In this document: positions 1 through 57,303 of the stretch, piece by piece | How positions within the stretch are numbered: the stretch's first letter is position 1 | How the letters are laid out: each line of letters starts with the position of its first letter | Assembly: GCA_003225055.1 (NCBI GenBank) | Contig: QIAU01000191.1 | Span: forward strand, 1-57,303 | Direction: 5' to 3' | DNA: 57,303 nucleotides | From: Acidobacteriota bacterium | GTDB lineage: Bacteria; Acidobacteriota; Terriglobia; Terriglobales; Acidobacteriaceae | Notes under the pieces: generated by a model | What the model was told of the DNA's origin: nothing | What the model saw: the letters and a program-made list of their open reading frames with translations, nothing else | The model's database searches: none | Made by a program: the position numbers and the translations under genes

Positions 1-591
1 GGCGACTACACGAGCTGGATCAATGAGCTGCGGCGCGGCCGCGCGTTTGCTACCGTCGGGCCTCTAATGCTCTTCGACAGCGACGGTGAGCAGCCGGGCA
101 GTGAGCGCCGCTTCGCCGCGCCCGCGAAGGTGTCTCTCGGTGTCAGCGTAGTTTCTCCGATTCCGGTCAGCAAACTGGAAATCGTCGCCAATGGCCAGGT
201 CGTGGCGGAAGCGTCAAGCCCCATGCCTACGGAGGGCCTGGCGTGGCGCGGGGTTCTGGGGCTGGCCCAGAGTTCGTGGATCGCCGCGCGCGTCTGGGGA
301 CCCAACAGCGATCGCATCGCCAACGGCCCATCGCGCTGGTCGGAGCGGCACTCCCCTACCCTCGTATTGCTGGCGCACAGCAGCCCATCGTATGTGTACG
401 TCGACGACCAGCCGATTTTCTCCGAGACGGCTCGCCAGTTCTGCCTGCATTGGCTCGACGCGCTCATCGAGCGCATTCGCACGGAAGGCAAGTTCACCAC
501 CGAGGCGCATCGCGACGACGTGCTAGCCACCTTCATGCGCGCGCGAGCGGTTTACCAAAACATGGGAACTCACGAAAAGGCAAAACCATGA
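1..591 (+). CDS. CehA/McbA-type metallohydrolase, C-terminal part (cut by window start)
   Basis: The reading frame is open from base 1, so only the last 196 residues are present. The first residues read GDYTSWINELRRGRAFATVG, followed by GPLM. This matches the C-terminal signature of the CehA/McbA family (PHP-like metal-dependent hydrolases), where a Trp/Leu-Arg-x-Gly-Arg-x-Phe-x-Thr-x-Gly-Pro motif precedes an all-beta domain ending in a short helix. The metal-binding N-terminal part lies outside the window, so the substrate cannot be judged. The stop codon overlaps the start of the next gene by 4 bases (ATGA), so the two are probably co-translated. Family assignment rests on this motif and on the downstream beta domain. 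Confidence 0.72.
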   Translation, partial: GDYTSWINELRRGRAFATVGPLMLFDSDGEQPGSERRFAAPAKVSLGVSVVSPIPVSKLEIVANGQVVAEASSPMPTEGLAWRGVLGLAQSSWIAARVWGPNSDRIANGPSRWSERHSPTLVLLAHSSPSYVYVDDQPIFSETARQFCLHWLDALIERIRTEGKFTTEAHRDDVLATFMRARAVYQNMGTHEKAKP

Positions 592-2150
592 CGAAACACG
601 CAATCGCACACTCCTCGCCGATCCTGCGCATCCTTCGGGTCTTAATCCTCATCGCCGCACTTGCGTTCTTGTTGCTGATCTTTGGCGCCACATCGGCAGA
701 GCCACAGTGGGCGGGACACGGGAAAAACCGGATTCTTGTCCGTGTCGATCCGTTCGACCTCCACGGCCGCGCCTCCGACGAGATGCCCACGCGGATTCAC
801 ATCACTGCGGACGAGGTCCATCTACGGACGCATTCGGACGGGAAGATCGATGTCGGCTCGTTCGAAATCGAGCAGTACGACCCGCAGACGGGGAAACCTG
901 TTCCGTACGGGAAGTGGGCCTATGCGCACGCGGCGTGGGAGCTGCCGTACCGCTGGTACGACGACACCATCCCGGAGGATTTTCCCGAAGTTGTCGGCAA
1001 CATCAACCCGGACACCGGCGAACTGAAGTTCCTCCCCGAGCGCAACTGGGGCTACTTTTACGAGACCCTCGGCGAATGGGACGGAGGCAATCTTGCGTGG
1101 ACGCACACGCAGCGTGGCCGTGCGGCTTCGTACTACGCAATCTACTTTGACCTGCTCCCGCCGGACCGGCAGCCCGACGCTCTGCCACGCACGGGCTTTG
1201 TCGGCGACGGCGGCGAACGCATAGAAGAAACCGGCGCGAGCACGCACGGCATGCTGCTCAGCCGCGTGGAACTGGCTGACTGGAACGGCGACGGCTTGAC
1301 CGACATTATCGTCGGGGGCGAGCGAGGCGGCGTCGTCTGGTATCCAAATCGGGGTACGAAGCAACACCCCAGCTTCCCTTACGCGAAGCTGATGTTCACC
1401 GCCGACGGCAAGCCGCTCGATGTCGGCTTTAGCGCAACGCCCCTGGTCATCGACTGGGACGGTGACGGTGTCCAGGATCTGGTCTGCGGCGTCGAATGGA
1501 ACCGCGCCGTCTGGTACAAGAACATCGGCACCAACGCCGAGCCCAAGCTGGTCTACAAGGGCCTGATCCGTACCGACGACGGTAAGCCGTTTCAGTTGCC
1601 GCATGAGCCGGTCCCCGAGATCAAGGACGTCTACAAAACCGACTACCACCCGGTGCTTGCGGCCGCTGACATCAACGGCGACGGGCGCGTCGATATCCTC
1701 GCCGGCGGCTACGTCACCGGGCGCATTTATCTATTCGAAAACAAGGGTTGGGGTCCGGACCACACGCCGATCCTGCACTTTGCCGGGCCAGTCGAGGCCG
1801 ACGGCGAACCGCTCGATGTGGGCTGGGCCGCCGCGCCGGCCGCCGCAAACGTTGACGGCGATGGGCTGATCGACATCATCTCGGGTGACATGCCGATGAC
1901 GAAAGAGGGTGGCGACTCGTCGTCAAGCGAAAACTATCTCTATTATTTTAAGAACGTCGGCACCCGCACCGCTCCGAAGTTCGCGAAGCAGAAGTTCCCG
2001 GTAAAAGGCAAGTTTCCAGCGGGTGCGGTCGCCGCACCGCGCCTCGTCGACCTCAACGGAGATAGGTTGCTCGACCTTGTGGTCGCGCGGGATACGGACG
2101 TTTCCATCTATTACAACATCGGCACGGAAACGTCGCCGCTGTGGGAGTAG
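588..2150 (+). CDS. FG-GAP/VCBS repeat exported protein, N-terminal part (frameshifted)
   Basis: The start is the ATG overlapping the previous stop. Residues 10 to 35 form a hydrophobic signal anchor or signal peptide (a run around LILIAALAFLLLIFGATSA). After a beta-rich region come FG-GAP/VCBS-type repeats with calcium-binding loops such as DWNGDGLTD, DWDGDGVQD, DINGDGRVD, DVDGDGLID-like and DLNGDRLLD, spaced about 70 residues. These predict a secreted beta-propeller that binds Ca2+ and perhaps glycan or protein. The frame stops at 2150 in the middle of the repeat array, and the same repeat type continues without a gap in another frame from 2141. The two pieces are therefore most simply one gene broken by a one- or two-base indel. 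It lies downstream of a CehA/McbA-type gene and upstream of a dioxygenase. Confidence 0.8.
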   Translation: MTKHAIAHSSPILRILRVLILIAALAFLLLIFGATSAEPQWAGHGKNRILVRVDPFDLHGRASDEMPTRIHITADEVHLRTHSDGKIDVGSFEIEQYDPQTGKPVPYGKWAYAHAAWELPYRWYDDTIPEDFPEVVGNINPDTGELKFLPERNWGYFYETLGEWDGGNLAWTHTQRGRAASYYAIYFDLLPPDRQPDALPRTGFVGDGGERIEETGASTHGMLLSRVELADWNGDGLTDIIVGGERGGVVWYPNRGTKQHPSFPYAKLMFTADGKPLDVGFSATPLVIDWDGDGVQDLVCGVEWNRAVWYKNIGTNAEPKLVYKGLIRTDDGKPFQLPHEPVPEIKDVYKTDYHPVLAAADINGDGRVDILAGGYVTGRIYLFENKGWGPDHTPILHFAGPVEADGEPLDVGWAAAPAAANVDGDGLIDIISGDMPMTKEGGDSSSSENYLYYFKNVGTRTAPKFAKQKFPVKGKFPAGAVAAPRLVDLNGDRLLDLVVARDTDVSIYYNIGTETSPLWE

Positions 2151-3037
2151 CCTTCGATCTGGTCCACGGGTTCAGCGTGCAGCTCAATCTCAACAAAGGG
2201 AACCCGCAATTCTTCGGCCCCGACCAGAGTATTCTCGGCCCCGGCGAGAAGATCTTCCACAAGTCGCCGACCGGCGATCAGTGGACCTCTACTTACGTCG
2301 CCGATCTCGACGGCGACGGCAAGCCCGACATTCTGTACGGTGTTCACCAGGGCTGGGTCTACTTCCATCGCAACCTCAGCACGGGTACTGACGTAAAGTT
2401 CGACACCGAGGGCGTCCGGCTCACGATGGACGATGGGAACCCGATCAAGGTCGGGCCCGCTCCCGACCACCCGTGGGATTTCGATGTGCTGCAGGGCGCG
2501 CGCACCACCGTTGCCGCCGCCGATTTTGATCGTGACGGCAAGGTCGACCTCATCGTTGGCGACACCTACGGTAAGGTCCGCTATTACCGCAATCTCTCCG
2601 GCGGCGCGAAACCGACTTTCGCGAAACCTGAGCTGATCGCGGATGTTCACACACGGCTGGTTCCTACCGTGGCCGATTGGAACGGCGACGGATGGCCTGA
2701 CGTGGTCGTCGGCAGCAACCGAGCGTACGTGGTCTTGAATTCCACGCAACGGGATGGGCCGCGTTTTTTGCCCGCGCAGCCACTCAACCTTGCGCCCGGC
2801 AATTCGCACTCGAGCGGCGCGCTCGAGCCCATACCTGGCAAACCAGAGTGGCGTGAAAGCGAAGGCGACGGTGCATTCCTTCCCTATGAATCGGTCGTCA
2901 CCGCGATCGATTGGAACGCCGATGGTGATGCCGACCTCCTGGCGCGCGCTTCATACGGGTATCTTTGTTGGTTTGAGCGGTCATTCCTCGAGCATGGCTA
3001 CGCGCCCGCCCAGGTCATCGCAATGACTACCCGGTAA
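2141..3037 (+). CDS. FG-GAP/VCBS repeat protein, C-terminal part (continuation after frameshift)
   Basis: This frame begins with a GTG inside the last codons of the preceding frame. It has no signal peptide and no convincing ribosome-binding site of its own. It carries further Ca2+-loop repeats (DLDGDGKPD, DFDRDGKVD, DWNGDGWPD, DWNADGDAD) of the same type and spacing as the upstream piece, ending in a short beta region. I read it as the C-terminal half of the same propeller. Separate translation by coupling from the GTG is possible but less likely. A single-base correction near 2141-2150 would give one protein of about 810 residues. Confidence 0.7.
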   Translation: MGVAFDLVHGFSVQLNLNKGNPQFFGPDQSILGPGEKIFHKSPTGDQWTSTYVADLDGDGKPDILYGVHQGWVYFHRNLSTGTDVKFDTEGVRLTMDDGNPIKVGPAPDHPWDFDVLQGARTTVAAADFDRDGKVDLIVGDTYGKVRYYRNLSGGAKPTFAKPELIADVHTRLVPTVADWNGDGWPDVVVGSNRAYVVLNSTQRDGPRFLPAQPLNLAPGNSHSSGALEPIPGKPEWRESEGDGAFLPYESVVTAIDWNADGDADLLARASYGYLCWFERSFLEHGYAPAQVIAMTTR

Positions 3038-3058
3038 AGCGATAATGCGAATTCTCGA

Positions 3059-3844
3059 ATGACACAGGCAACCAACATGAACACGACAATCCGATATTAC
3101 GACCCACAGCAGCTCAAGTGCGAGTTTGACCGCCACGGTTTCGTCGTGATTCGAGGCTTTCTGCGGGGCGCCGAACTGAACGAGCTTCAACGCGAGATCG
3201 CGCGTTACATCGCGCGCATTCCCGAGCTGCCGCGCACTGATGTAATGTACGAAGACCGCGATCGCCCCGAATCGCTCAAGCAGCTCGCGCACATGAAGAG
3301 GAACGATGCATTCTTTGCGTCGCTGATCGAGCGTCCCAGATGGATCGGCGTCGCCGCGGCGCTTGTCGCCGACAAGGCAGTCCCGCAGGAACTGGAATGG
3401 TTCAACAAGGCTCCGGGCTACAACTTCGCGACGCCGCCACACCAGGACGGCTTCTACTTCATGTTAGAACCGAACGAAGCGGCCACCATGTGGCTGGCGC
3501 TCGACCCCGCCGCTGAATCCAATGGCTGCCTGCGTTACGTTCCAGGGTCGCATCGCCGTGGCTTGCGCCCCCACGCCCGCACCAATATTCTCGGTTTCTC
3601 GCAAGGCATCGCGGACTACGGGCCCGAAGACGCCGAGGGAGAACAGCCAATTCGCGCCGAGCCCGGCGACCTGCTGGTGCATCACGCCGCGACCATCCAC
3701 CGTGCTGATCGCAATGACAGCGGCCGCCAACGGCGATCGCTGGGCCTGATCTACTACGCAGCCCGTGCGCGGCAGGACAGGCGCCGGCTCGCCGAGTACC
3801 AAAGGAATCTGAACCAGGAGCTCGAAGCTGCCCGCAAGCTGTAG
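3059..3844 (+). CDS. Phytanoyl-CoA dioxygenase (PhyH) family protein
   Basis: This is a 261-residue protein of the Fe(II)/2-oxoglutarate-dependent PhyH family. The N-terminus has the usual pattern of a helix, then 'FDRHGFVVIRGFL' and a second helix. The iron triad is visible as H128-x-D130 in PPHQDGFYF and a distal His (H214) in GDLLVHHAATIHRADRN. Arg-225/226 in RQRRSLGLIYY is the likely 2-oxoglutarate salt-bridge residue. The length is typical. Such enzymes hydroxylate small molecules, and the substrate here is unknown. It starts 21 bases after the VCBS gene and is probably in the same transcript. A second possible start is M7. Confidence 0.85.
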   Translation: MTQATNMNTTIRYYDPQQLKCEFDRHGFVVIRGFLRGAELNELQREIARYIARIPELPRTDVMYEDRDRPESLKQLAHMKRNDAFFASLIERPRWIGVAAALVADKAVPQELEWFNKAPGYNFATPPHQDGFYFMLEPNEAATMWLALDPAAESNGCLRYVPGSHRRGLRPHARTNILGFSQGIADYGPEDAEGEQPIRAEPGDLLVHHAATIHRADRNDSGRQRRSLGLIYYAARARQDRRRLAEYQRNLNQELEAARKL

Positions 3845-4108
3845 CCGTGCAAACGGTGCGCGCTGCCGGCCGACGACCTGCTTGACGTACGTGCTGAGGG
3901 ACTCGACGTCGGGAACATATTGGTCTCGAACAGCACGGGCGATAGCCTTCACGACGAGCGCTACCCACGGGTGCCCGAGCACAGCTTCAACCCTCGACAC
4001 GATCCAGTGCTTTCGGCTCAAATGAACGGTTTTGTTTATCCCGACCCGACACACAGATATTACGGCCCACGGCTGGTTGCCGCGGTCATCGCGGACACTC
4101 CCTTCAGC
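3845..4108 (+). pseudogene. Chimeric gene scar: CehA-like then GHL10-like fragment
   Basis: Directly after the dioxygenase stop the same frame stays open for about 88 codons without any start signal. The first half (ADDLLDVRAEGLDVGNILV) resembles the region of CehA/McbA proteins following the metal-binding His motif. The second half (QMNGFVYPDPTHRYYGP) closely matches HMDGYVYPDPTYKQYGE in the GHL10-type enzyme encoded at 7660-9552. It therefore looks like a junction of two truncated genes. The GHL10-like match is clear by eye; the CehA-like match is weaker. The fragment overlaps the 3' end of the convergent GH38 gene. Confidence 0.5.
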
Positions 4109-7100
4109 CGCATAGTCAAGATCTGAAAAGGTCCGATGTTTGCCTGCACACGATGGGCCGAAACGTCTAAAGGCTGTTGGTTTTCCTCCACGGCATTCGA
4201 GACCCATGCAGACTCAAGATTGAGAAGCGGCGTATCGATCGTTACTTTGTTCGACTTTCCGTCAGTTTCGAGTAGTCGCAATATTGTTCCATTACCGTCC
4301 TCAGCAGGTTTCCATGTGACAACATCGACGTCGGGCTGGTCTACGGAAAGGAAGCTACCCTCTGCTGCACTGAGCGGCCGCGGGATGTCGATCACCTTAT
4401 CTATGGTCGTGATCTTGTTCGCTTCCAAAGGCGTCATTGATTCCGAACCAAAGCGAGCAAGTGCTGCCCTGTTCATTGGTCGGCCACTACTCAGCACGTA
4501 GCGGAATACGAACTCTCCCCCCTGGGCGCCGACATAGTTCGTGGGCCAATAATTATTGAGGGCGTAAGAAAAAACGGTTCCGTGACGCTTTCCAAATTCC
4601 CGTGGCCAAAGCCCGCGGACGATGTCCCCGAAGGTGACCAAGGGTGCATCGGCCGGAACCAGCGTAGCGGAAATGTCCGCTTGCTCGACAGACACCCAAT
4701 GCTGAACTGAAAACCATTCCTTTCCTGCCCCAGGCATCTGGTCTTTTGTCGGATCAACAAATCCATTTTGGATTGCGTAGCTGAAATTCGGGTGAGCCAT
4801 GGCGAAGGGGAAGGCGAAATAGACAGCCTCCTTGGCGTAAATCTTGTCTTTGTTCACGCGATTAATGAACTCGATCTTCTTCTGTGAATCAAACAGAATA
4901 ATCTCGGTTTGGATTTGAGGGGTATTGACGTCCGAACTCTCCAGCCGGGCGACAGTTCCGAACGGGGTTCGAGTTACCGACCGCAGCCGCCCGCCGCGGG
5001 CGCGATGGACCTCGAGGATGGGAGGCGACGTGTCGATTCGGGAATCGACGAGACTATTAGGACGCAAATCACCGCCGGTGACGTAGAGGTATTGGTCAAA
5101 GCGATATGGGCTGGTTACGTCCACCAGCTCCTGGTTCAAGTCCTTGTCGAAAATACTTTGCACGGCGCCGCTCTCAGGATCCAAAGAGACGCGATAGAAG
5201 TCGCTCTCGATCGTCGTTCGGAAGTCAGTCGGCGGATTTTGGGCATCCGGGCTGGCGGGTCTACTAGCATAACACTTGTACCCCATGGGCGGGATATCCG
5301 GGGCCAGAAAACGAACGCGTCGGAATGACTGACCGCTATAAAGAACCTCAAACCGAACGGCATTGTTTTTTGACAAATCCCAAAGCTCCTTGCCTTTATC
5401 AAGGTCGACTTCCACCAATCCGCTGCGAGCCCAATTGAGCGGATTGAAGATCACGAGTGTTCCCTCCTCGGTTGGAATGTAATTCTCGATTGCGGCGACG
5501 GCCCGAAGCAGCAAATGTTCGAGCAGGTGCTTTGCCCCGATTGCAAAACTCTCCTTGATCTCCTGCTGCCGACTGTGCTGCTCGGTATCGGGAGATGTCG
5601 CCAGACCTTGGATTCCATAAGTATGTTCTTCGTAGAGGATGGCGTCCCGCCAGAGTTCACGAAATGACTCGGATTCCGACTTAAGAAGCGGATTAAGGAG
5701 CGAGCTGATTGTCGCAAGCTTTTCAGCCGACAGCGCACGCTCTTCGTTCGATCGGTTCATAGCGGTAAAAAATGCGTCGGAGGCCACTCCGTCCTCCCAA
5801 TACGGCCCACCGTCTGCTCGCACAACCGGTATGGAACTACCTGCCTCGGCGAAGATCTTTTCCATCGCTTCCTGAACGCCGGAAAATTCTATCCGAGGGT
5901 AGGCAAACTCCTTATTCCACTCGTCCGCCACAGAGATTTGTTGAGGGAAAAACCCGACATTGTCTCCCTGCGTGCCATACAAGATCACTGAACTCGGCTT
6001 ATAAGTCTGTGCCGGGTAGTTTTGCAGGAAGAGAGGAAGAGAGTCTCGGCCCGTTTGCACCTGTGGAGGCAGACCAAAAATCTCCTCTAGCTGCGAATAA
6101 ATGCGCGAGTACCACGTTAAAACCCGATTTCCATCTGGCCCTTCCCACCAGAAAGGAGATTTCTCGTGCAAGCGCCCGAAGTAGAGAATCGGGCCGCGAT
6201 AGCCGTCGCTGCCGGCAATGAAGTATTTCAGGCCCGCAGCAGCGAGAATCGAAGCATAGGACCACGAGTATGACGGCACATCAGTGATGGCGGCATAATT
6301 GAAGTTCCCACCATATTTGCTAGAGAAACGGTGGCTGGGATAAAGAGAACGAATCAGAGTTTCAAGAGAGGCGGACCCCGTCAGAAGGTTGGCGTACTGA
6401 GCCGGTAACTGGATTTTCTTTTCCTTTACGAGCTGCAAGAACCTTTTCTTATCTTCTTCGCTGCGACTTCGCCAGAACTGCTCGACGACCCAGAAACCGT
6501 CAGGCTCAAAACGGAAATCGGGTCGGGCGTGGATCGCTTCAATTACATCGTCAAGCATTCGGGCGTGAATTTCCGCAACCTTTGCTTGGTAGTCCGTATA
6601 ACCAATGTCGAGATGCGAGGAGGGCACGATGTACACTCTCCACTTTTTAGCTGGAACAACAGGTTCAGTCTGAAAATGGCGTAGGTGCGTTTTGTCGCAC
6701 AGAACCAGTTCGCCTGGTAGCTGAGAACTAAATTCTGGCACCTCCACGGTCAGCAAGTACTCTCCGAAGTCGCGGCCGGGTTGCAGTTTCTGAGAGTACC
6801 GGTGGTTCCCCAGAACCAATGTGACATCACGACACTTTGAAACTTCTCCCAGACGCAGGAACACGTCCACCAGTTCCACAAGCTCATTGCCCTCACGCCG
6901 GTAAAAGATCGTGGGCACGACGTCAACGTGACCTTCGTTGGAAGAATAGGTGCCAGTAGGGGCGTAGTCCATTTCCAGGGCGTCATAATCGAGCCGACTC
7001 TCTCCGTATCGATAAGATCGATACGTCGGGCTACGCGTCTCCGGCACTCGAGAAGCCTCGTCGAGTGCTGTCAGCACAAGCCTGTTCACGCCTCGTTTGA

Positions 7101-7608
7101 GAAAATTTGTGGGGATCTGGAATCGGATCGTGGATTCTGCTGAGGTAGGCATGGCGCCAGCATCCATTGCACCCGAGGCATAGGTTAATTTGGGGTGTTG
7201 GTAGAACCAGCCCCGGTGACCATTGACTTCGACTTCGAGCCACGGCACGCGCAGAGTCCTGACCAATAGCCCTATCCTCATCGAATAGAGCCCCGTGGGG
7301 ACTTCGGATAAATCAAACTGAATAGTTAAAGGATGTGGCCTAGCCCCCCAATTCGCATCATGGGACGCAGGCTGAAAAGCGGTCCAGTCTTTCGCGGAAT
7401 CGCTCTTGCCAACTACATACACTAGGTCCATTAGAGCGTTTTTGAAGTCGATATTTCCATGGAATTCGGTCGAGGAATCGTTGAACGTTCCGATCTGCCA
7501 CAGAGTGCTTGAGGCCGCCTCTGTTACCTGAGGAAAAGACAGGCTTGTCAATGTCATTACCAGCACAAGCAAGCGAATGCTTTCTGATCGACTGCACATG
7601 AGTGTCAC
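4060..7608 (-). CDS. GH38 alpha-mannosidase-like enzyme with N-terminal PL4-like domain
   Basis: This is a 1182-residue exported protein. The signal peptide is residues 1 to about 31 (LLVLVMTLTSLSFPQVTEA). Residues of about 33-220 begin LWQIGTFNDSSTEF, the hallmark of the beta-sandwich domain found at the C-terminus of PL4 rhamnogalacturonan lyases, here placed at the N-terminus. A GH38 catalytic core follows: the metal-binding HLD motif (H332-x-D334 in SSHLDIGYTD), WVVEQFWR, and ITDVPSYSW at about 440, where the nucleophile Asp is expected. Long beta domains typical of GH38 make up the C-terminal half. A retaining alpha-mannosidase activity on plant or microbial glycans is likely, but this subfamily is divergent. 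The last dozen residues (after FQILTMRLKG) probably read into the neighbouring gene scar because the native stop was lost. M4 is an alternative start. Confidence 0.85.
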   Translation of the reverse strand: MTLMCSRSESIRLLVLVMTLTSLSFPQVTEAASSTLWQIGTFNDSSTEFHGNIDFKNALMDLVYVVGKSDSAKDWTAFQPASHDANWGARPHPLTIQFDLSEVPTGLYSMRIGLLVRTLRVPWLEVEVNGHRGWFYQHPKLTYASGAMDAGAMPTSAESTIRFQIPTNFLKRGVNRLVLTALDEASRVPETRSPTYRSYRYGESRLDYDALEMDYAPTGTYSSNEGHVDVVPTIFYRREGNELVELVDVFLRLGEVSKCRDVTLVLGNHRYSQKLQPGRDFGEYLLTVEVPEFSSQLPGELVLCDKTHLRHFQTEPVVPAKKWRVYIVPSSHLDIGYTDYQAKVAEIHARMLDDVIEAIHARPDFRFEPDGFWVVEQFWRSRSEEDKKRFLQLVKEKKIQLPAQYANLLTGSASLETLIRSLYPSHRFSSKYGGNFNYAAITDVPSYSWSYASILAAAGLKYFIAGSDGYRGPILYFGRLHEKSPFWWEGPDGNRVLTWYSRIYSQLEEIFGLPPQVQTGRDSLPLFLQNYPAQTYKPSSVILYGTQGDNVGFFPQQISVADEWNKEFAYPRIEFSGVQEAMEKIFAEAGSSIPVVRADGGPYWEDGVASDAFFTAMNRSNEERALSAEKLATISSLLNPLLKSESESFRELWRDAILYEEHTYGIQGLATSPDTEQHSRQQEIKESFAIGAKHLLEHLLLRAVAAIENYIPTEEGTLVIFNPLNWARSGLVEVDLDKGKELWDLSKNNAVRFEVLYSGQSFRRVRFLAPDIPPMGYKCYASRPASPDAQNPPTDFRTTIESDFYRVSLDPESGAVQSIFDKDLNQELVDVTSPYRFDQYLYVTGGDLRPNSLVDSRIDTSPPILEVHRARGGRLRSVTRTPFGTVARLESSDVNTPQIQTEIILFDSQKKIEFINRVNKDKIYAKEAVYFAFPFAMAHPNFSYAIQNGFVDPTKDQMPGAGKEWFSVQHWVSVEQADISATLVPADAPLVTFGDIVRGLWPREFGKRHGTVFSYALNNYWPTNYVGAQGGEFVFRYVLSSGRPMNRAALARFGSESMTPLEANKITTIDKVIDIPRPLSAAEGSFLSVDQPDVDVVTWKPAEDGNGTILRLLETDGKSNKVTIDTPLLNLESAWVSNAVEENQQPLDVSAHRVQANIGPFQILTMRLKGVSAMTAATSRGP

Positions 7609-7659
7609 AAATTATCGGGACAGTTGTTTCCTGTCGTACTTCGCGATGCGAACCAGAAT

Positions 7660-9552
7660 CTAGCCGCCCCCGATTGGAGGAAAGCGCCCGTCCATGACGA
7701 GGTTTCCCAAACGGTGAAATCGTATCTGAACGACGGGCTTCGGCGCGCCGGATTCTTTCGCGTCGCGTAATCGCAATTCATCTACGTGACCCAAGCGTGA
7801 GACCACTGTCCCCTGCGCCACCTTTTCGCCTCCGGCATCAAAAAACACGACCCCATGCACCCCTTTCTCGTACCAAGAGAGTGCTTGGCTGATGGTGTTA
7901 TCGTAGGCGGGCGGGGAGAACACGGTGTATGACGGAAAGAAAGGGATGCCTTTCGGCCGGCAAACGTCAAGGAAGAAGTCTATGTCGACGCCTGCCTTTT
8001 TGCTGCCGATACCCCATTGATCCAAAAAAATCTCATCGATTAGCCCCTCAGTAACCCACCGTCGCACATCAAGTCCATAGAGCAAGTTGTTGTACTCGTT
8101 GCCGAAGACCATGACGCTTAGCTCTAGGTGTTTGCCGTCAACGCGGCGATTTTGTTCCTCGTCAAGCATTGCACGAGCCTCGCGAATAAATGTTGTCACG
8201 ACCTCCACCCAGGCTTGCTTGATGCGCGGGTCCGATTCCTCGTCCAATTTCCGAGGATCTTCGCCATAACGTTTCTCAAAAATCTCTAGGAACGACGGTT
8301 CGTACAAAACGACGGGGACACCGCGGCAGAAGACCAAGTGAGCGCCGTCGGCACCGAAACCCACTGCCTCGCGCAATACATCGACGAGATGCCTCCGCAC
8401 CTTGGGCACCGCCCAACTCATGCGTGCCACCGGAGTGCCGTCCCGATCCACGCACCGCCACTCGGGATGAGCTTGATAGAAAGGCGAGTCGAAGAATCTC
8501 TGGAGAGGTTCGTAGTAAGTCCAAAGGGCCGGGCGGATGCCAACGTGAACCTTCATACCCAAGGCGTGCGCGCCCTCAATGAGCACTTTGGTGGGATTGA
8601 TCCCCTTCTTAGCTAGCTCCCGCACTGCCTCGCCATATTGTTTGTATGTCGGATCTGGATAAACGTATCCATCCATGTGATCCGAAAGCATGTGGCCGTA
8701 TTGCGACGGGTAGTTGAGCCCATCCGCGCCACCTACGTGCAAGAGCAGGGTACCGAAATCGGTGTGACGGAATACCTCGACTTCTCGCAGAAGGTCCTCA
8801 ACCGTGGTCGGACGATGATTGATTAGGTAGCCTACTCCGTCGTTTGTGGTCGCCAGCCTGCGAGTCGTTCGTTGATCGCGGTCAGCCAGGAAGCCAGAGA
8901 TTTCCTCGTTGCTCAGAGGGATAAGTTTGACATTGACCAGTCCCGCAGAGAAAGCCGCACCCGCGGACTGCTGCTTGATGTACAAGGTGGTGTCGTTCAA
9001 TTCGGCAACCTTGAAAAAAACCTCAGTGAAGCTGCCGTAGGGCGCATACTCCTCGCTCGTGCGGGGCTGGGCAGAAACGTCCCCGTCCAACTTCAACCAT
9101 AACGTCGACGGTCCTAAGACGGTCGCATAGATGCCGACGAAGATCGCGTGCCAGCCCTTAACGCGTAACGGCAATCGGATCTCCGGCGCGCGCTGCTCCA
9201 ACGCAGCCCAGAGCAGTTTTCCCAGAGTTCCACCGGCGAGCTCGTAGGGAACGACCTGCCAGTACCCGGTTTTCGCCTGAGGCGAGAGCGCCGACACCGG
9301 ATGACACACGCTCATGTCGATGAGCAGGGTGGCCTTCGAAGCGTTCGCCCATCTCCCGGCGACGACATCGGCCCACGGCGGGAGTGCACCTGGCTGCGTT
9401 TCGCGATTTGCCTCGTATACCGCTCGTGAGTCCTCGGAAGTGGAGACGAAAGGACCTGCCTCGGCGTCGGTACCGAGCGAGGGCATGGAGGACCCGATCA
9501 TTGTGAATCCAACCAGGCGTTCGAACTCCCGCCGCGTCAATTTATCGATCAT
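7660..9552 (-). CDS. GHL10-type glycoside hydrolase-like protein, Tat-type leader
   Basis: The chosen start (complement of 9550-9552) gives MIDKLTRREFERLVGFTMIG, a Tat-like leader with RR followed by a hydrophobic stretch. A start 12 codons upstream is possible. About 230 residues of beta-sandwich-like sequence precede a TIM-barrel region of the family-10-like glycosyl hydrolase type (GHL10/DUF187 relatives). Visible barrel features are HMDGYVYPDPTYKQYGE, GMKVHVGIRPALW, HPEWRCVDRDG, GADGAHLVFCRG and LIDEIFLDQWG. Catalytic residues of this group are not well defined and I do not assign them. The protein is probably periplasmic or cell-surface and acts on an oligosaccharide. It sits 51 bases upstream of the GH38 gene on the same strand, so the two are likely cotranscribed. 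Confidence 0.72.
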   Translation of the reverse strand: MIDKLTRREFERLVGFTMIGSSMPSLGTDAEAGPFVSTSEDSRAVYEANRETQPGALPPWADVVAGRWANASKATLLIDMSVCHPVSALSPQAKTGYWQVVPYELAGGTLGKLLWAALEQRAPEIRLPLRVKGWHAIFVGIYATVLGPSTLWLKLDGDVSAQPRTSEEYAPYGSFTEVFFKVAELNDTTLYIKQQSAGAAFSAGLVNVKLIPLSNEEISGFLADRDQRTTRRLATTNDGVGYLINHRPTTVEDLLREVEVFRHTDFGTLLLHVGGADGLNYPSQYGHMLSDHMDGYVYPDPTYKQYGEAVRELAKKGINPTKVLIEGAHALGMKVHVGIRPALWTYYEPLQRFFDSPFYQAHPEWRCVDRDGTPVARMSWAVPKVRRHLVDVLREAVGFGADGAHLVFCRGVPVVLYEPSFLEIFEKRYGEDPRKLDEESDPRIKQAWVEVVTTFIREARAMLDEEQNRRVDGKHLELSVMVFGNEYNNLLYGLDVRRWVTEGLIDEIFLDQWGIGSKKAGVDIDFFLDVCRPKGIPFFPSYTVFSPPAYDNTISQALSWYEKGVHGVVFFDAGGEKVAQGTVVSRLGHVDELRLRDAKESGAPKPVVQIRFHRLGNLVMDGRFPPIGGG

Positions 9553-9838
9553 CTTTTCTGAACTCCAAATCTCGTGGTGAGAATGCAATTTAACCTTTTC
9601 TTCTCGTTCCGACCCTCAAAATTACTCGACATCACACTGAAGGCCGTGGATGACCGGCCCCAAATTGCGAAAAGCGCCCCTTGCATGCTTTATTTCTGAG
9701 GATTTGAACAGCGATCGGTAGTCCATTGACGCCGTTTTCTGAGCGGGCGCCGCCAGTGCGGCAATCGGGGGCTCCACGGCCCCTTCCAATCGAACTTCGC
9801 GACAAACTCGTTTTCGGATCGGAGAACTGCCAGCTCCG

Positions 9839-10420
9839 CTAGAAGAAGAGCTTCAGCGCGAACTGGACATCGCGGGCGTTTCCCACGCGCTTGATGCTCG
9901 GATCATAGGTGTAGAAAAAAGTTCCAGAAGGTCCTATGAACGAGGGGTGATTGACCGCATTGAAGAGCTCCGAGCGAAACTGCAGTCTTGTGCTTTCGTG
10001 GATCGGGAAGAACTTTTCGATGCCAATATCCCAATTGTTTGTGCCTGGACCACGGATAATATTAGCGCCGGCATTGCCTGCTCTCTGGACTTGGCTTTGC
10101 ACCCCTGTGACTGGGTTAGTAATTGTTATAAAGGGAGCCGGAAGGAAGCACTTGGAGTCGTACCACACCGCAACCGTGCGCCTGGAACTCGGCAGGTTCC
10201 CGTCGCAGATGCGGTCGGGAACTCCGCCAGTTGCGTCGCGGACAGAGAACGGGAATCCGCTTTGGAAAGTCACGATGGTGTTAGCCTGCCATCCACCCAG
10301 GATGCCATTCAGATAACGATTCCAGTTATCGCCGAAACGCCTACCCCGGCCGAGCGGAAGCTGCCAGCCTCCGCTAAAGCTGAATCGGTGACGCACATCA
10401 AAATCGGCAGTGGATCGCAC
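9839..10420 (-). pseudogene. TonB-dependent receptor, C-terminal barrel fragment
   Basis: This frame encodes the last 190 residues of an Oar-like outer-membrane receptor. It begins STADFDVRHRFSFSGGWQLP, the conserved 'DfDvRHRf' strand, continues with GWQANTIVTFQSGFPFSV and FNAVNHPSF, and ends in aromatic ...QFALKLFF, the expected C-terminal outer-membrane beta signal. It overlaps the upstream receptor frame by about 110 bases. The junction near 10405-10425 is a single-base-type frameshift, because the upstream frame loses receptor similarity exactly where this one gains it. Unless corrected by a sequencing error elsewhere, the receptor would not be assembled. Confidence 0.75.
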
Positions 10421-13053
10421 CTATGGAACGCCAGAACGACGTAAGAGCTGATAGTAGAAGTGAGCTGCTCGTTGTTCTCGTCATTGGAGGAGTCCGCGAT
10501 GGCGTGGCTCCAAGTATAAGAACCGAGGAAGAACGCCCCGTTCGACATGTCCTTGCGCAGCGTTGCTTGCAGGCTGTCATAGAAGGAACTGAATCCCTCC
10601 TCATGCATCGCTTGGTATCCCCAGCCGTTTATTCTCGCCTGCAAAGATTTCACCATGTCTTGTGAGTAGGTTGATGTCGCAATCTCGCCGCTCAGGTTTA
10701 CTCCATGCGATCCCACGAAGCCCAGTTCGGCGACGGTGCGGTGACCTAAATCCCTTCCAAAACTCAAATTGTAATTTTCAACGTAGCTCAAGGGGAAATT
10801 CGGAGATATGAAGGTGAAGTAACCGGGATTTTGGCCGAAAATAGTATTCAGGCCGGGTACATGTTGATCCACGGTGTACACACCAGTCGCGACTTGGGGA
10901 GTCCCTGCTGGTGCCTTAGTATAAATGTACCCGGTGTAAGTCTGGAAAGGATACGCATATGATCCGAGTGTGGTGAGGTCTGCGGGCTGGCTGATAAAGA
11001 AGAGTCCATAGCCTCCACGGATCACGGTCCTTTCATCGTTGAACAGTCTGAAGGCAAAGCCGATGCGCGGAGCGAAATTTCTCAACGATGGATCGTACGG
11101 ACGGTTGGGTCCGTTGGTCTCGTAAGGATACTGCAACCCGGCCAGCAGATCTGCCGGAGCTCCTTTCGCATAACGAGGGGTAAACGTTTTGTAATCGATC
11201 GTCATGTAGTTTCCATTCTGCATGGCGAACGGTGCGTCGTAATCCCATCGCAAGCCCAGGTTAAGGGTCAGACGTGGCCGCACCTTCCAATTATCTTGCA
11301 CGTACGCAGATAGAGTATTCCGAGCGAGAGGCATGTCGATGCCTCGGCCCAAGCCGGCTGTCACCCAGTCGGGGACACCGGCTAGCAGGTCCCCCCATGG
11401 AGTTCCTGTGTATCCGTAATACGTCTGATACTTCGCATATTGGGAGGCCCCGTCCAAGAACCCGAAGGCGTAAGAAGCAGTCCCAGCGCCATTGATCCAG
11501 CCGAAGAATTGATGCCTGAAATCGCCGCCGAACGTCAGGGTGTGGCGACCCTTCGACCATGTGAGGTTGTTGCTAAAAATCATGGTCTTATCGTCATGCG
11601 TGTATATCGAAGCGCCGCCCATGTAGTAGCCCTCTTTGCCATAGATATCAATACCAGGAGCGCCGGCTGCATTCTGGAGGTCCGTGCTGACTCCCCAAAG
11701 AGCCGCATAGTTCTTATCGGCGATGGCGGGCAGACTTCCGGCCCAGTAACGTGAATACGTGAAGTGCAGATCATTGACCAAAGTGGGCTTGAAAGTATGG
11801 GTATACGTGGCGGTCCAATCCTGGTTATGGTTCTGACTTACAGTATCGCTATATTTGTCATAAGAAGCGCTGCCGTCGTCGTAGTAATCGTATTCGTAGG
11901 TGGCGGAAACCTGATTACTCTCATTAAAGTTATGATCAAACCGTCCCAGATACTTTTTTTGGGCGAACGTACCGCCGCGGAATAGGTGCAGGTTTGCAAG
12001 CGGGTTGGCCGGATCGTTAAAATTCGGCTCCGGCATGAGGGTCATCAGGAATTTTCCGACTGGATTAATTAAACTTGCTGGCAAAACATTACCGGGAATG
12101 GGGTCTAGGGTGAACGGGTTTCTCAATACCACTGGCTGGCCATCGTACTGATTAATGCTCTGTGAGAAATCCCCAACCCGCTCTAAAGCAGTGGGCGCTT
12201 GGCTTACAATCAATGAGCCAGGTTTCTTTTCGTTAAACCGTTCGAAAGCGAAAAAGAAGAAACTCTTGTTCTTCTTGATCGGCCCTCCAATCGTGCCCCC
12301 ATACTGGTTAAACAGATAGCCTGGCTCCTTTGACCTGGGATCGGTAAAGAAGTAGGGAAGCGCGTCCAATGCTTTGTTGCGGTGATACTCATAAAGATCG
12401 CCGTGGAAGTTGTTGGTGCCTGATTTCGTAACAGCGCTGATGATAGCGCCGCCAGAACGTCCGTACTGGGCAGAATACATGCTCGTTTCTACCCTAAATT
12501 CTTTGATGGAATCCAGAATAGGGGAAGATTTGAGCGAGCTGTCCCACGGATCAGTGCTCTCCGCGCCGTCGACGAAGTAGTTGTTATAGGAAGCGCGGGC
12601 TCCGTTAAAGGCGATCGTATATCCCCGGCTCACGATGGCGCCCCGCTTCGGGTTGCCGGAACTGGCGCCCGGCGCCAACGCTGCCAATGCGATAAACTCC
12701 CGCCCGTTCAACGGAAGGTTATCAATCGCTTGGTTTGGGATTACGTTCCCTAGGGCCGCAGTCTCAGTGTTCAGTTCGCCTCCTGGGGCGGTTACTGTGA
12801 CCGTCTCCTGTGTGCTTCCGACTACCATCTTCAGGTCCGCTCGTAGGAGTTGGCCGACCGTAAGGGTAAGACCGGTGAGGGCAGTGTCTGCAAACCCCTG
12901 CATTTTGGCTCGAACTTCGTATGGACCGGGCTGCAAAAAGTCCAAGCGGTAGGAACCTTCGTGGTTCGTCACGGTGTTCCGCGTAACGCGGGTATCGAGA
13001 TTAGTCGCTGCAATACGGACTCCGGCGATAACCCTCATTGGTTGTTTGCGCAA
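10309..13053 (-). pseudogene. TonB-dependent receptor (Oar-like), main body, frameshifted at both ends
   Basis: This is the body of an acidobacterial Oar-like TonB-dependent receptor. It contains most of a CarboxypepD_reg domain (NHEGSYRLDFLQPGPYEVRA), a plug domain (VPNQAIDNLPLNGREF-like region and VTKSGTNNFHGDLYEYHRN), then a long beta-barrel with aromatic strands. It would import or bind glycan oligomers at the outer membrane. The frame here starts at a TTG in mid-domain; the real signal peptide lies in another frame further upstream. The tail after STISSY is out of frame and the barrel continues in the next fragment (9839-10420). With two disruptions, the gene is probably inactive. Confidence 0.82.
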
Positions 13054-13105
13054 AGCAAAGTGGAGCGAGAACCAGCGCCAGAAGTATTGAGCAAAGTGTT
13101 TTCAT
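13040..13105 (-). pseudogene. Signal-peptide leader of the broken TonB-dependent receptor
   Basis: Starting at the ATG complementary to 13103-13105, preceded by a good GGAGG, the sequence reads MKTLCSILLALVLAPLCFAQ then TTNEG, a clear Sec signal peptide and the start of a CarboxypepD_reg domain. After TTNEG the frame is lost. Alignment with the paralogous stub at 16007-16240 shows that 13 codons between TTNQG and VIEGV are reduced to one base here, i.e. a 38-base deletion that shifts the frame into the main receptor body. Confidence 0.75.
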
Positions 13106-13136
13106 GCGCACGCCTCCAGACGGAGCCGGGGAACAG

Positions 13137-13154
13137 CCGACCGTCGACTGTCGG
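13137..13154. promoter_or_regulatory. 18-bp palindrome between receptor promoter and start codon
   Basis: In gene orientation the sequence is CCGACAGTCGACGGTCGG. It equals its own reverse complement at 16 of 18 positions and is centred on GTCGAC. It begins 6 bases downstream of the predicted -10 box and ends 31 bases before the ATG. It could be an operator or a short 5' hairpin. A similar GTCGAC-centred site is found at the same place before the receptor stub at 15962. Confidence 0.5.
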
Positions 13155-13160
13155 CAGGTA

Positions 13161-13189
13161 GCTATACTCTCATGCGACTGAGTTGTCAA
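13161..13189 (-). promoter_or_regulatory. Sigma70-type promoter of the TonB-dependent receptor
   Basis: On the minus strand a -35 hexamer TTGACA (13189-13184) is followed after 17 bases by TATAGC (13166-13161). This is close to the consensus for a housekeeping sigma factor. It lies about 56 bases upstream of the receptor ATG at 13105, with the GTCGAC palindrome covering the predicted transcription start. Confidence 0.6.
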
Positions 13190-13503
13190 GCAAGTTTTTC
13201 TGGGGCAGTTTCTCCGGGGAAGTCTATGGTGAAACCCAGGTTTCAGTCAGCATTTGCAGCGCTAAACCGCGTGTTGTTTAATTTTAAGGTGGCCCGAACT
13301 TTTCGTCAGCAAGTCCGCTGTATATTGTCGACACCGTGAGCGCGGAGGCTCGTCATCGAGTGGAGATTAACAACCCTGCATGACACGCCGAGAACATTGG
13401 GAACATGTTTGCACTAGGTGAAACAGTGAAACAAATTCACCACGAGGTGAGAACCCGGTTCATAGCGCCATCACAACTCAAGGCTCCAGCTGAGTACCGT
13501 TGC

Positions 13504-13656
13504 CTAACTGCTGAGAATTGAGGGCGCGCTGGGCTGCCTACTCCGCGAGGTGGCGCCATCCCCCGAAATCCTGTCGCATTTGGATGCGGCCCGTCCTTGG
13601 ACAGCTCGGTATGCAGCATGCCGTATTGTCCCGCCATGTGACTGGAATAAGCATCG
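13504..13656 (-). pseudogene. SGNH-hydrolase C-terminal remnant downstream of sialidase-like gene
   Basis: Just beyond the stop of the sialidase-like gene, the minus strand encodes SSHMAGQYGMLHTELSKDG then PHPNATGFRGM. This matches FSHMAEPDGMLRAELSDDG then LHPNAAGFRVM from the SGNH domain fused to the sialidase-like enzyme at 26870-29326. A frameshift then occurs, and the last residues (AAQRALNS) match QRALNSRP at the end of that paralog. Only the final block with the catalytic DxxH region survives, with the Leu before His changed to Pro. It is a dead remnant, implying that this sialidase-like gene once carried, or was followed by, an SGNH domain. Confidence 0.65.
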
Positions 13657-13671
13657 CGCGACGTGCAACGA

Positions 13672-15477
13672 TCACGCTTGCCAACTTTGCGAGACATCAG
13701 CGTCGACGGATTCAACAAGTGATCCTGCCATATCCGTCTTCTCCGCCGTCGAGACTAGTCTGAGGTAGCACACGCCGGCTGTTGCTTCTCTCGTCAGACG
13801 CAGGGTTTCGATTGGGCGACCATCCTCCATTACGCGGCATTGTCCCGCGATGCAATCCCAGTCGAACTCTAGATTGTGCCAGCGAGCTGGCTCCAGCTTT
13901 TCTCCGCCGACGAGTTTCCCCTTTGAACCGATTTCAAGGTTGTAAAGATTGTAGACTTGGTCTTCGGGGTCGAAGGGAACCGAAAAATGATCGGTGAGTC
14001 CCAAGCGCATGCCTTCAAAACCAGGATTCAGCAAAATCCTGAGCAGCAAACGCCCTCTCCTCCCCATGGGGAAATTCCAAACCGCTGCCGCTGGCCACTC
14101 CAACTCGGGCTTGCGGATTTGAAGTGCTTGAACCCCTCGCGTCTCCGGGTTCGGCACCGCTTCGACGCCCTTAGTCCCAAAATAGGACCAGTCTCTTAGG
14201 CCAGAGGAAAAATCAGCTCGTCGCTCGGTTTCATACAGCCACTCCGGGTCTAAATGTAGCAAGGCTGGCTTGCCATCCGATTGTGTCGTGAAGATGATTT
14301 TCTGATCCTTCGTTACCTCTGGTTGTGTGTAAGCCACACCATAATCCCCATCTGTGGGATGGGGTTCGTTCACGCGAGGGTCGCGGTCCACTTCTCGATA
14401 GCCACGCCAGCTTCGCGCCTCATCCTCGGAAATGGCAGCATGAAGCACGTGCCTTCCACCCTGGGCATAGGGATACCTGAGGCAGTTGTTCCACAAGATA
14501 AGGATCCGTCCATCTTTCAGGCGTACCAGAGCAGCCGGCGAATCGGAAGAGAGAATACGGGTAGGTTGGGAATGGGACCATTCTGCACCGTCTTCGGAGA
14601 AGGAATCATAAAAGCGGCCATTCGGTGTGCGGATGACCATCCAGACCCGACCATCTCTCAACTCAATGACTACAGGCTCAATCATTCCATCGGCGCCGAT
14701 ATAAGGCATTGAGCTCTTGAGCTCCACCGGAGAGAGATGCCAAGTTTCTCCTCCGTCGTCCGAATACACCACCTTCGAACTGAACCGGCCCATGAAAGTA
14801 AAAGCGTCTAAACCTGTCCCAGGATTGCTCCATGCGCGGCGCGTCAAGACGGAGAGGGGAAGTACGATTCGGCCGCTCCGAAGTTGAATTACTGATAGCA
14901 TCGACCCCGAATAACCTTGCCAGACAGGATTCGGAGACTTCCAATGTTTCTTCCCATCGGTGGATCGAACGTGCCAGACGTCATAACGCATATCATATAT
15001 AGAGTTGGGCCGCACATTTCCGGTAATATCTAGCACCTCTTTACTTTCGGCAACCGTGTAGTAGAGCTGGTAAAAGATATGCATCTCGCCTTCGTGGTCC
15101 AAAAGGACATTGGAGAGGCTCCACTGCCCTTTTTTCTTGGGAAGCTTAAAGAGTGTTTCGGCTTCACTCCAGGAATTCCCCTCATCCGTTGAATAACGAG
15201 CAGCGGTTTCGCCATCTGCTCGCACATCAAAAATCTGCATCAACCTTCCATCGGGGAGTTGAGCATATGCCGCGTAGTCAGGATACTTCGGTAAAGCGGT
15301 TGTCCAAGGGGCTCTTGCAAACTTACTCCTGCTTATCTGGGATGGCTTCGCAGCGAAATACACATTGGCAAGTTGTGATGGCTTCGCGAGCGGCAAAATG
15401 GCGGCAATCCCCGCGTGCTTAAAAAAGGTTCGCCTGCTAGTATCGGGCGGAGCGCCTGGGTCTTGGGCAGAGTTCAT
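13672..15477 (-). CDS. Sialidase-like BNR-repeat enzyme with Tat signal
   Basis: This is a 601-residue protein with a twin-arginine leader (DTSRRTFFKHAGIAAILPLA). The catalytic-propeller region shows Asp-box/BNR motifs: YSTDEGNSW, YSDDGGETW, FSEDGAEW and ISEDEARSW. Conserved strand motifs are GRIVLPLSV, IEPVVIELRDGRVWMVIRT and SSDSPAALVRLKDGRILILWNN. This is the exo-alpha-sialidase/neuraminidase-like fold (GH33-type superfamily), but the group is broad and true sialidase activity is not shown. A C-terminal lectin-like beta-sandwich of about 180 residues follows (from EWLYETERRADFSSG). It is paralogous to the genes at 25015 and 26870, and divergent from the plus-strand run starting near 16 kb. 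Confidence 0.8.
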   Translation of the reverse strand: MNSAQDPGAPPDTSRRTFFKHAGIAAILPLAKPSQLANVYFAAKPSQISRSKFARAPWTTALPKYPDYAAYAQLPDGRLMQIFDVRADGETAARYSTDEGNSWSEAETLFKLPKKKGQWSLSNVLLDHEGEMHIFYQLYYTVAESKEVLDITGNVRPNSIYDMRYDVWHVRSTDGKKHWKSPNPVWQGYSGSMLSVIQLRSGRIVLPLSVLTRRAWSNPGTGLDAFTFMGRFSSKVVYSDDGGETWHLSPVELKSSMPYIGADGMIEPVVIELRDGRVWMVIRTPNGRFYDSFSEDGAEWSHSQPTRILSSDSPAALVRLKDGRILILWNNCLRYPYAQGGRHVLHAAISEDEARSWRGYREVDRDPRVNEPHPTDGDYGVAYTQPEVTKDQKIIFTTQSDGKPALLHLDPEWLYETERRADFSSGLRDWSYFGTKGVEAVPNPETRGVQALQIRKPELEWPAAAVWNFPMGRRGRLLLRILLNPGFEGMRLGLTDHFSVPFDPEDQVYNLYNLEIGSKGKLVGGEKLEPARWHNLEFDWDCIAGQCRVMEDGRPIETLRLTREATAGVCYLRLVSTAEKTDMAGSLVESVDADVSQSWQA

Positions 15478-16006
15478 TTTTGAAGGCCTCCAATTCTCAT
15501 GTAACTCTGGGGCTAAGAAAATTCATCTTTCTCCTCTGGCTCTGTTCCGTCGTTCGGCATGATGTTTGTCTGTTGCATTAGCCAAGCGGCGGAGAAGACG
15601 GGTAGGGTAGGCGCGCTTGTTGATTCCGTCTTCACTGACGTCTCGCCAAGTTGGCGAACGTGACCGCCCTGTAGCGTGTCAGACGCTCTCCGGCGTACAG
15701 GCGAGAGCGCCCTCCGGGATAAGGGGTTGAACGGCGCACAATGACAGGCGAACGGATTTTGCCTTTGATTTCGGCAGAATAATCCAGGCCCGTGCGGAAA
15801 GACTGTCGCGTACGCGTCGACGACTGTCGACAGAACACTGATTGGGCTCACCTCTGGAAGGTCCCTTCCCGCAGTGACAATAATAGCATATGTTTTCGGG
15901 GAAAAGTCTTGAAAAAAAGTCCTTGACGAACGCACCTCAATTGAAGTAAAGAAGCAGACCGCCGACAGTCGACCGGCCTGCGTGGTGTCAATCTCGGAGG
16001 GCCGTC
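15478..16006. promoter_or_regulatory. Divergent intergenic region with promoter and GTCGAC palindromes
   Basis: This 529-base stretch separates the minus-strand sialidase-like gene from the plus-strand receptor stub. No credible gene is visible. On the plus strand TTGACG (15923-15928) and TAAAGA (15947-15952), spaced 18 bases, form a likely promoter for the stub and perhaps the genes after it. GTCGAC-centred palindromes occur at 15815-15822 (CGTCGACG), 15824-15833 (CTGTCGACAG) and 15962-15976 (CCGACAGTCGACCGG). The last lies just downstream of the -10 box, as in the paralogous promoter at 13161. Confidence 0.5.
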
Positions 16007-16240
16007 GTGAAAACCTCTTTCTCGATACTTCTGGCGCTGGTCTCATTCCACTCTGTGTTGCGCAAACAACCAATCAGGGCCCCATTCTTGACACAGTCCG
16101 TGATCCATCGGGCGCCGTAATCGAGGGAGTGCATGTCGCAGTGACGCGTGTCGATAGACACATTGCGAGGAACGCCGTGAGCAATCACGAAGGTTTCTAC
16201 CGCCTGGACTTTTTACAACCCGGAGCGCGAACAGTTTAGG
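16007..16240 (+). pseudogene. N-terminal stub of a second TonB-dependent receptor
   Basis: A GTG preceded by GGAGG starts VKTSFSILLALVSF, closely matching the leader MKTLCSILLALVLA of the receptor at 13105. One base is missing relative to that paralog after the hydrophobic core, and the next frame continues CVAQTTNQGPILDTVRDPSG and then NHEGFYRLDFLQPG. Similarity ends at the stop at 16238-16240, just after the 'LQPG' turn of the CarboxypepD_reg domain. Plug and barrel are completely missing. The stub and its promoter sit 10 bases upstream of the first propeller hydrolase, so the old receptor promoter probably now drives that operon. Confidence 0.75.
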
Positions 16241-16250
16241 AATTCTTGGA

Positions 16251-17795
16251 ATGACTGCATCGCCAGCCCGTCGTTTATCAAAAACGCTATGCATGTGCAG
16301 CGCCACAGTTATTCTCTTGGCGCTGTCGCTGAGCGTGATGCACGCCTCGACTGCGGAAGCGGTTCCAATTGGCAAAGGCAAGCAACTATTTGTGGATGAT
16401 TTCATCATCGATTCTCAGGAGAACCTGAGCCGGATCCTCCATCATCCCCAACGATATTCAGGAAATCCCGTTCTGACCGGTACTGAGGCCTGGGAAAGGT
16501 GGTTACTGGAGGTGAACGGCAGGCCTGTTCTTTACGATGAGGAGACAAGACAATTCAGGATGTACTATGGCGCAAATTTGGACGATCCCACCGCCCCGTC
16601 CGGAACGCGTTACAAAGTCTGTTACGCAGTTTCGAAAGATGGGGTTCACTGGACTCGGGTCCCCTTGGGTCAAGTAGAGTGGCAAGGGTCGCGGGCCAAC
16701 AACATACTGAAGTGGGGCGAAAATTGGATGCGGCGCCCGAACGTCATTATGGACGCTGCGGATCCTGACATGCGCCGTCGGTTCAAGATGACATACGTAG
16801 ATGTAGTGAACGGGAACGCAGTCATTTGCAAAGCGTACTCTCAAGACGGAATCCACTGGCGCCTGAACGGTGACGGAGAGCCGGTGCGCGGAGGGGCAAA
16901 TTCCAATCTCCTGGGATGGGATCCTCATATTGGCCGCTACGTCCTTTATCCGCGGGTGGCTGGACCACCCACCAGGGCCGGCCGCTCGCGAAGTGACGCG
17001 ATCGGCCGCTCGATCAGCGCGGACTTCGTTACTTGGTCAGAGCCGGAACCGGTACTGGTGGCAGAGCCTTCTGATCGAAACAGAGACTTTAAGGGTCTTG
17101 CAGCCTTTCTTTATTCCGATGCCTATCTGGGGTTGCTATGGATTTTTGAGGGAGAAAAGTCTGCTGAAGCGGAGCTGGCCTTCAGCCGGGACGGGATTCG
17201 ATGGCAGCGGGTGTCTCCTGGTGAAATGTTTTTCCATCAGGGCGGTCCCGAGAGCTGGGACAGCAACGGGATTCTGCCGGTCGCGCCTGTGATCCATGGG
17301 AACCGAATCTACTTCTACTATGCCGGATGGAACGTCCCTTACACAAACGATACGGTTATCAAACAAAGGAACGGGACCTCAACGACGATTGCGCCCCCGA
17401 ATGCAGCCTTGCGGCGCGTTCGAGAGGGATGGATTGAGAATGGAACGCGAAAGCAGTGGGCGATTGGCCTTGCAACGCTTCGCCTTGATGGATTCGTATC
17501 GTTAAGAGCAGGACACGCAGCCGGTGCGCTCACAACCAAGCCGCTCGAAGTTGCGGGAGCGACATTGGCGGCCAATGCGGACGTTCGCGGTGAATTACGG
17601 GCTGAGATCCTGGACGAAGATGGTAACCGGCTTCCTGGCTACGGAGCGGGAGACTGTTCCCCGATTCGATCCGATAACATGCGCCATTTGGTTCGCTGGA
17701 GAGGCAAAACCAATGTTGCGGACCTTCGAGGAAAACATGTGAAGTTACGGTTCACGTTGCACGATGGGGATTTGTATTCTTTCTGGTTTGAATAG
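16251..17795 (+). CDS. Exported five-bladed-propeller glycoside hydrolase-like protein (copy 1)
   Basis: This is a 514-residue protein with an N-terminal Sec signal (LCMCSATVILLALSLSVMHA). The mature part starts with KQLFVDDFIIDSQENLSRIL and HHPQ. Repeats of the type 'YKVCYAVSKDGVHWTRV' and 'CKAYSQDGIHW' mark a beta-propeller of the GH32/43/62/68 superfamily. The C-terminal 100 residues (RLDGFVSLRAG...VRWRGKTNVADLRGKHVKLRF) form a beta-sandwich. It is paralogous to the gene at 19808, sharing LFVDD, NLLGWDPH and LRLDGFVSL-type motifs. The substrate is unknown; context suggests a plant or microbial polysaccharide. It begins 10 bases after the receptor stub. Confidence 0.65.
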   Translation: MTASPARRLSKTLCMCSATVILLALSLSVMHASTAEAVPIGKGKQLFVDDFIIDSQENLSRILHHPQRYSGNPVLTGTEAWERWLLEVNGRPVLYDEETRQFRMYYGANLDDPTAPSGTRYKVCYAVSKDGVHWTRVPLGQVEWQGSRANNILKWGENWMRRPNVIMDAADPDMRRRFKMTYVDVVNGNAVICKAYSQDGIHWRLNGDGEPVRGGANSNLLGWDPHIGRYVLYPRVAGPPTRAGRSRSDAIGRSISADFVTWSEPEPVLVAEPSDRNRDFKGLAAFLYSDAYLGLLWIFEGEKSAEAELAFSRDGIRWQRVSPGEMFFHQGGPESWDSNGILPVAPVIHGNRIYFYYAGWNVPYTNDTVIKQRNGTSTTIAPPNAALRRVREGWIENGTRKQWAIGLATLRLDGFVSLRAGHAAGALTTKPLEVAGATLAANADVRGELRAEILDEDGNRLPGYGAGDCSPIRSDNMRHLVRWRGKTNVADLRGKHVKLRFTLHDGDLYSFWFE

Positions 17796-17879
17796 CAATC
17801 AGGCTTGCCGACGAATTTCATCAGTACGCGGCGGAACATGTCTCATTCTATGACCGCTTAACCCAGGCTCAGGGAAGAT

Positions 17880-18782
17880 ATGTCAAGGTCAAGGATATTC
17901 ATTTTGGCGCTCCTTGCAGTCACGGAGGCGCTCGCTTTAACGAACAGAGCAACCCTGGCGGAGAAGGGCACTACTCAGTCTGTGCGAGTCAGCGAAAACC
18001 CACGAGACGGCCTAAAGTATGCATGGATTCCACCTGGGCAGTTCCAGATGGGTTGCTCCTCGGGAGATAGCGCGTGTCGAAGCAATGAGAAGCCCTCGCA
18101 TAACGTGACAATCAGTGGGGGTTTCTGGATGGGACAGACCGAGGTTACCGTGGCGGCCTACAAGCGCTTCGCGCGAAGTGTCGGGAAGGCCATGCCGACG
18201 GAGCCGGATCTTTTGGGAACGCCGCTCAATCATGCGTGGGCCAACGGGGCGATGCCAATGGTTGACGTAACCTGGTACGATGCGCGCGATTTCTGTTATT
18301 GGGCAGGTGGGCGCTTGCCCACCGAAGCAGAGTGGGAGTATGCGGCTCGCGGGGGCAGTCAGCAGGCCCGCTATGGGGCGCTGGATGAGATCGCCTGGTA
18401 CGGCGATGACAGCGGTCGCCAACGGCTGGACACTACGAGCGTTTTGAAACAAGATGAAAGGAACTTCGCCAAACACTTACTGGAGAATGGCAATGGAATA
18501 CGAGAAGTAGCACAGAAGCGGCCGAATGCCTTTGCGCTCTTCGACACCCTCGGCAATGTTTGGGAATGGGTGAACGATATATACGCCGATGACTACTTCT
18601 CGAGTGGGTCCCAGGTCGATCCTACTGGACCCTCCACTGGTCCGTATCGGACTCTGCGTGGCGCATCCTTCGTTAGCGAGCCAGTAACTGTTCGCGTATC
18701 GATCCGCAACCCTAACCATCTGCCGGAATCGAAGGGCAGCAGCGTCGGATTTCGTTGCGTTGCGAAGCTGCACCTTGATTAG
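17880..18782 (+). CDS. Formylglycine-generating-enzyme-like (FGE-sulfatase domain) exported protein
   Basis: This is a 300-residue protein with a signal peptide (IFILALLAVTEALAL) and a complete FGE-sulfatase/SUMF1 fold. Visible motifs are WIPPGQFQMGCSSGD, FWMGQTEVTVAAYKRF, PMVDVTWYDARDFCYWAGG, RLPTEAEWEYAARGG, LFDTLGNVWEWVND, RTLRGASF and GSSVGFRCV. In true formylglycine-generating enzymes this fold oxidises a Cys of sulfatases; most bacterial members act otherwise, for example as adaptor or redox enzymes. No sulfatase gene is present in the window. A clear AGGGAAG ribosome-binding site precedes the ATG. It lies in the plus-strand glycan run, 84 bases after the propeller hydrolase. Confidence 0.85.
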   Translation: MSRSRIFILALLAVTEALALTNRATLAEKGTTQSVRVSENPRDGLKYAWIPPGQFQMGCSSGDSACRSNEKPSHNVTISGGFWMGQTEVTVAAYKRFARSVGKAMPTEPDLLGTPLNHAWANGAMPMVDVTWYDARDFCYWAGGRLPTEAEWEYAARGGSQQARYGALDEIAWYGDDSGRQRLDTTSVLKQDERNFAKHLLENGNGIREVAQKRPNAFALFDTLGNVWEWVNDIYADDYFSSGSQVDPTGPSTGPYRTLRGASFVSEPVTVRVSIRNPNHLPESKGSSVGFRCVAKLHLD

Positions 18783-18815
18783 CGACTGCCAGACATCTTT
18801 GCTCAAGGAGAATGC

Positions 18816-19565
18816 GTGAAAGCGCTGGTTGTAACTCAAGAGAAAATCACCAGGGCGCTGATGCTTGGATTTCTATGTTCCCTGCTGGTCATTCCCAGCA
18901 GCTTCTCCGCACAATCTGGAAGCGCCCTCAAAAACTTGCCCATCGCTGATGTTCCAGATGACCCTGTGCTACCGCGAGTTCTATTGATCGGGGACTCTAT
19001 TGCGCATGGCTATACAGAGGCCACGCGACGCTTGCTTCAAGGTCGCGCGAATGTCCATCTGATGATTCCTGTAACTGGCGGATACGACACGGAGAGAGGT
19101 CTCAGGAGCTTGGATGCATCGCTTGGCAAGGGAAAATGGGACGTCATCCACTTTAACTGGGGACTGCATGATCTGACGGTGCTGTTGGGACAAGGGGGAG
19201 TAAAGAACGATGGGACCCATCTCGTACCGCTGGACCGATACCAGTCTAACCTAGAGGAACTGGTAAAAAGCCTTAGACTGACTGGAGCCACGCTGATCTG
19301 GGCAACTATCACACCCGTTCCCGAGGGAAACGTTGCTCTACTGTATCGCCGGAACAGGGACGTCATTGCGTACAATGCCGTCGCTCGGAAGATCATCGAG
19401 GAGAACCGAATCGCTATCGACGATCTTTATGCGTTTGCCTTACCTCGGCTGAAGAGCATCCAGAAGGCAAATAACGTTCACTTCACCGATACAGGATCCG
19501 AGCAGCTAGCAAAACAAGTGGCAGCCAGCATTCTGGCCGCGCTGAAGGTGCACAGGCATGGATAG
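18816..19565 (+). CDS. Exported SGNH/GDSL-type hydrolase (esterase)
   Basis: The start is a GTG, chosen because AAGGAG lies 4 bases upstream and no in-frame ATG fits better. A Sec signal (LGFLCSLLVIPSSFSA) is followed by block I with the catalytic Ser (VLLIGDSIAHG), a Gly-containing block II region (VTGGYDT), block III with Asn (IHFNWGLHDL, Asn then not in the usual GxND form), and block V (NNVHFTDTGSEQLAKQV) with the catalytic His. The protein probably deacylates glycans in the periplasm. It is a different subgroup from the SGNH domains at 28.8 kb and 29.8 kb. It starts 33 bases after the FGE-like gene and is likely in the same operon. Confidence 0.8.
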   Translation: MKALVVTQEKITRALMLGFLCSLLVIPSSFSAQSGSALKNLPIADVPDDPVLPRVLLIGDSIAHGYTEATRRLLQGRANVHLMIPVTGGYDTERGLRSLDASLGKGKWDVIHFNWGLHDLTVLLGQGGVKNDGTHLVPLDRYQSNLEELVKSLRLTGATLIWATITPVPEGNVALLYRRNRDVIAYNAVARKIIEENRIAIDDLYAFALPRLKSIQKANNVHFTDTGSEQLAKQVAASILAALKVHRHG

Positions 19566-19653
19566 CCTGGCCCTTCATGAAGATCAGATGAGTTAGTTGG
19601 AACTGGAGTAATTGCGGGGTATTACGGGAGTGTGGCGGCAAACGCTGTGTTCC

Positions 19654-19691
19654 TGTCATTCTGAGTCCCTCTTTTTGGGGCCGAGGAACCT
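19654..19691. repeat. Degenerate acidobacterial-type intergenic repeat
   Basis: The sequence starts TGTCATTCTGAG and ends in CCGAGGAACCT, with a diverged middle. This resembles the abundant TGTCATTCTGAG...GAAGAATCT palindromic repeats that I associate with Acidobacteriota intergenic regions. Only one copy is seen here, so the assignment rests on resemblance. The surrounding 240 bases between the SGNH gene and the next gene contain nothing else that I recognise. Confidence 0.35.
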
Positions 19692-19807
19692 CCAGCGTGC
19701 GTAAGACCTAAACTGCGCGGTTATGGTTCTTAAACGATGATCCATCCTCGCCATCTCTTTATGGTAAGCCGCCGGGAGCCGCAGCCGAGCTTTTTAAGTA
19801 CATCATT

Positions 19808-21388
19808 ATGAGAAGTGCAGAAAATTTCGGGTTTACGATGTGTCTGGTTGCCCTGTTGACGGTCGCTCTACATGCGCAGTCGTATAAGAATCAGTTGCCG
19901 ACAGTAATCTCGACAGATCGGCAGCTATTTATCGACGATTCCATTGTCGAAGCTCGATCAGGAGTAACCCGGGTGCTACATCAGCCTGTTAAGGCGCCTG
20001 CACCCATCATGGTGGGAGATCAGCCATGGGAAAACTGGACTGTCGACCTGTTCGGGATCCACTCTGTACATTATGACCACGCCAACAAGATTTACCGGAT
20101 GTGGTACACGGCCTACGATGTTCCGGTAGACAACTACTATATCTGTTATGCCACTTCCAAAGATGCGGTGCACTGGACAAAGCCGATCTTGGGCCTGCAT
20201 GAATTCAAGGGCTCGAAGGAGAACAATATCGTAAATCCTGGCCGCGTGTTCTGGCCAAACAGCACGGTAGTCGTAGACGAGCACGATCCGGATCCGGCCC
20301 GCCGTTATAAAACCCTAAGCTGGGACTTTGGCCCGTCCCATACTCCGGAAGCCATACCGGCCGGCTACTACAGGCCAAGCGGCGACGCTGAGTACAAGAA
20401 AGGCCGGCCACTCGGAATGTCAGTTGCTTTCTCCCCCGACGGTTTGCATTGGACTCCCTATGCAGGCAATCCCGTCGTAGAAGGGCCCACGCATGTCGGT
20501 GATACGAATTTTGCGTTGGGCTGGGATCCGCATTACCAGAAATATATAGCTTATCCCCGGCCAAGCTACGCCGCGTCAGGCGGGATCCGCACGATTGGCT
20601 TCTCCACAAGCGACGATTTTATCGATTGGACGCCTGTGGAAATCATTTTGCGGCCGGACTCAGAGGATGCGATCAGCGATGAGTTTTATGGCATGCCGGT
20701 AACAAGCTACGAAGGCAAGTACGTTGGCTTTCTGTGGATATACCATAACTCTCCGAATCCGGTCCTCGTAAAATCGCCGAATCTTGAGAACGAGAAGGGC
20801 TCGCAACAGACCCTGGATACGCAACTCACATATAGCGGCGATGGCAAAACCTTTATTCGTGTCGGGAATCGGCAGCCATTTCTGCCGGTCGGACCATCGG
20901 GATCGTGGGACAGAGGAATGGTGGTCGTTTCGGACATGCTTGTCCGCGACAAGGAACTCTGGATCTACTACAGTGGCTGGGGCTCACGTCATAATGATGA
21001 TCAGCAGTTTCTGGGCAAGATGGTGAATGGGCAGCGCGTCATGGCAGCCGTCGGTCTCGCGAAATTGCGCCTCGACGGCTTTGTGTCGCTGCACGCGGGT
21101 GATGATGAAGGCATGGTGCTCACACGGCAAATTCTGCTACATGACCAGAAACATTTGCGCATCAATGCAGATGCGAGCCATGGGAGCGTTGAGGTAGAAC
21201 TTCTTGACGAGAAGCTCGACCCAATCGCCGGCTACGCGCGTGGCGACTCGCAAGTGATGCGCGAGGATGCGGTCTCGAAAGAGATTACGTGGCGTACGCA
21301 GCCGGATTTATCCTCTCTTCAGGGCCACAGCCTGAGAGTCCGCATGTATTTGCGCAATGCAGACCTCTACTCCATACAACTGAATTAA
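19808..21388 (+). CDS. Exported five-bladed-propeller glycoside hydrolase-like protein (copy 2)
   Basis: This is a 526-residue paralog of the product at 16251. It has a signal peptide (MCLVALLTVALHAQS), then RQLFIDDSIVEARSGVTRVL followed by HQPVKAP, propeller motifs YICYATSKDAVHWTKP and SVAFSPDGLHWTPY, FALGWDPHYQKYIAYPRP, and a C-terminal sandwich starting at LRLDGFVSLHAGDDEG. The same family logic applies: a GH32/43-like fold of unknown specificity. It is separated from the SGNH gene by 240 bases, so it may have its own promoter. It is tightly coupled (4-base gap) to the GHL10/HEAT gene downstream. Confidence 0.65.
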   Translation: MRSAENFGFTMCLVALLTVALHAQSYKNQLPTVISTDRQLFIDDSIVEARSGVTRVLHQPVKAPAPIMVGDQPWENWTVDLFGIHSVHYDHANKIYRMWYTAYDVPVDNYYICYATSKDAVHWTKPILGLHEFKGSKENNIVNPGRVFWPNSTVVVDEHDPDPARRYKTLSWDFGPSHTPEAIPAGYYRPSGDAEYKKGRPLGMSVAFSPDGLHWTPYAGNPVVEGPTHVGDTNFALGWDPHYQKYIAYPRPSYAASGGIRTIGFSTSDDFIDWTPVEIILRPDSEDAISDEFYGMPVTSYEGKYVGFLWIYHNSPNPVLVKSPNLENEKGSQQTLDTQLTYSGDGKTFIRVGNRQPFLPVGPSGSWDRGMVVVSDMLVRDKELWIYYSGWGSRHNDDQQFLGKMVNGQRVMAAVGLAKLRLDGFVSLHAGDDEGMVLTRQILLHDQKHLRINADASHGSVEVELLDEKLDPIAGYARGDSQVMREDAVSKEITWRTQPDLSSLQGHSLRVRMYLRNADLYSIQLN

Positions 21389-21392
21389 GGAC

Positions 21393-23570
21393 ATGATCAC
21401 GCGACGAGAATTTTGCGGCTGGATGGGCGCGCTATCGTTATGCCGCGTGCGTTTGGATGTAGCGCAGCCGGGGCCACCGCATCTCTTTGCGTATGTGACC
21501 TGCGGCGATAATCAATGGAATCTCGATTCGCTGCCGGTCGACAGTCCTGCTACCGTGCAAGCTATTTTTGAGTTCTTGTCAGATAACTTTGGGTTGAAGC
21601 GGATCTATTGGCGCGGAGAGCAGGATCGGATGTTGCTTCGGAACTGCAGATTTCGTCCAGAGAGCCCGGTTTATTACGAGCACTTTGTGAAGTGGCTGGG
21701 CCATTTGGACAACGAGCTGAAGCTCAACGACATCGCTGTCGCTTCCGCACATCGGCGCGGGATGGAGATTTACATATTTGACGGCCTCTTGGATCTTGGC
21801 GCTACAGCGGATACAAGTGGCGATGGACTGTATCCATACGTACGGGAAGACCGCCTTCGTATTGAGCATCCAGAGTGGGTCCCGCTGGACCGCTGGGGCG
21901 AGCGCATTGCTCCGGGGCCAATCGAGTACTGTTATCCGGAAGCCCGCAAGGCGCTTATCTCTCGTTATCTCCATCACGTCACAGAATATGGATATGACGG
22001 CATATTCTTCTATACCTATGTCGAGAACTGTGGCGCGCGCTATTTGGATGAGTATGGGTTCAACGAGCTGATTGTGGCGGAGTACGAACGCCGCTATGGC
22101 ATAGATATCCGGAAACATCTGTTCAATAAAGAAGCCTGGTATCGTTTGCGCGGCGAGTATATGACGCAGTTTATCCGTGAGCTGCATACGGCCCTGGCCG
22201 CGAAAGGCAAGAAGCTTTCTATGGCCATCTATGCGCCCACGCCCAACTACCCCGAACCATGGGACGGGGCCAAGGTCGATATCCCGCAGGACGGAAACGT
22301 TTACCTTGACTGGGAAGCCTGGGTGGCTGAGGGCCTCGTCGACGAATTGTTTGTGTGGTGGAGAGGCGACCAAAAGGCGCTCCTGAATCGAATGGTGAAA
22401 TTGTGCCGAGGCAAGCATGTGCAACTCACGGTCGCGGCAGCCCAACCGTTTGATCCTGGATGGAAGCTCTTCATGGAAGATGGTGTGACTCCGGTTGGGG
22501 TGTGGGCGCCTGGGTACCAACTCGACCGCGTGAGTCAACAGCCGAGCGCCGCGGAAGCGCTGAAGAGTCCTGACTGGCGGTGGCGCATGCAAGCGCTGGC
22601 GGATGTTGCTGCTGGGAAACTCAAGGTTGACGCGAGCTCGGTCGCCGCTCTCGCGAGCGACCCACATGTGCTGGTTCGCCGGCACGCCATGTTCGCGCTT
22701 GGGACTCTTCGCGTCGCGGCTTATGTGCCGATTTTGGAAACCGCACTAATGGACGAGGAATCGAGCGTGCGGATCGCCGCCGCTGTTGCCTTGAGTAAAG
22801 TAAATGGAGCGGAAAGCGCGCGGCGAATCCTGGCGGCTCTTTTGAGTGACAACGGGTTTCAAATGAGATGGGCTTGTGTAGAAGCGCTCGCAGCTATGAA
22901 GGAACTGTCTCTTCCGCTGGTTCTCCAAGGCGTCGCCAGCGCCAGGCCAGCGGTGCGTGAGGTCTGTATCCGAGTTCTTGCCGCCGAAGCGCCAGAATGC
23001 GCGCTGAACTTACGGCAGCCCGAGCGAGGGACTTGCGCCTCGTTGACTCTCAAGAGCGACGTACAGGCTGCCCAGGCGGCGCTAATCTCTGTGCTCCAAA
23101 CCGAAAAAGAAGACTTGCCTTTGTTCTATGCAATCGACGGTCTCGCTGGCTACCGCTCGCCGGAAGTCATTACGTCTCTTCTCGGCTCGCTCGGTCACGG
23201 AACCCCAAAAGTTCAAATGTGGGCCACTCAGACGTTGACGAAAATGGCGCCCACAATGTCTCCAGATCAGTTGAAATATATGCTGCCGATGCTCGTCGAG
23301 CTCTTCCGCGAATTTGGAGACGGCAGCACCCGCCCGGACGCCGCCTGGGGGTGGCGCGCGGTTGGCAATGCGCTGCTCGCCTGCGGACAGAGCGGCAAGG
23401 AGACATTGGAATCGATGCGGGCCGAGCGCCAAAACCGGTGGGTGGCCTGGTTGGCTTATCAGGTCTTATATGTTCCGCAGTCGCCTGAGAAGGCGACTCT
23501 CTGCACAGAGGAGGAGGCTGTTGCGATGCACGCGAAATATGCTCCGCCATTTCCGGGCTGGCGAGCTTAG
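21393..23570 (+). CDS. GHL10-type glycosidase fused to HEAT-like repeats
   Basis: This is a 725-residue protein. The N-terminus has a Tat-like leader (TRREFCGWMGALSL). Residues of about 30-385 are a TIM-barrel of the GHL10-like family: GLKRIYWRGEQDR, RGMEIYIFDG, HPEWVPLDRWGERIAPGP, YGYDGIFFYTYVEN, YERRYGIDIRKH and LVDELFVWWRG. From about residue 390 to 700 the sequence becomes Ala/Leu-rich with HEAT/Armadillo-like helical repeats (SVAALASDPHVLVRRHAMFA, EESSVRIAAAVAL, GNALLACGQSGKETL). I know of no defined role for this fusion; the solenoid may hold a partner enzyme or polymer. It shares barrel motifs with the product at 23621. Confidence 0.72.
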   Translation: MITRREFCGWMGALSLCRVRLDVAQPGPPHLFAYVTCGDNQWNLDSLPVDSPATVQAIFEFLSDNFGLKRIYWRGEQDRMLLRNCRFRPESPVYYEHFVKWLGHLDNELKLNDIAVASAHRRGMEIYIFDGLLDLGATADTSGDGLYPYVREDRLRIEHPEWVPLDRWGERIAPGPIEYCYPEARKALISRYLHHVTEYGYDGIFFYTYVENCGARYLDEYGFNELIVAEYERRYGIDIRKHLFNKEAWYRLRGEYMTQFIRELHTALAAKGKKLSMAIYAPTPNYPEPWDGAKVDIPQDGNVYLDWEAWVAEGLVDELFVWWRGDQKALLNRMVKLCRGKHVQLTVAAAQPFDPGWKLFMEDGVTPVGVWAPGYQLDRVSQQPSAAEALKSPDWRWRMQALADVAAGKLKVDASSVAALASDPHVLVRRHAMFALGTLRVAAYVPILETALMDEESSVRIAAAVALSKVNGAESARRILAALLSDNGFQMRWACVEALAAMKELSLPLVLQGVASARPAVREVCIRVLAAEAPECALNLRQPERGTCASLTLKSDVQAAQAALISVLQTEKEDLPLFYAIDGLAGYRSPEVITSLLGSLGHGTPKVQMWATQTLTKMAPTMSPDQLKYMLPMLVELFREFGDGSTRPDAAWGWRAVGNALLACGQSGKETLESMRAERQNRWVAWLAYQVLYVPQSPEKATLCTEEEAVAMHAKYAPPFPGWRA

Positions 23571-23620
23571 AACGTGAGCATCGGCAAGCCAGCCACACAG
23601 TAGCTGAGGAGATCTTCCAG

Positions 23621-24982
23621 ATGGTTGCGCTGCTCAGTCTCAGACGACTCTTGACCTACATCCTTATTGGGATTGTCCTTGGTACAGCGGTGACAAGTTG
23701 CCCATTGCAGGCTCAGCAGAAACTCAACTTCGAACATTTGAGGCAGCAGAAATTCCGAATAATGCCCGTGAGCTACGGTGATTGGGTCGAAAACGGCGAC
23801 TTGTTCTCTTCAAAAGAAGCCATCGAGGCATCATTTAAGGCCATCCACGATTACGGGAGCACGCATATTTATTGGCGACTCTTGTGGGAAGGTCACCCCA
23901 TCGACAAAATGTTGTTCTACGGGAACAATCTTCAGGAGAGGAATTTTCGACTCAAGCAACCCTTCGAAGGAACTCCGTATGCCTGGAATCCCCATGAAAT
24001 TCGTTATCCGCTGGAAGTGGCGCACAAGCTGGGAATGAAGTTCTATGTGTGGGTATCCATCTACAACGAAGGCGCGCCCCCTGCAGTCGCCGGCGAGTAC
24101 TGGTACCAATCAGTGTTTGTCTACGAACATCCCGAGTTTCAGTTGGTGGACCGTACAGGCAAGCGATATTACTACGGGGTATTGGAGTGGGCCTACCCAC
24201 AGGCGCGTAAATATTGGGTGGATGAGATACAGGAGATCCTCGACAAGTATGATGTCGATGGAGTCTATTTAGACGCCCGTCCAGAGGCGATTTGTCCAGA
24301 GACAGCCGACGAGTTCGGCTTTAACGATCCTGTAGTGAAGGAATATGAGCGGCGCTACGGTGTCAATATTCTTCGAGAGGATTTCGACTTAGAAAAGTGG
24401 CGCGCCTTGCGTGGCGAATACTTCACGCTCTTGGTCAAGGAGATAAGTGACCGCATTCACGCTAAAGGCAAGCTTTTCTCGCTTGGTATCTCCCGCGGTG
24501 ATTATATCGGATACCCCGTAGGGAACATGAAACTGGAGTGGCGCAAATGGATTGAAGAAAAGGTGATCGACTATCTTCACCTGGACGAGTATGGTCACTG
24601 CTCAACCTCGAGTCTCAGTGCCGGCCTAAATCCCTCTGCCGTCCAGCCCTACGGCTTTGTTACTGATTATCCGACGGAACGAGGGTTGAAGCCGCTCGAT
24701 GTTGCCGTGCGGGAAGACTATGGGCCCCTTTGTCATAAGCACGGTGTAAAGCTTTACTTCCGCTGCTATCCGTACCAGCCACGCCCTATAGAAAACGAAT
24801 GCTGTGAGAGTAGAGCGACAATGAACCCTAAGCCAGTTCCGCCTGGCTGGTGTCAGCACCTGCTGGAGATGCCTGAGATCGATGGGGTTGATGAGGTCGC
24901 GCCGTTTTTCCTAAGCAAAATGTTTCCTCAATGGGCAGTGCCGCGCCGCGAGCAGCGCAGAACATATCCTCTTTTTAAATGA
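23621..24982 (+). CDS. GHL10-type glycoside hydrolase-like protein
   Basis: This is a 453-residue exported protein. A hydrophobic leader (LLTYILIGIVLGTAVTSC) ends in a possible lipobox-like Cys (AVTSC). The barrel motifs parallel the upstream gene: STHIYWRLLWEG, GMKFYVWVSIYNEG, HPEFQLVDRTGKRYYYG, YDVDGVYLDARPEA, YERRYGVNI, RALRGEYFTLLV and VIDYLHLDEYGH. These are typical of GHL10-like enzymes. A strong GAGGAGA precedes the start. No HEAT extension is present, so it is the simpler counterpart of the fusion protein. It is probably in the same transcription unit. Confidence 0.72.
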   Translation: MVALLSLRRLLTYILIGIVLGTAVTSCPLQAQQKLNFEHLRQQKFRIMPVSYGDWVENGDLFSSKEAIEASFKAIHDYGSTHIYWRLLWEGHPIDKMLFYGNNLQERNFRLKQPFEGTPYAWNPHEIRYPLEVAHKLGMKFYVWVSIYNEGAPPAVAGEYWYQSVFVYEHPEFQLVDRTGKRYYYGVLEWAYPQARKYWVDEIQEILDKYDVDGVYLDARPEAICPETADEFGFNDPVVKEYERRYGVNILREDFDLEKWRALRGEYFTLLVKEISDRIHAKGKLFSLGISRGDYIGYPVGNMKLEWRKWIEEKVIDYLHLDEYGHCSTSSLSAGLNPSAVQPYGFVTDYPTERGLKPLDVAVREDYGPLCHKHGVKLYFRCYPYQPRPIENECCESRATMNPKPVPPGWCQHLLEMPEIDGVDEVAPFFLSKMFPQWAVPRREQRRTYPLFK

Positions 24983-25014
24983 GGCGACTGAATCCGACTA
25001 ATCTGGAGACTTAA

Positions 25015-26763
25015 ATGAACTGTGATCATAGTCCGGGAATTTCCTTCCATACTAGCCGGCGAAGCTTTCTGAGGCAGGTGAGCATCGCGGCCGCTATGAC
25101 GCAATTCGCGGCGCCCGGGCTCACGTTCCCGAGCGCGCAATCCGCTCGAGCCGGATCCCCACCCGATTTATTGCCGATTCCCGATTACATGACGTACGCG
25201 ACTTCGCCGGATGGCAAGATTATCGCGATCCTGAGCGAAGTACGCAATGGCAATGTGCTGGCTCGCTACAGCTCGGATGATGGCTCAAATTGGGGTGAAC
25301 CAACCCCATTGTTCCCGTTGGATATTTCTCGCGGGGGATGGTCATTGCAGAACTGCTTCACGGATCGCGATGGCGAATTGCAGATCCTCGGCACTCTCGA
25401 TAATACGCCGCAGCATCCGCAGTCCATCTATGAGACCCGCTACGACATCTGGCATTTCCGCTCTCGTGATGCGCAGCGCTCGTGGAACGCACCCGTTTTG
25501 GTATGGAAGGGATATGCGGGCTCGCTGCTCTCGTTCCTTCAATTGCGCGACGGGCGTGTCGTAGTGCCGTTCTGCTATCTCACTCCCCGAACCTGGGCAA
25601 AGCGCGGCGAAGGTTTCGACCAATTTACGTACATGGGGCGTTTCAGCTCCTCTGCCGCGTACTCCGACGATAACGGCCAAACTTGGCACATCTCTTCCAA
25701 TGAACTGAAAGAGCCCACGCCGGAGATCGGCGACGATGGCGGCATCGAACCGATTGTTCTTGAGCTGAAGACGGGTCGCCTGTGGATGCTGATCCGAACG
25801 CAGAACGGCCGTTTTTTCGAATCGTTTTCGCAGGATCGAGGGGCAACCTGGACACATCCGCTTCCGACCGGCATCAGTTCCTCGGATTCTCCCTGCTCCC
25901 TCACTCGCCTACACGACGGACGCGTGGTGATGTTATGGAACAACACACTTCGTTATCCTTACGCAAACGGCGGTCGTGCCATACTGCATGGGGCGATTTC
26001 AGAAGACGGTGGAAAGACGTGGCGAGGATACCGCGAGGTCGCTGCCAATCCGTACGCGATTGAGCCGCCGCCGCCGAATGGCGATCATGGTGTTACCTAT
26101 ACCGTCCCCGCGCTCACCGCCAGCGGAAAGCTCATTACTTCGCTCAGCACGGGTCACGGTAATGACACGTTACTCCTGCGAGTGGATCCTGAGTGGCTAT
26201 ACGAAACCAAACGAGAAGATGACTTTTCACGTGCATTGAACGGCTGGACCTCTATCGGAACGCGGGGCGTTGCGCTAGAGGCGCATCCTGACAACCCAAA
26301 CCGGCGAGTCCTTGCGCTACGGAAGCCTGACCCGGAATGGCCCGCTGGCGCAGTTTGGAATTTCCCTGCCGGTAAGCATGGCCAGCTCAGCATGCGTCTG
26401 CGGTTAGCGCGGGATTTCGCTGGTGCTTTGGTCGGAATCACCGACCACTTCTCTGTTCCATTTGACGAGCAGGACCGTTTCTGCAACATCTTCAATCTAG
26501 ACATTGGCCCTGGAGGAGCATTGGCCGAAGGCGGCAAGATCACGCCCGGACAATGGGGAGAACTGGCGTTCAAGTGGGACTGCGAGTCGCAGAGGCAGTG
26601 CAGCGTGACCGTGAACGGCCGGCCAGTTGCCAGGCTCTACATGAAACGAGAAACACCCGGTCCCTCCTACTTACGCCTCCGCTCCACCGCTCTTGGACAG
26701 GACAGCGGCGGGCTGCGAGTTGAATCGGTCGTAGCTGACGTCAGCGCCAGTTGGACCACATAG
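25015..26763 (+). CDS. Sialidase-like BNR-repeat enzyme with Tat signal (paralog)
   Basis: This is a 582-residue protein with a twin-arginine leader (TSRRSFLRQVSIAAAMTQFA). Asp-box motifs are YSSDDGSNWGEP, YSDDNGQTWHIS, FSQDRGATWTHP and ISEDGGKTWRGY. Conserved motifs GIEPIVLELKTGRLWMLIRT and SSDSPCSLTRLHDGRVVMLWNN match the products at 13672 and 26870. The C-terminal beta-sandwich runs from EWLYETKREDDFSRALNGW to the end. There is no SGNH extension and none is visible downstream. Exo-sialidase-like activity on an unknown sugar acid or related residue is inferred from the fold. It is 32 bases after the GHL10-type gene with GGAGA upstream of the ATG. Confidence 0.8.
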   Translation: MNCDHSPGISFHTSRRSFLRQVSIAAAMTQFAAPGLTFPSAQSARAGSPPDLLPIPDYMTYATSPDGKIIAILSEVRNGNVLARYSSDDGSNWGEPTPLFPLDISRGGWSLQNCFTDRDGELQILGTLDNTPQHPQSIYETRYDIWHFRSRDAQRSWNAPVLVWKGYAGSLLSFLQLRDGRVVVPFCYLTPRTWAKRGEGFDQFTYMGRFSSSAAYSDDNGQTWHISSNELKEPTPEIGDDGGIEPIVLELKTGRLWMLIRTQNGRFFESFSQDRGATWTHPLPTGISSSDSPCSLTRLHDGRVVMLWNNTLRYPYANGGRAILHGAISEDGGKTWRGYREVAANPYAIEPPPPNGDHGVTYTVPALTASGKLITSLSTGHGNDTLLLRVDPEWLYETKREDDFSRALNGWTSIGTRGVALEAHPDNPNRRVLALRKPDPEWPAGAVWNFPAGKHGQLSMRLRLARDFAGALVGITDHFSVPFDEQDRFCNIFNLDIGPGGALAEGGKITPGQWGELAFKWDCESQRQCSVTVNGRPVARLYMKRETPGPSYLRLRSTALGQDSGGLRVESVVADVSASWTT

Positions 26764-26869
26764 CCGGGGACGCCTGGAGCACCGTTTTCGTTGTTGAAAC
26801 ATTCAAGGCCATTCTGAACCGGGCGCAGATCACTCCATACCTACAAGGGCGAATAGAACGGCCTCGGTT

Positions 26870-29326
26870 ATGACTACTTTCACCATTGGCTACGTTTTGC
26901 TTGTCGTATCGGTTAGCTCTTTCGCATATGCAAGCCCATCATCCGGGACGCAGACCGCAACCTCGCCTGGAGTTGCATCAGCGAATCGCCAAGCGCCTTC
27001 ACCGCTTGTTGTCGCCAGCACTGATGAACTTTACAAACCTGCCCTGCTAAAAGACGGCAGGCTAATCGCAGTGGCACTTCCCATGATTAAAGGAGTACAG
27101 CAGGCGGTCGCGATGTATTCATCCGACAATGGCCGGACGTGGGGAGAATCCATGACGCTGTTCAGCCTGCCGCGCGATGAAGGCACATTCGGATATTTCA
27201 ATTTCCTAATCGACCACGCAGGCGAAATGCATTTTTTCTTCTTGCTTGATCCGTCTACGGGGACAAGGTGGCACCAAACCCATCATCAGATGCTCGCCAA
27301 AGAAGCGGAACTCGATATCTGGCACCTGAAATCGAATGCTGGTGCTACGGCCTGGCAGGCTCCTAAACGCATATGGCAGGGCCGGGCCGGGGATATCCTG
27401 TCGGTCATCCAACTACGTAGCGGACGTATTCTTCTCCCGATCTGTTACCGCACCGATCGCAGTTGGGGAAACCGGGGCAGCGGTTTCGATGCGTACACGT
27501 ATCATGGACAATTTGACAGCTCTGCACTCTATTCCGATGACGATGGGAATAGCTGGCATCAGTCGCCGAGCATCTTGCGAACACCCACGCCCGACATCAC
27601 TACGATTGAAGGGGCGATCGAGCCGGTTGTACTTGAGTTGAAGGATGGGCGCGTATGGATGCTCATCCGAACACAGATGGGCCGCTTCTACGAGTCTTAT
27701 TCAAAAGATAATGGCGACACGTTTTCGGCGCCCCGTCCAACATCTCTGCTCGCTTCTGATTCCCCGGCCGGACTCGTCCGCCTCTCAGATGGACGTATCG
27801 TGATGATCTTGAACCGTAGCTTGCGATTCCCGTACGCGTACGGCGGACGCCACGTACTCCACGCCGCGATTTCTGACGATGATGGGAGAACATGGCGCGG
27901 TTACCGCGAGATTCTCCGCGACCCTCTGCGTCAAGATCCTCCTCCGCCGGGAGATGATTTTGGTCCCGCCTATCCCTATCCCACAATCACCAGGGACGAT
28001 AAGATCTTGTTTGCGCTCGCATGCGCAACGGGAACGCGAAATGCAGAACCGAGTGCCCGGCCTGGCTTCGTGTCAAGACAAAAGCGGGACCTCACGTTGC
28101 TGGATCCCGAATGGCTCTACGAAACGTCGCAACACACTGATTTTTCTGACGGCCTGGACGACTGGTCATCCTTCGGCGTGAAGGGCGTGCAGTTGGAGTC
28201 CGACCCGGCGCGCTTCGGTGCTCAGGTGCTCAGCATCCGCAAAACGGACCCTGATTGGCCAGCCGGCGCAGTCTGGAATTTTCCCATCGGCGCCCGCGGT
28301 CATGTGCACCTAAAGCTGATGCTAAAACCAGGTTTTGGCGGTGCACTCATCGCTCTAACAGACCATTATTCAGTCCCCTATGACGACGTGGATAGCTTTT
28401 ATAACATCTACAACTTCGCGATCGGCCCAAATGGCACTCTGACGGATGGTGCAAGACTGGAACCGAATCGCTGGCACGATCTGGATCTGGATTGGGATAC
28501 TGCTGCGTGCCAGGGACGTGTCGTCGTCGATGGACGCCACCTCGAGGTCTTATCAAGGCGACATGAAAGCGAAGGGATTTCTTATCTGCGTATGCGATCC
28601 ACCGCGCCCGACACCGATCTCGCCGGGTTTCTTGTGAAATCGATTGATGCGACGATCAATTCCACCAAACTATTCTCGCAAAGCGTGCCGAGTGCGGGTG
28701 TCCCACATCCCAACTCTCTTCACGAAGCGCAGGCTTGGATCGACCATTTGTGGTACTTGCAACATGACTGGCCACAACTGGAGCGCTACCGCCAAGCGAA
28801 TCTTGAGATGGGTCCGCCGAATCCCGGTGAGAACCGCGTCGTCTTCTTAGGTGACTCGATCACTGAACACTGGGACCTCGAGCGCTGGTTTCCAGGCAAG
28901 GGATATCTGAACCTTGCGCCGAGGGTCGCGGTGATCCTCGCCGGGACAAATGACATCGCCGGGAACACAGGACCGACGACGCTCGAAGCCATCGAACAGA
29001 ACTTCGCAGCGATGGCAGACCTGGCAGCAAGGAACGGCATCATCGCTGTTTTCAGCTCCGTGTTGCCGATCCACGATCGCGGTCCCGAGAGGAGTTCGCT
29101 TCGGCGTTCACCGGGAAAAATAAACGCACTAAATCTGTGGCTTCAGCAATACTGTGCCGGTCACAACCTTGTATACCTCGATTATTTCAGTCACATGGCG
29201 GAACCAGATGGCATGCTGCGGGCTGAACTCTCCGATGATGGACTGCACCCGAATGCGGCCGGATTTCGAGTGATGGTGCCACTTGCAGAGCAGGCGATTC
29301 AGCGTGCCCTCAATTCTCGGCCTTAG
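26870..29326 (+). CDS. Sialidase-like enzyme fused to an SGNH domain lacking block II
   Basis: This is an 818-residue exported fusion. The signal peptide is at residues 1-21. Residues of about 35-600 are a BNR sialidase-like module (YSSDNGRTWGES, YSDDDGNSWHQS, YSKDNGDTFSAP, AISDDDGRTWRGY) plus the beta-sandwich. Residues of about 620-818 form an SGNH hydrolase domain with block I (VVFLGDSITEHWDLERWF, catalytic Ser), block III (VILAGTNDIAGN, catalytic Asn) and block V (DDGLHPNAAGF, catalytic Asp/His). Between PGKGYLN and LAPRVAV about 22 residues are missing, in frame, compared with the adjacent pseudogene. This removes block II with the oxyanion-hole Gly, so the esterase part is probably impaired. 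Confidence 0.82.
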   Translation: MTTFTIGYVLLVVSVSSFAYASPSSGTQTATSPGVASANRQAPSPLVVASTDELYKPALLKDGRLIAVALPMIKGVQQAVAMYSSDNGRTWGESMTLFSLPRDEGTFGYFNFLIDHAGEMHFFFLLDPSTGTRWHQTHHQMLAKEAELDIWHLKSNAGATAWQAPKRIWQGRAGDILSVIQLRSGRILLPICYRTDRSWGNRGSGFDAYTYHGQFDSSALYSDDDGNSWHQSPSILRTPTPDITTIEGAIEPVVLELKDGRVWMLIRTQMGRFYESYSKDNGDTFSAPRPTSLLASDSPAGLVRLSDGRIVMILNRSLRFPYAYGGRHVLHAAISDDDGRTWRGYREILRDPLRQDPPPPGDDFGPAYPYPTITRDDKILFALACATGTRNAEPSARPGFVSRQKRDLTLLDPEWLYETSQHTDFSDGLDDWSSFGVKGVQLESDPARFGAQVLSIRKTDPDWPAGAVWNFPIGARGHVHLKLMLKPGFGGALIALTDHYSVPYDDVDSFYNIYNFAIGPNGTLTDGARLEPNRWHDLDLDWDTAACQGRVVVDGRHLEVLSRRHESEGISYLRMRSTAPDTDLAGFLVKSIDATINSTKLFSQSVPSAGVPHPNSLHEAQAWIDHLWYLQHDWPQLERYRQANLEMGPPNPGENRVVFLGDSITEHWDLERWFPGKGYLNLAPRVAVILAGTNDIAGNTGPTTLEAIEQNFAAMADLAARNGIIAVFSSVLPIHDRGPERSSLRRSPGKINALNLWLQQYCAGHNLVYLDYFSHMAEPDGMLRAELSDDGLHPNAAGFRVMVPLAEQAIQRALNSRP

Positions 29327-29464
29327 AGGAGTCGCAGGTGCCTTGCATGATCGTGGTTCTGGAGCAAGATTTTTCGAATACCTGCTAGGTTAATCTGCGC
29401 GAATCGTGGACTGCGCTTTACTGTGCAATGTCACAATACCGTGAATATCAAGGTGGAAACAATT

Positions 29465-30240
29465 ATGCGACATTGGCAACAAGTCATCTGCATCTCGGCG
29501 GCTTTGTTACTGCAGTCATCGATGGCCGCGAGTGCTCAAGGCAGCTCGCCGAGCAATGTCGTACGGGCATGTCAGCCGGCACATCGCGTACAGGAATGCT
29601 CAGAACCTGACGAACTCGGCTCCCGCTTAAAGCGCGACGAACAGATCCTAAGAGACTGGCCCGCGCTCGCTCGCTACCGCGAAGACAACGCCCGATTAGA
29701 CGACAACACGGCCAGTTCTTTTTTGGGAAGCCGTACATTAACCGGGGCATAAGCGGACAGATCACCGGACAGATGCTGATCCGTTTTCGCCCGGATGTCA
29801 TTTGGTTGCGGCCGAAGGTGGTTGTGATTCTTGCTGGTACCAATGACATCTGGGACAACAATACTCCAGCTGCGTTGCTGCCGATAGAGGATAACTTGAT
29901 GTCGATGACAGAACTTGCCAAGGCAAACGGAATCGGTGTTGTACTCGCGTCTGTCCTCCCCGTCTGTGATGCCTTCGACCCACAAACGCCCCATCGCTCC
30001 CCGCAACGGATCATTGACCTCAATGCCTGGATGAAAGCGTATGCTGCGACCAACGGATTGGTCTATGTCGACTACTACTCGGCCATGCTCGATGAGCATG
30101 GAATGCTCAAGCAGGCATTAACCTATGACTGCGTTCATCCCAATGATCGAGGTTATGCTGTAATGGAGCCTTTGGCCAACGCAGCTATTGAAACTGCGTT
30201 CCGCGATATCAGGGCGCGTAGCAGCCGGACTCGACCCTAG
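29465..30240 (+). pseudogene. SGNH hydrolase pseudogene lacking block I
   Basis: From ATG 29465 the frame encodes a signal peptide (QQVICISAALLLQSSMAASA) and the family's linker (RDWPALARYREDNARLDD). The segment that should hold GDSIT is then missing, and after a run of T the frame is wrong and stops at 29752. In the shifted frame block II follows (FGKPYINRGISGQ, then QMLIRFRPDVIW), then VILAGTNDIWDNNTP and DCVHPNDRGY to the stop at 30240. Blocks II, III and V are therefore intact while the catalytic Ser is gone. A shorter product could start at 29773. The pattern is complementary to the SGNH domain of the preceding gene. Confidence 0.75.
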
Positions 30241-30253
30241 TTAAAGGTCCCAC

Positions 30254-30500
30254 CATCGTCTTCACCGACGAAAGCGGATTGAGCGAGCGGCCAAACCGCT
30301 GCCGCCCTTGGGTACGAAGGGCAGACGCCGGTGCTGCAGTATTACTTACCTGGAAGACGCCATCGGCGATGGAGGAGGTGACTTGTTGGAATTTTTGTTT
30401 CCAGCTGTTCCCAGGAGCGATCCGCAGCCGGAAGATCATCGAGTTTCTCGCCCATCTGCTGCGCCACATTTCCCGGAGGCCGATGAAAATTCACAAAAAC
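30254..30500 (+). mobile_element. IS630-family transposase remnant
   Basis: The plus strand encodes IVFTDESGLSERPNRCRPW, then in a neighbouring frame GQTPVLQYY, then TWKTPSAMEEVTCWNF and PGAIRSRKIIEFLAHLL. This is the pattern of IS630-family transposases, in which DESG carries one catalytic Asp, followed by 'W.prGqTPvL', 'lsamg..t..n' and 'fLrhLlrh'. The two frame changes and the loss of both ends show a dead fragment. It directly follows the SGNH pseudogene. No terminal inverted repeats were identified. Confidence 0.6.
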
Positions 30501-30512
30501 CGGGGACAAGGT

Positions 30513-30534
30513 GTCTACCAGTCGTCTACCAGTC
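30513..30534. repeat. Tandem 11-bp direct repeat
   Basis: Two perfect adjacent copies of GTCTACCAGTC occur immediately after the IS630 remnant, in the mobile-DNA debris before the tRNA fragments. The function is unknown. It may be a slippage product or part of an old insertion end. Confidence 0.45.
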
Positions 30535-30699
30535 CTCCTTTCGAATTGACCGGATGCCGACATCAATGGCAACGTTCGCTTTACTTTCCCGTTTGGTGCG
30601 TCAAAAAGTAGGCTCCGACCCTCAAATGCGTCGAATTGGTGTTTGTTTACTCACCCGACAGAGCCCCGAGGGCTGAAGAATCGAGATCAAGGACCAGCT

Positions 30700-31035
30700 A
30701 TGGGAATCTTCTTCACGTCATCGCGATCATTTTTGCCGACCATCAGTGCGGCGCTCGAAAACGCTTTATCGGTGAATCCTGCAACCCTTGCTAATCCTGG
30801 GCAGGAGGCTGCACAGAGAACTGTCCAGGTCGCTCAAGTAGTGACACCGACATTCAACGTCGGGCGCTTTGTTGGCGCTTTGGTGATATCGGCGATACTG
30901 CTGTGGGCAGCAATCTGGACCGGGCGGCACGACCTGCCCGACATTTCAAAGGCCTTGATGGATTCCTTCTCAGGGTACAGCGGAATCGTTCTAGGCCTGC
31001 TGGGCGGAGAAGCTCAGAAATCTCCATCGGGCTGA
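30700..31035 (+). CDS. Hypothetical single-pass membrane protein
   Basis: This is a 111-residue protein. The ATG at 30700 is preferred because AAGGA lies 8 bases upstream. An upstream extension of 19 codons is less likely. Residues of about 68-90 form one transmembrane helix (FVGALVISAILLWAAIW). A Ser/Ala-rich N-terminal part precedes it, and a short C-terminal part (MDSFSGYSGIVLGLLGGEAQ) with a second weakly hydrophobic stretch follows. I recognise no family. Its stop codon lies next to the tRNA-Arg-like fragment, so it may be cargo of an integrated element. Confidence 0.5.
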   Translation: MGIFFTSSRSFLPTISAALENALSVNPATLANPGQEAAQRTVQVAQVVTPTFNVGRFVGALVISAILLWAAIWTGRHDLPDISKALMDSFSGYSGIVLGLLGGEAQKSPSG

Positions 31036-31038
31036 GGA

Positions 31039-31087
31039 GGCGGACTTCTCGTCCGCCAGGTCTGGGGTTCGAGTCCCCACGTGCTTA
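31039..31087 (+). other. tRNA-like 3' fragment (tRNA-Arg(UCU)-like)
   Basis: A 6-bp stem GGCGGA/TCCGCC encloses a 7-base loop CTTCTCG. A 5-base variable segment AGGTC and a good T-arm follow (TGGGG-TTCGAGT-CCCCA), then seven bases CGTGCTT and an A. The geometry is that of the 3' half of a class I tRNA with anticodon UCU, but positions 37-38 read CG instead of the usual purines. No matching 5' acceptor strand is present. It is best read as an attachment-site scar rather than a working tRNA. Confidence 0.4.
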
Positions 31088-31114
31088 TTAATAATGGCTT
31101 TCTAACTTGCCCAC

Positions 31115-31137
31115 AGTGGTGCATGAAGTGGTGCATG
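31115..31137. repeat. Pair of 11-bp direct repeats between tRNA fragments
   Basis: AGTGGTGCATG occurs at 31115-31125 and 31127-31137, one base apart. The pair lies between the two tRNA 3' fragments, where arm-type recombinase sites of an integrated element would be expected. That role is inference. Confidence 0.4.
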
Positions 31138-31230
31138 TTTGTGTCCGAATGGCAGAAACCAGTCCGAACAGCAAGACCTATGCTGAGGCTAAGTGGTTGA
31201 TTCCGAGCAACAGGAGCAGTGCGGACTGAA

Positions 31231-31290
31231 TTTGCTAAACCGTTATACGGGCTAAAACCTGTATCGAGGGTTCGAATCCCTCCCTCTCCG
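31231..31290 (+). other. 3' fragment of tRNA-Ser(GCU): likely attachment site
   Basis: From the anticodon loop on (TTTGCTAAACC, anticodon GCT), the sequence continues with a class II long variable arm (GGGC...GTAT region), the T-arm GAGGG-TTCGAAT-CCCTC and acceptor strand CCTCTCCG. It follows a tRNA-Ser(GCU) gene exactly through the discriminator base. No 5' half is present: the bases before the anticodon loop do not form a D-arm or the GGAGAGG acceptor strand. This is the classical scar left when an element integrates into the 3' end of a tRNA gene. The orientation means the element lies to the left of this site. Confidence 0.7.
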
Positions 31291-31353
31291 TGCACTAGCC
31301 TTATGAATAGATGTTTTTTTTGTCTTACGCGACCAACATCCGCGCGATCCATA

Positions 31354-31374
31354 GGAAGTGTCCACGATGACCAC
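31354..31374 (-). pseudogene. Truncated vapC-like start
   Basis: Ten bases after the vapB-like stop, on the minus strand, a GTG opens VVIVDTS. This is the typical first seven residues of VapC PIN-domain toxins (first catalytic Asp included). The next codons do not resemble a PIN domain and the region runs into the tRNA-Ser fragment. The toxin appears to have been cut off by an insertion or deletion event. Confidence 0.45.
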
Positions 31375-31383
31375 GCTCGGCCG

Positions 31384-31587
31384 CTATTCTCGGAACCGCC
31401 CGTGTCGAGATTCGTTCAAATTGCCCTCCCATCGTACTTTGCCTTTCAATCGACGGATGGCGCCCTGAGCGTATGTATCAATCAACAATCGCAAACCTGC
31501 TTCCACCGCGGCCTTCTTGGTACGCGCTCCACTGTGCCGCATAGCCTGACGCATCAAGCGATCATCGATTTCAATATTCGTGCGCAA
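31384..31587 (-). CDS. VapB-type antitoxin, start TTG
   Basis: This is a 67-residue protein reading RTNIEIDDRLMRQAMRHSG after the start, then RTKKAAVEAGLRLLIDTYAQ. This is the ribbon-helix-helix DNA-binding pattern of VapB antitoxins (DUF2191-type), with a C-terminal toxin-binding tail (VRWEGNLNESRHGR). I chose TTG 31587 as start because family members begin with (M)RTN and GGGTGGG lies about 7 bases upstream. A start at 31659 would add 24 unrelated residues. The toxin normally encoded next is reduced to a stub, so this antitoxin is orphaned. It is divergent from the Phd/VapC operon. Confidence 0.7.
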   Translation of the reverse strand: MRTNIEIDDRLMRQAMRHSGARTKKAAVEAGLRLLIDTYAQGAIRRLKGKVRWEGNLNESRHGRFRE

Positions 31588-31668
31588 AGAGATACCCACC
31601 CTATGTGTGCATATCTCATAGTTGTGTGTATGAGTCAAGGAGGCGGGAGGCACGGACAATAAGGGAGG

Positions 31669-31688
31669 CGTTCAGGTACGTTCAGGTT
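31669..31688. repeat. Tandem 10-bp direct repeat upstream of TA operon
   Basis: CGTTCAGGTA is followed immediately by CGTTCAGGTT. It lies between the divergent vapB-like gene and the Phd/VapC operon, next to the operator palindrome. It may be an additional binding site or a slippage product. Confidence 0.4.
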
Positions 31689-31707
31689 TGCGTCATTGTA
31701 TACTTAC

Positions 31708-31731
31708 CATAGTTATATTATTATGACTATG
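31708..31731. promoter_or_regulatory. 24-bp operator palindrome of the Phd/VapC operon
   Basis: The segment begins CATAGT and ends ACTATG, with an AT-rich centre. It equals its own reverse complement at 20 of 24 positions. It lies 27 bases upstream of the antitoxin start, overlapping the likely promoter (TATACT/TATATT elements). Autoregulatory operators of Phd/YefM-type antitoxins are palindromes in this position. Confidence 0.6.
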
Positions 31732-31757
31732 TAATTCCGAGATGCCGAGGGGATGCT

Positions 31758-31988
31758 GTGAAACAGATGGCAGCTGGAGAGTTTAAGGCACAATGCCTAG
31801 CGATTATGGACCGGGTTTTCGAAAGTGGCGAGCCGGTCTTGATTACCAAACACGGCAAGCCCGTGGCCAAGCTGGTGCCTGCAGAAAAACAGAGGGACGA
31901 CATCTTCGGCTATATGGCGGGGAAGGCGAAAATCGTCGGTGACATCGTTGGGTCGGTCACTCCACTCGACGATTGGGAGTCTAAATGA
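31758..31988 (+). CDS. Phd/YefM-family antitoxin
   Basis: This is a 76-residue protein. It has the pattern AAGEFKAQCLAIMDRVFESG then EPVLITKHGKPVAKLVPAEK, the DNA-binding N-terminal domain of Phd/YefM antitoxins. A short C-terminal tail (FGYMAGKAKIVGDIVGSVTP) would wrap the toxin. The GTG start has GAGGGG 5 bases upstream. M4 is an alternative. The stop overlaps the next start by 4 bases. The product likely represses its own operon through the upstream palindrome and neutralises the PIN toxin. Confidence 0.88.
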   Translation: MKQMAAGEFKAQCLAIMDRVFESGEPVLITKHGKPVAKLVPAEKQRDDIFGYMAGKAKIVGDIVGSVTPLDDWESK

Positions 31989-32374
31989 TCCTGCTCGACA
32001 CTCACGTCCTGGTCTGGATGGCGAGCGAGCCGAAGCAGTTGTCCAGGCGGGCCCGCGAGGCCATCCGGGAGGCACGGCAGACGACGGGAGTTGCGGTCGC
32101 CACCATCACGCTATGGGAACTGGCGTGGCTGGCCGAAAACGGTCGCATCCAGGTTTCGGCCAGCGTGGAATCGTTCGTTCGTGAGACCGTCGCGCGGGTC
32201 ATTCTGAAACCCATGACCCCGGAGATTGCCGCTCTCGCCGTCCGGTTGCCAGCCGCCTTTCCCAAAGATCCGGCAGACCGGCTGATCGCCTCCACGGCCA
32301 TGACAGAAGGCGCGCCGCTGGTCACGGCGGATGCACGAATCCGCCGAGCCAAAGTAGTGCAGACTATCTGGTAG
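31985..32374 (+). CDS. VapC-type PIN-domain toxin
   Basis: This is a 129-residue PIN-domain ribonuclease. The acidic residues expected for Mg2+ binding are D5 (ILLDTHVLVW), E45 (ITLWELAWLA), D95 or D98 (FPKDPADRLIAST) and D116 (VTADARI). VapC toxins cleave RNA, often tRNA or 23S rRNA; the target here is unknown. It is translationally coupled to the Phd-type antitoxin. The pairing of a Phd-type antitoxin with a PIN toxin is a common combination. Confidence 0.9.
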   Translation: MILLDTHVLVWMASEPKQLSRRAREAIREARQTTGVAVATITLWELAWLAENGRIQVSASVESFVRETVARVILKPMTPEIAALAVRLPAAFPKDPADRLIASTAMTEGAPLVTADARIRRAKVVQTIW

Positions 32375-32714
32375 GGTGCAACGCTGACGTTGAACTGGCG
32401 CGATATCGGGTTGTGCACTCGTTTGTCCAGGAGCATGCCACAGGCCTGGCGATCACGACCCCAAGATCCCCCGTCTTCGTCCCACCCATCATGATTGGAA
32501 TGTTGTGCTCCAGGCCAATCCTGTCGCAGCAGTAGCCGTCCACTTCCTCCCCTTCCGAAACATCACTCAGTCCTGACTGGCACCTTGAGCTAAAACCCAG
32601 AATGCTGCTTGGAAAGAAAAACCTTGGGTACCCGCGAAGAGCGGAAACGATCAAGTGATCATGTTATCTGAATGGAAGATGGGTCAGAATAGATGACTCC
32701 GGTCGCATGGAAGC
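32375..32714. other. Intergenic region without recognised gene
   Basis: Between the PIN toxin and the ribbon-helix-helix gene, no reading frame has a start signal or a recognisable family. A minus-strand stretch (GLEHNIPIMMGGTKTGDLGV) looks protein-like but I cannot place it. It could be another gene fragment. Confidence 0.3.
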
Positions 32715-32967
32715 TCACTCGATCGTGTCATCGGGCCGCGGCGCTTCGCCTTGCTTGCGGCGCAGCAGCCGGTCGAACGCGCCAAAATCTGCACGCTCCC
32801 GCCGTTCGGCGAAGAAGGCGGCCGTATATCGCCGCCAGCTTTTCCGCGACGGCCGTGGCGACGAATTGATTTATGCTTACGCCATCGGCTTTAGCGCGGC
32901 GCTCGACTTCTGCTTTAACCGAGCGTGGCAGCCGAAGCAGATAAGTACTCTGCGAATTCTTGGTCAT
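32715..32967 (-). pseudogene. Ribbon-helix-helix antitoxin-like gene, frameshifted
   Basis: From ATG 32967, with GGAGG 5 bases upstream, the frame reads NSQSTYLLRLPRSVKAEVER then RAKADGVSINQFVATAVAEK, a HicB-like/Arc-type ribbon-helix-helix DNA-binding domain. After KLAA the original frame becomes Arg/Ala-rich nonsense ending at 32728. The next frame reads YTAAFFAERRERADFGAFDR and LLRRKQGEAPRPDDTIE to a stop at 32715, the acidic tail expected for this family. A one-base insertion or two-base deletion near 32824-32832 explains this. Both products keep the DNA-binding domain but the original frame loses the tail. No toxin partner is visible. Confidence 0.65.
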
Positions 32968-33255
32968 TTGATCCTCCGTAATCGTGCGGCACGCCGTTGG
33001 CCGCGCGTTGGTTGGCTGCGGCTTCGAGCACCCCGGGATACGGACTTCCACCGATTTCCTTTTCTCGAAGTCATCGATCCTCTTCAATCCTAGCTGTGTT
33101 TTTCTCAGGATGCAGTATTCAAAGAGAGGCAGAGATCCTGGTGGGCGGGAACGATACTCAAATGACCGCGATGACCTGTCACTGCTATCAAAATTATCTC
33201 CCTCTATCAAAATGACGCCCTGCGGCTATTGCCGACCTGCGCTTTGTGCCGCAGA

Positions 33256-36200
33256 ATGCTGACTGTGCTTCGTGTATTCGAATCCGGCTGCGCTGCTGAA
33301 CGGCTTGATGCCGCTCGGGATTTTCTTTCGGGATTCGCCGCCAGCACGGAAGTCATTGTGGTCGGCAACTCCCGCGATGCGGCTGACGATCTGGTTCGCG
33401 ATCTGTCCATGGGATCCACAGCCACCTTCGGCTTTCACCGGTTCAGCGTGATGCAACTGGCGGTGCGTTTTGCTGCTGTAGAGATGGCCCGCCGGGGCCT
33501 GGCGCCCAGCACCGTATTGGGCACAGAGGCGTTAGCCGCGCGCGTGGCGTTTGAGGTGATCGAGCGCGGCGAGCTGAGGTACTTTGCTCCTGTTGCCGCC
33601 CGTCCTGGTTTTGCCCCTGCGCTGGCAGCGTCGATGCGGGAGCTGCGTGCCTGCGGTGTGGCCGAGGATGCCCTGGAACAACTCGGTGATGCAGGGGTTG
33701 ATCTCGCCCGGCTTTTGCGGGAATTTGAAACCCAATTGTCGTCCATCGGCCTCGCCGACCGTCCGGCACTGTTCGAGATGGCGATGCATGCCGTCGAAAG
33801 CCGCACGGATGCCCTAGTCGGCGCGTCCGTTCTGCTGCTGGATGTGGCAATCGATGCGCGTCGAGAACGCGACTTCATCGCGAGCCTGTGTTCGTGTGCG
33901 CCGCGTGCTCTGGCTACGGTGCCAGCCGGCGACGAGAGGACGTTATCGGCGCTGGAAAAGATACAGTCAGAACGCAGCACGGCGCCGCACAAGTTCGAAA
34001 ACTCGCTCGAGCGATTGCAGAACTACGTTTTCGTCGACCTGCCATCTGACTCATATCCCAAAGACGGTCAAGTGCGCCTGTTCTCCGCGCCAGGCGAGGG
34101 CCGCGAGTGCGTGGAGATAGCGCGGCGGCTTCTGGAAGAAGCCAAGAACGGTGTCGTTTTCGACCAGATAGCCATACTCGTTCGAACCCCGGGAACCTAT
34201 GCCCCGTTATTGGAGGCCGCACTCGGCCGCGCCGGCATACCGGCTTACTTTGCCCGGGGTACGAGCCGGCCCGATCCTGCAGGGCGCGCCTTTGTGGTCC
34301 TGTTGGCATGCGCAGTTGAGGGTTTTTCGGCCAAGCGATTTGCCGAGTACCTGTCGCTCGGCCAAGTGCCGCTGCTGACGGAGGAGGGTACGCCGCCGAG
34401 AGACCGAGCCGTCTGGTCGCCGGCCACCGACGAAGCGATCCCTTCGCCACCGGGCATGGGGATGCCAACAGAATCCGAGGGCGCTTCTGAGCACCGCCGA
34501 GACTCTGACGCGGAGCCCGTAGTCGCTGGAACATTGCGTACCCCGCGAAGGTGGGAGGAGTTGCTGGTCGAAGCCGCCGTGGTTGGCGGCAAGGAGCGTT
34601 GGGCGCGCAGGCTCGATGGGCTCGCGGCCGAGTTACGCCTGAAAATTACTGGCCTTGAGAAAGTAGAGCCAGAGTCGCCAAGACTGATTGCGCTCGACCG
34701 CCAACTCGTCAATTTAGAGCACCTGCGGCGGTTCGCGCTGCCGATCATAGAAGAGTTGGCCGCATTGCCGAGGCATGCCAACTGGGGAGAGTGGCTCGCA
34801 GCGCTGGAGCGCCTGGCTCCGATGGCGTTGCGCCACCCGGAACGCGTGCTGAGTGTACTTGCCGAACTGAAGCCGATGGCCACGATCGGCCCGGTTGCGC
34901 TCGACGAAGTGCGTCAAGTGCTGGCGAATCGCCTGACGCACCTCGAAGTCGAACCATCGCGCCGCCGTTTCGGGTGTGTGTTCATCGGCACGCCCGAGCA
35001 GGCTCGTGGACGCAGCTTCGACACGGTGTTTGTCCCTGGCCTGGCCGAGCGCATCTTCCCGCAGAAGCTCAGGGAAGATCCGATCCTACACGATGACCTG
35101 CGGCGCAGCCTCAGCACGGCTGATCCGCCATTGATGACGCGCAGCGATCATGCTGCCGAAGAGCGTTTATGGCTGCGGCTCGCCGCCGGAGCCGCGCGTA
35201 GGCAGATGGTTTTCTCGTATCCGCGGGTCGAGGTCGCCTTGGCACGCCCACGAGTGCCATCGTTCTACGCCCTGGACGTTACCCGCACGACTCTCGGTCA
35301 CCTCCCGAACGTAGACGTATTTGAACGTGAAGCGGCCGAGCAGTCGAATGCCTTGCTTGCTTGGCCGGCGCCCGTCGACCCTCTCGACGCCATCGACGAC
35401 ATGGAGCACGACCTGGCAACCTTGCGGCCATTGCTGCAGGCGAAGCCGGAGGACGTTTCCGGTCGCGCCCGTTACCTGATGGAGCTGAATCCCAACCTTG
35501 CTCGGTCGCTGCGCAGCCGCTGGCAACGCTGGCACAGGCCATGGACATCGGCGGACGGACTTTGCCAGGCGACCGCGGCTAGCCAGGCAGCTCTTGCTGA
35601 TCACCGGCTGAACGCTCGACCATATTCGCCAACGGCCCTGCAGTTATTCGCTGCCTGTCCGTATCGGTTCTTGCTCTCCGCCATCTATCGCCTCGCCCCG
35701 CGAGAAGAGCCTGTACCGGTCGAATCGATTGATCCCATGACACGGGGCGCGATCTTCCATCGGGTGCAGGCCCAATTTGTGCGCCAGGCGCTCAAGAGGC
35801 ACTGGCTGCCGCTGACTCCCGCCCGGCTGCAGGACGCGCAGGCGCTGGTCGATGGCATCGTCGACAAAGTAGCGGCGGAATTCAGCGAACAACTGGTCCC
35901 GGCCATCGAGCGTGTCTGGGAAGACGAAATCAGCCAGATGCGCGGCGATTTTCGCGGGTGGCTGCTTCGCCTGACCGAGCAGGGCGACTGGTCCCCTGTG
36001 CTGGTTGAGTTCGCTTTCGGTCTTTGGGTGAACGACGGTTATGATCCGGCAAGTACGGCTGACCCGGTCGAGCTCGCTGATGGCTTTCTTCTGCGTGGCA
36101 TCATCGATCTAGCCGAGCAGAACACCAGCGGCGCGCTCCGAGTCATCGACTACAAGACGGGCAAAGACCGCACCGAAGACAGCGTGGTCGTTGGCCACGG

Positions 36201-36531
36201 AGAATTGCTGCAGCCCGTGCTCTATTCGCTTGCTATTGAAAGTATTCGTAAACAAAGCGTGGCTGAAGCGCGGCTCTGGTATTGCACGGCCACGGGTGGT
36301 TACAGCGAACGAGTCGTTCCGATCAATGAGGCGACGCGTAGCTGCGGTCATGAAGTGCTGCATATCATCAACCACTCAATCGAAGAGGGATTCCTGCCGC
36401 CGGCGCCAAAAGAACGCGCATGCCGGTGGTGCGATTTCCGCGCCGTCTGCGGACCCTATGAAGAGCTACGAGCCTCCCGTAAAGATCAAAAGCCACTTGC
36501 GGCACTGTTCCGGCTGAGGGAAATGCCATGA
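33256..36531 (+). CDS. AddB-like PD-(D/E)XK nuclease subunit of a helicase-nuclease
   Basis: This protein has about 1090 residues. The start at ATG 33256 is chosen; TTG 33229 would add nine residues. The N-terminal part resembles AddB-type inactive helicase domains (VIVVGNSRDAADDLVRDLSM, FGFHRFSVMQLAVRFA). The C-terminal 300 residues are a RecB-like nuclease: YSPTALQLFAACPYRFLL (first Cys), RGAIFHRVQ, LRGIIDLAEQ with RVIDYKTGKDR (active-site Asp and Lys), and ACRWCDFRAVCG (three Cys). The four Cys would hold a 4Fe-4S cluster as in AddB. With the next gene it should process double-strand breaks for RecA-dependent repair. The stop overlaps the AddA-like start by 4 bases. Confidence 0.82.
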   Translation: MLTVLRVFESGCAAERLDAARDFLSGFAASTEVIVVGNSRDAADDLVRDLSMGSTATFGFHRFSVMQLAVRFAAVEMARRGLAPSTVLGTEALAARVAFEVIERGELRYFAPVAARPGFAPALAASMRELRACGVAEDALEQLGDAGVDLARLLREFETQLSSIGLADRPALFEMAMHAVESRTDALVGASVLLLDVAIDARRERDFIASLCSCAPRALATVPAGDERTLSALEKIQSERSTAPHKFENSLERLQNYVFVDLPSDSYPKDGQVRLFSAPGEGRECVEIARRLLEEAKNGVVFDQIAILVRTPGTYAPLLEAALGRAGIPAYFARGTSRPDPAGRAFVVLLACAVEGFSAKRFAEYLSLGQVPLLTEEGTPPRDRAVWSPATDEAIPSPPGMGMPTESEGASEHRRDSDAEPVVAGTLRTPRRWEELLVEAAVVGGKERWARRLDGLAAELRLKITGLEKVEPESPRLIALDRQLVNLEHLRRFALPIIEELAALPRHANWGEWLAALERLAPMALRHPERVLSVLAELKPMATIGPVALDEVRQVLANRLTHLEVEPSRRRFGCVFIGTPEQARGRSFDTVFVPGLAERIFPQKLREDPILHDDLRRSLSTADPPLMTRSDHAAEERLWLRLAAGAARRQMVFSYPRVEVALARPRVPSFYALDVTRTTLGHLPNVDVFEREAAEQSNALLAWPAPVDPLDAIDDMEHDLATLRPLLQAKPEDVSGRARYLMELNPNLARSLRSRWQRWHRPWTSADGLCQATAASQAALADHRLNARPYSPTALQLFAACPYRFLLSAIYRLAPREEPVPVESIDPMTRGAIFHRVQAQFVRQALKRHWLPLTPARLQDAQALVDGIVDKVAAEFSEQLVPAIERVWEDEISQMRGDFRGWLLRLTEQGDWSPVLVEFAFGLWVNDGYDPASTADPVELADGFLLRGIIDLAEQNTSGALRVIDYKTGKDRTEDSVVVGHGELLQPVLYSLAIESIRKQSVAEARLWYCTATGGYSERVVPINEATRSCGHEVLHIINHSIEEGFLPPAPKERACRWCDFRAVCGPYEELRASRKDQKPLAALFRLREMP

Positions 36532-39500
36532 CCCAACTAGCCGACCAGAAGGCACGCGACCTGATCCGGACTGCGCTTGATACCACCGTCGTGGTGGAAG
36601 CGGCTGCGGGCACGGGGAAAACGACGGAACTGGTGAACCGCATCATCAGCATCCTGACCGAAGGTCGCACGACAGTGGAACGCATCGTGGCGGTTACGTT
36701 TACCGATAAAGCCGCCGGCGAGCTGAAGCTTCGCCTTCGCACCGGACTAGAAGAAGCGCGCGCCCAGGCAGGCAGTAACTCGCATCGCCGATACAACATA
36801 GAGCAAGCTATCGCTCACCTGGAAGAAGCGCGCGCCGGTACGATCCATTCCTTCTGTGCGGACCTTCTGCGTGAACGGCCTTTGGAGGCTCAGGTTGATC
36901 CCCAATTCGAGCCGATGGATGAGGCCACTGCCGAGCAATTGTATGGAGAAGTGTTCCGCTTCTGGCTGCAGAGAACGCTGGAAAACGCGCCGGAAGGGAT
37001 ACGGCGCTCGCTGCGTCGGCGAGCCATGGACGGCAGTCCTATCGATCGCTTGCAACGCGCTGCGTGGACCCTGGTGACGTGGCGCGATTTTCCCGCCGCT
37101 TGGCGTAGAGCGCCTTTCGATCGCGTTGCCGCGATTGACAAGCTGGTTGACCAGTTGCACCAGTTCGCAGATCTCACTCGCCGGGCCACAAAACACGATC
37201 ACCCGGTCTACTTGGGATCATGGCGAGCACGGCAGGCGAGCGACCACATCCGCGCCAGTGAGCGCACGCATCCACGAGATTACGACGGGCTGGAAGCAGA
37301 ATTGATATTCCTCGGCCGGCAGGGTGATTTCTCGAAGTTCGATCGCGTGGGTACGAGCAATTACGGCGACGGCATCCCTCGCGAGGACGTGCTTGCCAAC
37401 CACGAGGTGCTCGTAGCTGCCGTCAAGCAGTTTGCTGAGCGCTGCGATGCTGATTTGGCCGCATTGTTACACTCCGAGCTGCGCAGCAGCCTCACCGCTT
37501 ATGAGGATCTGAAGGGTCGCACCGGGCGACTTGACTTCCTCGACCTATTGCTGCGTGCTCGCGACTTGGTGCGTGACAACTTGGCAGTGCGTAAGGATCT
37601 ACAACAGCGATTCACCCACATCTTTGTCGATGAATTCCAGGATACCGATCCGCTACAGGCAGAAATCCTGACGCTGCTCGCTTCGGCGGATCCTAGTGTC
37701 AGCGACTGGTGGCAGGTGACGCCTGTCCCCGGCAAGCTGTTCATCGTGGGCGATCCCAAGCAGGCCATCTACCGCTTCCGCCGTGCCGATGTTGGTTTGT
37801 ACAATCAAGTCAGAGACCTGCTGGTTGACCACGGCGGCGCTGTTAAGGTCGACTTGAGCACCAGCTTCCGTTCCGTCCCTTCCATTCAAAACCTGGTCAA
37901 CACTGCATTCGCGACGCGGATGACTGGCGATCTTGCGACTCTGCAGGCGGCGTATGTTCCGCTGAGCCCATACCGAGTCGAAGATCCGGATCAGCCCTCC
38001 ATCGTCGCACTCAGCGTCCCGCAACCATATGGAAAGAAGAGGCTGTCGGGCGAGGCAGTGTTGAAATCTCAGCCCGATGCTGTCGGAGCCTTCATTGAGT
38101 GGCTCCTCAAGCACAGCGGTTGGAAGATCAGCGAACGAGGACGCACCGAGCGCGTGCCGATCGCAGCACGTCATGTTTGCATCATGTTCCGGCGCTTCGA
38201 AAAGTATGGCGACGACATGACAAAGGCCTATGTGGATGCGCTGGAAGCGCGCGGCATTTCGCACCTTCTGGTCGGTGGCAAGTCATTCCACGAGCGCGAA
38301 GAAGTTGAAACGCTCCGTACCGCGCTAGCGGCGATCGAATGGCCAGATGATGAGCTGTCGGTCTTCGCTGCGCTACATGGATCTCTGTTTGCCCTCGGCG
38401 ATGACGTCCTGCTGGAATACAGGCGGCAGTTTCACAAGCTGCATCCCTTTCGCATCCCCGGGGAGATGCCAGAATTCCTTCAGCCCGTCACCCGAGCACT
38501 GGAGCTATTGCAGTCACTTACTCGAAACCGCAACTATCGCCCAGTGGCAGAAACTATCAACGTTTTGCTGAACGCGACGCGGGCGCATGCCGGCTTTGCC
38601 ATGCGTCCCTCGGGCGAACAGGTGTTAGCCAACGTCATGCGCGTGGCGGAGCTGGCACGCGAGTACGAGTCGAGTGGCGGCACGTCATTCCGCGGATTCG
38701 TGGACGAACTGCTCGGCGATGCTGAGCGCGGCAAGCAAGCCGAGGCCGCCATTTACGAAGAGGGTGCCGACGGCGTACGCCTGATGAGCGTACACAAGGC
38801 CAAGGGACTGGAGTTTCCGGCGGTCATTCTGGCCGACGTGACTGCCAAAATCGCGCACTCTGATCCCGACCGATACCTGGCTCCGGAGCAAGGGTTATGC
38901 GCGGTCAAGCTTGCCGGCTGGGCGCCTCGCGAGTTGCTGGATCACGCCACAGAGGAGCATATGCGCGATGTCGCTGAAGGTGTCCGCCTGGCTTACGTTG
39001 CTGGCACCCGTGCTCGCGACCTGCTGGTCGTACCGGCCATCGGCGACGACCCTACTCCTGGCAGTGGACCACCGATGGCAGCCGAGTGGTGGGTGGCGCC
39101 ACTGCATCCGGCGATATACCCGTCAGAAGAGCGTCGGCGTAAACCGTCGCTTGCGAAGCAATGTCCGAAGTTTGGTATCGACAGCGTGCTGGCGCGTCCG
39201 GACGGCGATCCCGCCGATGACACCAACGTTCGTCCCGGCGTGCACGGCTTCGGGCAGGGGGACAAAGCTTATAGCGTCGTGTGGTGGGATCCACACGTGC
39301 TGGAGCTGGGAAAAACACCGTCGTTCAGCCTCCGTCAGGAGCATCTGCTGAAGGAGGTCGATACCAGGGTCGTCGAACGAGACCTACGGACTTACACGGT
39401 TTGGCGTGATCAAAACCGCGCGACACTGGAAAAAGGCAGGCAGCCTAGCCTTGATGTGCAGACTGCGAGCGAGCGTGCTAGAGCGGAACTTAAGCTCGAA

Positions 39501-39983
39501 ACAGGCGACGTCACCATAGTCGAAATTGCCGTTGGTGCTCGCCCATTTGGACCGCGATTCGGAAGTCTTGTGCATGCAGTTCTCGCAACTATCCCGCTCG
39601 ATGGCGACGCTGAACAAATACGTGCTTCAGCCCAGCTGCACGGCCGCATCCTCGGTGCACTGGCGGAAGAGATCGAGGCAGCCGGAACGACTGTTGCCGC
39701 TGCGTTCCGGCATCCGCTGATGGAGCGTGCTCGGAAGGCCGCTGCACGTGGCGCCTGCCATCGCGAGGTTCCACTGACCCTCCGTGAAGAAGACGGCACC
39801 CTTATCGAGGGCTTGGCCGACCTGGCATTCCAAGAAAGCGGCAAATGGATTGTGGTCGACTTCAAGACCGATCAGGAACTGGCCGCGGCACTGGAACGCT
39901 ACCGCCGCCAGGTTGCCATTTACGCTACCGCTATCTCCAAGGCTACTAGGAGCAGCAGCGAGGGATTCTTGTTGCGCCTGTAG
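36528..39983 (+). CDS. AddA-like UvrD/REP helicase-nuclease subunit
   Basis: This is a 1151-residue superfamily 1A helicase. Walker A is VVEAAAGTGKTTELV (about 28-33), motif Ia is VAVTFTDKAAGELKLRLR, Walker B is FVDEFQDTDPLQ (about 366), motif III is FIVGDPKQAIYRFRRAD (about 406), motif V is MSVHKAKGLEFPAVIL (about 751) and motif VI is RLAYVAGTRARDLLVV (about 820). A C-terminal RecB-type nuclease is marked by EGLADLAFQESGKWIVVDFK and TDQE (about 1095-1115). It probably forms a heterodimer with the upstream AddB-like protein as the end-resection machine. Confidence 0.88.
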   Translation: MTQLADQKARDLIRTALDTTVVVEAAAGTGKTTELVNRIISILTEGRTTVERIVAVTFTDKAAGELKLRLRTGLEEARAQAGSNSHRRYNIEQAIAHLEEARAGTIHSFCADLLRERPLEAQVDPQFEPMDEATAEQLYGEVFRFWLQRTLENAPEGIRRSLRRRAMDGSPIDRLQRAAWTLVTWRDFPAAWRRAPFDRVAAIDKLVDQLHQFADLTRRATKHDHPVYLGSWRARQASDHIRASERTHPRDYDGLEAELIFLGRQGDFSKFDRVGTSNYGDGIPREDVLANHEVLVAAVKQFAERCDADLAALLHSELRSSLTAYEDLKGRTGRLDFLDLLLRARDLVRDNLAVRKDLQQRFTHIFVDEFQDTDPLQAEILTLLASADPSVSDWWQVTPVPGKLFIVGDPKQAIYRFRRADVGLYNQVRDLLVDHGGAVKVDLSTSFRSVPSIQNLVNTAFATRMTGDLATLQAAYVPLSPYRVEDPDQPSIVALSVPQPYGKKRLSGEAVLKSQPDAVGAFIEWLLKHSGWKISERGRTERVPIAARHVCIMFRRFEKYGDDMTKAYVDALEARGISHLLVGGKSFHEREEVETLRTALAAIEWPDDELSVFAALHGSLFALGDDVLLEYRRQFHKLHPFRIPGEMPEFLQPVTRALELLQSLTRNRNYRPVAETINVLLNATRAHAGFAMRPSGEQVLANVMRVAELAREYESSGGTSFRGFVDELLGDAERGKQAEAAIYEEGADGVRLMSVHKAKGLEFPAVILADVTAKIAHSDPDRYLAPEQGLCAVKLAGWAPRELLDHATEEHMRDVAEGVRLAYVAGTRARDLLVVPAIGDDPTPGSGPPMAAEWWVAPLHPAIYPSEERRRKPSLAKQCPKFGIDSVLARPDGDPADDTNVRPGVHGFGQGDKAYSVVWWDPHVLELGKTPSFSLRQEHLLKEVDTRVVERDLRTYTVWRDQNRATLEKGRQPSLDVQTASERARAELKLETGDVTIVEIAVGARPFGPRFGSLVHAVLATIPLDGDAEQIRASAQLHGRILGALAEEIEAAGTTVAAAFRHPLMERARKAAARGACHREVPLTLREEDGTLIEGLADLAFQESGKWIVVDFKTDQELAAALERYRRQVAIYATAISKATRSSSEGFLLRL

Positions 39984-40539
39984 ACTCCCTCGAAAATAGC
40001 CGTAAGTGATCACTCCACGTCAGCGCATTTTCGTGATCCGTTGTGAGCCAGCAGGATCATGGGAAAACTTAGTTTAGCAGCTAGAGTGGACCTGTCATGA
40101 GCCGTGAGCGTCCGAAGTTAACAGTATTGCTAAGCGTTCACGGGTAAGTTATGTGGACACTTCTGCCCTAACGCGGCTAGTGTTCCAGGGGAGCAGTTCG
40201 CTGGTGGAATTCTTCCAAGCGGACTTCGGGGGCTCGTCCGAATGGCCATGCGGTCACGTTGAGCAGCATCGGTGCGGAGACCCTAGTGCATTTGCTCCGG
40301 TACTTCATCAATACGGCGGCTCGCAGCAATGATGGGGCAGATTTTTCAGCGCGGGTGCATTTAACCGAGGTCGGACCATTGTATACGGAGCGGCTCCGAT
40401 ATATGTTTACAAAACAGACTAGGGATGTTTCGGAACAGTATGCCTTAGCATGGCGAACCTGGCTCGGCTGCAGGCGTACACTACGCGAGATGCATCTACG
40501 TCCCGAATGGGGAAACGATTTACGGGGGAGACCACAACT
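39984..40539. other. Intergenic region without recognised gene
   Basis: The 556 bases between the helicase gene and the secreted BNR-type protein contain no reading frame with a credible start and family. The stretch around 40375-40420 is AT-rich (TTGTATAC, TATATGTTTAC) and may hold a promoter for the downstream gene. GGGGGAG at 40524 is the ribosome-binding site of the next gene. Confidence 0.3.
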
Positions 40540-42000
40540 ATGAAAGCTCTCGCTCGCTGCTGTGTGCGCTTTCCAGCCTTGGCTGCACTCCTGATGATCA
40601 CCGGATTCCTATTGGCCCAGGGACAGCCTCCGCCCATTCCCTCAATTAAGGTCGTGGATCTGATCCCGGCAAGCCTCAGCGGAGAGACGAACCAAGACAG
40701 CGAACCTTTTTTGGCCATCCAGACGGCCAACCCTCAGGTCATGGTGGCCTCGGCATTCACCCCCAATCCGTTTTCGAACACAGGCAATGCTCCCGTGTAC
40801 GTTTCGCAGGACGGAGGTAAAAGCTGGGTGCTGAACGCCATTACCCCCGTTCAGAGGATGACCTGCGACATCACGCACGCCATGGCTGCCGGCGAGAACC
40901 ATCCGCGCGGCGACCTCCACGCCGGCACGCTGGCCTGTGCGTCGTCCATCACACTCGATGAGTCGGAAACCAACGATGTTTCTTCCAGCACAACCATGAA
41001 CGTGCAAACCACGCGCGTCGATGTGGATCAGCCATTCGTGCGAGCGCTCGGCATCTCCAGTGGCGACCGCATCTACGTCGGCGTAAACGATTTCAATCAG
41101 CCGAACGGGCACACGGCAACCGTAGACGTGTCGGTGGATGGCGGAGCGACGTACAAATCGTTTCCGATCGAGGCGCGGAAGACGACGGGACAGGATGGGC
41201 CATCCGTGCGGCCAGCGGTCGCCGGAGACGGCACAGTCTATGCAGCTTTCTTCGGCTGGCGCAAATTTAGCGGGACGGTCGCCACGAGCGACATCGTTGT
41301 TGTCCGGGACGATACCGCAGCTACCGGGGCCACTCCTTTCCGGGCGTTGAGAGATCCGACCGACAAGTTGCCGGGCCGCCTAGTGGTTAAGAAAATTTCC
41401 ATCCCTTGGTCGAATGCGCCTACGCTGGGACAGGAACGAATCGGCTCCACACTCTCGATCGCCGTGGATCCGAACAATAGTTCCACCGTGTACGTGGGCT
41501 GGGCCGACCGCGGAAGCAAGGGAGACATCTATACGCTCCACGTGCGACGCTCGGCCGACCGGGGCGTGACGTGGTCCAAGACGGACTTGCCTCACACAAC
41601 GATCAGGAATGCGACGAACATCGCACTGGCCGTCGCCCAAAATGGCGTCGCCGGTGTTCTTTACCAGCAGCTGAGCAACGGGCGTTGGATCACGCATCTG
41701 GTGCAATCGCATGACGCATTCGCAACGATTCAAGACACAATTCTCGCCAGTGTCCCAGCGAATGAGCCGACTGAGCAGTTCTTGCCCTATCTGGGAGACT
41801 ACGATTACTTGCTTGCTGTGGAGAATGAGTTCCGCGGCGTTTTTTCCGCTAACAACACGCCAGACCTGGGCAATTTCCCGCAGGGCGTAACGTATCAGCG
41901 GGCGGCGGACTTCACCTCGAGGACGCTCAACGACGGATCAGGCAACCCGGTAGCCATCTCGATTGATCCATTCTATTTTAGCGTTCCAGTGATCCCATGA
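40540..42000 (+). CDS. Exported sialidase/BNR-superfamily propeller protein
   Basis: This is a 486-residue protein starting at ATG 40540, with GGGGGAG upstream and a signal peptide (CVRFPALAALLMITGFLLAQ). The propeller carries BNR-like repeats (VYVSQDGGKSWVLN, VSVDGGATYKSF, RRSADRGVTWSKTD) and the strand motif LSIAVDPNNSSTVYVGWADR. It is unrelated in detail to the three sialidase-like enzymes in the left half, lacking their C-terminal sandwich. Such proteins are often substrate-binding or of unknown function. The catalytic residues of true sialidases are not evident. Its stop lies 35 bases before the next gene. Confidence 0.6.
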   Translation: MKALARCCVRFPALAALLMITGFLLAQGQPPPIPSIKVVDLIPASLSGETNQDSEPFLAIQTANPQVMVASAFTPNPFSNTGNAPVYVSQDGGKSWVLNAITPVQRMTCDITHAMAAGENHPRGDLHAGTLACASSITLDESETNDVSSSTTMNVQTTRVDVDQPFVRALGISSGDRIYVGVNDFNQPNGHTATVDVSVDGGATYKSFPIEARKTTGQDGPSVRPAVAGDGTVYAAFFGWRKFSGTVATSDIVVVRDDTAATGATPFRALRDPTDKLPGRLVVKKISIPWSNAPTLGQERIGSTLSIAVDPNNSSTVYVGWADRGSKGDIYTLHVRRSADRGVTWSKTDLPHTTIRNATNIALAVAQNGVAGVLYQQLSNGRWITHLVQSHDAFATIQDTILASVPANEPTEQFLPYLGDYDYLLAVENEFRGVFSANNTPDLGNFPQGVTYQRAADFTSRTLNDGSGNPVAISIDPFYFSVPVIP

Positions 42001-42035
42001 GGCGCGCCTACCCAGTCAGAAGGAAGGAGGGACGC

Positions 42036-42905
42036 ATGAAGATCTCGGCATTCTTTGTCGGCTTTATTGGAACGACCCTGTGGGTGGCCCTGTTCGGATC
42101 GTCAGGCGCGGCATTGCCGCAACAGCCGGACAAGCAGACCGCCCTGGCGAAACAGTCGAGCATCGTTTTTTCGGGGACCGTCAGCCGGCTTGGGGCGACT
42201 TCGTTTGCAGACGTTCCGAAATCGGCGCAAACGATTGTCGTCCGGGTGGACTCCGTCCTGAAAAAGCCTTTCCCTGTCTCGCTGAAGAGAGGCGACAACG
42301 TTACGGTTGAAGTCAAGGATCCCTCCGGCTTCCAGGAAGGCACCCAGGCAACATTTTACACAGATGGTTGGATTTTTGGTTCGGGTGTCGCGGTCAAAGA
42401 ATTGGCGCATGAGATCAGGCCCAACGGCGGTGAAGCCACCAAAGCAGCCAGCGCGGACGAAAAAGCATACGGGCAAACTCAAGAGCAGGGTGATCAAGAG
42501 TTGCAAGACCGGCTGAACTCTTCGGACTTCGTGATCATTGGGCGGGTCACAGAAGTTCATCGGTGGAATGCGCCCAAGTCGGCCACCCCGTATCGCGTTA
42601 CGGAACACGATCCGGACTGGCATGAAGCCGTTCTGGAGATTAAGTCCGTCCTCAAAGGAGGAAAGGTCAAAGGGAACAAGATGGTTGTCCGGTTCCCAGG
42701 GCGCAACGATGTGGCTTGGGCTCAGTCTCCTAAGTTCGAGAAAAATCAGCGGGGCATTTTCTGTTTGAATAGGGATCACGTCTCCGGTGTGCCTACGACG
42801 AAGCTGGGAGGTAACCAGGTGAATGCGTACACTTGCCTGGGGCATGGTGCTGCGCTCCCGATGGCGGAGGAAGCGCACGTGCGGTCTCTCCTCAAGAGCC
42901 AATAG
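42036..42905 (+). CDS. Hypothetical exported protein
   Basis: This is a 289-residue protein with start ATG 42036, preceded by a strong AGGAGG. A Sec signal (FFVGFIGTTLWVALFGSSGA) is followed by two similar OB-like beta segments: 'SIVFSGTVSRLGATSF...VVRVDSVLKKPFPVSLKRGDNVTVEV' and 'DFVIIGRVTEVHRWNAP...VLEIKSVLKGGKVKGNKMVVRF'. Each half has the shape of a short domain that begins with a secretion-type 'vfsGtV' strand, so the protein appears to be an internal duplication. I recognise no family with known function. It is likely cotranscribed with the BNR-type gene. Confidence 0.6.
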   Translation: MKISAFFVGFIGTTLWVALFGSSGAALPQQPDKQTALAKQSSIVFSGTVSRLGATSFADVPKSAQTIVVRVDSVLKKPFPVSLKRGDNVTVEVKDPSGFQEGTQATFYTDGWIFGSGVAVKELAHEIRPNGGEATKAASADEKAYGQTQEQGDQELQDRLNSSDFVIIGRVTEVHRWNAPKSATPYRVTEHDPDWHEAVLEIKSVLKGGKVKGNKMVVRFPGRNDVAWAQSPKFEKNQRGIFCLNRDHVSGVPTTKLGGNQVNAYTCLGHGAALPMAEEAHVRSLLKSQ

Positions 42906-43456
42906 TCGCGGTCCTCCGCCGGGCAGTGTTGGGTTGCCTGAAAACCTCACAGCGCGAACTATTTAAATAACCATTCAGGGGCACCAAAAATTCGTCGGCA
43001 TCGCCCTGAGTGCTCCGGGAGAGACTCAATCTGAGGGGTCTATTTACAGGAGCGGCAAAAACTCGCATTATTAATAAGATCGTGAGCGCGCCCCTAGGCT
43101 AGGAGCATGAGCATCGCGAAATTCGCCGGTGCGAGTGCGGCTCTGACGTTCGTACCGGACTCCCGAGACAGCCACAAGCGTGTGATGTGGAGCGGATTGA
43201 CGCGAGTGGAGCAGTGCGTAGGACGAGTCTTACCAGCGGCTGAACAGCTGAAGTTTGACGGGCCAATATCAACCCGCGTCGATTTTACGGTCTTCCTGCC
43301 TGCAAGAGGTAATCGAGGTGTCAAGGCGGAGCAATGTGGTCGGGCACGCCGGGCACGTCTGTGGTTGTCTAATGCTCGCTCCATCAGCTATTCTGTTACG
43401 AAATTTTGGGACCCGCTTCGCGACTAGCTGTTCTTGCTCCCTTCTGGAGTTTGTGG
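42906..43456. other. Intergenic region without recognised gene
   Basis: About 550 bases precede the ABC permease operon. Reading frames on both strands lack start signals and family similarity. An AT-rich segment near 43063-43082 (GCATTATTAATAAGAT) could contain the -10 region of a promoter for the permease operon. Confidence 0.3.
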
Positions 43457-44605
43457 ATGACCCTAACCGGCTTTGTCGGGAAGAATGCATTTCGCAACAA
43501 GCGGCGCAGCATTCTGACCGTTCTGAGTATAGGTTTCTCCCTACTCTTGCTCACGTTAATGATGACCATCTGGCGGGCTTTCTACTTGGACGCGGGCAGC
43601 GCTGAGTCGGCACAACGACTGGTGGTGCGCCACCGCGTGTCGCTGACCTTCAATCTGCCGGGCTATTATCGAGAGAAAATTCGCTCCTTACCAGGCGTGG
43701 TTGCCGTGGTCCCGGTCTCCTGGTTTGGCGGGATCTACCGAGACCAAAAGCCCGAGAACTTTTTTGCGCAGTTTGGCACTGATCCAGAAGAATTTTTCAA
43801 AGTATTCCGGGATATTGAGTTGCCAGCCGATCAGCTTATCGGCTGGCAGCGCGACCGCCAGGGAGCGATCGTGGACAGCACACTAGCAAATAAGTACGGA
43901 TGGAAACTGGGTGATCGTATCTTCCTCGGGGGAACCATCTATCCTGTCAACCTCGAATTGAATATCCGAGGGATTTTCCGCTCCAACCCGAATAACAAGT
44001 CCGTCTATTTCAACGCAAAGTATGTCGAAGAGGCTGTTTCATGGTTCAAAGGGCGGGCGGGTACTTTCAGTATTCTTGCCTCCTCCGCCGATGATGTCAG
44101 CAAGGTCGCTCTTGCGGCCGATGATATGTTCCGCAATTCGCCCCAGCCCACGAAAACAGAAAGCGAAAAGGCGTTCGGCCTGGAATTCGTGGCCATGCTG
44201 GGCAACGTCAAGGCATTCATTTTAAGTATTTGCTCCGCGGTAGTCTTTGCCATCTTGCTGGTGTCCGCAAATACCATGGCAATGTCCATCCGGGAGCGCA
44301 CCCGTGAAGTTGCGGTTCTGAAGACACTGGGTTTCACTCGCCGGGCAGTACTCGGTATGTTTGTGGGCGAAGCGGTCACGCTCGCGGTGCTGGGTGGGCT
44401 GGCGGGCACGAGCATCGCTTACTTGCTGGTGTTTGCGGCCACCCATTCACCTCAGTTTTTCAGCTTCTATAACCTGCAAGTGACACCGGCTTTGTGGCTG
44501 ATGTCTATGTTGGTTGCGGGATTGGTCGGCTTTCTCAGTGCCGCGCTTCCGGCATACCAGGCATCACGCATAAACATCGTGCAAGGCTTGCGCCACATTG
44601 GGTGA
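43457..44605 (+). CDS. FtsX/MacB-type ABC transporter permease (tandem copy 1)
   Basis: This is a 382-residue protein. ATG 43457 has TGGAG upstream; an upstream TTG would add 17 unconvincing residues. It has one N-terminal transmembrane helix (ILTVLSIGFSLLLLTLMMTIW), a long periplasmic MacB-PCD-like domain, and three C-terminal helices (FILSICSAVVFAILLVSANTMA, AVTLAVLGGLAGTSIAYLLV, LMSMLVAGLVGFLSAALPAY). The cytosolic motif MSIRERTREVAVLKTLGF is typical of FtsX-domain permeases. It is closely similar to the next gene. With the adaptor and ATPase downstream it forms a tripartite-type exporter or mechanotransmission pump. Confidence 0.85.
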   Translation: MTLTGFVGKNAFRNKRRSILTVLSIGFSLLLLTLMMTIWRAFYLDAGSAESAQRLVVRHRVSLTFNLPGYYREKIRSLPGVVAVVPVSWFGGIYRDQKPENFFAQFGTDPEEFFKVFRDIELPADQLIGWQRDRQGAIVDSTLANKYGWKLGDRIFLGGTIYPVNLELNIRGIFRSNPNNKSVYFNAKYVEEAVSWFKGRAGTFSILASSADDVSKVALAADDMFRNSPQPTKTESEKAFGLEFVAMLGNVKAFILSICSAVVFAILLVSANTMAMSIRERTREVAVLKTLGFTRRAVLGMFVGEAVTLAVLGGLAGTSIAYLLVFAATHSPQFFSFYNLQVTPALWLMSMLVAGLVGFLSAALPAYQASRINIVQGLRHIG

Positions 44606-44608
44606 GCA

Positions 44609-45760
44609 ATGACGAAAATCGGCTTTGTCGTGAAGAACACGTTTCGTAACCAACGCCGCAGCATGTTGACCGTGCTTAGCATCGCCTTTTCTCTGCTCCT
44701 GCTGACGCTGATGATGACCATCTGGAGGACCTTCTACATCGATCAAGGAGCACCAGATTCCGCCAAGCGCCTGATGACACGTCACCGAGTTTCACTGACT
44801 TTTTTCCTTCCCGGTTATTACCGGGAGAAGATTCGCGGCCTGCCGGGCGTGGTGAATGTTGCGCCGATGACTTGGTTCGGCGGCCGTTATAAGGACGACA
44901 AGCCAGAGAACTTCTTTGCCCAGTTTGCCACTGACCCAGAGGAATATCTCAAAGTCGCAGCCGATAAGGATGTGCCGCGAGATCAGGCAGAGGCTTGGAT
45001 ACGCGACCGCTCCGGAGCCATGGTAGATGTGGAGTTGGCCAAGAGATACGGCTGGAAGATCGGCGATCACGTCACCTTACAGGGAACCATCTTTCCTGTG
45101 AACCCGGAGCTCACGATCCGCGCTATCTACACCATGACGCCTGCCAACAAGACCTTTTATTTCCACTCGAAATATCTGGAAGAAGCAGTGTCCTGGTACA
45201 AGGGGCAGACCGGCTTTTTCTTCACGCGAGTTGCGTCATCTGAGGACATCGCGCCCACCGCACGGGCCATCGACGACATGTTCCGCAATTCACCCCAGCC
45301 TACTAAAACCGAGAGCGAAAAGGCTTTTCTACTTTCATTTATTGCCATGCTGGGCAACGTCAAGGCATTTATCCTTAGTATCTGTGCCGCCGTAGTCTTC
45401 GCGATTCTGCTGGTAGCGGCCAACACAATGGCGATGTCTATCCGCGAGCGTACCCGTGAAGTCGCAATGCTTAGGACGCTCGGATTTACGCGCGGCAGGA
45501 TCCTCTCCCTGTTCGTCGGCGAAGCTGTGGCGCTGTCTGTCGCCGGTGGGCTGCTGGGGGTCCTAATCGCTGCGGGGCTCCTCGAGGTCGTTGCCCATTC
45601 GCCTTTTGCCACAGGGATCTTGTTTGGTTTGAGAGTGTCTGTGGCCACTATGGGGGCCGCGGTGATAATTGCCGCTTTTGTAGGGTTGATTAGCGCCTAC
45701 TTCCCGGCCTATAACGCATCACGAGTCAATATCGTGGAGGGGTTGCGCCACATAGGTTGA
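44609..45760 (+). CDS. FtsX/MacB-type ABC transporter permease (tandem copy 2)
   Basis: This is a 383-residue protein 3 bases downstream of its paralog. Segments are nearly identical: NTFRNQRRSMLTVLSIAFSL, LPGYYREKIRGLPGV, FRNSPQPTKTESEKAF and MAMSIRERTREVAMLRTLGF. It ends in the same NASRVNIVEGLRHIG. The repeated gene is a tandem duplication with clear divergence in the periplasmic domain (GGRYKDDKPENFFAQFATDP versus GGIYRDQKPENFFAQFGTDP). The two may form a heterodimeric permease rather than homodimers. Confidence 0.85.
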   Translation: MTKIGFVVKNTFRNQRRSMLTVLSIAFSLLLLTLMMTIWRTFYIDQGAPDSAKRLMTRHRVSLTFFLPGYYREKIRGLPGVVNVAPMTWFGGRYKDDKPENFFAQFATDPEEYLKVAADKDVPRDQAEAWIRDRSGAMVDVELAKRYGWKIGDHVTLQGTIFPVNPELTIRAIYTMTPANKTFYFHSKYLEEAVSWYKGQTGFFFTRVASSEDIAPTARAIDDMFRNSPQPTKTESEKAFLLSFIAMLGNVKAFILSICAAVVFAILLVAANTMAMSIRERTREVAMLRTLGFTRGRILSLFVGEAVALSVAGGLLGVLIAAGLLEVVAHSPFATGILFGLRVSVATMGAAVIIAAFVGLISAYFPAYNASRVNIVEGLRHIG

Positions 45761-45775
45761 ACTGAGGGGTCGAAT

Positions 45776-46939
45776 ATGGCGATACCGATCAGGTACAACA
45801 TCCGGAACCTGAAGCTGCGCAAGGGGCTGACCATCATGACTGCGCTGGGTATTGCGCTTACGGTGACTACTGCGATCTTTATTATGGCCCTTCTAGCCGG
45901 CTTGAAGCGCGCGTTCGTTACCAGCGGCGATCCCCAGAACGTGCTGGTGCTGCGCAAAGGGTCTGAGGCTGAACTCACCGGAGGCTTCGATGCGACTGCC
46001 TTTCCTGTGTTGAAGAATCTACCGGGCATCGCCAAGGACAGTCACGGCGAGCCGATGGCATCGGGCGAGTGGGTGGTGGTGATTGTCCTTCCGCGCAAGG
46101 ACGGCACAGGAGAAGTTAATGTCACTGTGCGCGGTATGATGCCGGACGGTCTCGAACTGCGTCCCCGGGTAAAGCTCGTCGAGGGTCGCTGGTTTACACC
46201 CGGACAGCGTGAAGTCGTGGTTAGCCAATCCATCCATAACCGGTTTTCACACGCGAATGTGGGAGATGCCATGGCATTTGGCAAGGGTCCGTGGCAGGTC
46301 GTGGGAGTGTTCGATGCGGGCGGCTCGGCTTATGACTCGGAAATCTGGGGTGATGTGAACCAGATGGCGGCCGATTTCGACCGTCAGGGCGGTTTCTCTT
46401 CGGCATACTTGCGGGCCGCCGATCCGGTTTCTGCCGATGCGCTCGTGCATCGCGTGAGCGAGGATCAGCGGCTCAAGCTCGAAGGTCTGCTGGAGACCGA
46501 GTATTACGCAAAACAAACTGCGTCCGGCACGCCCATTAGGATCATCGGTTGGATTGTGGCCGTCATCATGGCCATCGGCTCGAGTTTTGCAGCCATGAAC
46601 ACAATGTACGCCGCGGTCGCGTACCGGGGGCGGGAGATCGCCACTCTGCGGGTAATAGGCTTCACTAAGCCGAGCATCCTCACTTCCTTCGTGTTGGAGT
46701 CCTTGCTCTTATCGCTGTTGGGTGCGCTGGTTGGGATCGTGTTAATGCTGCCATTTAATGGCATGACGACAGGTACATCTAACCAAGTGACCTTCAGCGA
46801 GATTGTTTTCAGTCTGCGAATGACCCCGGCGGTGGTGGGAACAGCCATTGGGTTCGCCTTGATCATGGGATTACTAGGGGGGATGGCCCCGGCCTGGCAC
46901 GCAGCTGGGCGGGACATCATTGCCGCCTTGCGAGACTAG
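45776..46939 (+). CDS. FtsX-type ABC transporter permease (DevC/MacB-like, third)
   Basis: This is a 387-residue protein with an N-terminal helix (MTALGIALTVTTAIFIMALLAG), a periplasmic domain and three C-terminal helices. The conserved motif AYRGREIATLRVIGFTKPSIL marks the FtsX domain. It is less similar to the two preceding permeases than they are to each other. It lies 15 bases after copy 2 and belongs to the same operon. Three permeases for one ATPase suggest two alternative transporter assemblies or a subunit exchange. Confidence 0.82.
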   Translation: MAIPIRYNIRNLKLRKGLTIMTALGIALTVTTAIFIMALLAGLKRAFVTSGDPQNVLVLRKGSEAELTGGFDATAFPVLKNLPGIAKDSHGEPMASGEWVVVIVLPRKDGTGEVNVTVRGMMPDGLELRPRVKLVEGRWFTPGQREVVVSQSIHNRFSHANVGDAMAFGKGPWQVVGVFDAGGSAYDSEIWGDVNQMAADFDRQGGFSSAYLRAADPVSADALVHRVSEDQRLKLEGLLETEYYAKQTASGTPIRIIGWIVAVIMAIGSSFAAMNTMYAAVAYRGREIATLRVIGFTKPSILTSFVLESLLLSLLGALVGIVLMLPFNGMTTGTSNQVTFSEIVFSLRMTPAVVGTAIGFALIMGLLGGMAPAWHAAGRDIIAALRD

Positions 46940-46998
46940 AAAATTGCCGAAGAGGTGGACTGCTGGTCGCCGGGCACGACGGGCTCGACCGAGTTTGG

Positions 46999-48375
46999 AT
47001 GGATGAACATATGCCCCTGGACACGAAACACAACGACTTGCAAAGCCTGCGTATAGAACGCGCGGCAAAGAGCATCGGAGGCGAACCTGCGCTGTGGGCC
47101 AGACGCTACATCACTATTGGGATTTCGGTCGTCGTGCTGCTGAGCGTCTCGGCGCTGCTCTACCGCCTGCTGGCAGCCGGCGTTTCCGAAGTTGAAGTGG
47201 TGCGTGCTGCCGCGGAGAACAGCAGCGTAGAGGGCATTGCGCTCTCGGCCAGCGGCTACATCGTCGCTCATCACAAGATCAATGTGAACTCCAAGGTGAC
47301 CGGTCGTGTGAAGTGGATCGGCGTAGAGAAGGGCGACAAGGTAAAAGAGGGCCAGGTACTGGTCCGGTTAGAAGATGACGAGTTCCGCGCCCAATATCAG
47401 CAGGCGCACGGGGCAGCAGAGAACGCACGAGCTTATTACGCCGAACTGCAGCACGGCTCGCGTCCTGAAGAGACCGCACAAGCCGAGCACAATCTGGCGG
47501 AAGCCCGAGCCACGCTGGCGAATGACAAAATTACTTTGGAGCGCACGCGCAACTTAGCGAACCAGGGTGTACTCTCCCAGCAAGCCTTAGATGACGCTAC
47601 CGCGAAGTTTGAGGCCGACCAGCAGCGCGTGAATTCTCTGGAAAAGGCATTCCAGCTCTCAAAAATTGGCGCACGCACGGAAGAAATTGAACGCGCCAAG
47701 GGCGCAATGACTCAGGCGGAAGGACAGGAAGCTTACGCGAAGTCCCAGCTCGACGCCACGTTGATCCGTGCGCCGGTAAGCGGAACCATTCTCGAACGTA
47801 CCGCCGAGAAGGGCGAGTTGATCACGGCCCAGTTTGCCAGCGCAGCGGAGGGTGGCCCCCGAGGATCGGTGGTCGCTCTGGCCGATCTAAACGATCTTCA
47901 GGTCGAGCTGGATATAGCCCAAGACGACTTTTCCAAACTTGGGCCCAAGCAGAAGGGAATCGTCACGGTAGATGCTTTTCCCGATCGCAAGTACGATGGT
48001 GTCATTGCGGAGATTTCTCCGGAGGCCAATCGTCAGAAGGCTACGGTACAGGTAAAGGTCCAAATCCTGAACCCGGACGAGTATCTGCGACCGGAAATGA
48101 ATGCCACCGTCAAGTTCCTGGCGAACGAGATCAGAAAGAGCGGCTCAGAGCCCACTGGCGTTTTGGTACCCACGACTGCGATCCGCAACCGCAATGGCAA
48201 GAAGGTCGTGTACATTGCTTTCAACGGCAAAGCGCTCATGCGGGAAGTGCAGGTGATGTCACAGCGCAGCGGGGGTCTTCTGGTACACGGCCTCAACGGG
48301 GGCGAGGACGTCATCACCTCCGCTTCCCAGAATCTCGAGGACGGAGACAAAATCAAGGTTAAAGGACAATCATGA
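46999..48375 (+). CDS. HlyD/MacA-type periplasmic adaptor protein
   Basis: This is a 458-residue protein with one N-terminal membrane anchor ([21 protein letters not shown]). A lipoyl/biotinyl half-motif ([20 protein letters not shown], then [20 protein letters not shown]) is followed by a long coiled-coil hairpin of about 130 residues ([20 protein letters not shown] through [14 protein letters not shown]), the second lipoyl half ([20 protein letters not shown]) and beta-barrel/membrane-proximal domains. It should bridge the inner-membrane permease to an outer-membrane channel, which is not encoded here. The stop overlaps the ATPase start (ATGA). Confidence 0.88.
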
Positions 48376-49085
48376 GCACTGCTACTTTTCCACGTACCGC
48401 TACTCAGACCAAAGTAGTCCAGGCCCGCAACGTAACTAAGGTATTTAAGCGCGACGCTTTCGAGGTTAAGGCGCTCGACAATGTTTCCATTGAAATCGCC
48501 GGAAGCGAATTTCTTGCTCTGATGGGCCCTTCCGGTTCTGGCAAAACCACGTTGCTAAACATGATCGCGGCGATTGACCGCCCGACGGCGGGCGAACTGC
48601 TGGTGCTGGGCGAGAATGTCTTCCGTTTCAACGACGGGCAGTCGGCACACTGGCGCAACGAACACATCGGCTACGTCTTTCAGACCTTCAACCTGATCCC
48701 TGTCCTGACCGCTTTTGAGAATGTCGAGCTGCCTCTCCTGCTCACCAACCTCAACGCACAACAGCGGCGCGATCACGTGATGACCGCTCTCAAGTTGGTT
48801 GGCCTTGAGGACCGCGCAGACCATCTTCCCAAGCAGCTTTCCGGCGGGCAGGAGCAGCGCGTGGCCATCGCCCGCGCCATCGTCAGCGATCCCACTCTGC
48901 TACTTGCCGACGAACCTACCGGCGACCTCGATAGCCATTCCGCTGCTGAAGTCTTGGAGATTCTCAAGCGCCTAAATGAGGATTTCCACAAGACGATCGT
49001 GATGGTAACGCACGATCCTCATGCCGCTTCATATGCTCACGTCACGCGGCATCTGGAAAAGGGAATGTTGTTGCCACCGGCTTAA
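48372..49085 (+). CDS. LolD/MacB-type ABC transporter ATP-binding protein
   Basis: This is a 237-residue nucleotide-binding subunit. Walker A is [15 protein letters not shown] (about 54), the Q-loop is [20 protein letters not shown], the ABC signature is [16 protein letters not shown] (one Gln-Glu replaces the more usual QQ), Walker B is [13 protein letters not shown] and the switch His is in [12 protein letters not shown]. It powers the three permeases. It is the last gene of the operon; an IS110 fragment follows on the other strand with 4 bases of overlap of reading frames. Confidence 0.92.
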
Positions 49086-49345
49086 TTGTCGGCGAGGCAT
49101 ACGATGCGAACCCAGGGCACCAGGGCACTCAACATCTCCAGGCCGGAGACTGCGAAGCCGTCGCTGGCCACACTGGCGAGCTTGACATGGGCGGCGGTGT
49201 CCAGCAACTTTAGCAAGCGGTTGCGCTCTGCCGATTGGCTTTCCACGAGCTTGCGTCGGTAGCTGGTCAACTCGCGCAGTTCGCGCACCGGTTTGGGTGG
49301 AACAAAGCTGGAGCGGAGCAACCCAGGCCACAGTAAATCGGCTAC
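49082..49345 (-). mobile_element. IS110-family transposase remnant
   Basis: The minus strand encodes VADLLWPGLLRSSFVPPKPV then RELRELTSYRRKLVESQSAE and RNRLLKLLDTAAHVKLASVA, ending in VSGLEMLSALV. This is the segment downstream of the DEDD catalytic region in IS110-family transposases. The catalytic N-terminus and the C-terminal Tnp_20 domain are missing, so it is inactive. The insertion scar abuts the 3' end of the ABC operon. Confidence 0.7.
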
Positions 49346-49594
49346 ACGTCCCCCCGTCCCCCCGGTTTCCGGGTGCGACAAAAAGTGGTACCTTTGCCGA
49401 CGCGGGTCAGTCTCTGGTGCGGGATCTATGTCGTCACAGAAGAGTGAAGACGACCGCCAAGCAATCGCCAATCACGAGTGCTTGTACCACCAAGACTGAC
49501 CCCACTGCCACGTCCCCAGCTGCGGAATCCATTTTCATGCCCAGTGGTGCGCCCGCCGGCGCATTAAGTCTCTTGTCACAAAAAGTATATTTCC

Positions 49595-49857
49595 CTCCGC
49601 ATTCGCCATTGCGTGGAATGTCCGAAATGTCGCACCCTGTACCTTTTCGCGTTCAACCCTATGCCAACGGTTCCTACATCCTGCGCCGCGGAAAGGGGCC
49701 TTTGGAAGAATTCCATTTGTATTGCTCCTGCGGCACTCCACCCGCCATTAGCCATGGCATGTATTCGGTCACGCGGCCCGCCCATGATCGCGGGTACGGC
49801 TCACCTGAGGAAATCGTCTTGACGAAGCCGATACAGGAGGGAAGGAAACTAGCCTGA
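49595..49857 (+). pseudogene. Small Cys-rich zinc-ribbon-like gene, frameshifted
   Basis: One frame reads HCVECPKCRTLYLFAF; a second continues PYANGSYILRRGKGPLEEFH then LYCSCGTPPAISHGMYSVTR, ending at 49857. The combined pattern CxxCxxC...PY.NGSY...LYCSC matches a short zinc-ribbon-like hypothetical family I associate with Acidobacteriota. The frame change lies near 49655. No start codon with a ribosome-binding site was found, so the start is uncertain. Confidence 0.5.
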
Positions 49858-50351
49858 CTCCGGGCGCAATCTGAGGGAAATCGTTCCGTGTAACACGGCG
49901 GGGTTTGAGGTGTTGATTGAAAACGCGGTTAGGCCTGAAGAATACAGCCCCGAAAGGCTGCACCGAGCCCCCGGTTTCTTTCGGATAAACCTCGTCCTTG
50001 CAGTACGTTACCTGATTGTTCGATAGCATACGTGGTTTACCCGATTGACGGTGAGTAGGTTTCACGAGATTTTCCGGAGCTTGAGCCTGGACGGCAGAAA
50101 CGGCGAGACGTGGAGGACCTTACCGAAGGCTGACCGGGGAGCAGGACGCGTTCGAGCTAGCGATGATCCTTTCGCCTAAGCTTGTGCGATGCGACGATTC
50201 TGCTAGGCTCCTCCGAAGGTGACGCAACAACCCCAATCGGACCGTAATAACAGCTCGAGGGCGCAACGGCCCATGGGGGTCCTTTTGCCGTAGCGTTAAC
50301 GTCTGGTGTCGATACTGTCAATATCCGAGACAATCCGAATCGGATGATCTA
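49858..50351. other. Intergenic region without recognised gene
   Basis: About 490 bases precede the CusF-like gene. A small hairpin CAGCC...GGCTG occurs at 49945-49960. I see no gene, riboswitch or tRNA pattern that I can defend. Confidence 0.3.
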
Positions 50352-50678
50352 ATGCGCCAGAAATTTTGGTTGATCGTCGGGATTCTTGCGATGGCCATGA
50401 TCGCTTCAATCTCATACCTGTTCCTGCGACCGCCACAGCCACAGGCGATGCGCCACGCACTGACGGGCTACGTCCTTGAAGTCACACCCGAGATCAACCG
50501 AATCACTGTCCGCAGTACCGGCATGCCAGGCGTGATGGCTTCGATGGTGATGGATTACCGCGTGAAGGATAGTGCATCGCTCGCCCGAATCAAACCGGGA
50601 GACACGATTGAGGCAATGATGGTTACGGACGGCGGCTACTGGCTGGAAGATATTAAGGTTACGGGAACCGTTAAGTGA
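50352..50678 (+). CDS. CusF-like copper-binding exported protein
   Basis: This is a 108-residue protein with an N-terminal signal anchor (FWLIVGILAMAMIASISYLFL). The mature OB-fold reads LTGYVLEVTPEINRITVRST then GMPGVMASMVMDYRVKDSAS and LARIKPGDTIEAMM, the CusF/copper-binding family pattern with methionine-rich metal site (MPGVMASMVM). In CusF the ligands are His/Met/Met/Trp; the His before 'MPG' position is replaced by Thr-Gly here, so metal affinity may differ. It stands alone, with a convergent terminator downstream. Confidence 0.72.
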   Translation: MRQKFWLIVGILAMAMIASISYLFLRPPQPQAMRHALTGYVLEVTPEINRITVRSTGMPGVMASMVMDYRVKDSASLARIKPGDTIEAMMVTDGGYWLEDIKVTGTVK

Positions 50679-50768
50679 ATTAACAGCCCTTCAACGAGAA
50701 GACCGGACAAGAGAGGCCGACAAAAAGACGAGCACGGGTGAAGGCAAACATCCATGCCTGGCTTGGAA

Positions 50769-50796
50769 GCAAAAGGCGCGGGCACGCGCCCTTTGC
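50769..50796. terminator. Bidirectional rho-independent-type terminator
   Basis: A 12-bp stem (GCAAAAGGCGCG pairing with CGCGCCCTTTGC, 11 of 12 matched) encloses the loop GGCA, with A/T tracts at the base on both sides. It lies between the convergent CusF-like gene and the minus-strand membrane gene, so it can serve both. Confidence 0.6.
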
Positions 50797-50821
50797 TGTC
50801 GGTGGGTGCATGAGCAGGTTG

Positions 50822-51274
50822 TTAAGCGGCTGCCCGACGAATTTCCGTCGCCACTTCTTCCTTGTATAACCAGGCGCCCGCCAGCGTTGCCATCACCGTC
50901 TCAACCAGCGCCACCATGCTCGAGATGACCAGCAAGCGCGTGGGGAAAAGGCCGAGGGGATAGTTGCCAAGATTCGCGAGAAACACAGCAATTGCCCAGG
51001 CGACAAATCCCGCCCGGATTGCGGTCTTTGGTCCTGCACCATAGCGCGGCCGGATGGCGGCATAGAGCCAGACGGCGGCGATACCCAATAGGAACCCCCA
51101 AATATTGAAAATTACGACCGCGCCCGCGGAGAGCTGTGGTTTGCCCAGCGCCTTCATTGCCTGGCCCCACGCTTCCCTCAGGATCACGCCATTGGTGATA
51201 AATTCGACGACGTTGATCACCACACCCGCTAACAGACCCCCCAAGATGACTCGGACCCGGTTGGTATGTGCCAT
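50822..51274 (-). CDS. Hypothetical four-helix integral membrane protein
   Basis: This is a 150-residue protein with four predicted transmembrane helices: VILGGLLAGVVINVVEFITN, AVVIFNIWGFLLGIAAVWLYA, AGFVAWAIAVFLANLGNYPL and SSMVALVETVMATLAGAWLY. An upstream GGGAGG is present. The pattern 'GGLLAGVVINVVEF' followed by 'GFLLGIAAVWLYAAIRPRYG' recurs in small acidobacterial and bacteroidal membrane proteins of unknown function. I cannot suggest a role. Confidence 0.7.
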   Translation of the reverse strand: MAHTNRVRVILGGLLAGVVINVVEFITNGVILREAWGQAMKALGKPQLSAGAVVIFNIWGFLLGIAAVWLYAAIRPRYGAGPKTAIRAGFVAWAIAVFLANLGNYPLGLFPTRLLVISSMVALVETVMATLAGAWLYKEEVATEIRRAAA

Positions 51275-51424
51275 AAAATCCTCCCTTGTGACTCCAACTG
51301 TAGCGCCAGCCGTCCTTAAATGTCCGGCTCACCTGCCGGTTTCCGCTGTGGACGGCAACACAACGCATTATTGTCCGTTTTTGGTCGGTTGCCAACTGCT
51401 GAGGCCGCTTGTCCCCAAGCTCTA

Positions 51425-51571
51425 ATATTGAATCTCGATGTTTGGCTGGAGGAGTGCAACGAAAAACGCGAACACTCTGGCAAGTACTGCTACGGGAAAA
51501 CACCTTGGCAGACTTTCCTGGATTCCAAACAATTGGTTAGCGCACGCCAAACTGCTCGACTCTCTGACCGT
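51425..51571 (+). mobile_element. IS481-type transposase C-terminal remnant
   Basis: The plus strand encodes LNLDVWLEECNEKREHSGKY then CYGKTPWQTFLDSKQL. This is the end of the integrase-core domain of IS481-like transposases (pattern Ld.WL..YN..RpHsGr.C.GkTP.qTF). The catalytic residues upstream are absent and the Y of 'YN' is C. The remnant lies in the 550-base gap before the GH39-like gene, in which nothing else is recognised. Confidence 0.65.
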
Positions 51572-51823
51572 TGCAGTTTCGTCCGACGTCGAAGGACAAC
51601 GCGCCGAGCCGGAGCCCCGTGAGTGTGCGGACGGGGGGCATCGATCAATGGATCACAATCATAGGCGACGATCGCTGTTGCAGTGCCTACCCAATCGACA
51701 ATGGGAAATGGTCCGCGCCTTGTCCCCGAAGTGCCGAAAGAGCGAATAGCCAGTTGTTTCAACACCCGGAAGTGTGACCACACAGCGTCTGGCACCGCCG
51801 GTCAGTGTGTTATTTTCTCCAGC

Positions 51824-53524
51824 ATGATGCTCATGTCCCGTTCCATCGCGACGTTCGTGATGCTCTTCTGGTGTGTGATCCGTCCGGGTTGGCCGCAGCA
51901 GAATGCCGAGTCGGTTGCCATCCGGGTTGCTGCAGATCGAACGGGAGCGACGGGGCCGGCTGTCTGGAACTACTTCGGCTACGACGAGCCAAACTACACC
52001 TATGCTCCCAACGGCCGAAAGCTGTTGGGGGAACTGGCGCGGTTGAGCCGGCATCCGGTGTACGTGCGAGTTCACAATCTGTTTACCAGTGGCGATGGTT
52101 CTGGGTCGTTGAAATGGGGCTCGACCAACGTGTACACCGAGGACGCCAGAGGGAATCCGGTCTACAGTTGGCGAATCGTCGACCGCATTTTCGACACCTT
52201 CCACGATGCCGGAATCAAGCCCTTGGTGGAGCTCGGTTTTATGCCCCAGGCTCTCTCCACGCATCCTGAGCCTTATCGCCATAATTTTCCGCAAGCGCCG
52301 GCTGGCAGCATTTACACGGGATGGGCTTATCCGCCGAAGGACTACGGCAAGTGGGGGGAACTTGTGTTCCAGGTTGTCCGCCATCTGCGACAGCGGTATG
52401 GCGACGCGGAACTGAAGAGCTGGTTGTGGGAGGTCTGGAACGAGCCGGATATCGGCTACTGGCAAGGCACACCGGAACAATATTTCAAGCTCTATGACCT
52501 CTCGATTGACGCCGTCCTACGGGCGTTTCCGGATGCGCGGATTGGCGGGCCCGACAGCACCGGCCCTGCCTCAACCAGCGCCGCGCAATTCCTGCGCATG
52601 TTTCTCGACCATTGTGCGCACCAGAAGAACTATGCCACTGGCAAGCTCGGAGCCCGGCTTGATTTCATCAGTTTTCATCCCAAAGGAGCGCCGCAGTGGA
52701 AGGGGGATCACGTCCAGATGGGAATAAGTCATCAGCTGGGCGCGATCGAGCAAGGTTTTAAGATCGTGCAGTCTTTTCCTGAATGGCGTAGCACGCCGGT
52801 TGTTCTCGGCGAATCGGATCCGGAGGGATGTGCGGCCTGCTCGGCAGGGAGGAGTCCGCAAAACTCTTATCGCAACGGCCCGCTGTACGCATGCTATGAA
52901 GCCGAAGTTCTAAAAGATATTCTGGCGCTGGCGATCCAGAACCACGTCAAGCTTCTCGGCGTCGTGACTTGGGCATTTGAATTCGAGGACCAGCCCTATT
53001 TCGAAGGGTTTCGCACGCTGGCCACGAACGGAGTGGATAAACCGGTTTTGAACGCATTTCGCATGTTTGGCATGCTGAGTGATGAACGCGTCGAGGTGAC
53101 GAGTTCAGCTGCCTTGGCAGACGACGAGATTGTTCGGAATGGAGTGCGAGGTAACCCTGATATCGCCGCAATTGCGACTCGGCGAGATCACGAAGTTGCC
53201 GTTCTCATCTGGAACTATCATGACGACGATTTGCCTGCGCCGGACGCCGCCATTGAACTTTCGGTCGATGGTCTGGCTGGCAACATCGACCGAGTCATGC
53301 TGGAGCACTTTCGTATTGATTCCACTCACAGCAATGCATATACGGCATGGCAGCAAATGGGTTCACCACAATCGCCTTCCGCGACCGAGTACCAACAATT
53401 GCAGACTGCCGCACAGCTCGAACTCCTGAGTTCTCCGGCATGGATCCACGGAGAGAATGCGAGTGTGCACCTGAATTTCACCCTGCCTCGCCAGGCTCTT
53501 TCGCTCATTCGAGTAAGCTGGTGA
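51824..53524 (+). CDS. GH39-like glycosidase (beta-xylosidase family)
   Basis: This protein has about 566 residues from ATG 51824, chosen because it puts the signal peptide first (MSRSIATFVMLFWCVIRPGW). An in-frame extension upstream lacks any signal. The barrel begins VRVHNLFTSGDGSGSLKWGS. The acid/base Glu is E207 in LWEVWNEPDIGYW, and the nucleophile is E330 in PVVLGESDPEGCAACSAGR. Both strand positions fit GH39. A C-terminal beta-sandwich (residues from about 420) follows. GH39 includes beta-xylosidases and alpha-L-iduronidases; context with a sugar-acid dehydratase and GH31 suggests xylose-containing glycans. Confidence 0.8.
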   Translation: MMLMSRSIATFVMLFWCVIRPGWPQQNAESVAIRVAADRTGATGPAVWNYFGYDEPNYTYAPNGRKLLGELARLSRHPVYVRVHNLFTSGDGSGSLKWGSTNVYTEDARGNPVYSWRIVDRIFDTFHDAGIKPLVELGFMPQALSTHPEPYRHNFPQAPAGSIYTGWAYPPKDYGKWGELVFQVVRHLRQRYGDAELKSWLWEVWNEPDIGYWQGTPEQYFKLYDLSIDAVLRAFPDARIGGPDSTGPASTSAAQFLRMFLDHCAHQKNYATGKLGARLDFISFHPKGAPQWKGDHVQMGISHQLGAIEQGFKIVQSFPEWRSTPVVLGESDPEGCAACSAGRSPQNSYRNGPLYACYEAEVLKDILALAIQNHVKLLGVVTWAFEFEDQPYFEGFRTLATNGVDKPVLNAFRMFGMLSDERVEVTSSAALADDEIVRNGVRGNPDIAAIATRRDHEVAVLIWNYHDDDLPAPDAAIELSVDGLAGNIDRVMLEHFRIDSTHSNAYTAWQQMGSPQSPSATEYQQLQTAAQLELLSSPAWIHGENASVHLNFTLPRQALSLIRVSW

Positions 53525-53788
53525 AGCGTCCGATGAACCACGCTCGGGACGGTTTCCACCGGCTTCATCCTCCCAGCATGTCACCGGCCAGGGCGAAGAG
53601 GAAGAGATTCTGCATGATGTTTGCGAGTTCATGGAAGCCTACCCGCCGAAATCGCGGCAACGGGAGGCTTTCTGCAGGCGGCGCGCACCAATGCCGGCTT
53701 TCGGTAATCGTTTACCCTGAGGATCTGCGCTATCATCAGAGCCGGTTTCTGGCGGCGAATGAAACTTAGGTCAGACGGGAAAATACCC

Positions 53789-55504
53789 ATGAAGAAGCTT
53801 CGTAGTCAGGCATGGTTTGGACGGCGGGACAAGAACGGCTTCCTCTACCGCAGCTGGATGAAGAACCAGGGATGGCCGCACGACCTTTTCCAGGAAAAAC
53901 CCGTGATCGGGATCTGTAACACCTGGTCGGAGCTGACACCGTGCAACGCGCATTTTCGCGAACTGGCCGATTTTGTCAAACGCGGCGTGTGGGAGGCGGG
54001 AGGCTTTCCCCTGGAATTTCCGGTCATGTCGCTGGGGGAAAGCGTGCTGCGCCCCACGGCCATGTTGTTTCGCAACCTCGCCAGCATGGACGTGGAGGAG
54101 TCTGTTCGCTCAAACCCTATTGATGGTGTCGTACTGCTGATGGGATGTGACAAAACCTGCCCCTCCCTGCTGATGGGCGCCGCGTCTTGCGACCTGCCGA
54201 CCATTGGTCTTTCCGGCGGCCCGATGCTATCGGGTAAGTTTCGCGGATGCGATCTTGGCTCGGGGACCGGCGTTTGGCAGATGTCCGAACAAGTGCGCTC
54301 GGGCGAGATGAAATGGGAGGATTTCTTTCAGGCGGAAAGCTGCATGCATCGGTCAAAGGGACACTGCATGACCATGGGCACGGCCTCCACCATGGCCAGC
54401 ATGGTCGAAGCCCTGGGAATGAGCTTACCGGGGAATGCCGCCATTCCCGCAGTCGACGCCCGCCGCAATACGCTTGCACAGATGACCGGCCGGCGTATTG
54501 TCGAGATGGTCAAAGAGGATCTGTGCATGTCGCGCGTCCTCTCGCGCGAAGCATTCGAAAATGCTATCCGCGCCAATGCGGCCATCGGGGGATCGACCAA
54601 CGCCGTCATCCACCTGATTGCGTTGGCAGCGCGCGTTGGCGTGCCGCTGTGCCTCGACGATTTCGATCGGCTGGGAGAGGGCATGCCCTGCCTGGTGGAT
54701 ATTCAGCCCTCTGGCCAGCACCTCATGGAGGATTTTTTCTATGCCGGCGGGCTGCCTGCCGTGCTTCGAGAATTGGGGGAAGGCGGCGCTCTGCACCGCG
54801 ACGTCTTGACCGTGAATGGCCGATCGATTTGGGAGAATGTTGCCGAGGCCCCCTGCTGGAATCGGGAGGTAATTCATCCGTTCCAGAAACCCTTCAAACC
54901 GAACGCCGGCATCGCGGTACTACGGGGCAATCTCGCGCCGAATGGTGCCGTAATCAAATTGTCCGCTGCCAGTCCCCATCTGCTAGAGCATCGAGGCCGT
55001 GCGGTAGTCTTTGAGTCGATCGAGGATCTCCATGCCCGCATAGATGATGAGAGGCTCGATGTCGACGAAAGCTGTGTCCTGGTCCTCAAGAACTGCGGCC
55101 CGCGTGGATATCCGGGCATGGCGGAGGTAGGCAATATGCCCCTGCCCCCGAAGCTTCTGCGCAAAGGAGTGAAGGACATGGTGCGCATTTCCGATGCGCG
55201 AATGAGTGGAACTGCCTACGGCACGGTGGTTCTGCATGTCTGTCCCGAGGCAGCGGCTGGAGGCCCCCTGGCATTGGTGCATTCGGGCGACATGATTCGG
55301 TTGGATGTTCACAAGCGCCTGCTTCAGTTGGAAGTCGAGGATGGAGCACTTAGAGCGCGCCAGGCCATGTGGACGGCTCCGCCGTTGCCGAAGCGCGGCT
55401 GGGAGAGGCTGTACGTTCAGCATGTCCTCCAGGCTGACCAGGGCGCCGACCTCGATTTCCTGGTTGGCCATAGCGGCGCGAAAGTAGCTCGCGACTCGCA
55501 CTGA
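53789..55504 (+). CDS. IlvD/Edd-family sugar-acid dehydratase
   Basis: This protein has 571 residues from ATG 53789 (MKKLRSQAWFG, as in L-arabinonate or D-xylonate dehydratases). ATG 53759 would add 10 residues. Fe-S cluster and metal motifs are NTWSELTPCNAHFRELA (Cys), LLMGCDKTCPSLLMGAASCD (Cys and the Lys that is usually carbamylated) and ESCMHRSKGHCMTMGTASTM (Cys). Further signature motifs are GGSTNAVIHLIALAARVG, PFKPNAGIAVLRGNLAPNG, GPRGYPGMAEVGNMPLPPKL and RMSGTAYGTVVLHVCPEA. It dehydrates an aldonic acid to a 2-keto-3-deoxy acid. Members acting on sugar acids have ...SWFG...RSWMK..G.P; this matches, so branched-chain synthesis is less likely. Confidence 0.85.
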   Translation: MKKLRSQAWFGRRDKNGFLYRSWMKNQGWPHDLFQEKPVIGICNTWSELTPCNAHFRELADFVKRGVWEAGGFPLEFPVMSLGESVLRPTAMLFRNLASMDVEESVRSNPIDGVVLLMGCDKTCPSLLMGAASCDLPTIGLSGGPMLSGKFRGCDLGSGTGVWQMSEQVRSGEMKWEDFFQAESCMHRSKGHCMTMGTASTMASMVEALGMSLPGNAAIPAVDARRNTLAQMTGRRIVEMVKEDLCMSRVLSREAFENAIRANAAIGGSTNAVIHLIALAARVGVPLCLDDFDRLGEGMPCLVDIQPSGQHLMEDFFYAGGLPAVLRELGEGGALHRDVLTVNGRSIWENVAEAPCWNREVIHPFQKPFKPNAGIAVLRGNLAPNGAVIKLSAASPHLLEHRGRAVVFESIEDLHARIDDERLDVDESCVLVLKNCGPRGYPGMAEVGNMPLPPKLLRKGVKDMVRISDARMSGTAYGTVVLHVCPEAAAGGPLALVHSGDMIRLDVHKRLLQLEVEDGALRARQAMWTAPPLPKRGWERLYVQHVLQADQGADLDFLVGHSGAKVARDSH

Positions 55505-55515
55505 CCACTACTCCC

Positions 55516-57303
55516 ATGAATGACGCTTGGGATCGACGGCAAGTCCTCAAACGGTTGATCGCGTCGGCGGGCGCGTTGATGGTCCCGCTTCGTCGAGGTT
55601 TTGACCCATCGCATCCGGCTCCAAATCCGAATCCCGTGGTTCACATCCGTTCCGTCAGCCCTCATACCTTCCGACTGACCGTGTTTCCGAGTAACGATGG
55701 CCAACTAAACCCGCCTCCGACGAACGGTTCGCTAGTCGAGCAAGGGTGGGGACCGCCCCTTGCAGTGCTTCAGGGCGACTGGCAGCCACAGACGGTCCAG
55801 GCAGGCGGCGTCCACCTACACGTGTCACCCAATCCGCTCACGATCGTGATCGAACAATCACAGGACCAGACAATACAGCATCTCACGATCGATCCGAGCA
55901 CCGGGGCTGTCCAGTTCGACACCGGGGACTCTCCTATTCTCGGGCTAGGAGAGGGCGGTCCGCAATTCGATCGTCGCGGCTCGGTCGACCGAATGATCAG
56001 CGGCCAAGGGGGATATCAACTCAGGACACATGGCGGACGCGTGCCGATCCCCTGGCTGATCGGAACCGCGGGGTGGGCGATGTTCTTTCACCAGCCGCCC
56101 GGTTCCTTCGACTTCCGCGGACCGCGCAGCAGGTTTCAACCTGAAAAGCCCGAAGGGGCGCGGCTACTCGACATCCTTTTTGTTACATCGTCTGATCCGG
56201 CCATCATCATGGCAGAATACGCGCGACTCACGGGGTATCCGGAGCTTCCGCCGCGGTGGACCTTCGGTTACCAGCAGTCGCATCGGACGTTGGCCAGCCG
56301 TGAGGAAGTGCTCCAAGAGGCGGACAGTTTTCGGCAAAAGAACTTGCCCTGCGATGCCCTGATCTACTTAGGCACCGGTTTCTGTCCCTCCGGCTGGAAT
56401 ACGCACAACGGATCTTTCGCGTGGAACTCGCATGTGTTTCCCGATCCAAAAGCAATTCTCGACGCGCTGCATAAAAAGAATTTTCACGTCGTGCTACATA
56501 CCGTGATTCTCTCCGACGAGCTTCGCGGAACGGTTCGCGACCCCTGTGAATTAGGTGAGTTTGATGAGCAGGAAGCCAGTTGCTATTGGGACGCGCACCG
56601 CAAAGATTTTGCGATGGGTGTGGATGGATGGTGGCCGGATGAGGGCGATCCCCTGGATATCGTTTCACGCTTGCTTAGAAACCGGATGTACTGGGAAGGG
56701 CCCCAGTTGGATAGACCGAAGGAGCGCCCCTATGCGCTGCACCGCAACGGCTACGCCGGCATGCAACGGTATGCGTCGTTCTTGTGGTCCGGCGATGTGT
56801 ACTCGACGTGGGAGACTCTCCGCACGCAGGTTGCCGTGGGTCTTAATACGGCACTCAGCGGCATCCCTTACTGGGGAACCGACATTGGCGGTTTCGTCCC
56901 GACACCGGAATTTACGGCAGAACTGTACCTACGCTGGTTTCAATTCGGCGCATTTTGCCCTTTGTTCCGCGCTCACGGCCGTACCTGGAAGCTTCGGCTG
57001 CCCTGGGGTTGGAATACAGGTGACCCCGGCCCCGCCGAGATTGCGAATTACAGCGGAGCTGCCATTCCGGACCGAAGCCAGCTACACAATCCGGCGGTCG
57101 AGTCGATTTGCCGCAAGTATCTCGAACTCCGATATCGTTTGCTGCCGTATTTGTACAGCACGGTTCGCGAGTGCACGACCACCGGCATGCCGGTCATGCG
57201 CGCGTTGTGGCTGCACTATCCAGATGATCCGATGGCGGCAGCGTGCCCCGACCAATACCTATGGGGTCCGGATCTACTCGTAGCCCCAGTGGTCGAGAAG
57301 GGA
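55516..57303 (+). CDS. GH31 glycoside hydrolase (cut by window end)
   Basis: The frame is open from ATG 55516 to the last base (596 codons, C-terminus missing). A Tat-like leader (DRRQVLKRLIASAGALMVPL) is followed by an N-terminal beta domain with ILGLGEGGPQFDRRG, then the barrel: YPELPPRWTFGYQQSHRTLA, catalytic nucleophile D375 in VDGWWPDEGDP, acid/base D427 in FLWSGDVYSTWETLR, then GIPYWGTDIGGF and PLFRAHGRTW. These are canonical GH31 motifs (alpha-glucosidase/alpha-xylosidase family). It is 11 bases after the dehydratase gene and likely cotranscribed, consistent with release of a sugar from xyloglucan-like or other alpha-linked oligosaccharides. Specificity is inferred. Confidence 0.88.
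   Translation, partial: MNDAWDRRQVLKRLIASAGALMVPLRRGFDPSHPAPNPNPVVHIRSVSPHTFRLTVFPSNDGQLNPPPTNGSLVEQGWGPPLAVLQGDWQPQTVQAGGVHLHVSPNPLTIVIEQSQDQTIQHLTIDPSTGAVQFDTGDSPILGLGEGGPQFDRRGSVDRMISGQGGYQLRTHGGRVPIPWLIGTAGWAMFFHQPPGSFDFRGPRSRFQPEKPEGARLLDILFVTSSDPAIIMAEYARLTGYPELPPRWTFGYQQSHRTLASREEVLQEADSFRQKNLPCDALIYLGTGFCPSGWNTHNGSFAWNSHVFPDPKAILDALHKKNFHVVLHTVILSDELRGTVRDPCELGEFDEQEASCYWDAHRKDFAMGVDGWWPDEGDPLDIVSRLLRNRMYWEGPQLDRPKERPYALHRNGYAGMQRYASFLWSGDVYSTWETLRTQVAVGLNTALSGIPYWGTDIGGFVPTPEFTAELYLRWFQFGAFCPLFRAHGRTWKLRLPWGWNTGDPGPAEIANYSGAAIPDRSQLHNPAVESICRKYLELRYRLLPYLYSTVRECTTTGMPVMRALWLHYPDDPMAAACPDQYLWGPDLLVAPVVEKG

Follow-up and report, generated by a model that had tools for sequence, protein, structure and literature searches.

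A glycan-degradation locus with signs of partial erosion in an Acidobacteriota bacterium encodes putative tyrosine-nucleophile relatives of GH181 sialidases

Results

Gene content of the locus

The window, i.e., the whole stretch of 57,303 nucleotides of DNA analysed here, carries a dense group of glycan-related genes between positions 4060 and 30240. ORF listing, Pfam and NCBIfam scans, self-BLAST, PDB sequence search and AlphaFold2 folding of two proteins yielded the following inventory:

243-3037, plus strand: FG-GAP repeat protein or proteins, overlapping ORFs 243-2150 and 2141-3037 (Pfam FG-GAP)
4060-7608, minus strand: GH38 alpha-mannosidase-like enzyme with an N-terminal PL4 domain-III-like module (Pfam, PDB sequence search)
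7660-9588, minus strand: GHL10-like protein a (Pfam GHL10 E 0.042, below cut-off; paralogy)
9839-13053, minus strand: Oar-type TonB-dependent receptor, split in two ORFs (Pfam OMP_b-brl_4)
13511-13649, minus strand: SGNH C-terminus remnant behind sialidase-like 1 (tblastn with sialidase-like 3, E 1e-7; inverted repeats I1/I4; alignment)
13672-15477, minus strand: sialidase-like 1, putative Tyr-type sister of GH181 (BNR_2 E 1.3e-27; alignment)
15556-15657, plus strand: sialidase-like C-terminus, possible remnant (tblastn E 0.004; inverted repeat I2, 80 nt, 81%)
16117-16224, plus strand: fragment of another Oar-type receptor, from its N-terminal carboxypeptidase-like part (tblastn E 1e-9, 64% across 36 aa)
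16251-17795, plus strand: propeller 1, five-bladed fold inferred via paralogy to propeller 2 (31% identity)
17880-18782, plus strand: FGE/PvdO-like protein lacking the formylglycine-generating-enzyme cysteine pair (Pfam FGE-sulfatase E 1.9e-51)
18816-19565, plus strand: free SGNH esterase (Lipase_GDSL_2 E 5.4e-11)
19808-21388, plus strand: propeller 2, five-bladed type (AlphaFold2 model, PDB fold matches)
21393-23570, plus strand: GHL10-like protein b, fused to HEAT repeats (Pfam E 1.2e-7, above cut-off)
23621-24982, plus strand: GHL10-like protein c (Pfam E 7.4e-14, above cut-off; Cwp19 E 3.5e-7)
25015-26763, plus strand: sialidase-like 2, putative Tyr-type sister of GH181, Tat-like start (BNR_2; AlphaFold2)
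26870-29326, plus strand: sialidase-like 3 fused to an SGNH domain without block II (Pfam; alignment with an intact SGNH domain)
29654-30240, plus strand: disrupted SGNH gene, still open at 29773-30240 (Pfam match restricted to SGNH profile 54-178; 47% to the sialidase-like 3 tail)

An earlier note on this DNA had described a duplicated locus for glycan degradation, with receptor genes or stubs and an unusual combination of enzymes, and this description held. Pfam, self-BLAST and folding recovered the GH38/PL4 enzyme, the three GHL10-like proteins, both propellers, the FGE-like protein, the SGNH esterase and the three sialidase-like proteins, the latter being BNR_2 paralogues with 44-49% mutual identity; together with the inverted repeats I1-I4, these three full paralogues go beyond chance. 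The "receptor genes or stubs" of the same note turned out to be one split Oar-type receptor and a 36-residue fragment of a second one, and the reported lack of sulfatases, SusD and regulators was confirmed by the Pfam scan for interval ORFs of at least 120 aa. The locus thus departs from the SusC/SusD pair of polysaccharide utilisation loci, carrying an Oar-type receptor and no SusD among the scanned window ORFs. The protein encoded at 4060-7608 matched Glyco_hydro_38N (E 1.4e-21), a PL4 domain-III-like N-terminus (E 5.8e-17) and GH38 in the PDB sequence search (E 1.3e-4). The FG-GAP ORFs lie outside the 4060-30240 interval and are possibly part of the locus; FG-GAP proteins also occur within sialidase-like loci L024, L025, L030, L042, and L051.

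The sialidase-like proteins as a sister branch of GH181

Alignment and modelling place the sialidase-like proteins in a sister branch of GH181 with a predicted tyrosine nucleophile. Residues 47-578 of the sialidase-like 2 model (AlphaFold2 pLDDT 89.9) aligned with Akkermansia muciniphila Amuc_1547 (Am1547) over 485 residues (Z 33.5, 27% identity), spanning the predicted propeller and the CBM-like C-terminal domain that one study describes as unique to GH181 (PMC10067855). GH33 structures, among the matches listed, aligned over approximately 300 residues only, and in the PDB sequence search the matches to GH33 were far weaker than those to GH181. The Tat signal of sialidase-like 2 stays below the NCBIfam cut-off (TIGR01409 E 0.04).

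Conservation was assessed in 82 sequences, comprising the window's three proteins and 79 ORFs of 450-900 aa that scored above 240 bits, drawn from 75 of the 80 loci; five loci (L047, L052, L068, L078, L079) yielded no row and one ORF was counted twice (L028, L044). Among the 80 loci, L027, L040, and L042 share a genome and L102-L104 are near relatives. L153 is the same contig as L069. E245, R261, and R321 are present in 82/82 sequences and D357 in 80/82, the equivalents of GH181 Glu218, Arg234, Arg305, and Asp345 being retained in 82, 82, 82, and 80 of the 82. The invariance of the sialidase-site Glu and Arg pair makes an acidic sugar a plausible target. The nucleophile position is occupied by Tyr (Tyr362) in 75 sequences, by His-Gln in two and by Asn-Glu in five; sialidase-like 1-3 all keep the Glu, the two Arg and the Tyr of the sialidase site in the alignment, with Tyr in place of GH181 His349-Gln350. 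In a gap-rich alignment region, the equivalent of GH181 Gln367 is Gln in 70/82 sequences, including sialidase-like 1, but not in sialidase-like 2 and 3, and the sugar of these two may differ because they appear to lack this Gln, which stands for the third carboxylate-binding residue. No conserved RIP-type Arg was found by sequence alignment in residues 46-74 of sialidase-like 2, the two other Arg being invariant. Alignment and model are consistent with a GH33-type Tyr/Glu nucleophile pair on a six-bladed propeller.

The Tyr-type branch was seen in Acidobacteriota, Planctomycetota, Verrucomicrobiota, Chloroflexota, Bacteroidota, Bacillota, and others. His-Gln and Asn-Glu forms fell on a single side branch (two changes on the tree) of a quick-search tree, midpoint-rooted where two long branches meet, which shows the clustering of nucleophile letters and not the direction of change.

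GHL10-like proteins, propellers, and the FGE-like protein

GHL10-like protein a shares 28-29% identity with b and c in self-BLAST; b and c pass the curated Pfam PF02638 score, whereas a does not. A 32% homologue of a lies in locus L025, 4 kb from the receptor gene that precedes a sialidase-like gene. Asp196 of Cwp19 was proposed as a likely catalytic-site residue (PMC5765458); its equivalent is missing in all 15 aligned GHL10-like sequences, with Ala in GHL10-like protein c.

No Pfam family was found for either propeller in the Pfam scan, and propeller 1 gave a weak GH130-type NCBIfam match (E 1e-4, 22 bits vs. a cut-off of 450). The model of propeller 2 (AlphaFold2 pLDDT 77), and of propeller 2 only, resembles five-bladed GH130/GH43-type enzymes (Z 20-25), the matches listed including BT_0996 (Z 24.9), the GalNAc deacetylase 6n1b (Z 24.3), and GH130-type phosphorylases (Z ~24).

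Formylglycine-generating enzyme carries a copper-binding cysteine pair near its C-terminus. The FGE-like protein has cysteines only at 59, 66, 139, and 293, of which just Cys293 lies in the C-terminal region. Lacking the pair, this protein is unlikely to carry out FGE chemistry, and the idea that it hints at hidden sulfatases was rejected on the same ground.

Signs of erosion

The two receptor ORFs, 10309-13053 and 9839-10420, cover positions 1-644 and 658-818 of the OMP_b-brl_4 profile, and the signal-peptide-like start lies in a frame other than that of the long ORF. A receptor on a different contig of the same genome is likewise split. In the SGNH part of 26870-29326, approximately 20 residues including block II are deleted and blocks I, III, and V are retained in the alignment, these labels following the SGNH block naming. 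Of the SGNH partners previously proposed, the free gene at 18816-19565 stands, whereas 29773-30240 is the tail of a broken gene and the fused domain lacks block II. Each of the three SGNH copies that accompany a sialidase-like gene in the window is therefore damaged (two remnants, one without block II), so that O-deacylation here may depend on the free gene. The suggestion that the locus removes an O-acylated acidic or modified sugar is only partly upheld: an acidic target is plausible and the sialidase-like/SGNH pairing recurs (SGNH matches in 15/80 sialidase-like loci), but the window's own linked copies are damaged. The GC content of the locus (54.6%) lies beside 56.8% for the whole window and 59.1 and 60.6% for contigs C39 and C242 of the same genome, which is no more than suggestive of a foreign origin.

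Distribution and synteny

In a sample of 396 genomes of the phylum, the sialidase-like family was found in 7 genomes, GHL10-like protein c in 9, and the propeller in 13; sialidase-like and GHL10c genes co-occurred in 5 (4 of one genus), and sialidase-like and propeller genes in 6. That GHL10, propeller, sialidase-like and SGNH genes would be conserved neighbours, as anticipated, was rejected on this sample, since clustered pairs were found but never the full set. In these searches each genome gave up to 150 first-look candidates, of which 3-4 were scored, and clustering in the one shared genus may therefore have been missed; 20 regions were inspected for it. In an order sample of 150 genomes, GHL10c was present in 1, the sialidase-like family in 3, and AstE at E 1e-30 in 6, of which 4 exceeded 340 bits; all 3 genomes with the sialidase-like family fall among these 4. 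The window's own genome (G000) carries seven sialidase-like copies, three in the window (contig C236) and four on contigs C39 and C242.

A putative catabolic gene set beside sialidase-like genes elsewhere

Genes for an aldolase, a dehydrogenase, a deacetylase of the AstE type, a PALP dehydratase and an M81 protein lie beside sialidase-like genes on C39 and C242 of G000, on C7 and C42 of G097, and on C1 of G006, and such a set adjoins sialidase-like copies in some other genomes, as far as Bacteroidota. PALP, AstE or M81 matches of at least 100 bits were found in 10/80 sialidase-like-centred loci vs. 0/12 GHL10-centred and 0/4 propeller-centred loci, these controls being unmatched for taxon and length. 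AstE reached at least 200 bits in 20/50 genomes having the sialidase-like family.

Locus L080 of Parapedobacter contains SusC, SGNH, AstE, SDR, PALP, M81, kelch, and sialidase-like genes, and the best matches of its SusD, its GntR and one of its two DHDPS proteins were NanU (E 3.6e-97), NanR (E 3e-23), and N-acetylneuraminate lyase (E 4.6e-46), all below the curated cut-offs. In the reverse test within its family, AstE occurred in 3/71 genomes, in each of which the AstE cluster also includes a BNR propeller gene, while the sialidase-like family itself was found only in the query genome (1/71), the other two carrying other BNR proteins. NanM-like kelch proteins also occur in Acidobacteriota sialidase-like loci.

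NanE was found above the cut-off in 3 of 11 tested genomes with the sialidase-like family (6 of 11 at E 0.001); in G000 it lies on contig C187, apart from the sialidase-like genes on C236, C39, and C242. DHDPS2 is at most a candidate N-acetylneuraminate lyase: the PDB entry that it matches best bears the name dihydrodipicolinate synthase/N-acetylneuraminate lyase, but the DapA model scores higher. A YjhC-like role of the GFO/IDH/MocA protein on C242 was unsupported, the best model being inositol 2-dehydrogenase, below cut-off.

Discussion

A tentative reading and its rivals

From the families, folds, conserved active-site residues and neighbourhoods described above we infer a substrate, a stereochemistry, an order of pathway steps and an activity of the window enzymes. 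With a probability of about 45%, the window is an eroded accessory locus of the Oar-receptor type feeding a sialic-acid-type utilisation with a probably non-phosphorylative branch. Sialidase-like 1-3 would be exported exo-hydrolases that cleave off a terminal acidic sugar of the alpha-keto type, be it sialic acid or a different nonulosonate, in a retaining reaction, SGNH esterases would strip O-acyl groups, and the GHL10-like, GH38 and propeller enzymes would trim the remaining glycan. The freed sugar may be imported by Oar-type receptors and SSF symporters and burnt by the operons on C39 and C242. The putative route would start with a NanM-like mutarotase and a DHDPS-family aldolase yielding pyruvate and N-acetylhexosamine, followed by SDR oxidation and a lactonase (of the MBL fold in Acidobacteriota, SMP-30 in Bacteroidota), and then by AstE-type deacetylation, a PALP dehydratase (with RidA in Bacteroidota) and a second DHDPS-family aldolase. 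Several observations count against this reading: no catabolic genes were found within the window, 70/80 sialidase-like loci lack PALP, AstE and M81 at 100 bits (many being cut by contig ends), AstE is absent at E 1e-10 in 17/50 genomes having the sialidase-like family, and the locus, its receptor broken, may be inactive.

It is rather unlikely, though to be reckoned with, that the sialidase-like enzymes cut another acidic or neutral sugar (for instance Kdo, Dha, or a uronic acid from a bacterial or plant polysaccharide) and that the operon degrades an unrelated N-acetylated amino sugar or amino acid. The apparent absence of a third carboxylate-binding residue from sialidase-like 2 and 3 and the failure to find a conserved RIP-type Arg column agree with this alternative, as does the fold of propeller 2, closest among the matches listed to BT_0996, which has a role in rhamnogalacturonan-II breakdown. 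The sole NCBIfam match of AstE, below cut-off, is an N-acetyl-2,4-diaminobutanoate deacetylase model. Moreover, the operon adjoins GH20 in G138, a genome without a sialidase-like match at E 1e-30, and likewise in G554, so that the pathway may serve N-acetylhexosamines in general. Against this stand the NanU-, NanR- and N-acetylneuraminate-lyase-like best matches within one and the same Parapedobacter locus, the NanM-like kelch proteins of Acidobacteriota loci, and the conservation of four GH181-site residues, namely Glu, Asp and two Arg.

The damage itself can be read in two further ways. That the breaks are sequencing or binning errors in an intact locus appears unlikely: the second split receptor of this genome, an internal stop in the AstE match on C39 and the FG-GAP ORFs overlapping in differing frames would fit, but single-base errors are too small to account for the receptor stub, for the SGNH remnant at 13511-13649 or for the in-frame loss of block II. 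These same lesions, together with the split receptor and the presence of GHL10c in just 1/150 order-sample genomes, would suit an ordinary decayed polysaccharide-utilisation island, duplicated through local rearrangement, non-functional and with no special substrate; this we likewise consider unlikely, as eleven large ORFs remain open (GH38, three GHL10-like, two propellers, FGE-like, free SGNH, and three sialidase-like including the SGNH fusion) and sialidase-like 1-3 retain Glu, two Arg and Tyr.

Beyond sialic-acid-type utilisation at this locus, a broader and more tentative proposal is that the large, unassigned Tyr-nucleophile branch around GH181 might supply the sialidases for a non-phosphorylative breakdown of nonulosonates, in which a lyase, a sugar dehydrogenase and a lactonase would be followed by an AstE-type deacetylase, a PALP dehydratase together with RidA, and a keto-deoxy-acid aldolase, with the operon beside it in Acidobacteriota and Bacteroidota and the window as a decaying outpost. 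Sialidase genes were approximately 21 times more prevalent than nanE, the marker of the canonical pathway, across non-human environments, according to PMC10570557. The sialidase-like branch and its oxidative-looking amino-sugar gene set, mostly without NanE, are candidates for part of this gap and, if the proposal is true, could explain environmental sialidase genes in NanE-less genomes. Among the matches listed in open-licence full texts, none was recognised as dealing with oxidative breakdown of sialic acid, and nothing was found there for sialidase, TonB and Acidobacteria combined.

Comparison with known systems

Besides three Tyr-type enzymes, the window contributes uncharted partners of two kinds, namely its propellers and its GHL10-like proteins without the Asp. 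The latter resemble Cwp19 through the Pfam GHL10 match and the Cwp19 match of GHL10-like protein c, but Cwp19 has the candidate catalytic Asp196 that they lack. The modelled fold of propeller 2 is common to BT_0996, GH130, GH43 and 6n1b, from which it differs by its low identity (8-18% in the listed rows), the lack of a Pfam family and its extra C-terminal strands.

With the canonical nan system (NanA-NanE-NanK), the neighbourhoods of sialidase-like genes share a DHDPS-family aldolase, NanM-like kelch proteins, a NanR-like regulator and a transporter, but canonical nan has NanE, which passes the cut-off in just 3 of the 11 tested genomes with the family, and the neighbourhoods show an oxidative-looking gene set instead. 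GH33 likeness resides in the six-bladed propeller, the Tyr/Glu pair and the Asp boxes, whereas the GH181-type CBM-like domain sets the sialidase-like proteins apart from that family, as may the RIP-type Arg, for which no conserved position was found. With GH181 Amuc_1547 (PMC10067855, PMC12018670) they share the six-bladed propeller with its CBM-like domain and the Glu/Arg/Arg/Asp positions, and differ by Tyr in place of His349-Gln350 and, in sialidase-like 2 and 3, by the apparent loss of the Gln367 equivalent. GH181 is inverting, whereas the Tyr-type branch is predicted from its residues to be retaining and would be a natural counterpart; since the His-Gln and Asn-Glu forms lie on one side branch, the switch between retaining and inverting mechanisms could be dissected.

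Gene content, duplication and erosion of the locus

Genome G000 comprises 7.4 Mb in 301 contigs, of which contig C236 is the window, complete at 57303 bases. The gene inventory previously proposed for 4060-30240 was borne out by ORF listing and profile searches, with corrections on damaged genes. The genes compared here are:

7660-9588, -, GHL10a
13672-15477, -, sialidase-like 1
16251-17795, +, propeller 1
19808-21388, +, propeller 2
21393-23570, +, GHL10b
23621-24982, +, GHL10c
25015-26763, +, sialidase-like 2
26870-29326, +, sialidase-like 3, fused to an SGNH domain

Self-comparison of the window proteins identified sialidase-like 1-3 (44-49% identity) and propellers 1 and 2 (31%) as paralogues, and the GHL10-like proteins as distant paralogues (28-31%). 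Inverted repeats link the left and right halves of the locus, so that a duplication with inversion fits.

The locus is eroded. The Oar-type receptor gene is split, a second receptor is reduced to 36 residues, an SGNH tail remnant is situated behind sialidase-like 1, and a broken SGNH gene lies at 29654-30240. In the SGNH domain of sialidase-like 3, a stretch of about 20 residues that contains block II is gone, and the Ser, Asn and Asp-His motifs are retained. Since the receptor on C242, another contig of the same genome, is likewise split, part of the single-base breaks could be assembly errors. At 243-3037 (+), two FG-GAP ORFs overlap in different frames and are perhaps a single frameshifted gene; FG-GAP proteins were found repeatedly in sialidase-like loci.

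The following features lie outside the locus:

31985-32374, +, small ORF directly right of the locus, by eye a putative PIN-domain (VapC-type) toxin
33229-39983, +, adjacent PDDEXK_1 and UvrD proteins, an AddAB-like helicase-nuclease pair
40450-42000, +, protein whose Asp-box match is weak and under the cut-off
43406-49085, +, three tandem MacB/FtsX permeases, an HlyD protein and an ABC ATPase
51683-53524, +, GH39 enzyme

The small ORF had no NCBIfam match at E 1e-5. Two of the permeases contain DNA repeats that are 74-76% identical and spaced 1152 bases apart.

Among the other enzymes of the locus, the GHL10-like proteins form a group lacking the Asp196 that PMC5765458 gives for Cwp19, a residue missing from all 15 GHL10-like sequences aligned. 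The propeller family found no match in a Pfam search; the predicted structure of propeller 2 (pLDDT 77) has BT_0996, the GalNAc deacetylase 6n1b, and GH130 and GH43 enzymes as its nearest folds. The copper-binding cysteine pair is absent from the FGE-like protein.

Recurrence of gene pairs in other genomes

Conserved synteny of the whole enzyme set, as the earlier note had envisaged, was not borne out: across the loci examined pairs recur, and no full block does. Among 80 sialidase-like loci drawn from named genomes of many phyla, many of them ending at contig ends, propeller-family genes were found in five and GHL10bc in one. In genus g65, a propeller gene lies near GHL10bc in 5 of 8 loci, and both fetched sialidase-like loci adjoin propellers (one of the two, L153, is identical with the L069 contig in the 80-locus count); four GHL10bc loci of another family had no propeller gene nearby. 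Genome G403 carries receptor, propeller, SSF, SDR, sialidase-like, PALP, M81 and aminotransferase genes within 40 kb, and in G006 a GHL10a homologue (32%) is close to a receptor and a sialidase-like gene. Because the pairs recur separately, the window is a mosaic of recurring gene pairs and not a conserved block. At first look, four genomes from one genus of the phylum (G221, G245, G466 and G487) showed 124-150 propeller and 42-53 sialidase-like candidates.

A putative catabolic gene set beside sister copies

Of the seven sialidase-like copies in genome G000, the window and C39 have three each and C242 has one. At E 1e-30, the family was detected in 3 of the 150 order-sample genomes (G000, G097 and G006), and a common gene set accompanies the copies on C39 and C242 of G000, C7 and C42 of G097, and C1 of G006. 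This set comprises an MBL-fold hydrolase, a PALP dehydratase, M81/MlrC, SDR, an AstE/AspA deacylase (NCBIfam match: N-acetyl-diaminobutanoate deacetylase, below cut-off), two DHDPS-family aldolases, a NanM-like kelch protein, a class-III aminotransferase, an SGNH protein, Oar receptors and a GntR regulator, for which the PhnR model ranks first and NanR second. Only G000 and G097 also carry an SSF symporter and a class-IV aminotransferase there; the equivalent region of G006 has an MFS transporter. On C39, sialidase-like genes flank a Rieske oxygenase (L018:12830-14104) whose resemblance to glycine-betaine monooxygenase is below cut-off.

AstE was found at E 1e-30 in 6 of the 150 genomes and exceeded 340 bits in four, which include all three sialidase-like genomes (hypergeometric ~7e-6, or 4e-5 using all six, calculated by hand and ignoring shared ancestry). 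In the fourth, G138, the operon adjoins GH20. In the wider sample, PALP, AstE or M81 reached at least 100 bits in 10/80 sialidase-like loci, and in 0/12 GHL10-centred and 0/4 propeller-centred loci, controls unmatched in taxon and length; at least two of seven catabolic families occurred in 9/80. Searched against 50 whole genomes with sialidase-like loci, the AstE profile matched 33 at E 1e-10 and 20 with at least 200 bits. Of nine genomes named Acidobacteriota, eight gave at least 297 bits and one none; the profile rows include L037, one of these eight, and L080.

In the latter locus, from Parapedobacter pyrenivorans, SusC, SGNH, AstE, SDR, PALP, M81 and kelch genes surround the sialidase-like gene. 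Its SusD best matches the NanU model (E 3.6e-97, 327 bits against a cut-off of 425), its GntR best matches NanR, and of its two DHDPS proteins one best matches N-acetylneuraminate lyase and the other DapA. Across 71 genomes of the Parapedobacter family, the sialidase-like family is present in one and this AstE in three, each AstE locus having a BNR propeller gene. In the other two, L165 and L166, there are domains of the SMP-30 lactonase and aldo-keto reductase families. L166 has a confirmed RidA (Pfam Ribonuc_L-PSP), with homologues of 65-69% in L080 and L165 in identical gene order. L165 also has GH20 and an SGNH protein fused to the window's propeller family. Of 11 genomes that have the sialidase-like family, three (G000, G006 and G158) gave a NanE match over cut-off, and six gave one at E 0.001.

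Proposed mechanism

The earlier reading, in which paired sialidase-like and SGNH enzymes act on an O-acylated acidic or modified sugar, stands in part: its gene inventory holds and its conserved synteny does not, and the enzyme class and catabolic context reach beyond it. In the scheme proposed here, a terminal acidic sugar would be released by the exported sialidase-like enzymes, and O-acyl groups by the SGNH esterases. What is left of the chain would be the target of the GHL10-like, GH38 and propeller enzymes, and the products would enter the cell through Oar-type receptors and symporters. Going by the usual roles of its families, the sister-copy gene set would fit a lyase cleaving a nonulosonate, after which the N-acetylhexosamine may be oxidised, the lactone opened by the MBL fold or SMP-30 (possibly a non-orthologous exchange), the product deacetylated, elimination carried out by the PALP enzyme with RidA, and the keto-deoxy acid split by aldol cleavage.

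The lactonase-type and RidA genes strengthen the fit of this pathway; it is weakened by the GH20 neighbours and by the aminotransferases and M81 protein, which are superfluous to the route. If the sugar were a diamino nonulosonate (legionaminic or pseudaminic acid), the aminotransferases would be better accounted for, as would the deacetylase with its resemblance to a diaminobutanoate enzyme.

Relationship of the sialidase-like proteins to GH181 and GH33

The closest structure by sequence to sialidase-like 2 is Amuc_1547, the founding GH181 enzyme (E 2.7e-30 to 3.8e-29 in a PDB sequence search, where no other sialidase did better than 6.7e-6). The predicted structure of sialidase-like 2 (pLDDT 89.9) aligned with GH181 along 485 residues, a stretch that takes in the CBM-like domain at the C-terminus (Z 33.5, rmsd 2.6), whereas GH33 aligned over ~300 residues (Z up to 30.6). 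In PMC10067855, GH181 is marked by a His349-Gln350 pair where the nucleophile Tyr would stand, together with two Arg, Glu218, Asp345 and Gln367, and is also defined by the CBM-like domain and an inverting reaction; PMC12018670 gives the same residue set.

The three window proteins were aligned with 79 ORFs that came from 75 of the 80 genome_contigs loci, giving 82 sequences in all. The Glu and the two Arg do not vary among them, and the Asp is found in 80. The nucleophile position holds Tyr in 75, Glu in five and Gln, as the His-Gln pair, in two. On a quick tree built without the site columns compared on it, each letter is confined to one side of one branch, giving two changes. A third form besides Tyr and His-Gln, Asn-Glu, occurs in L085, L087, L089, L093 and L099.

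The Gln367 position is Gln in 70/82; the 12 exceptions include sialidase-like 2 and 3, which calls for caution on their exact sugar. Ten of these 12 fall in an 11-row tree group to which all three window proteins belong; the one remaining row, sialidase-like 1, keeps the equivalent Gln.

With Tyr where GH181 has His-Gln, sialidase-like 1-3 lie outside GH181 in the strict sense; by this residue and the tree they are members of a larger, Tyr-type sister branch of GH181, whose enzymes are predicted to be retaining. An entry described as an engineered GH181 sialidase, PDB 9eob, has Ala-Tyr at the His-Gln place of 8axs, a variant that resembles the natural Tyr-type state.
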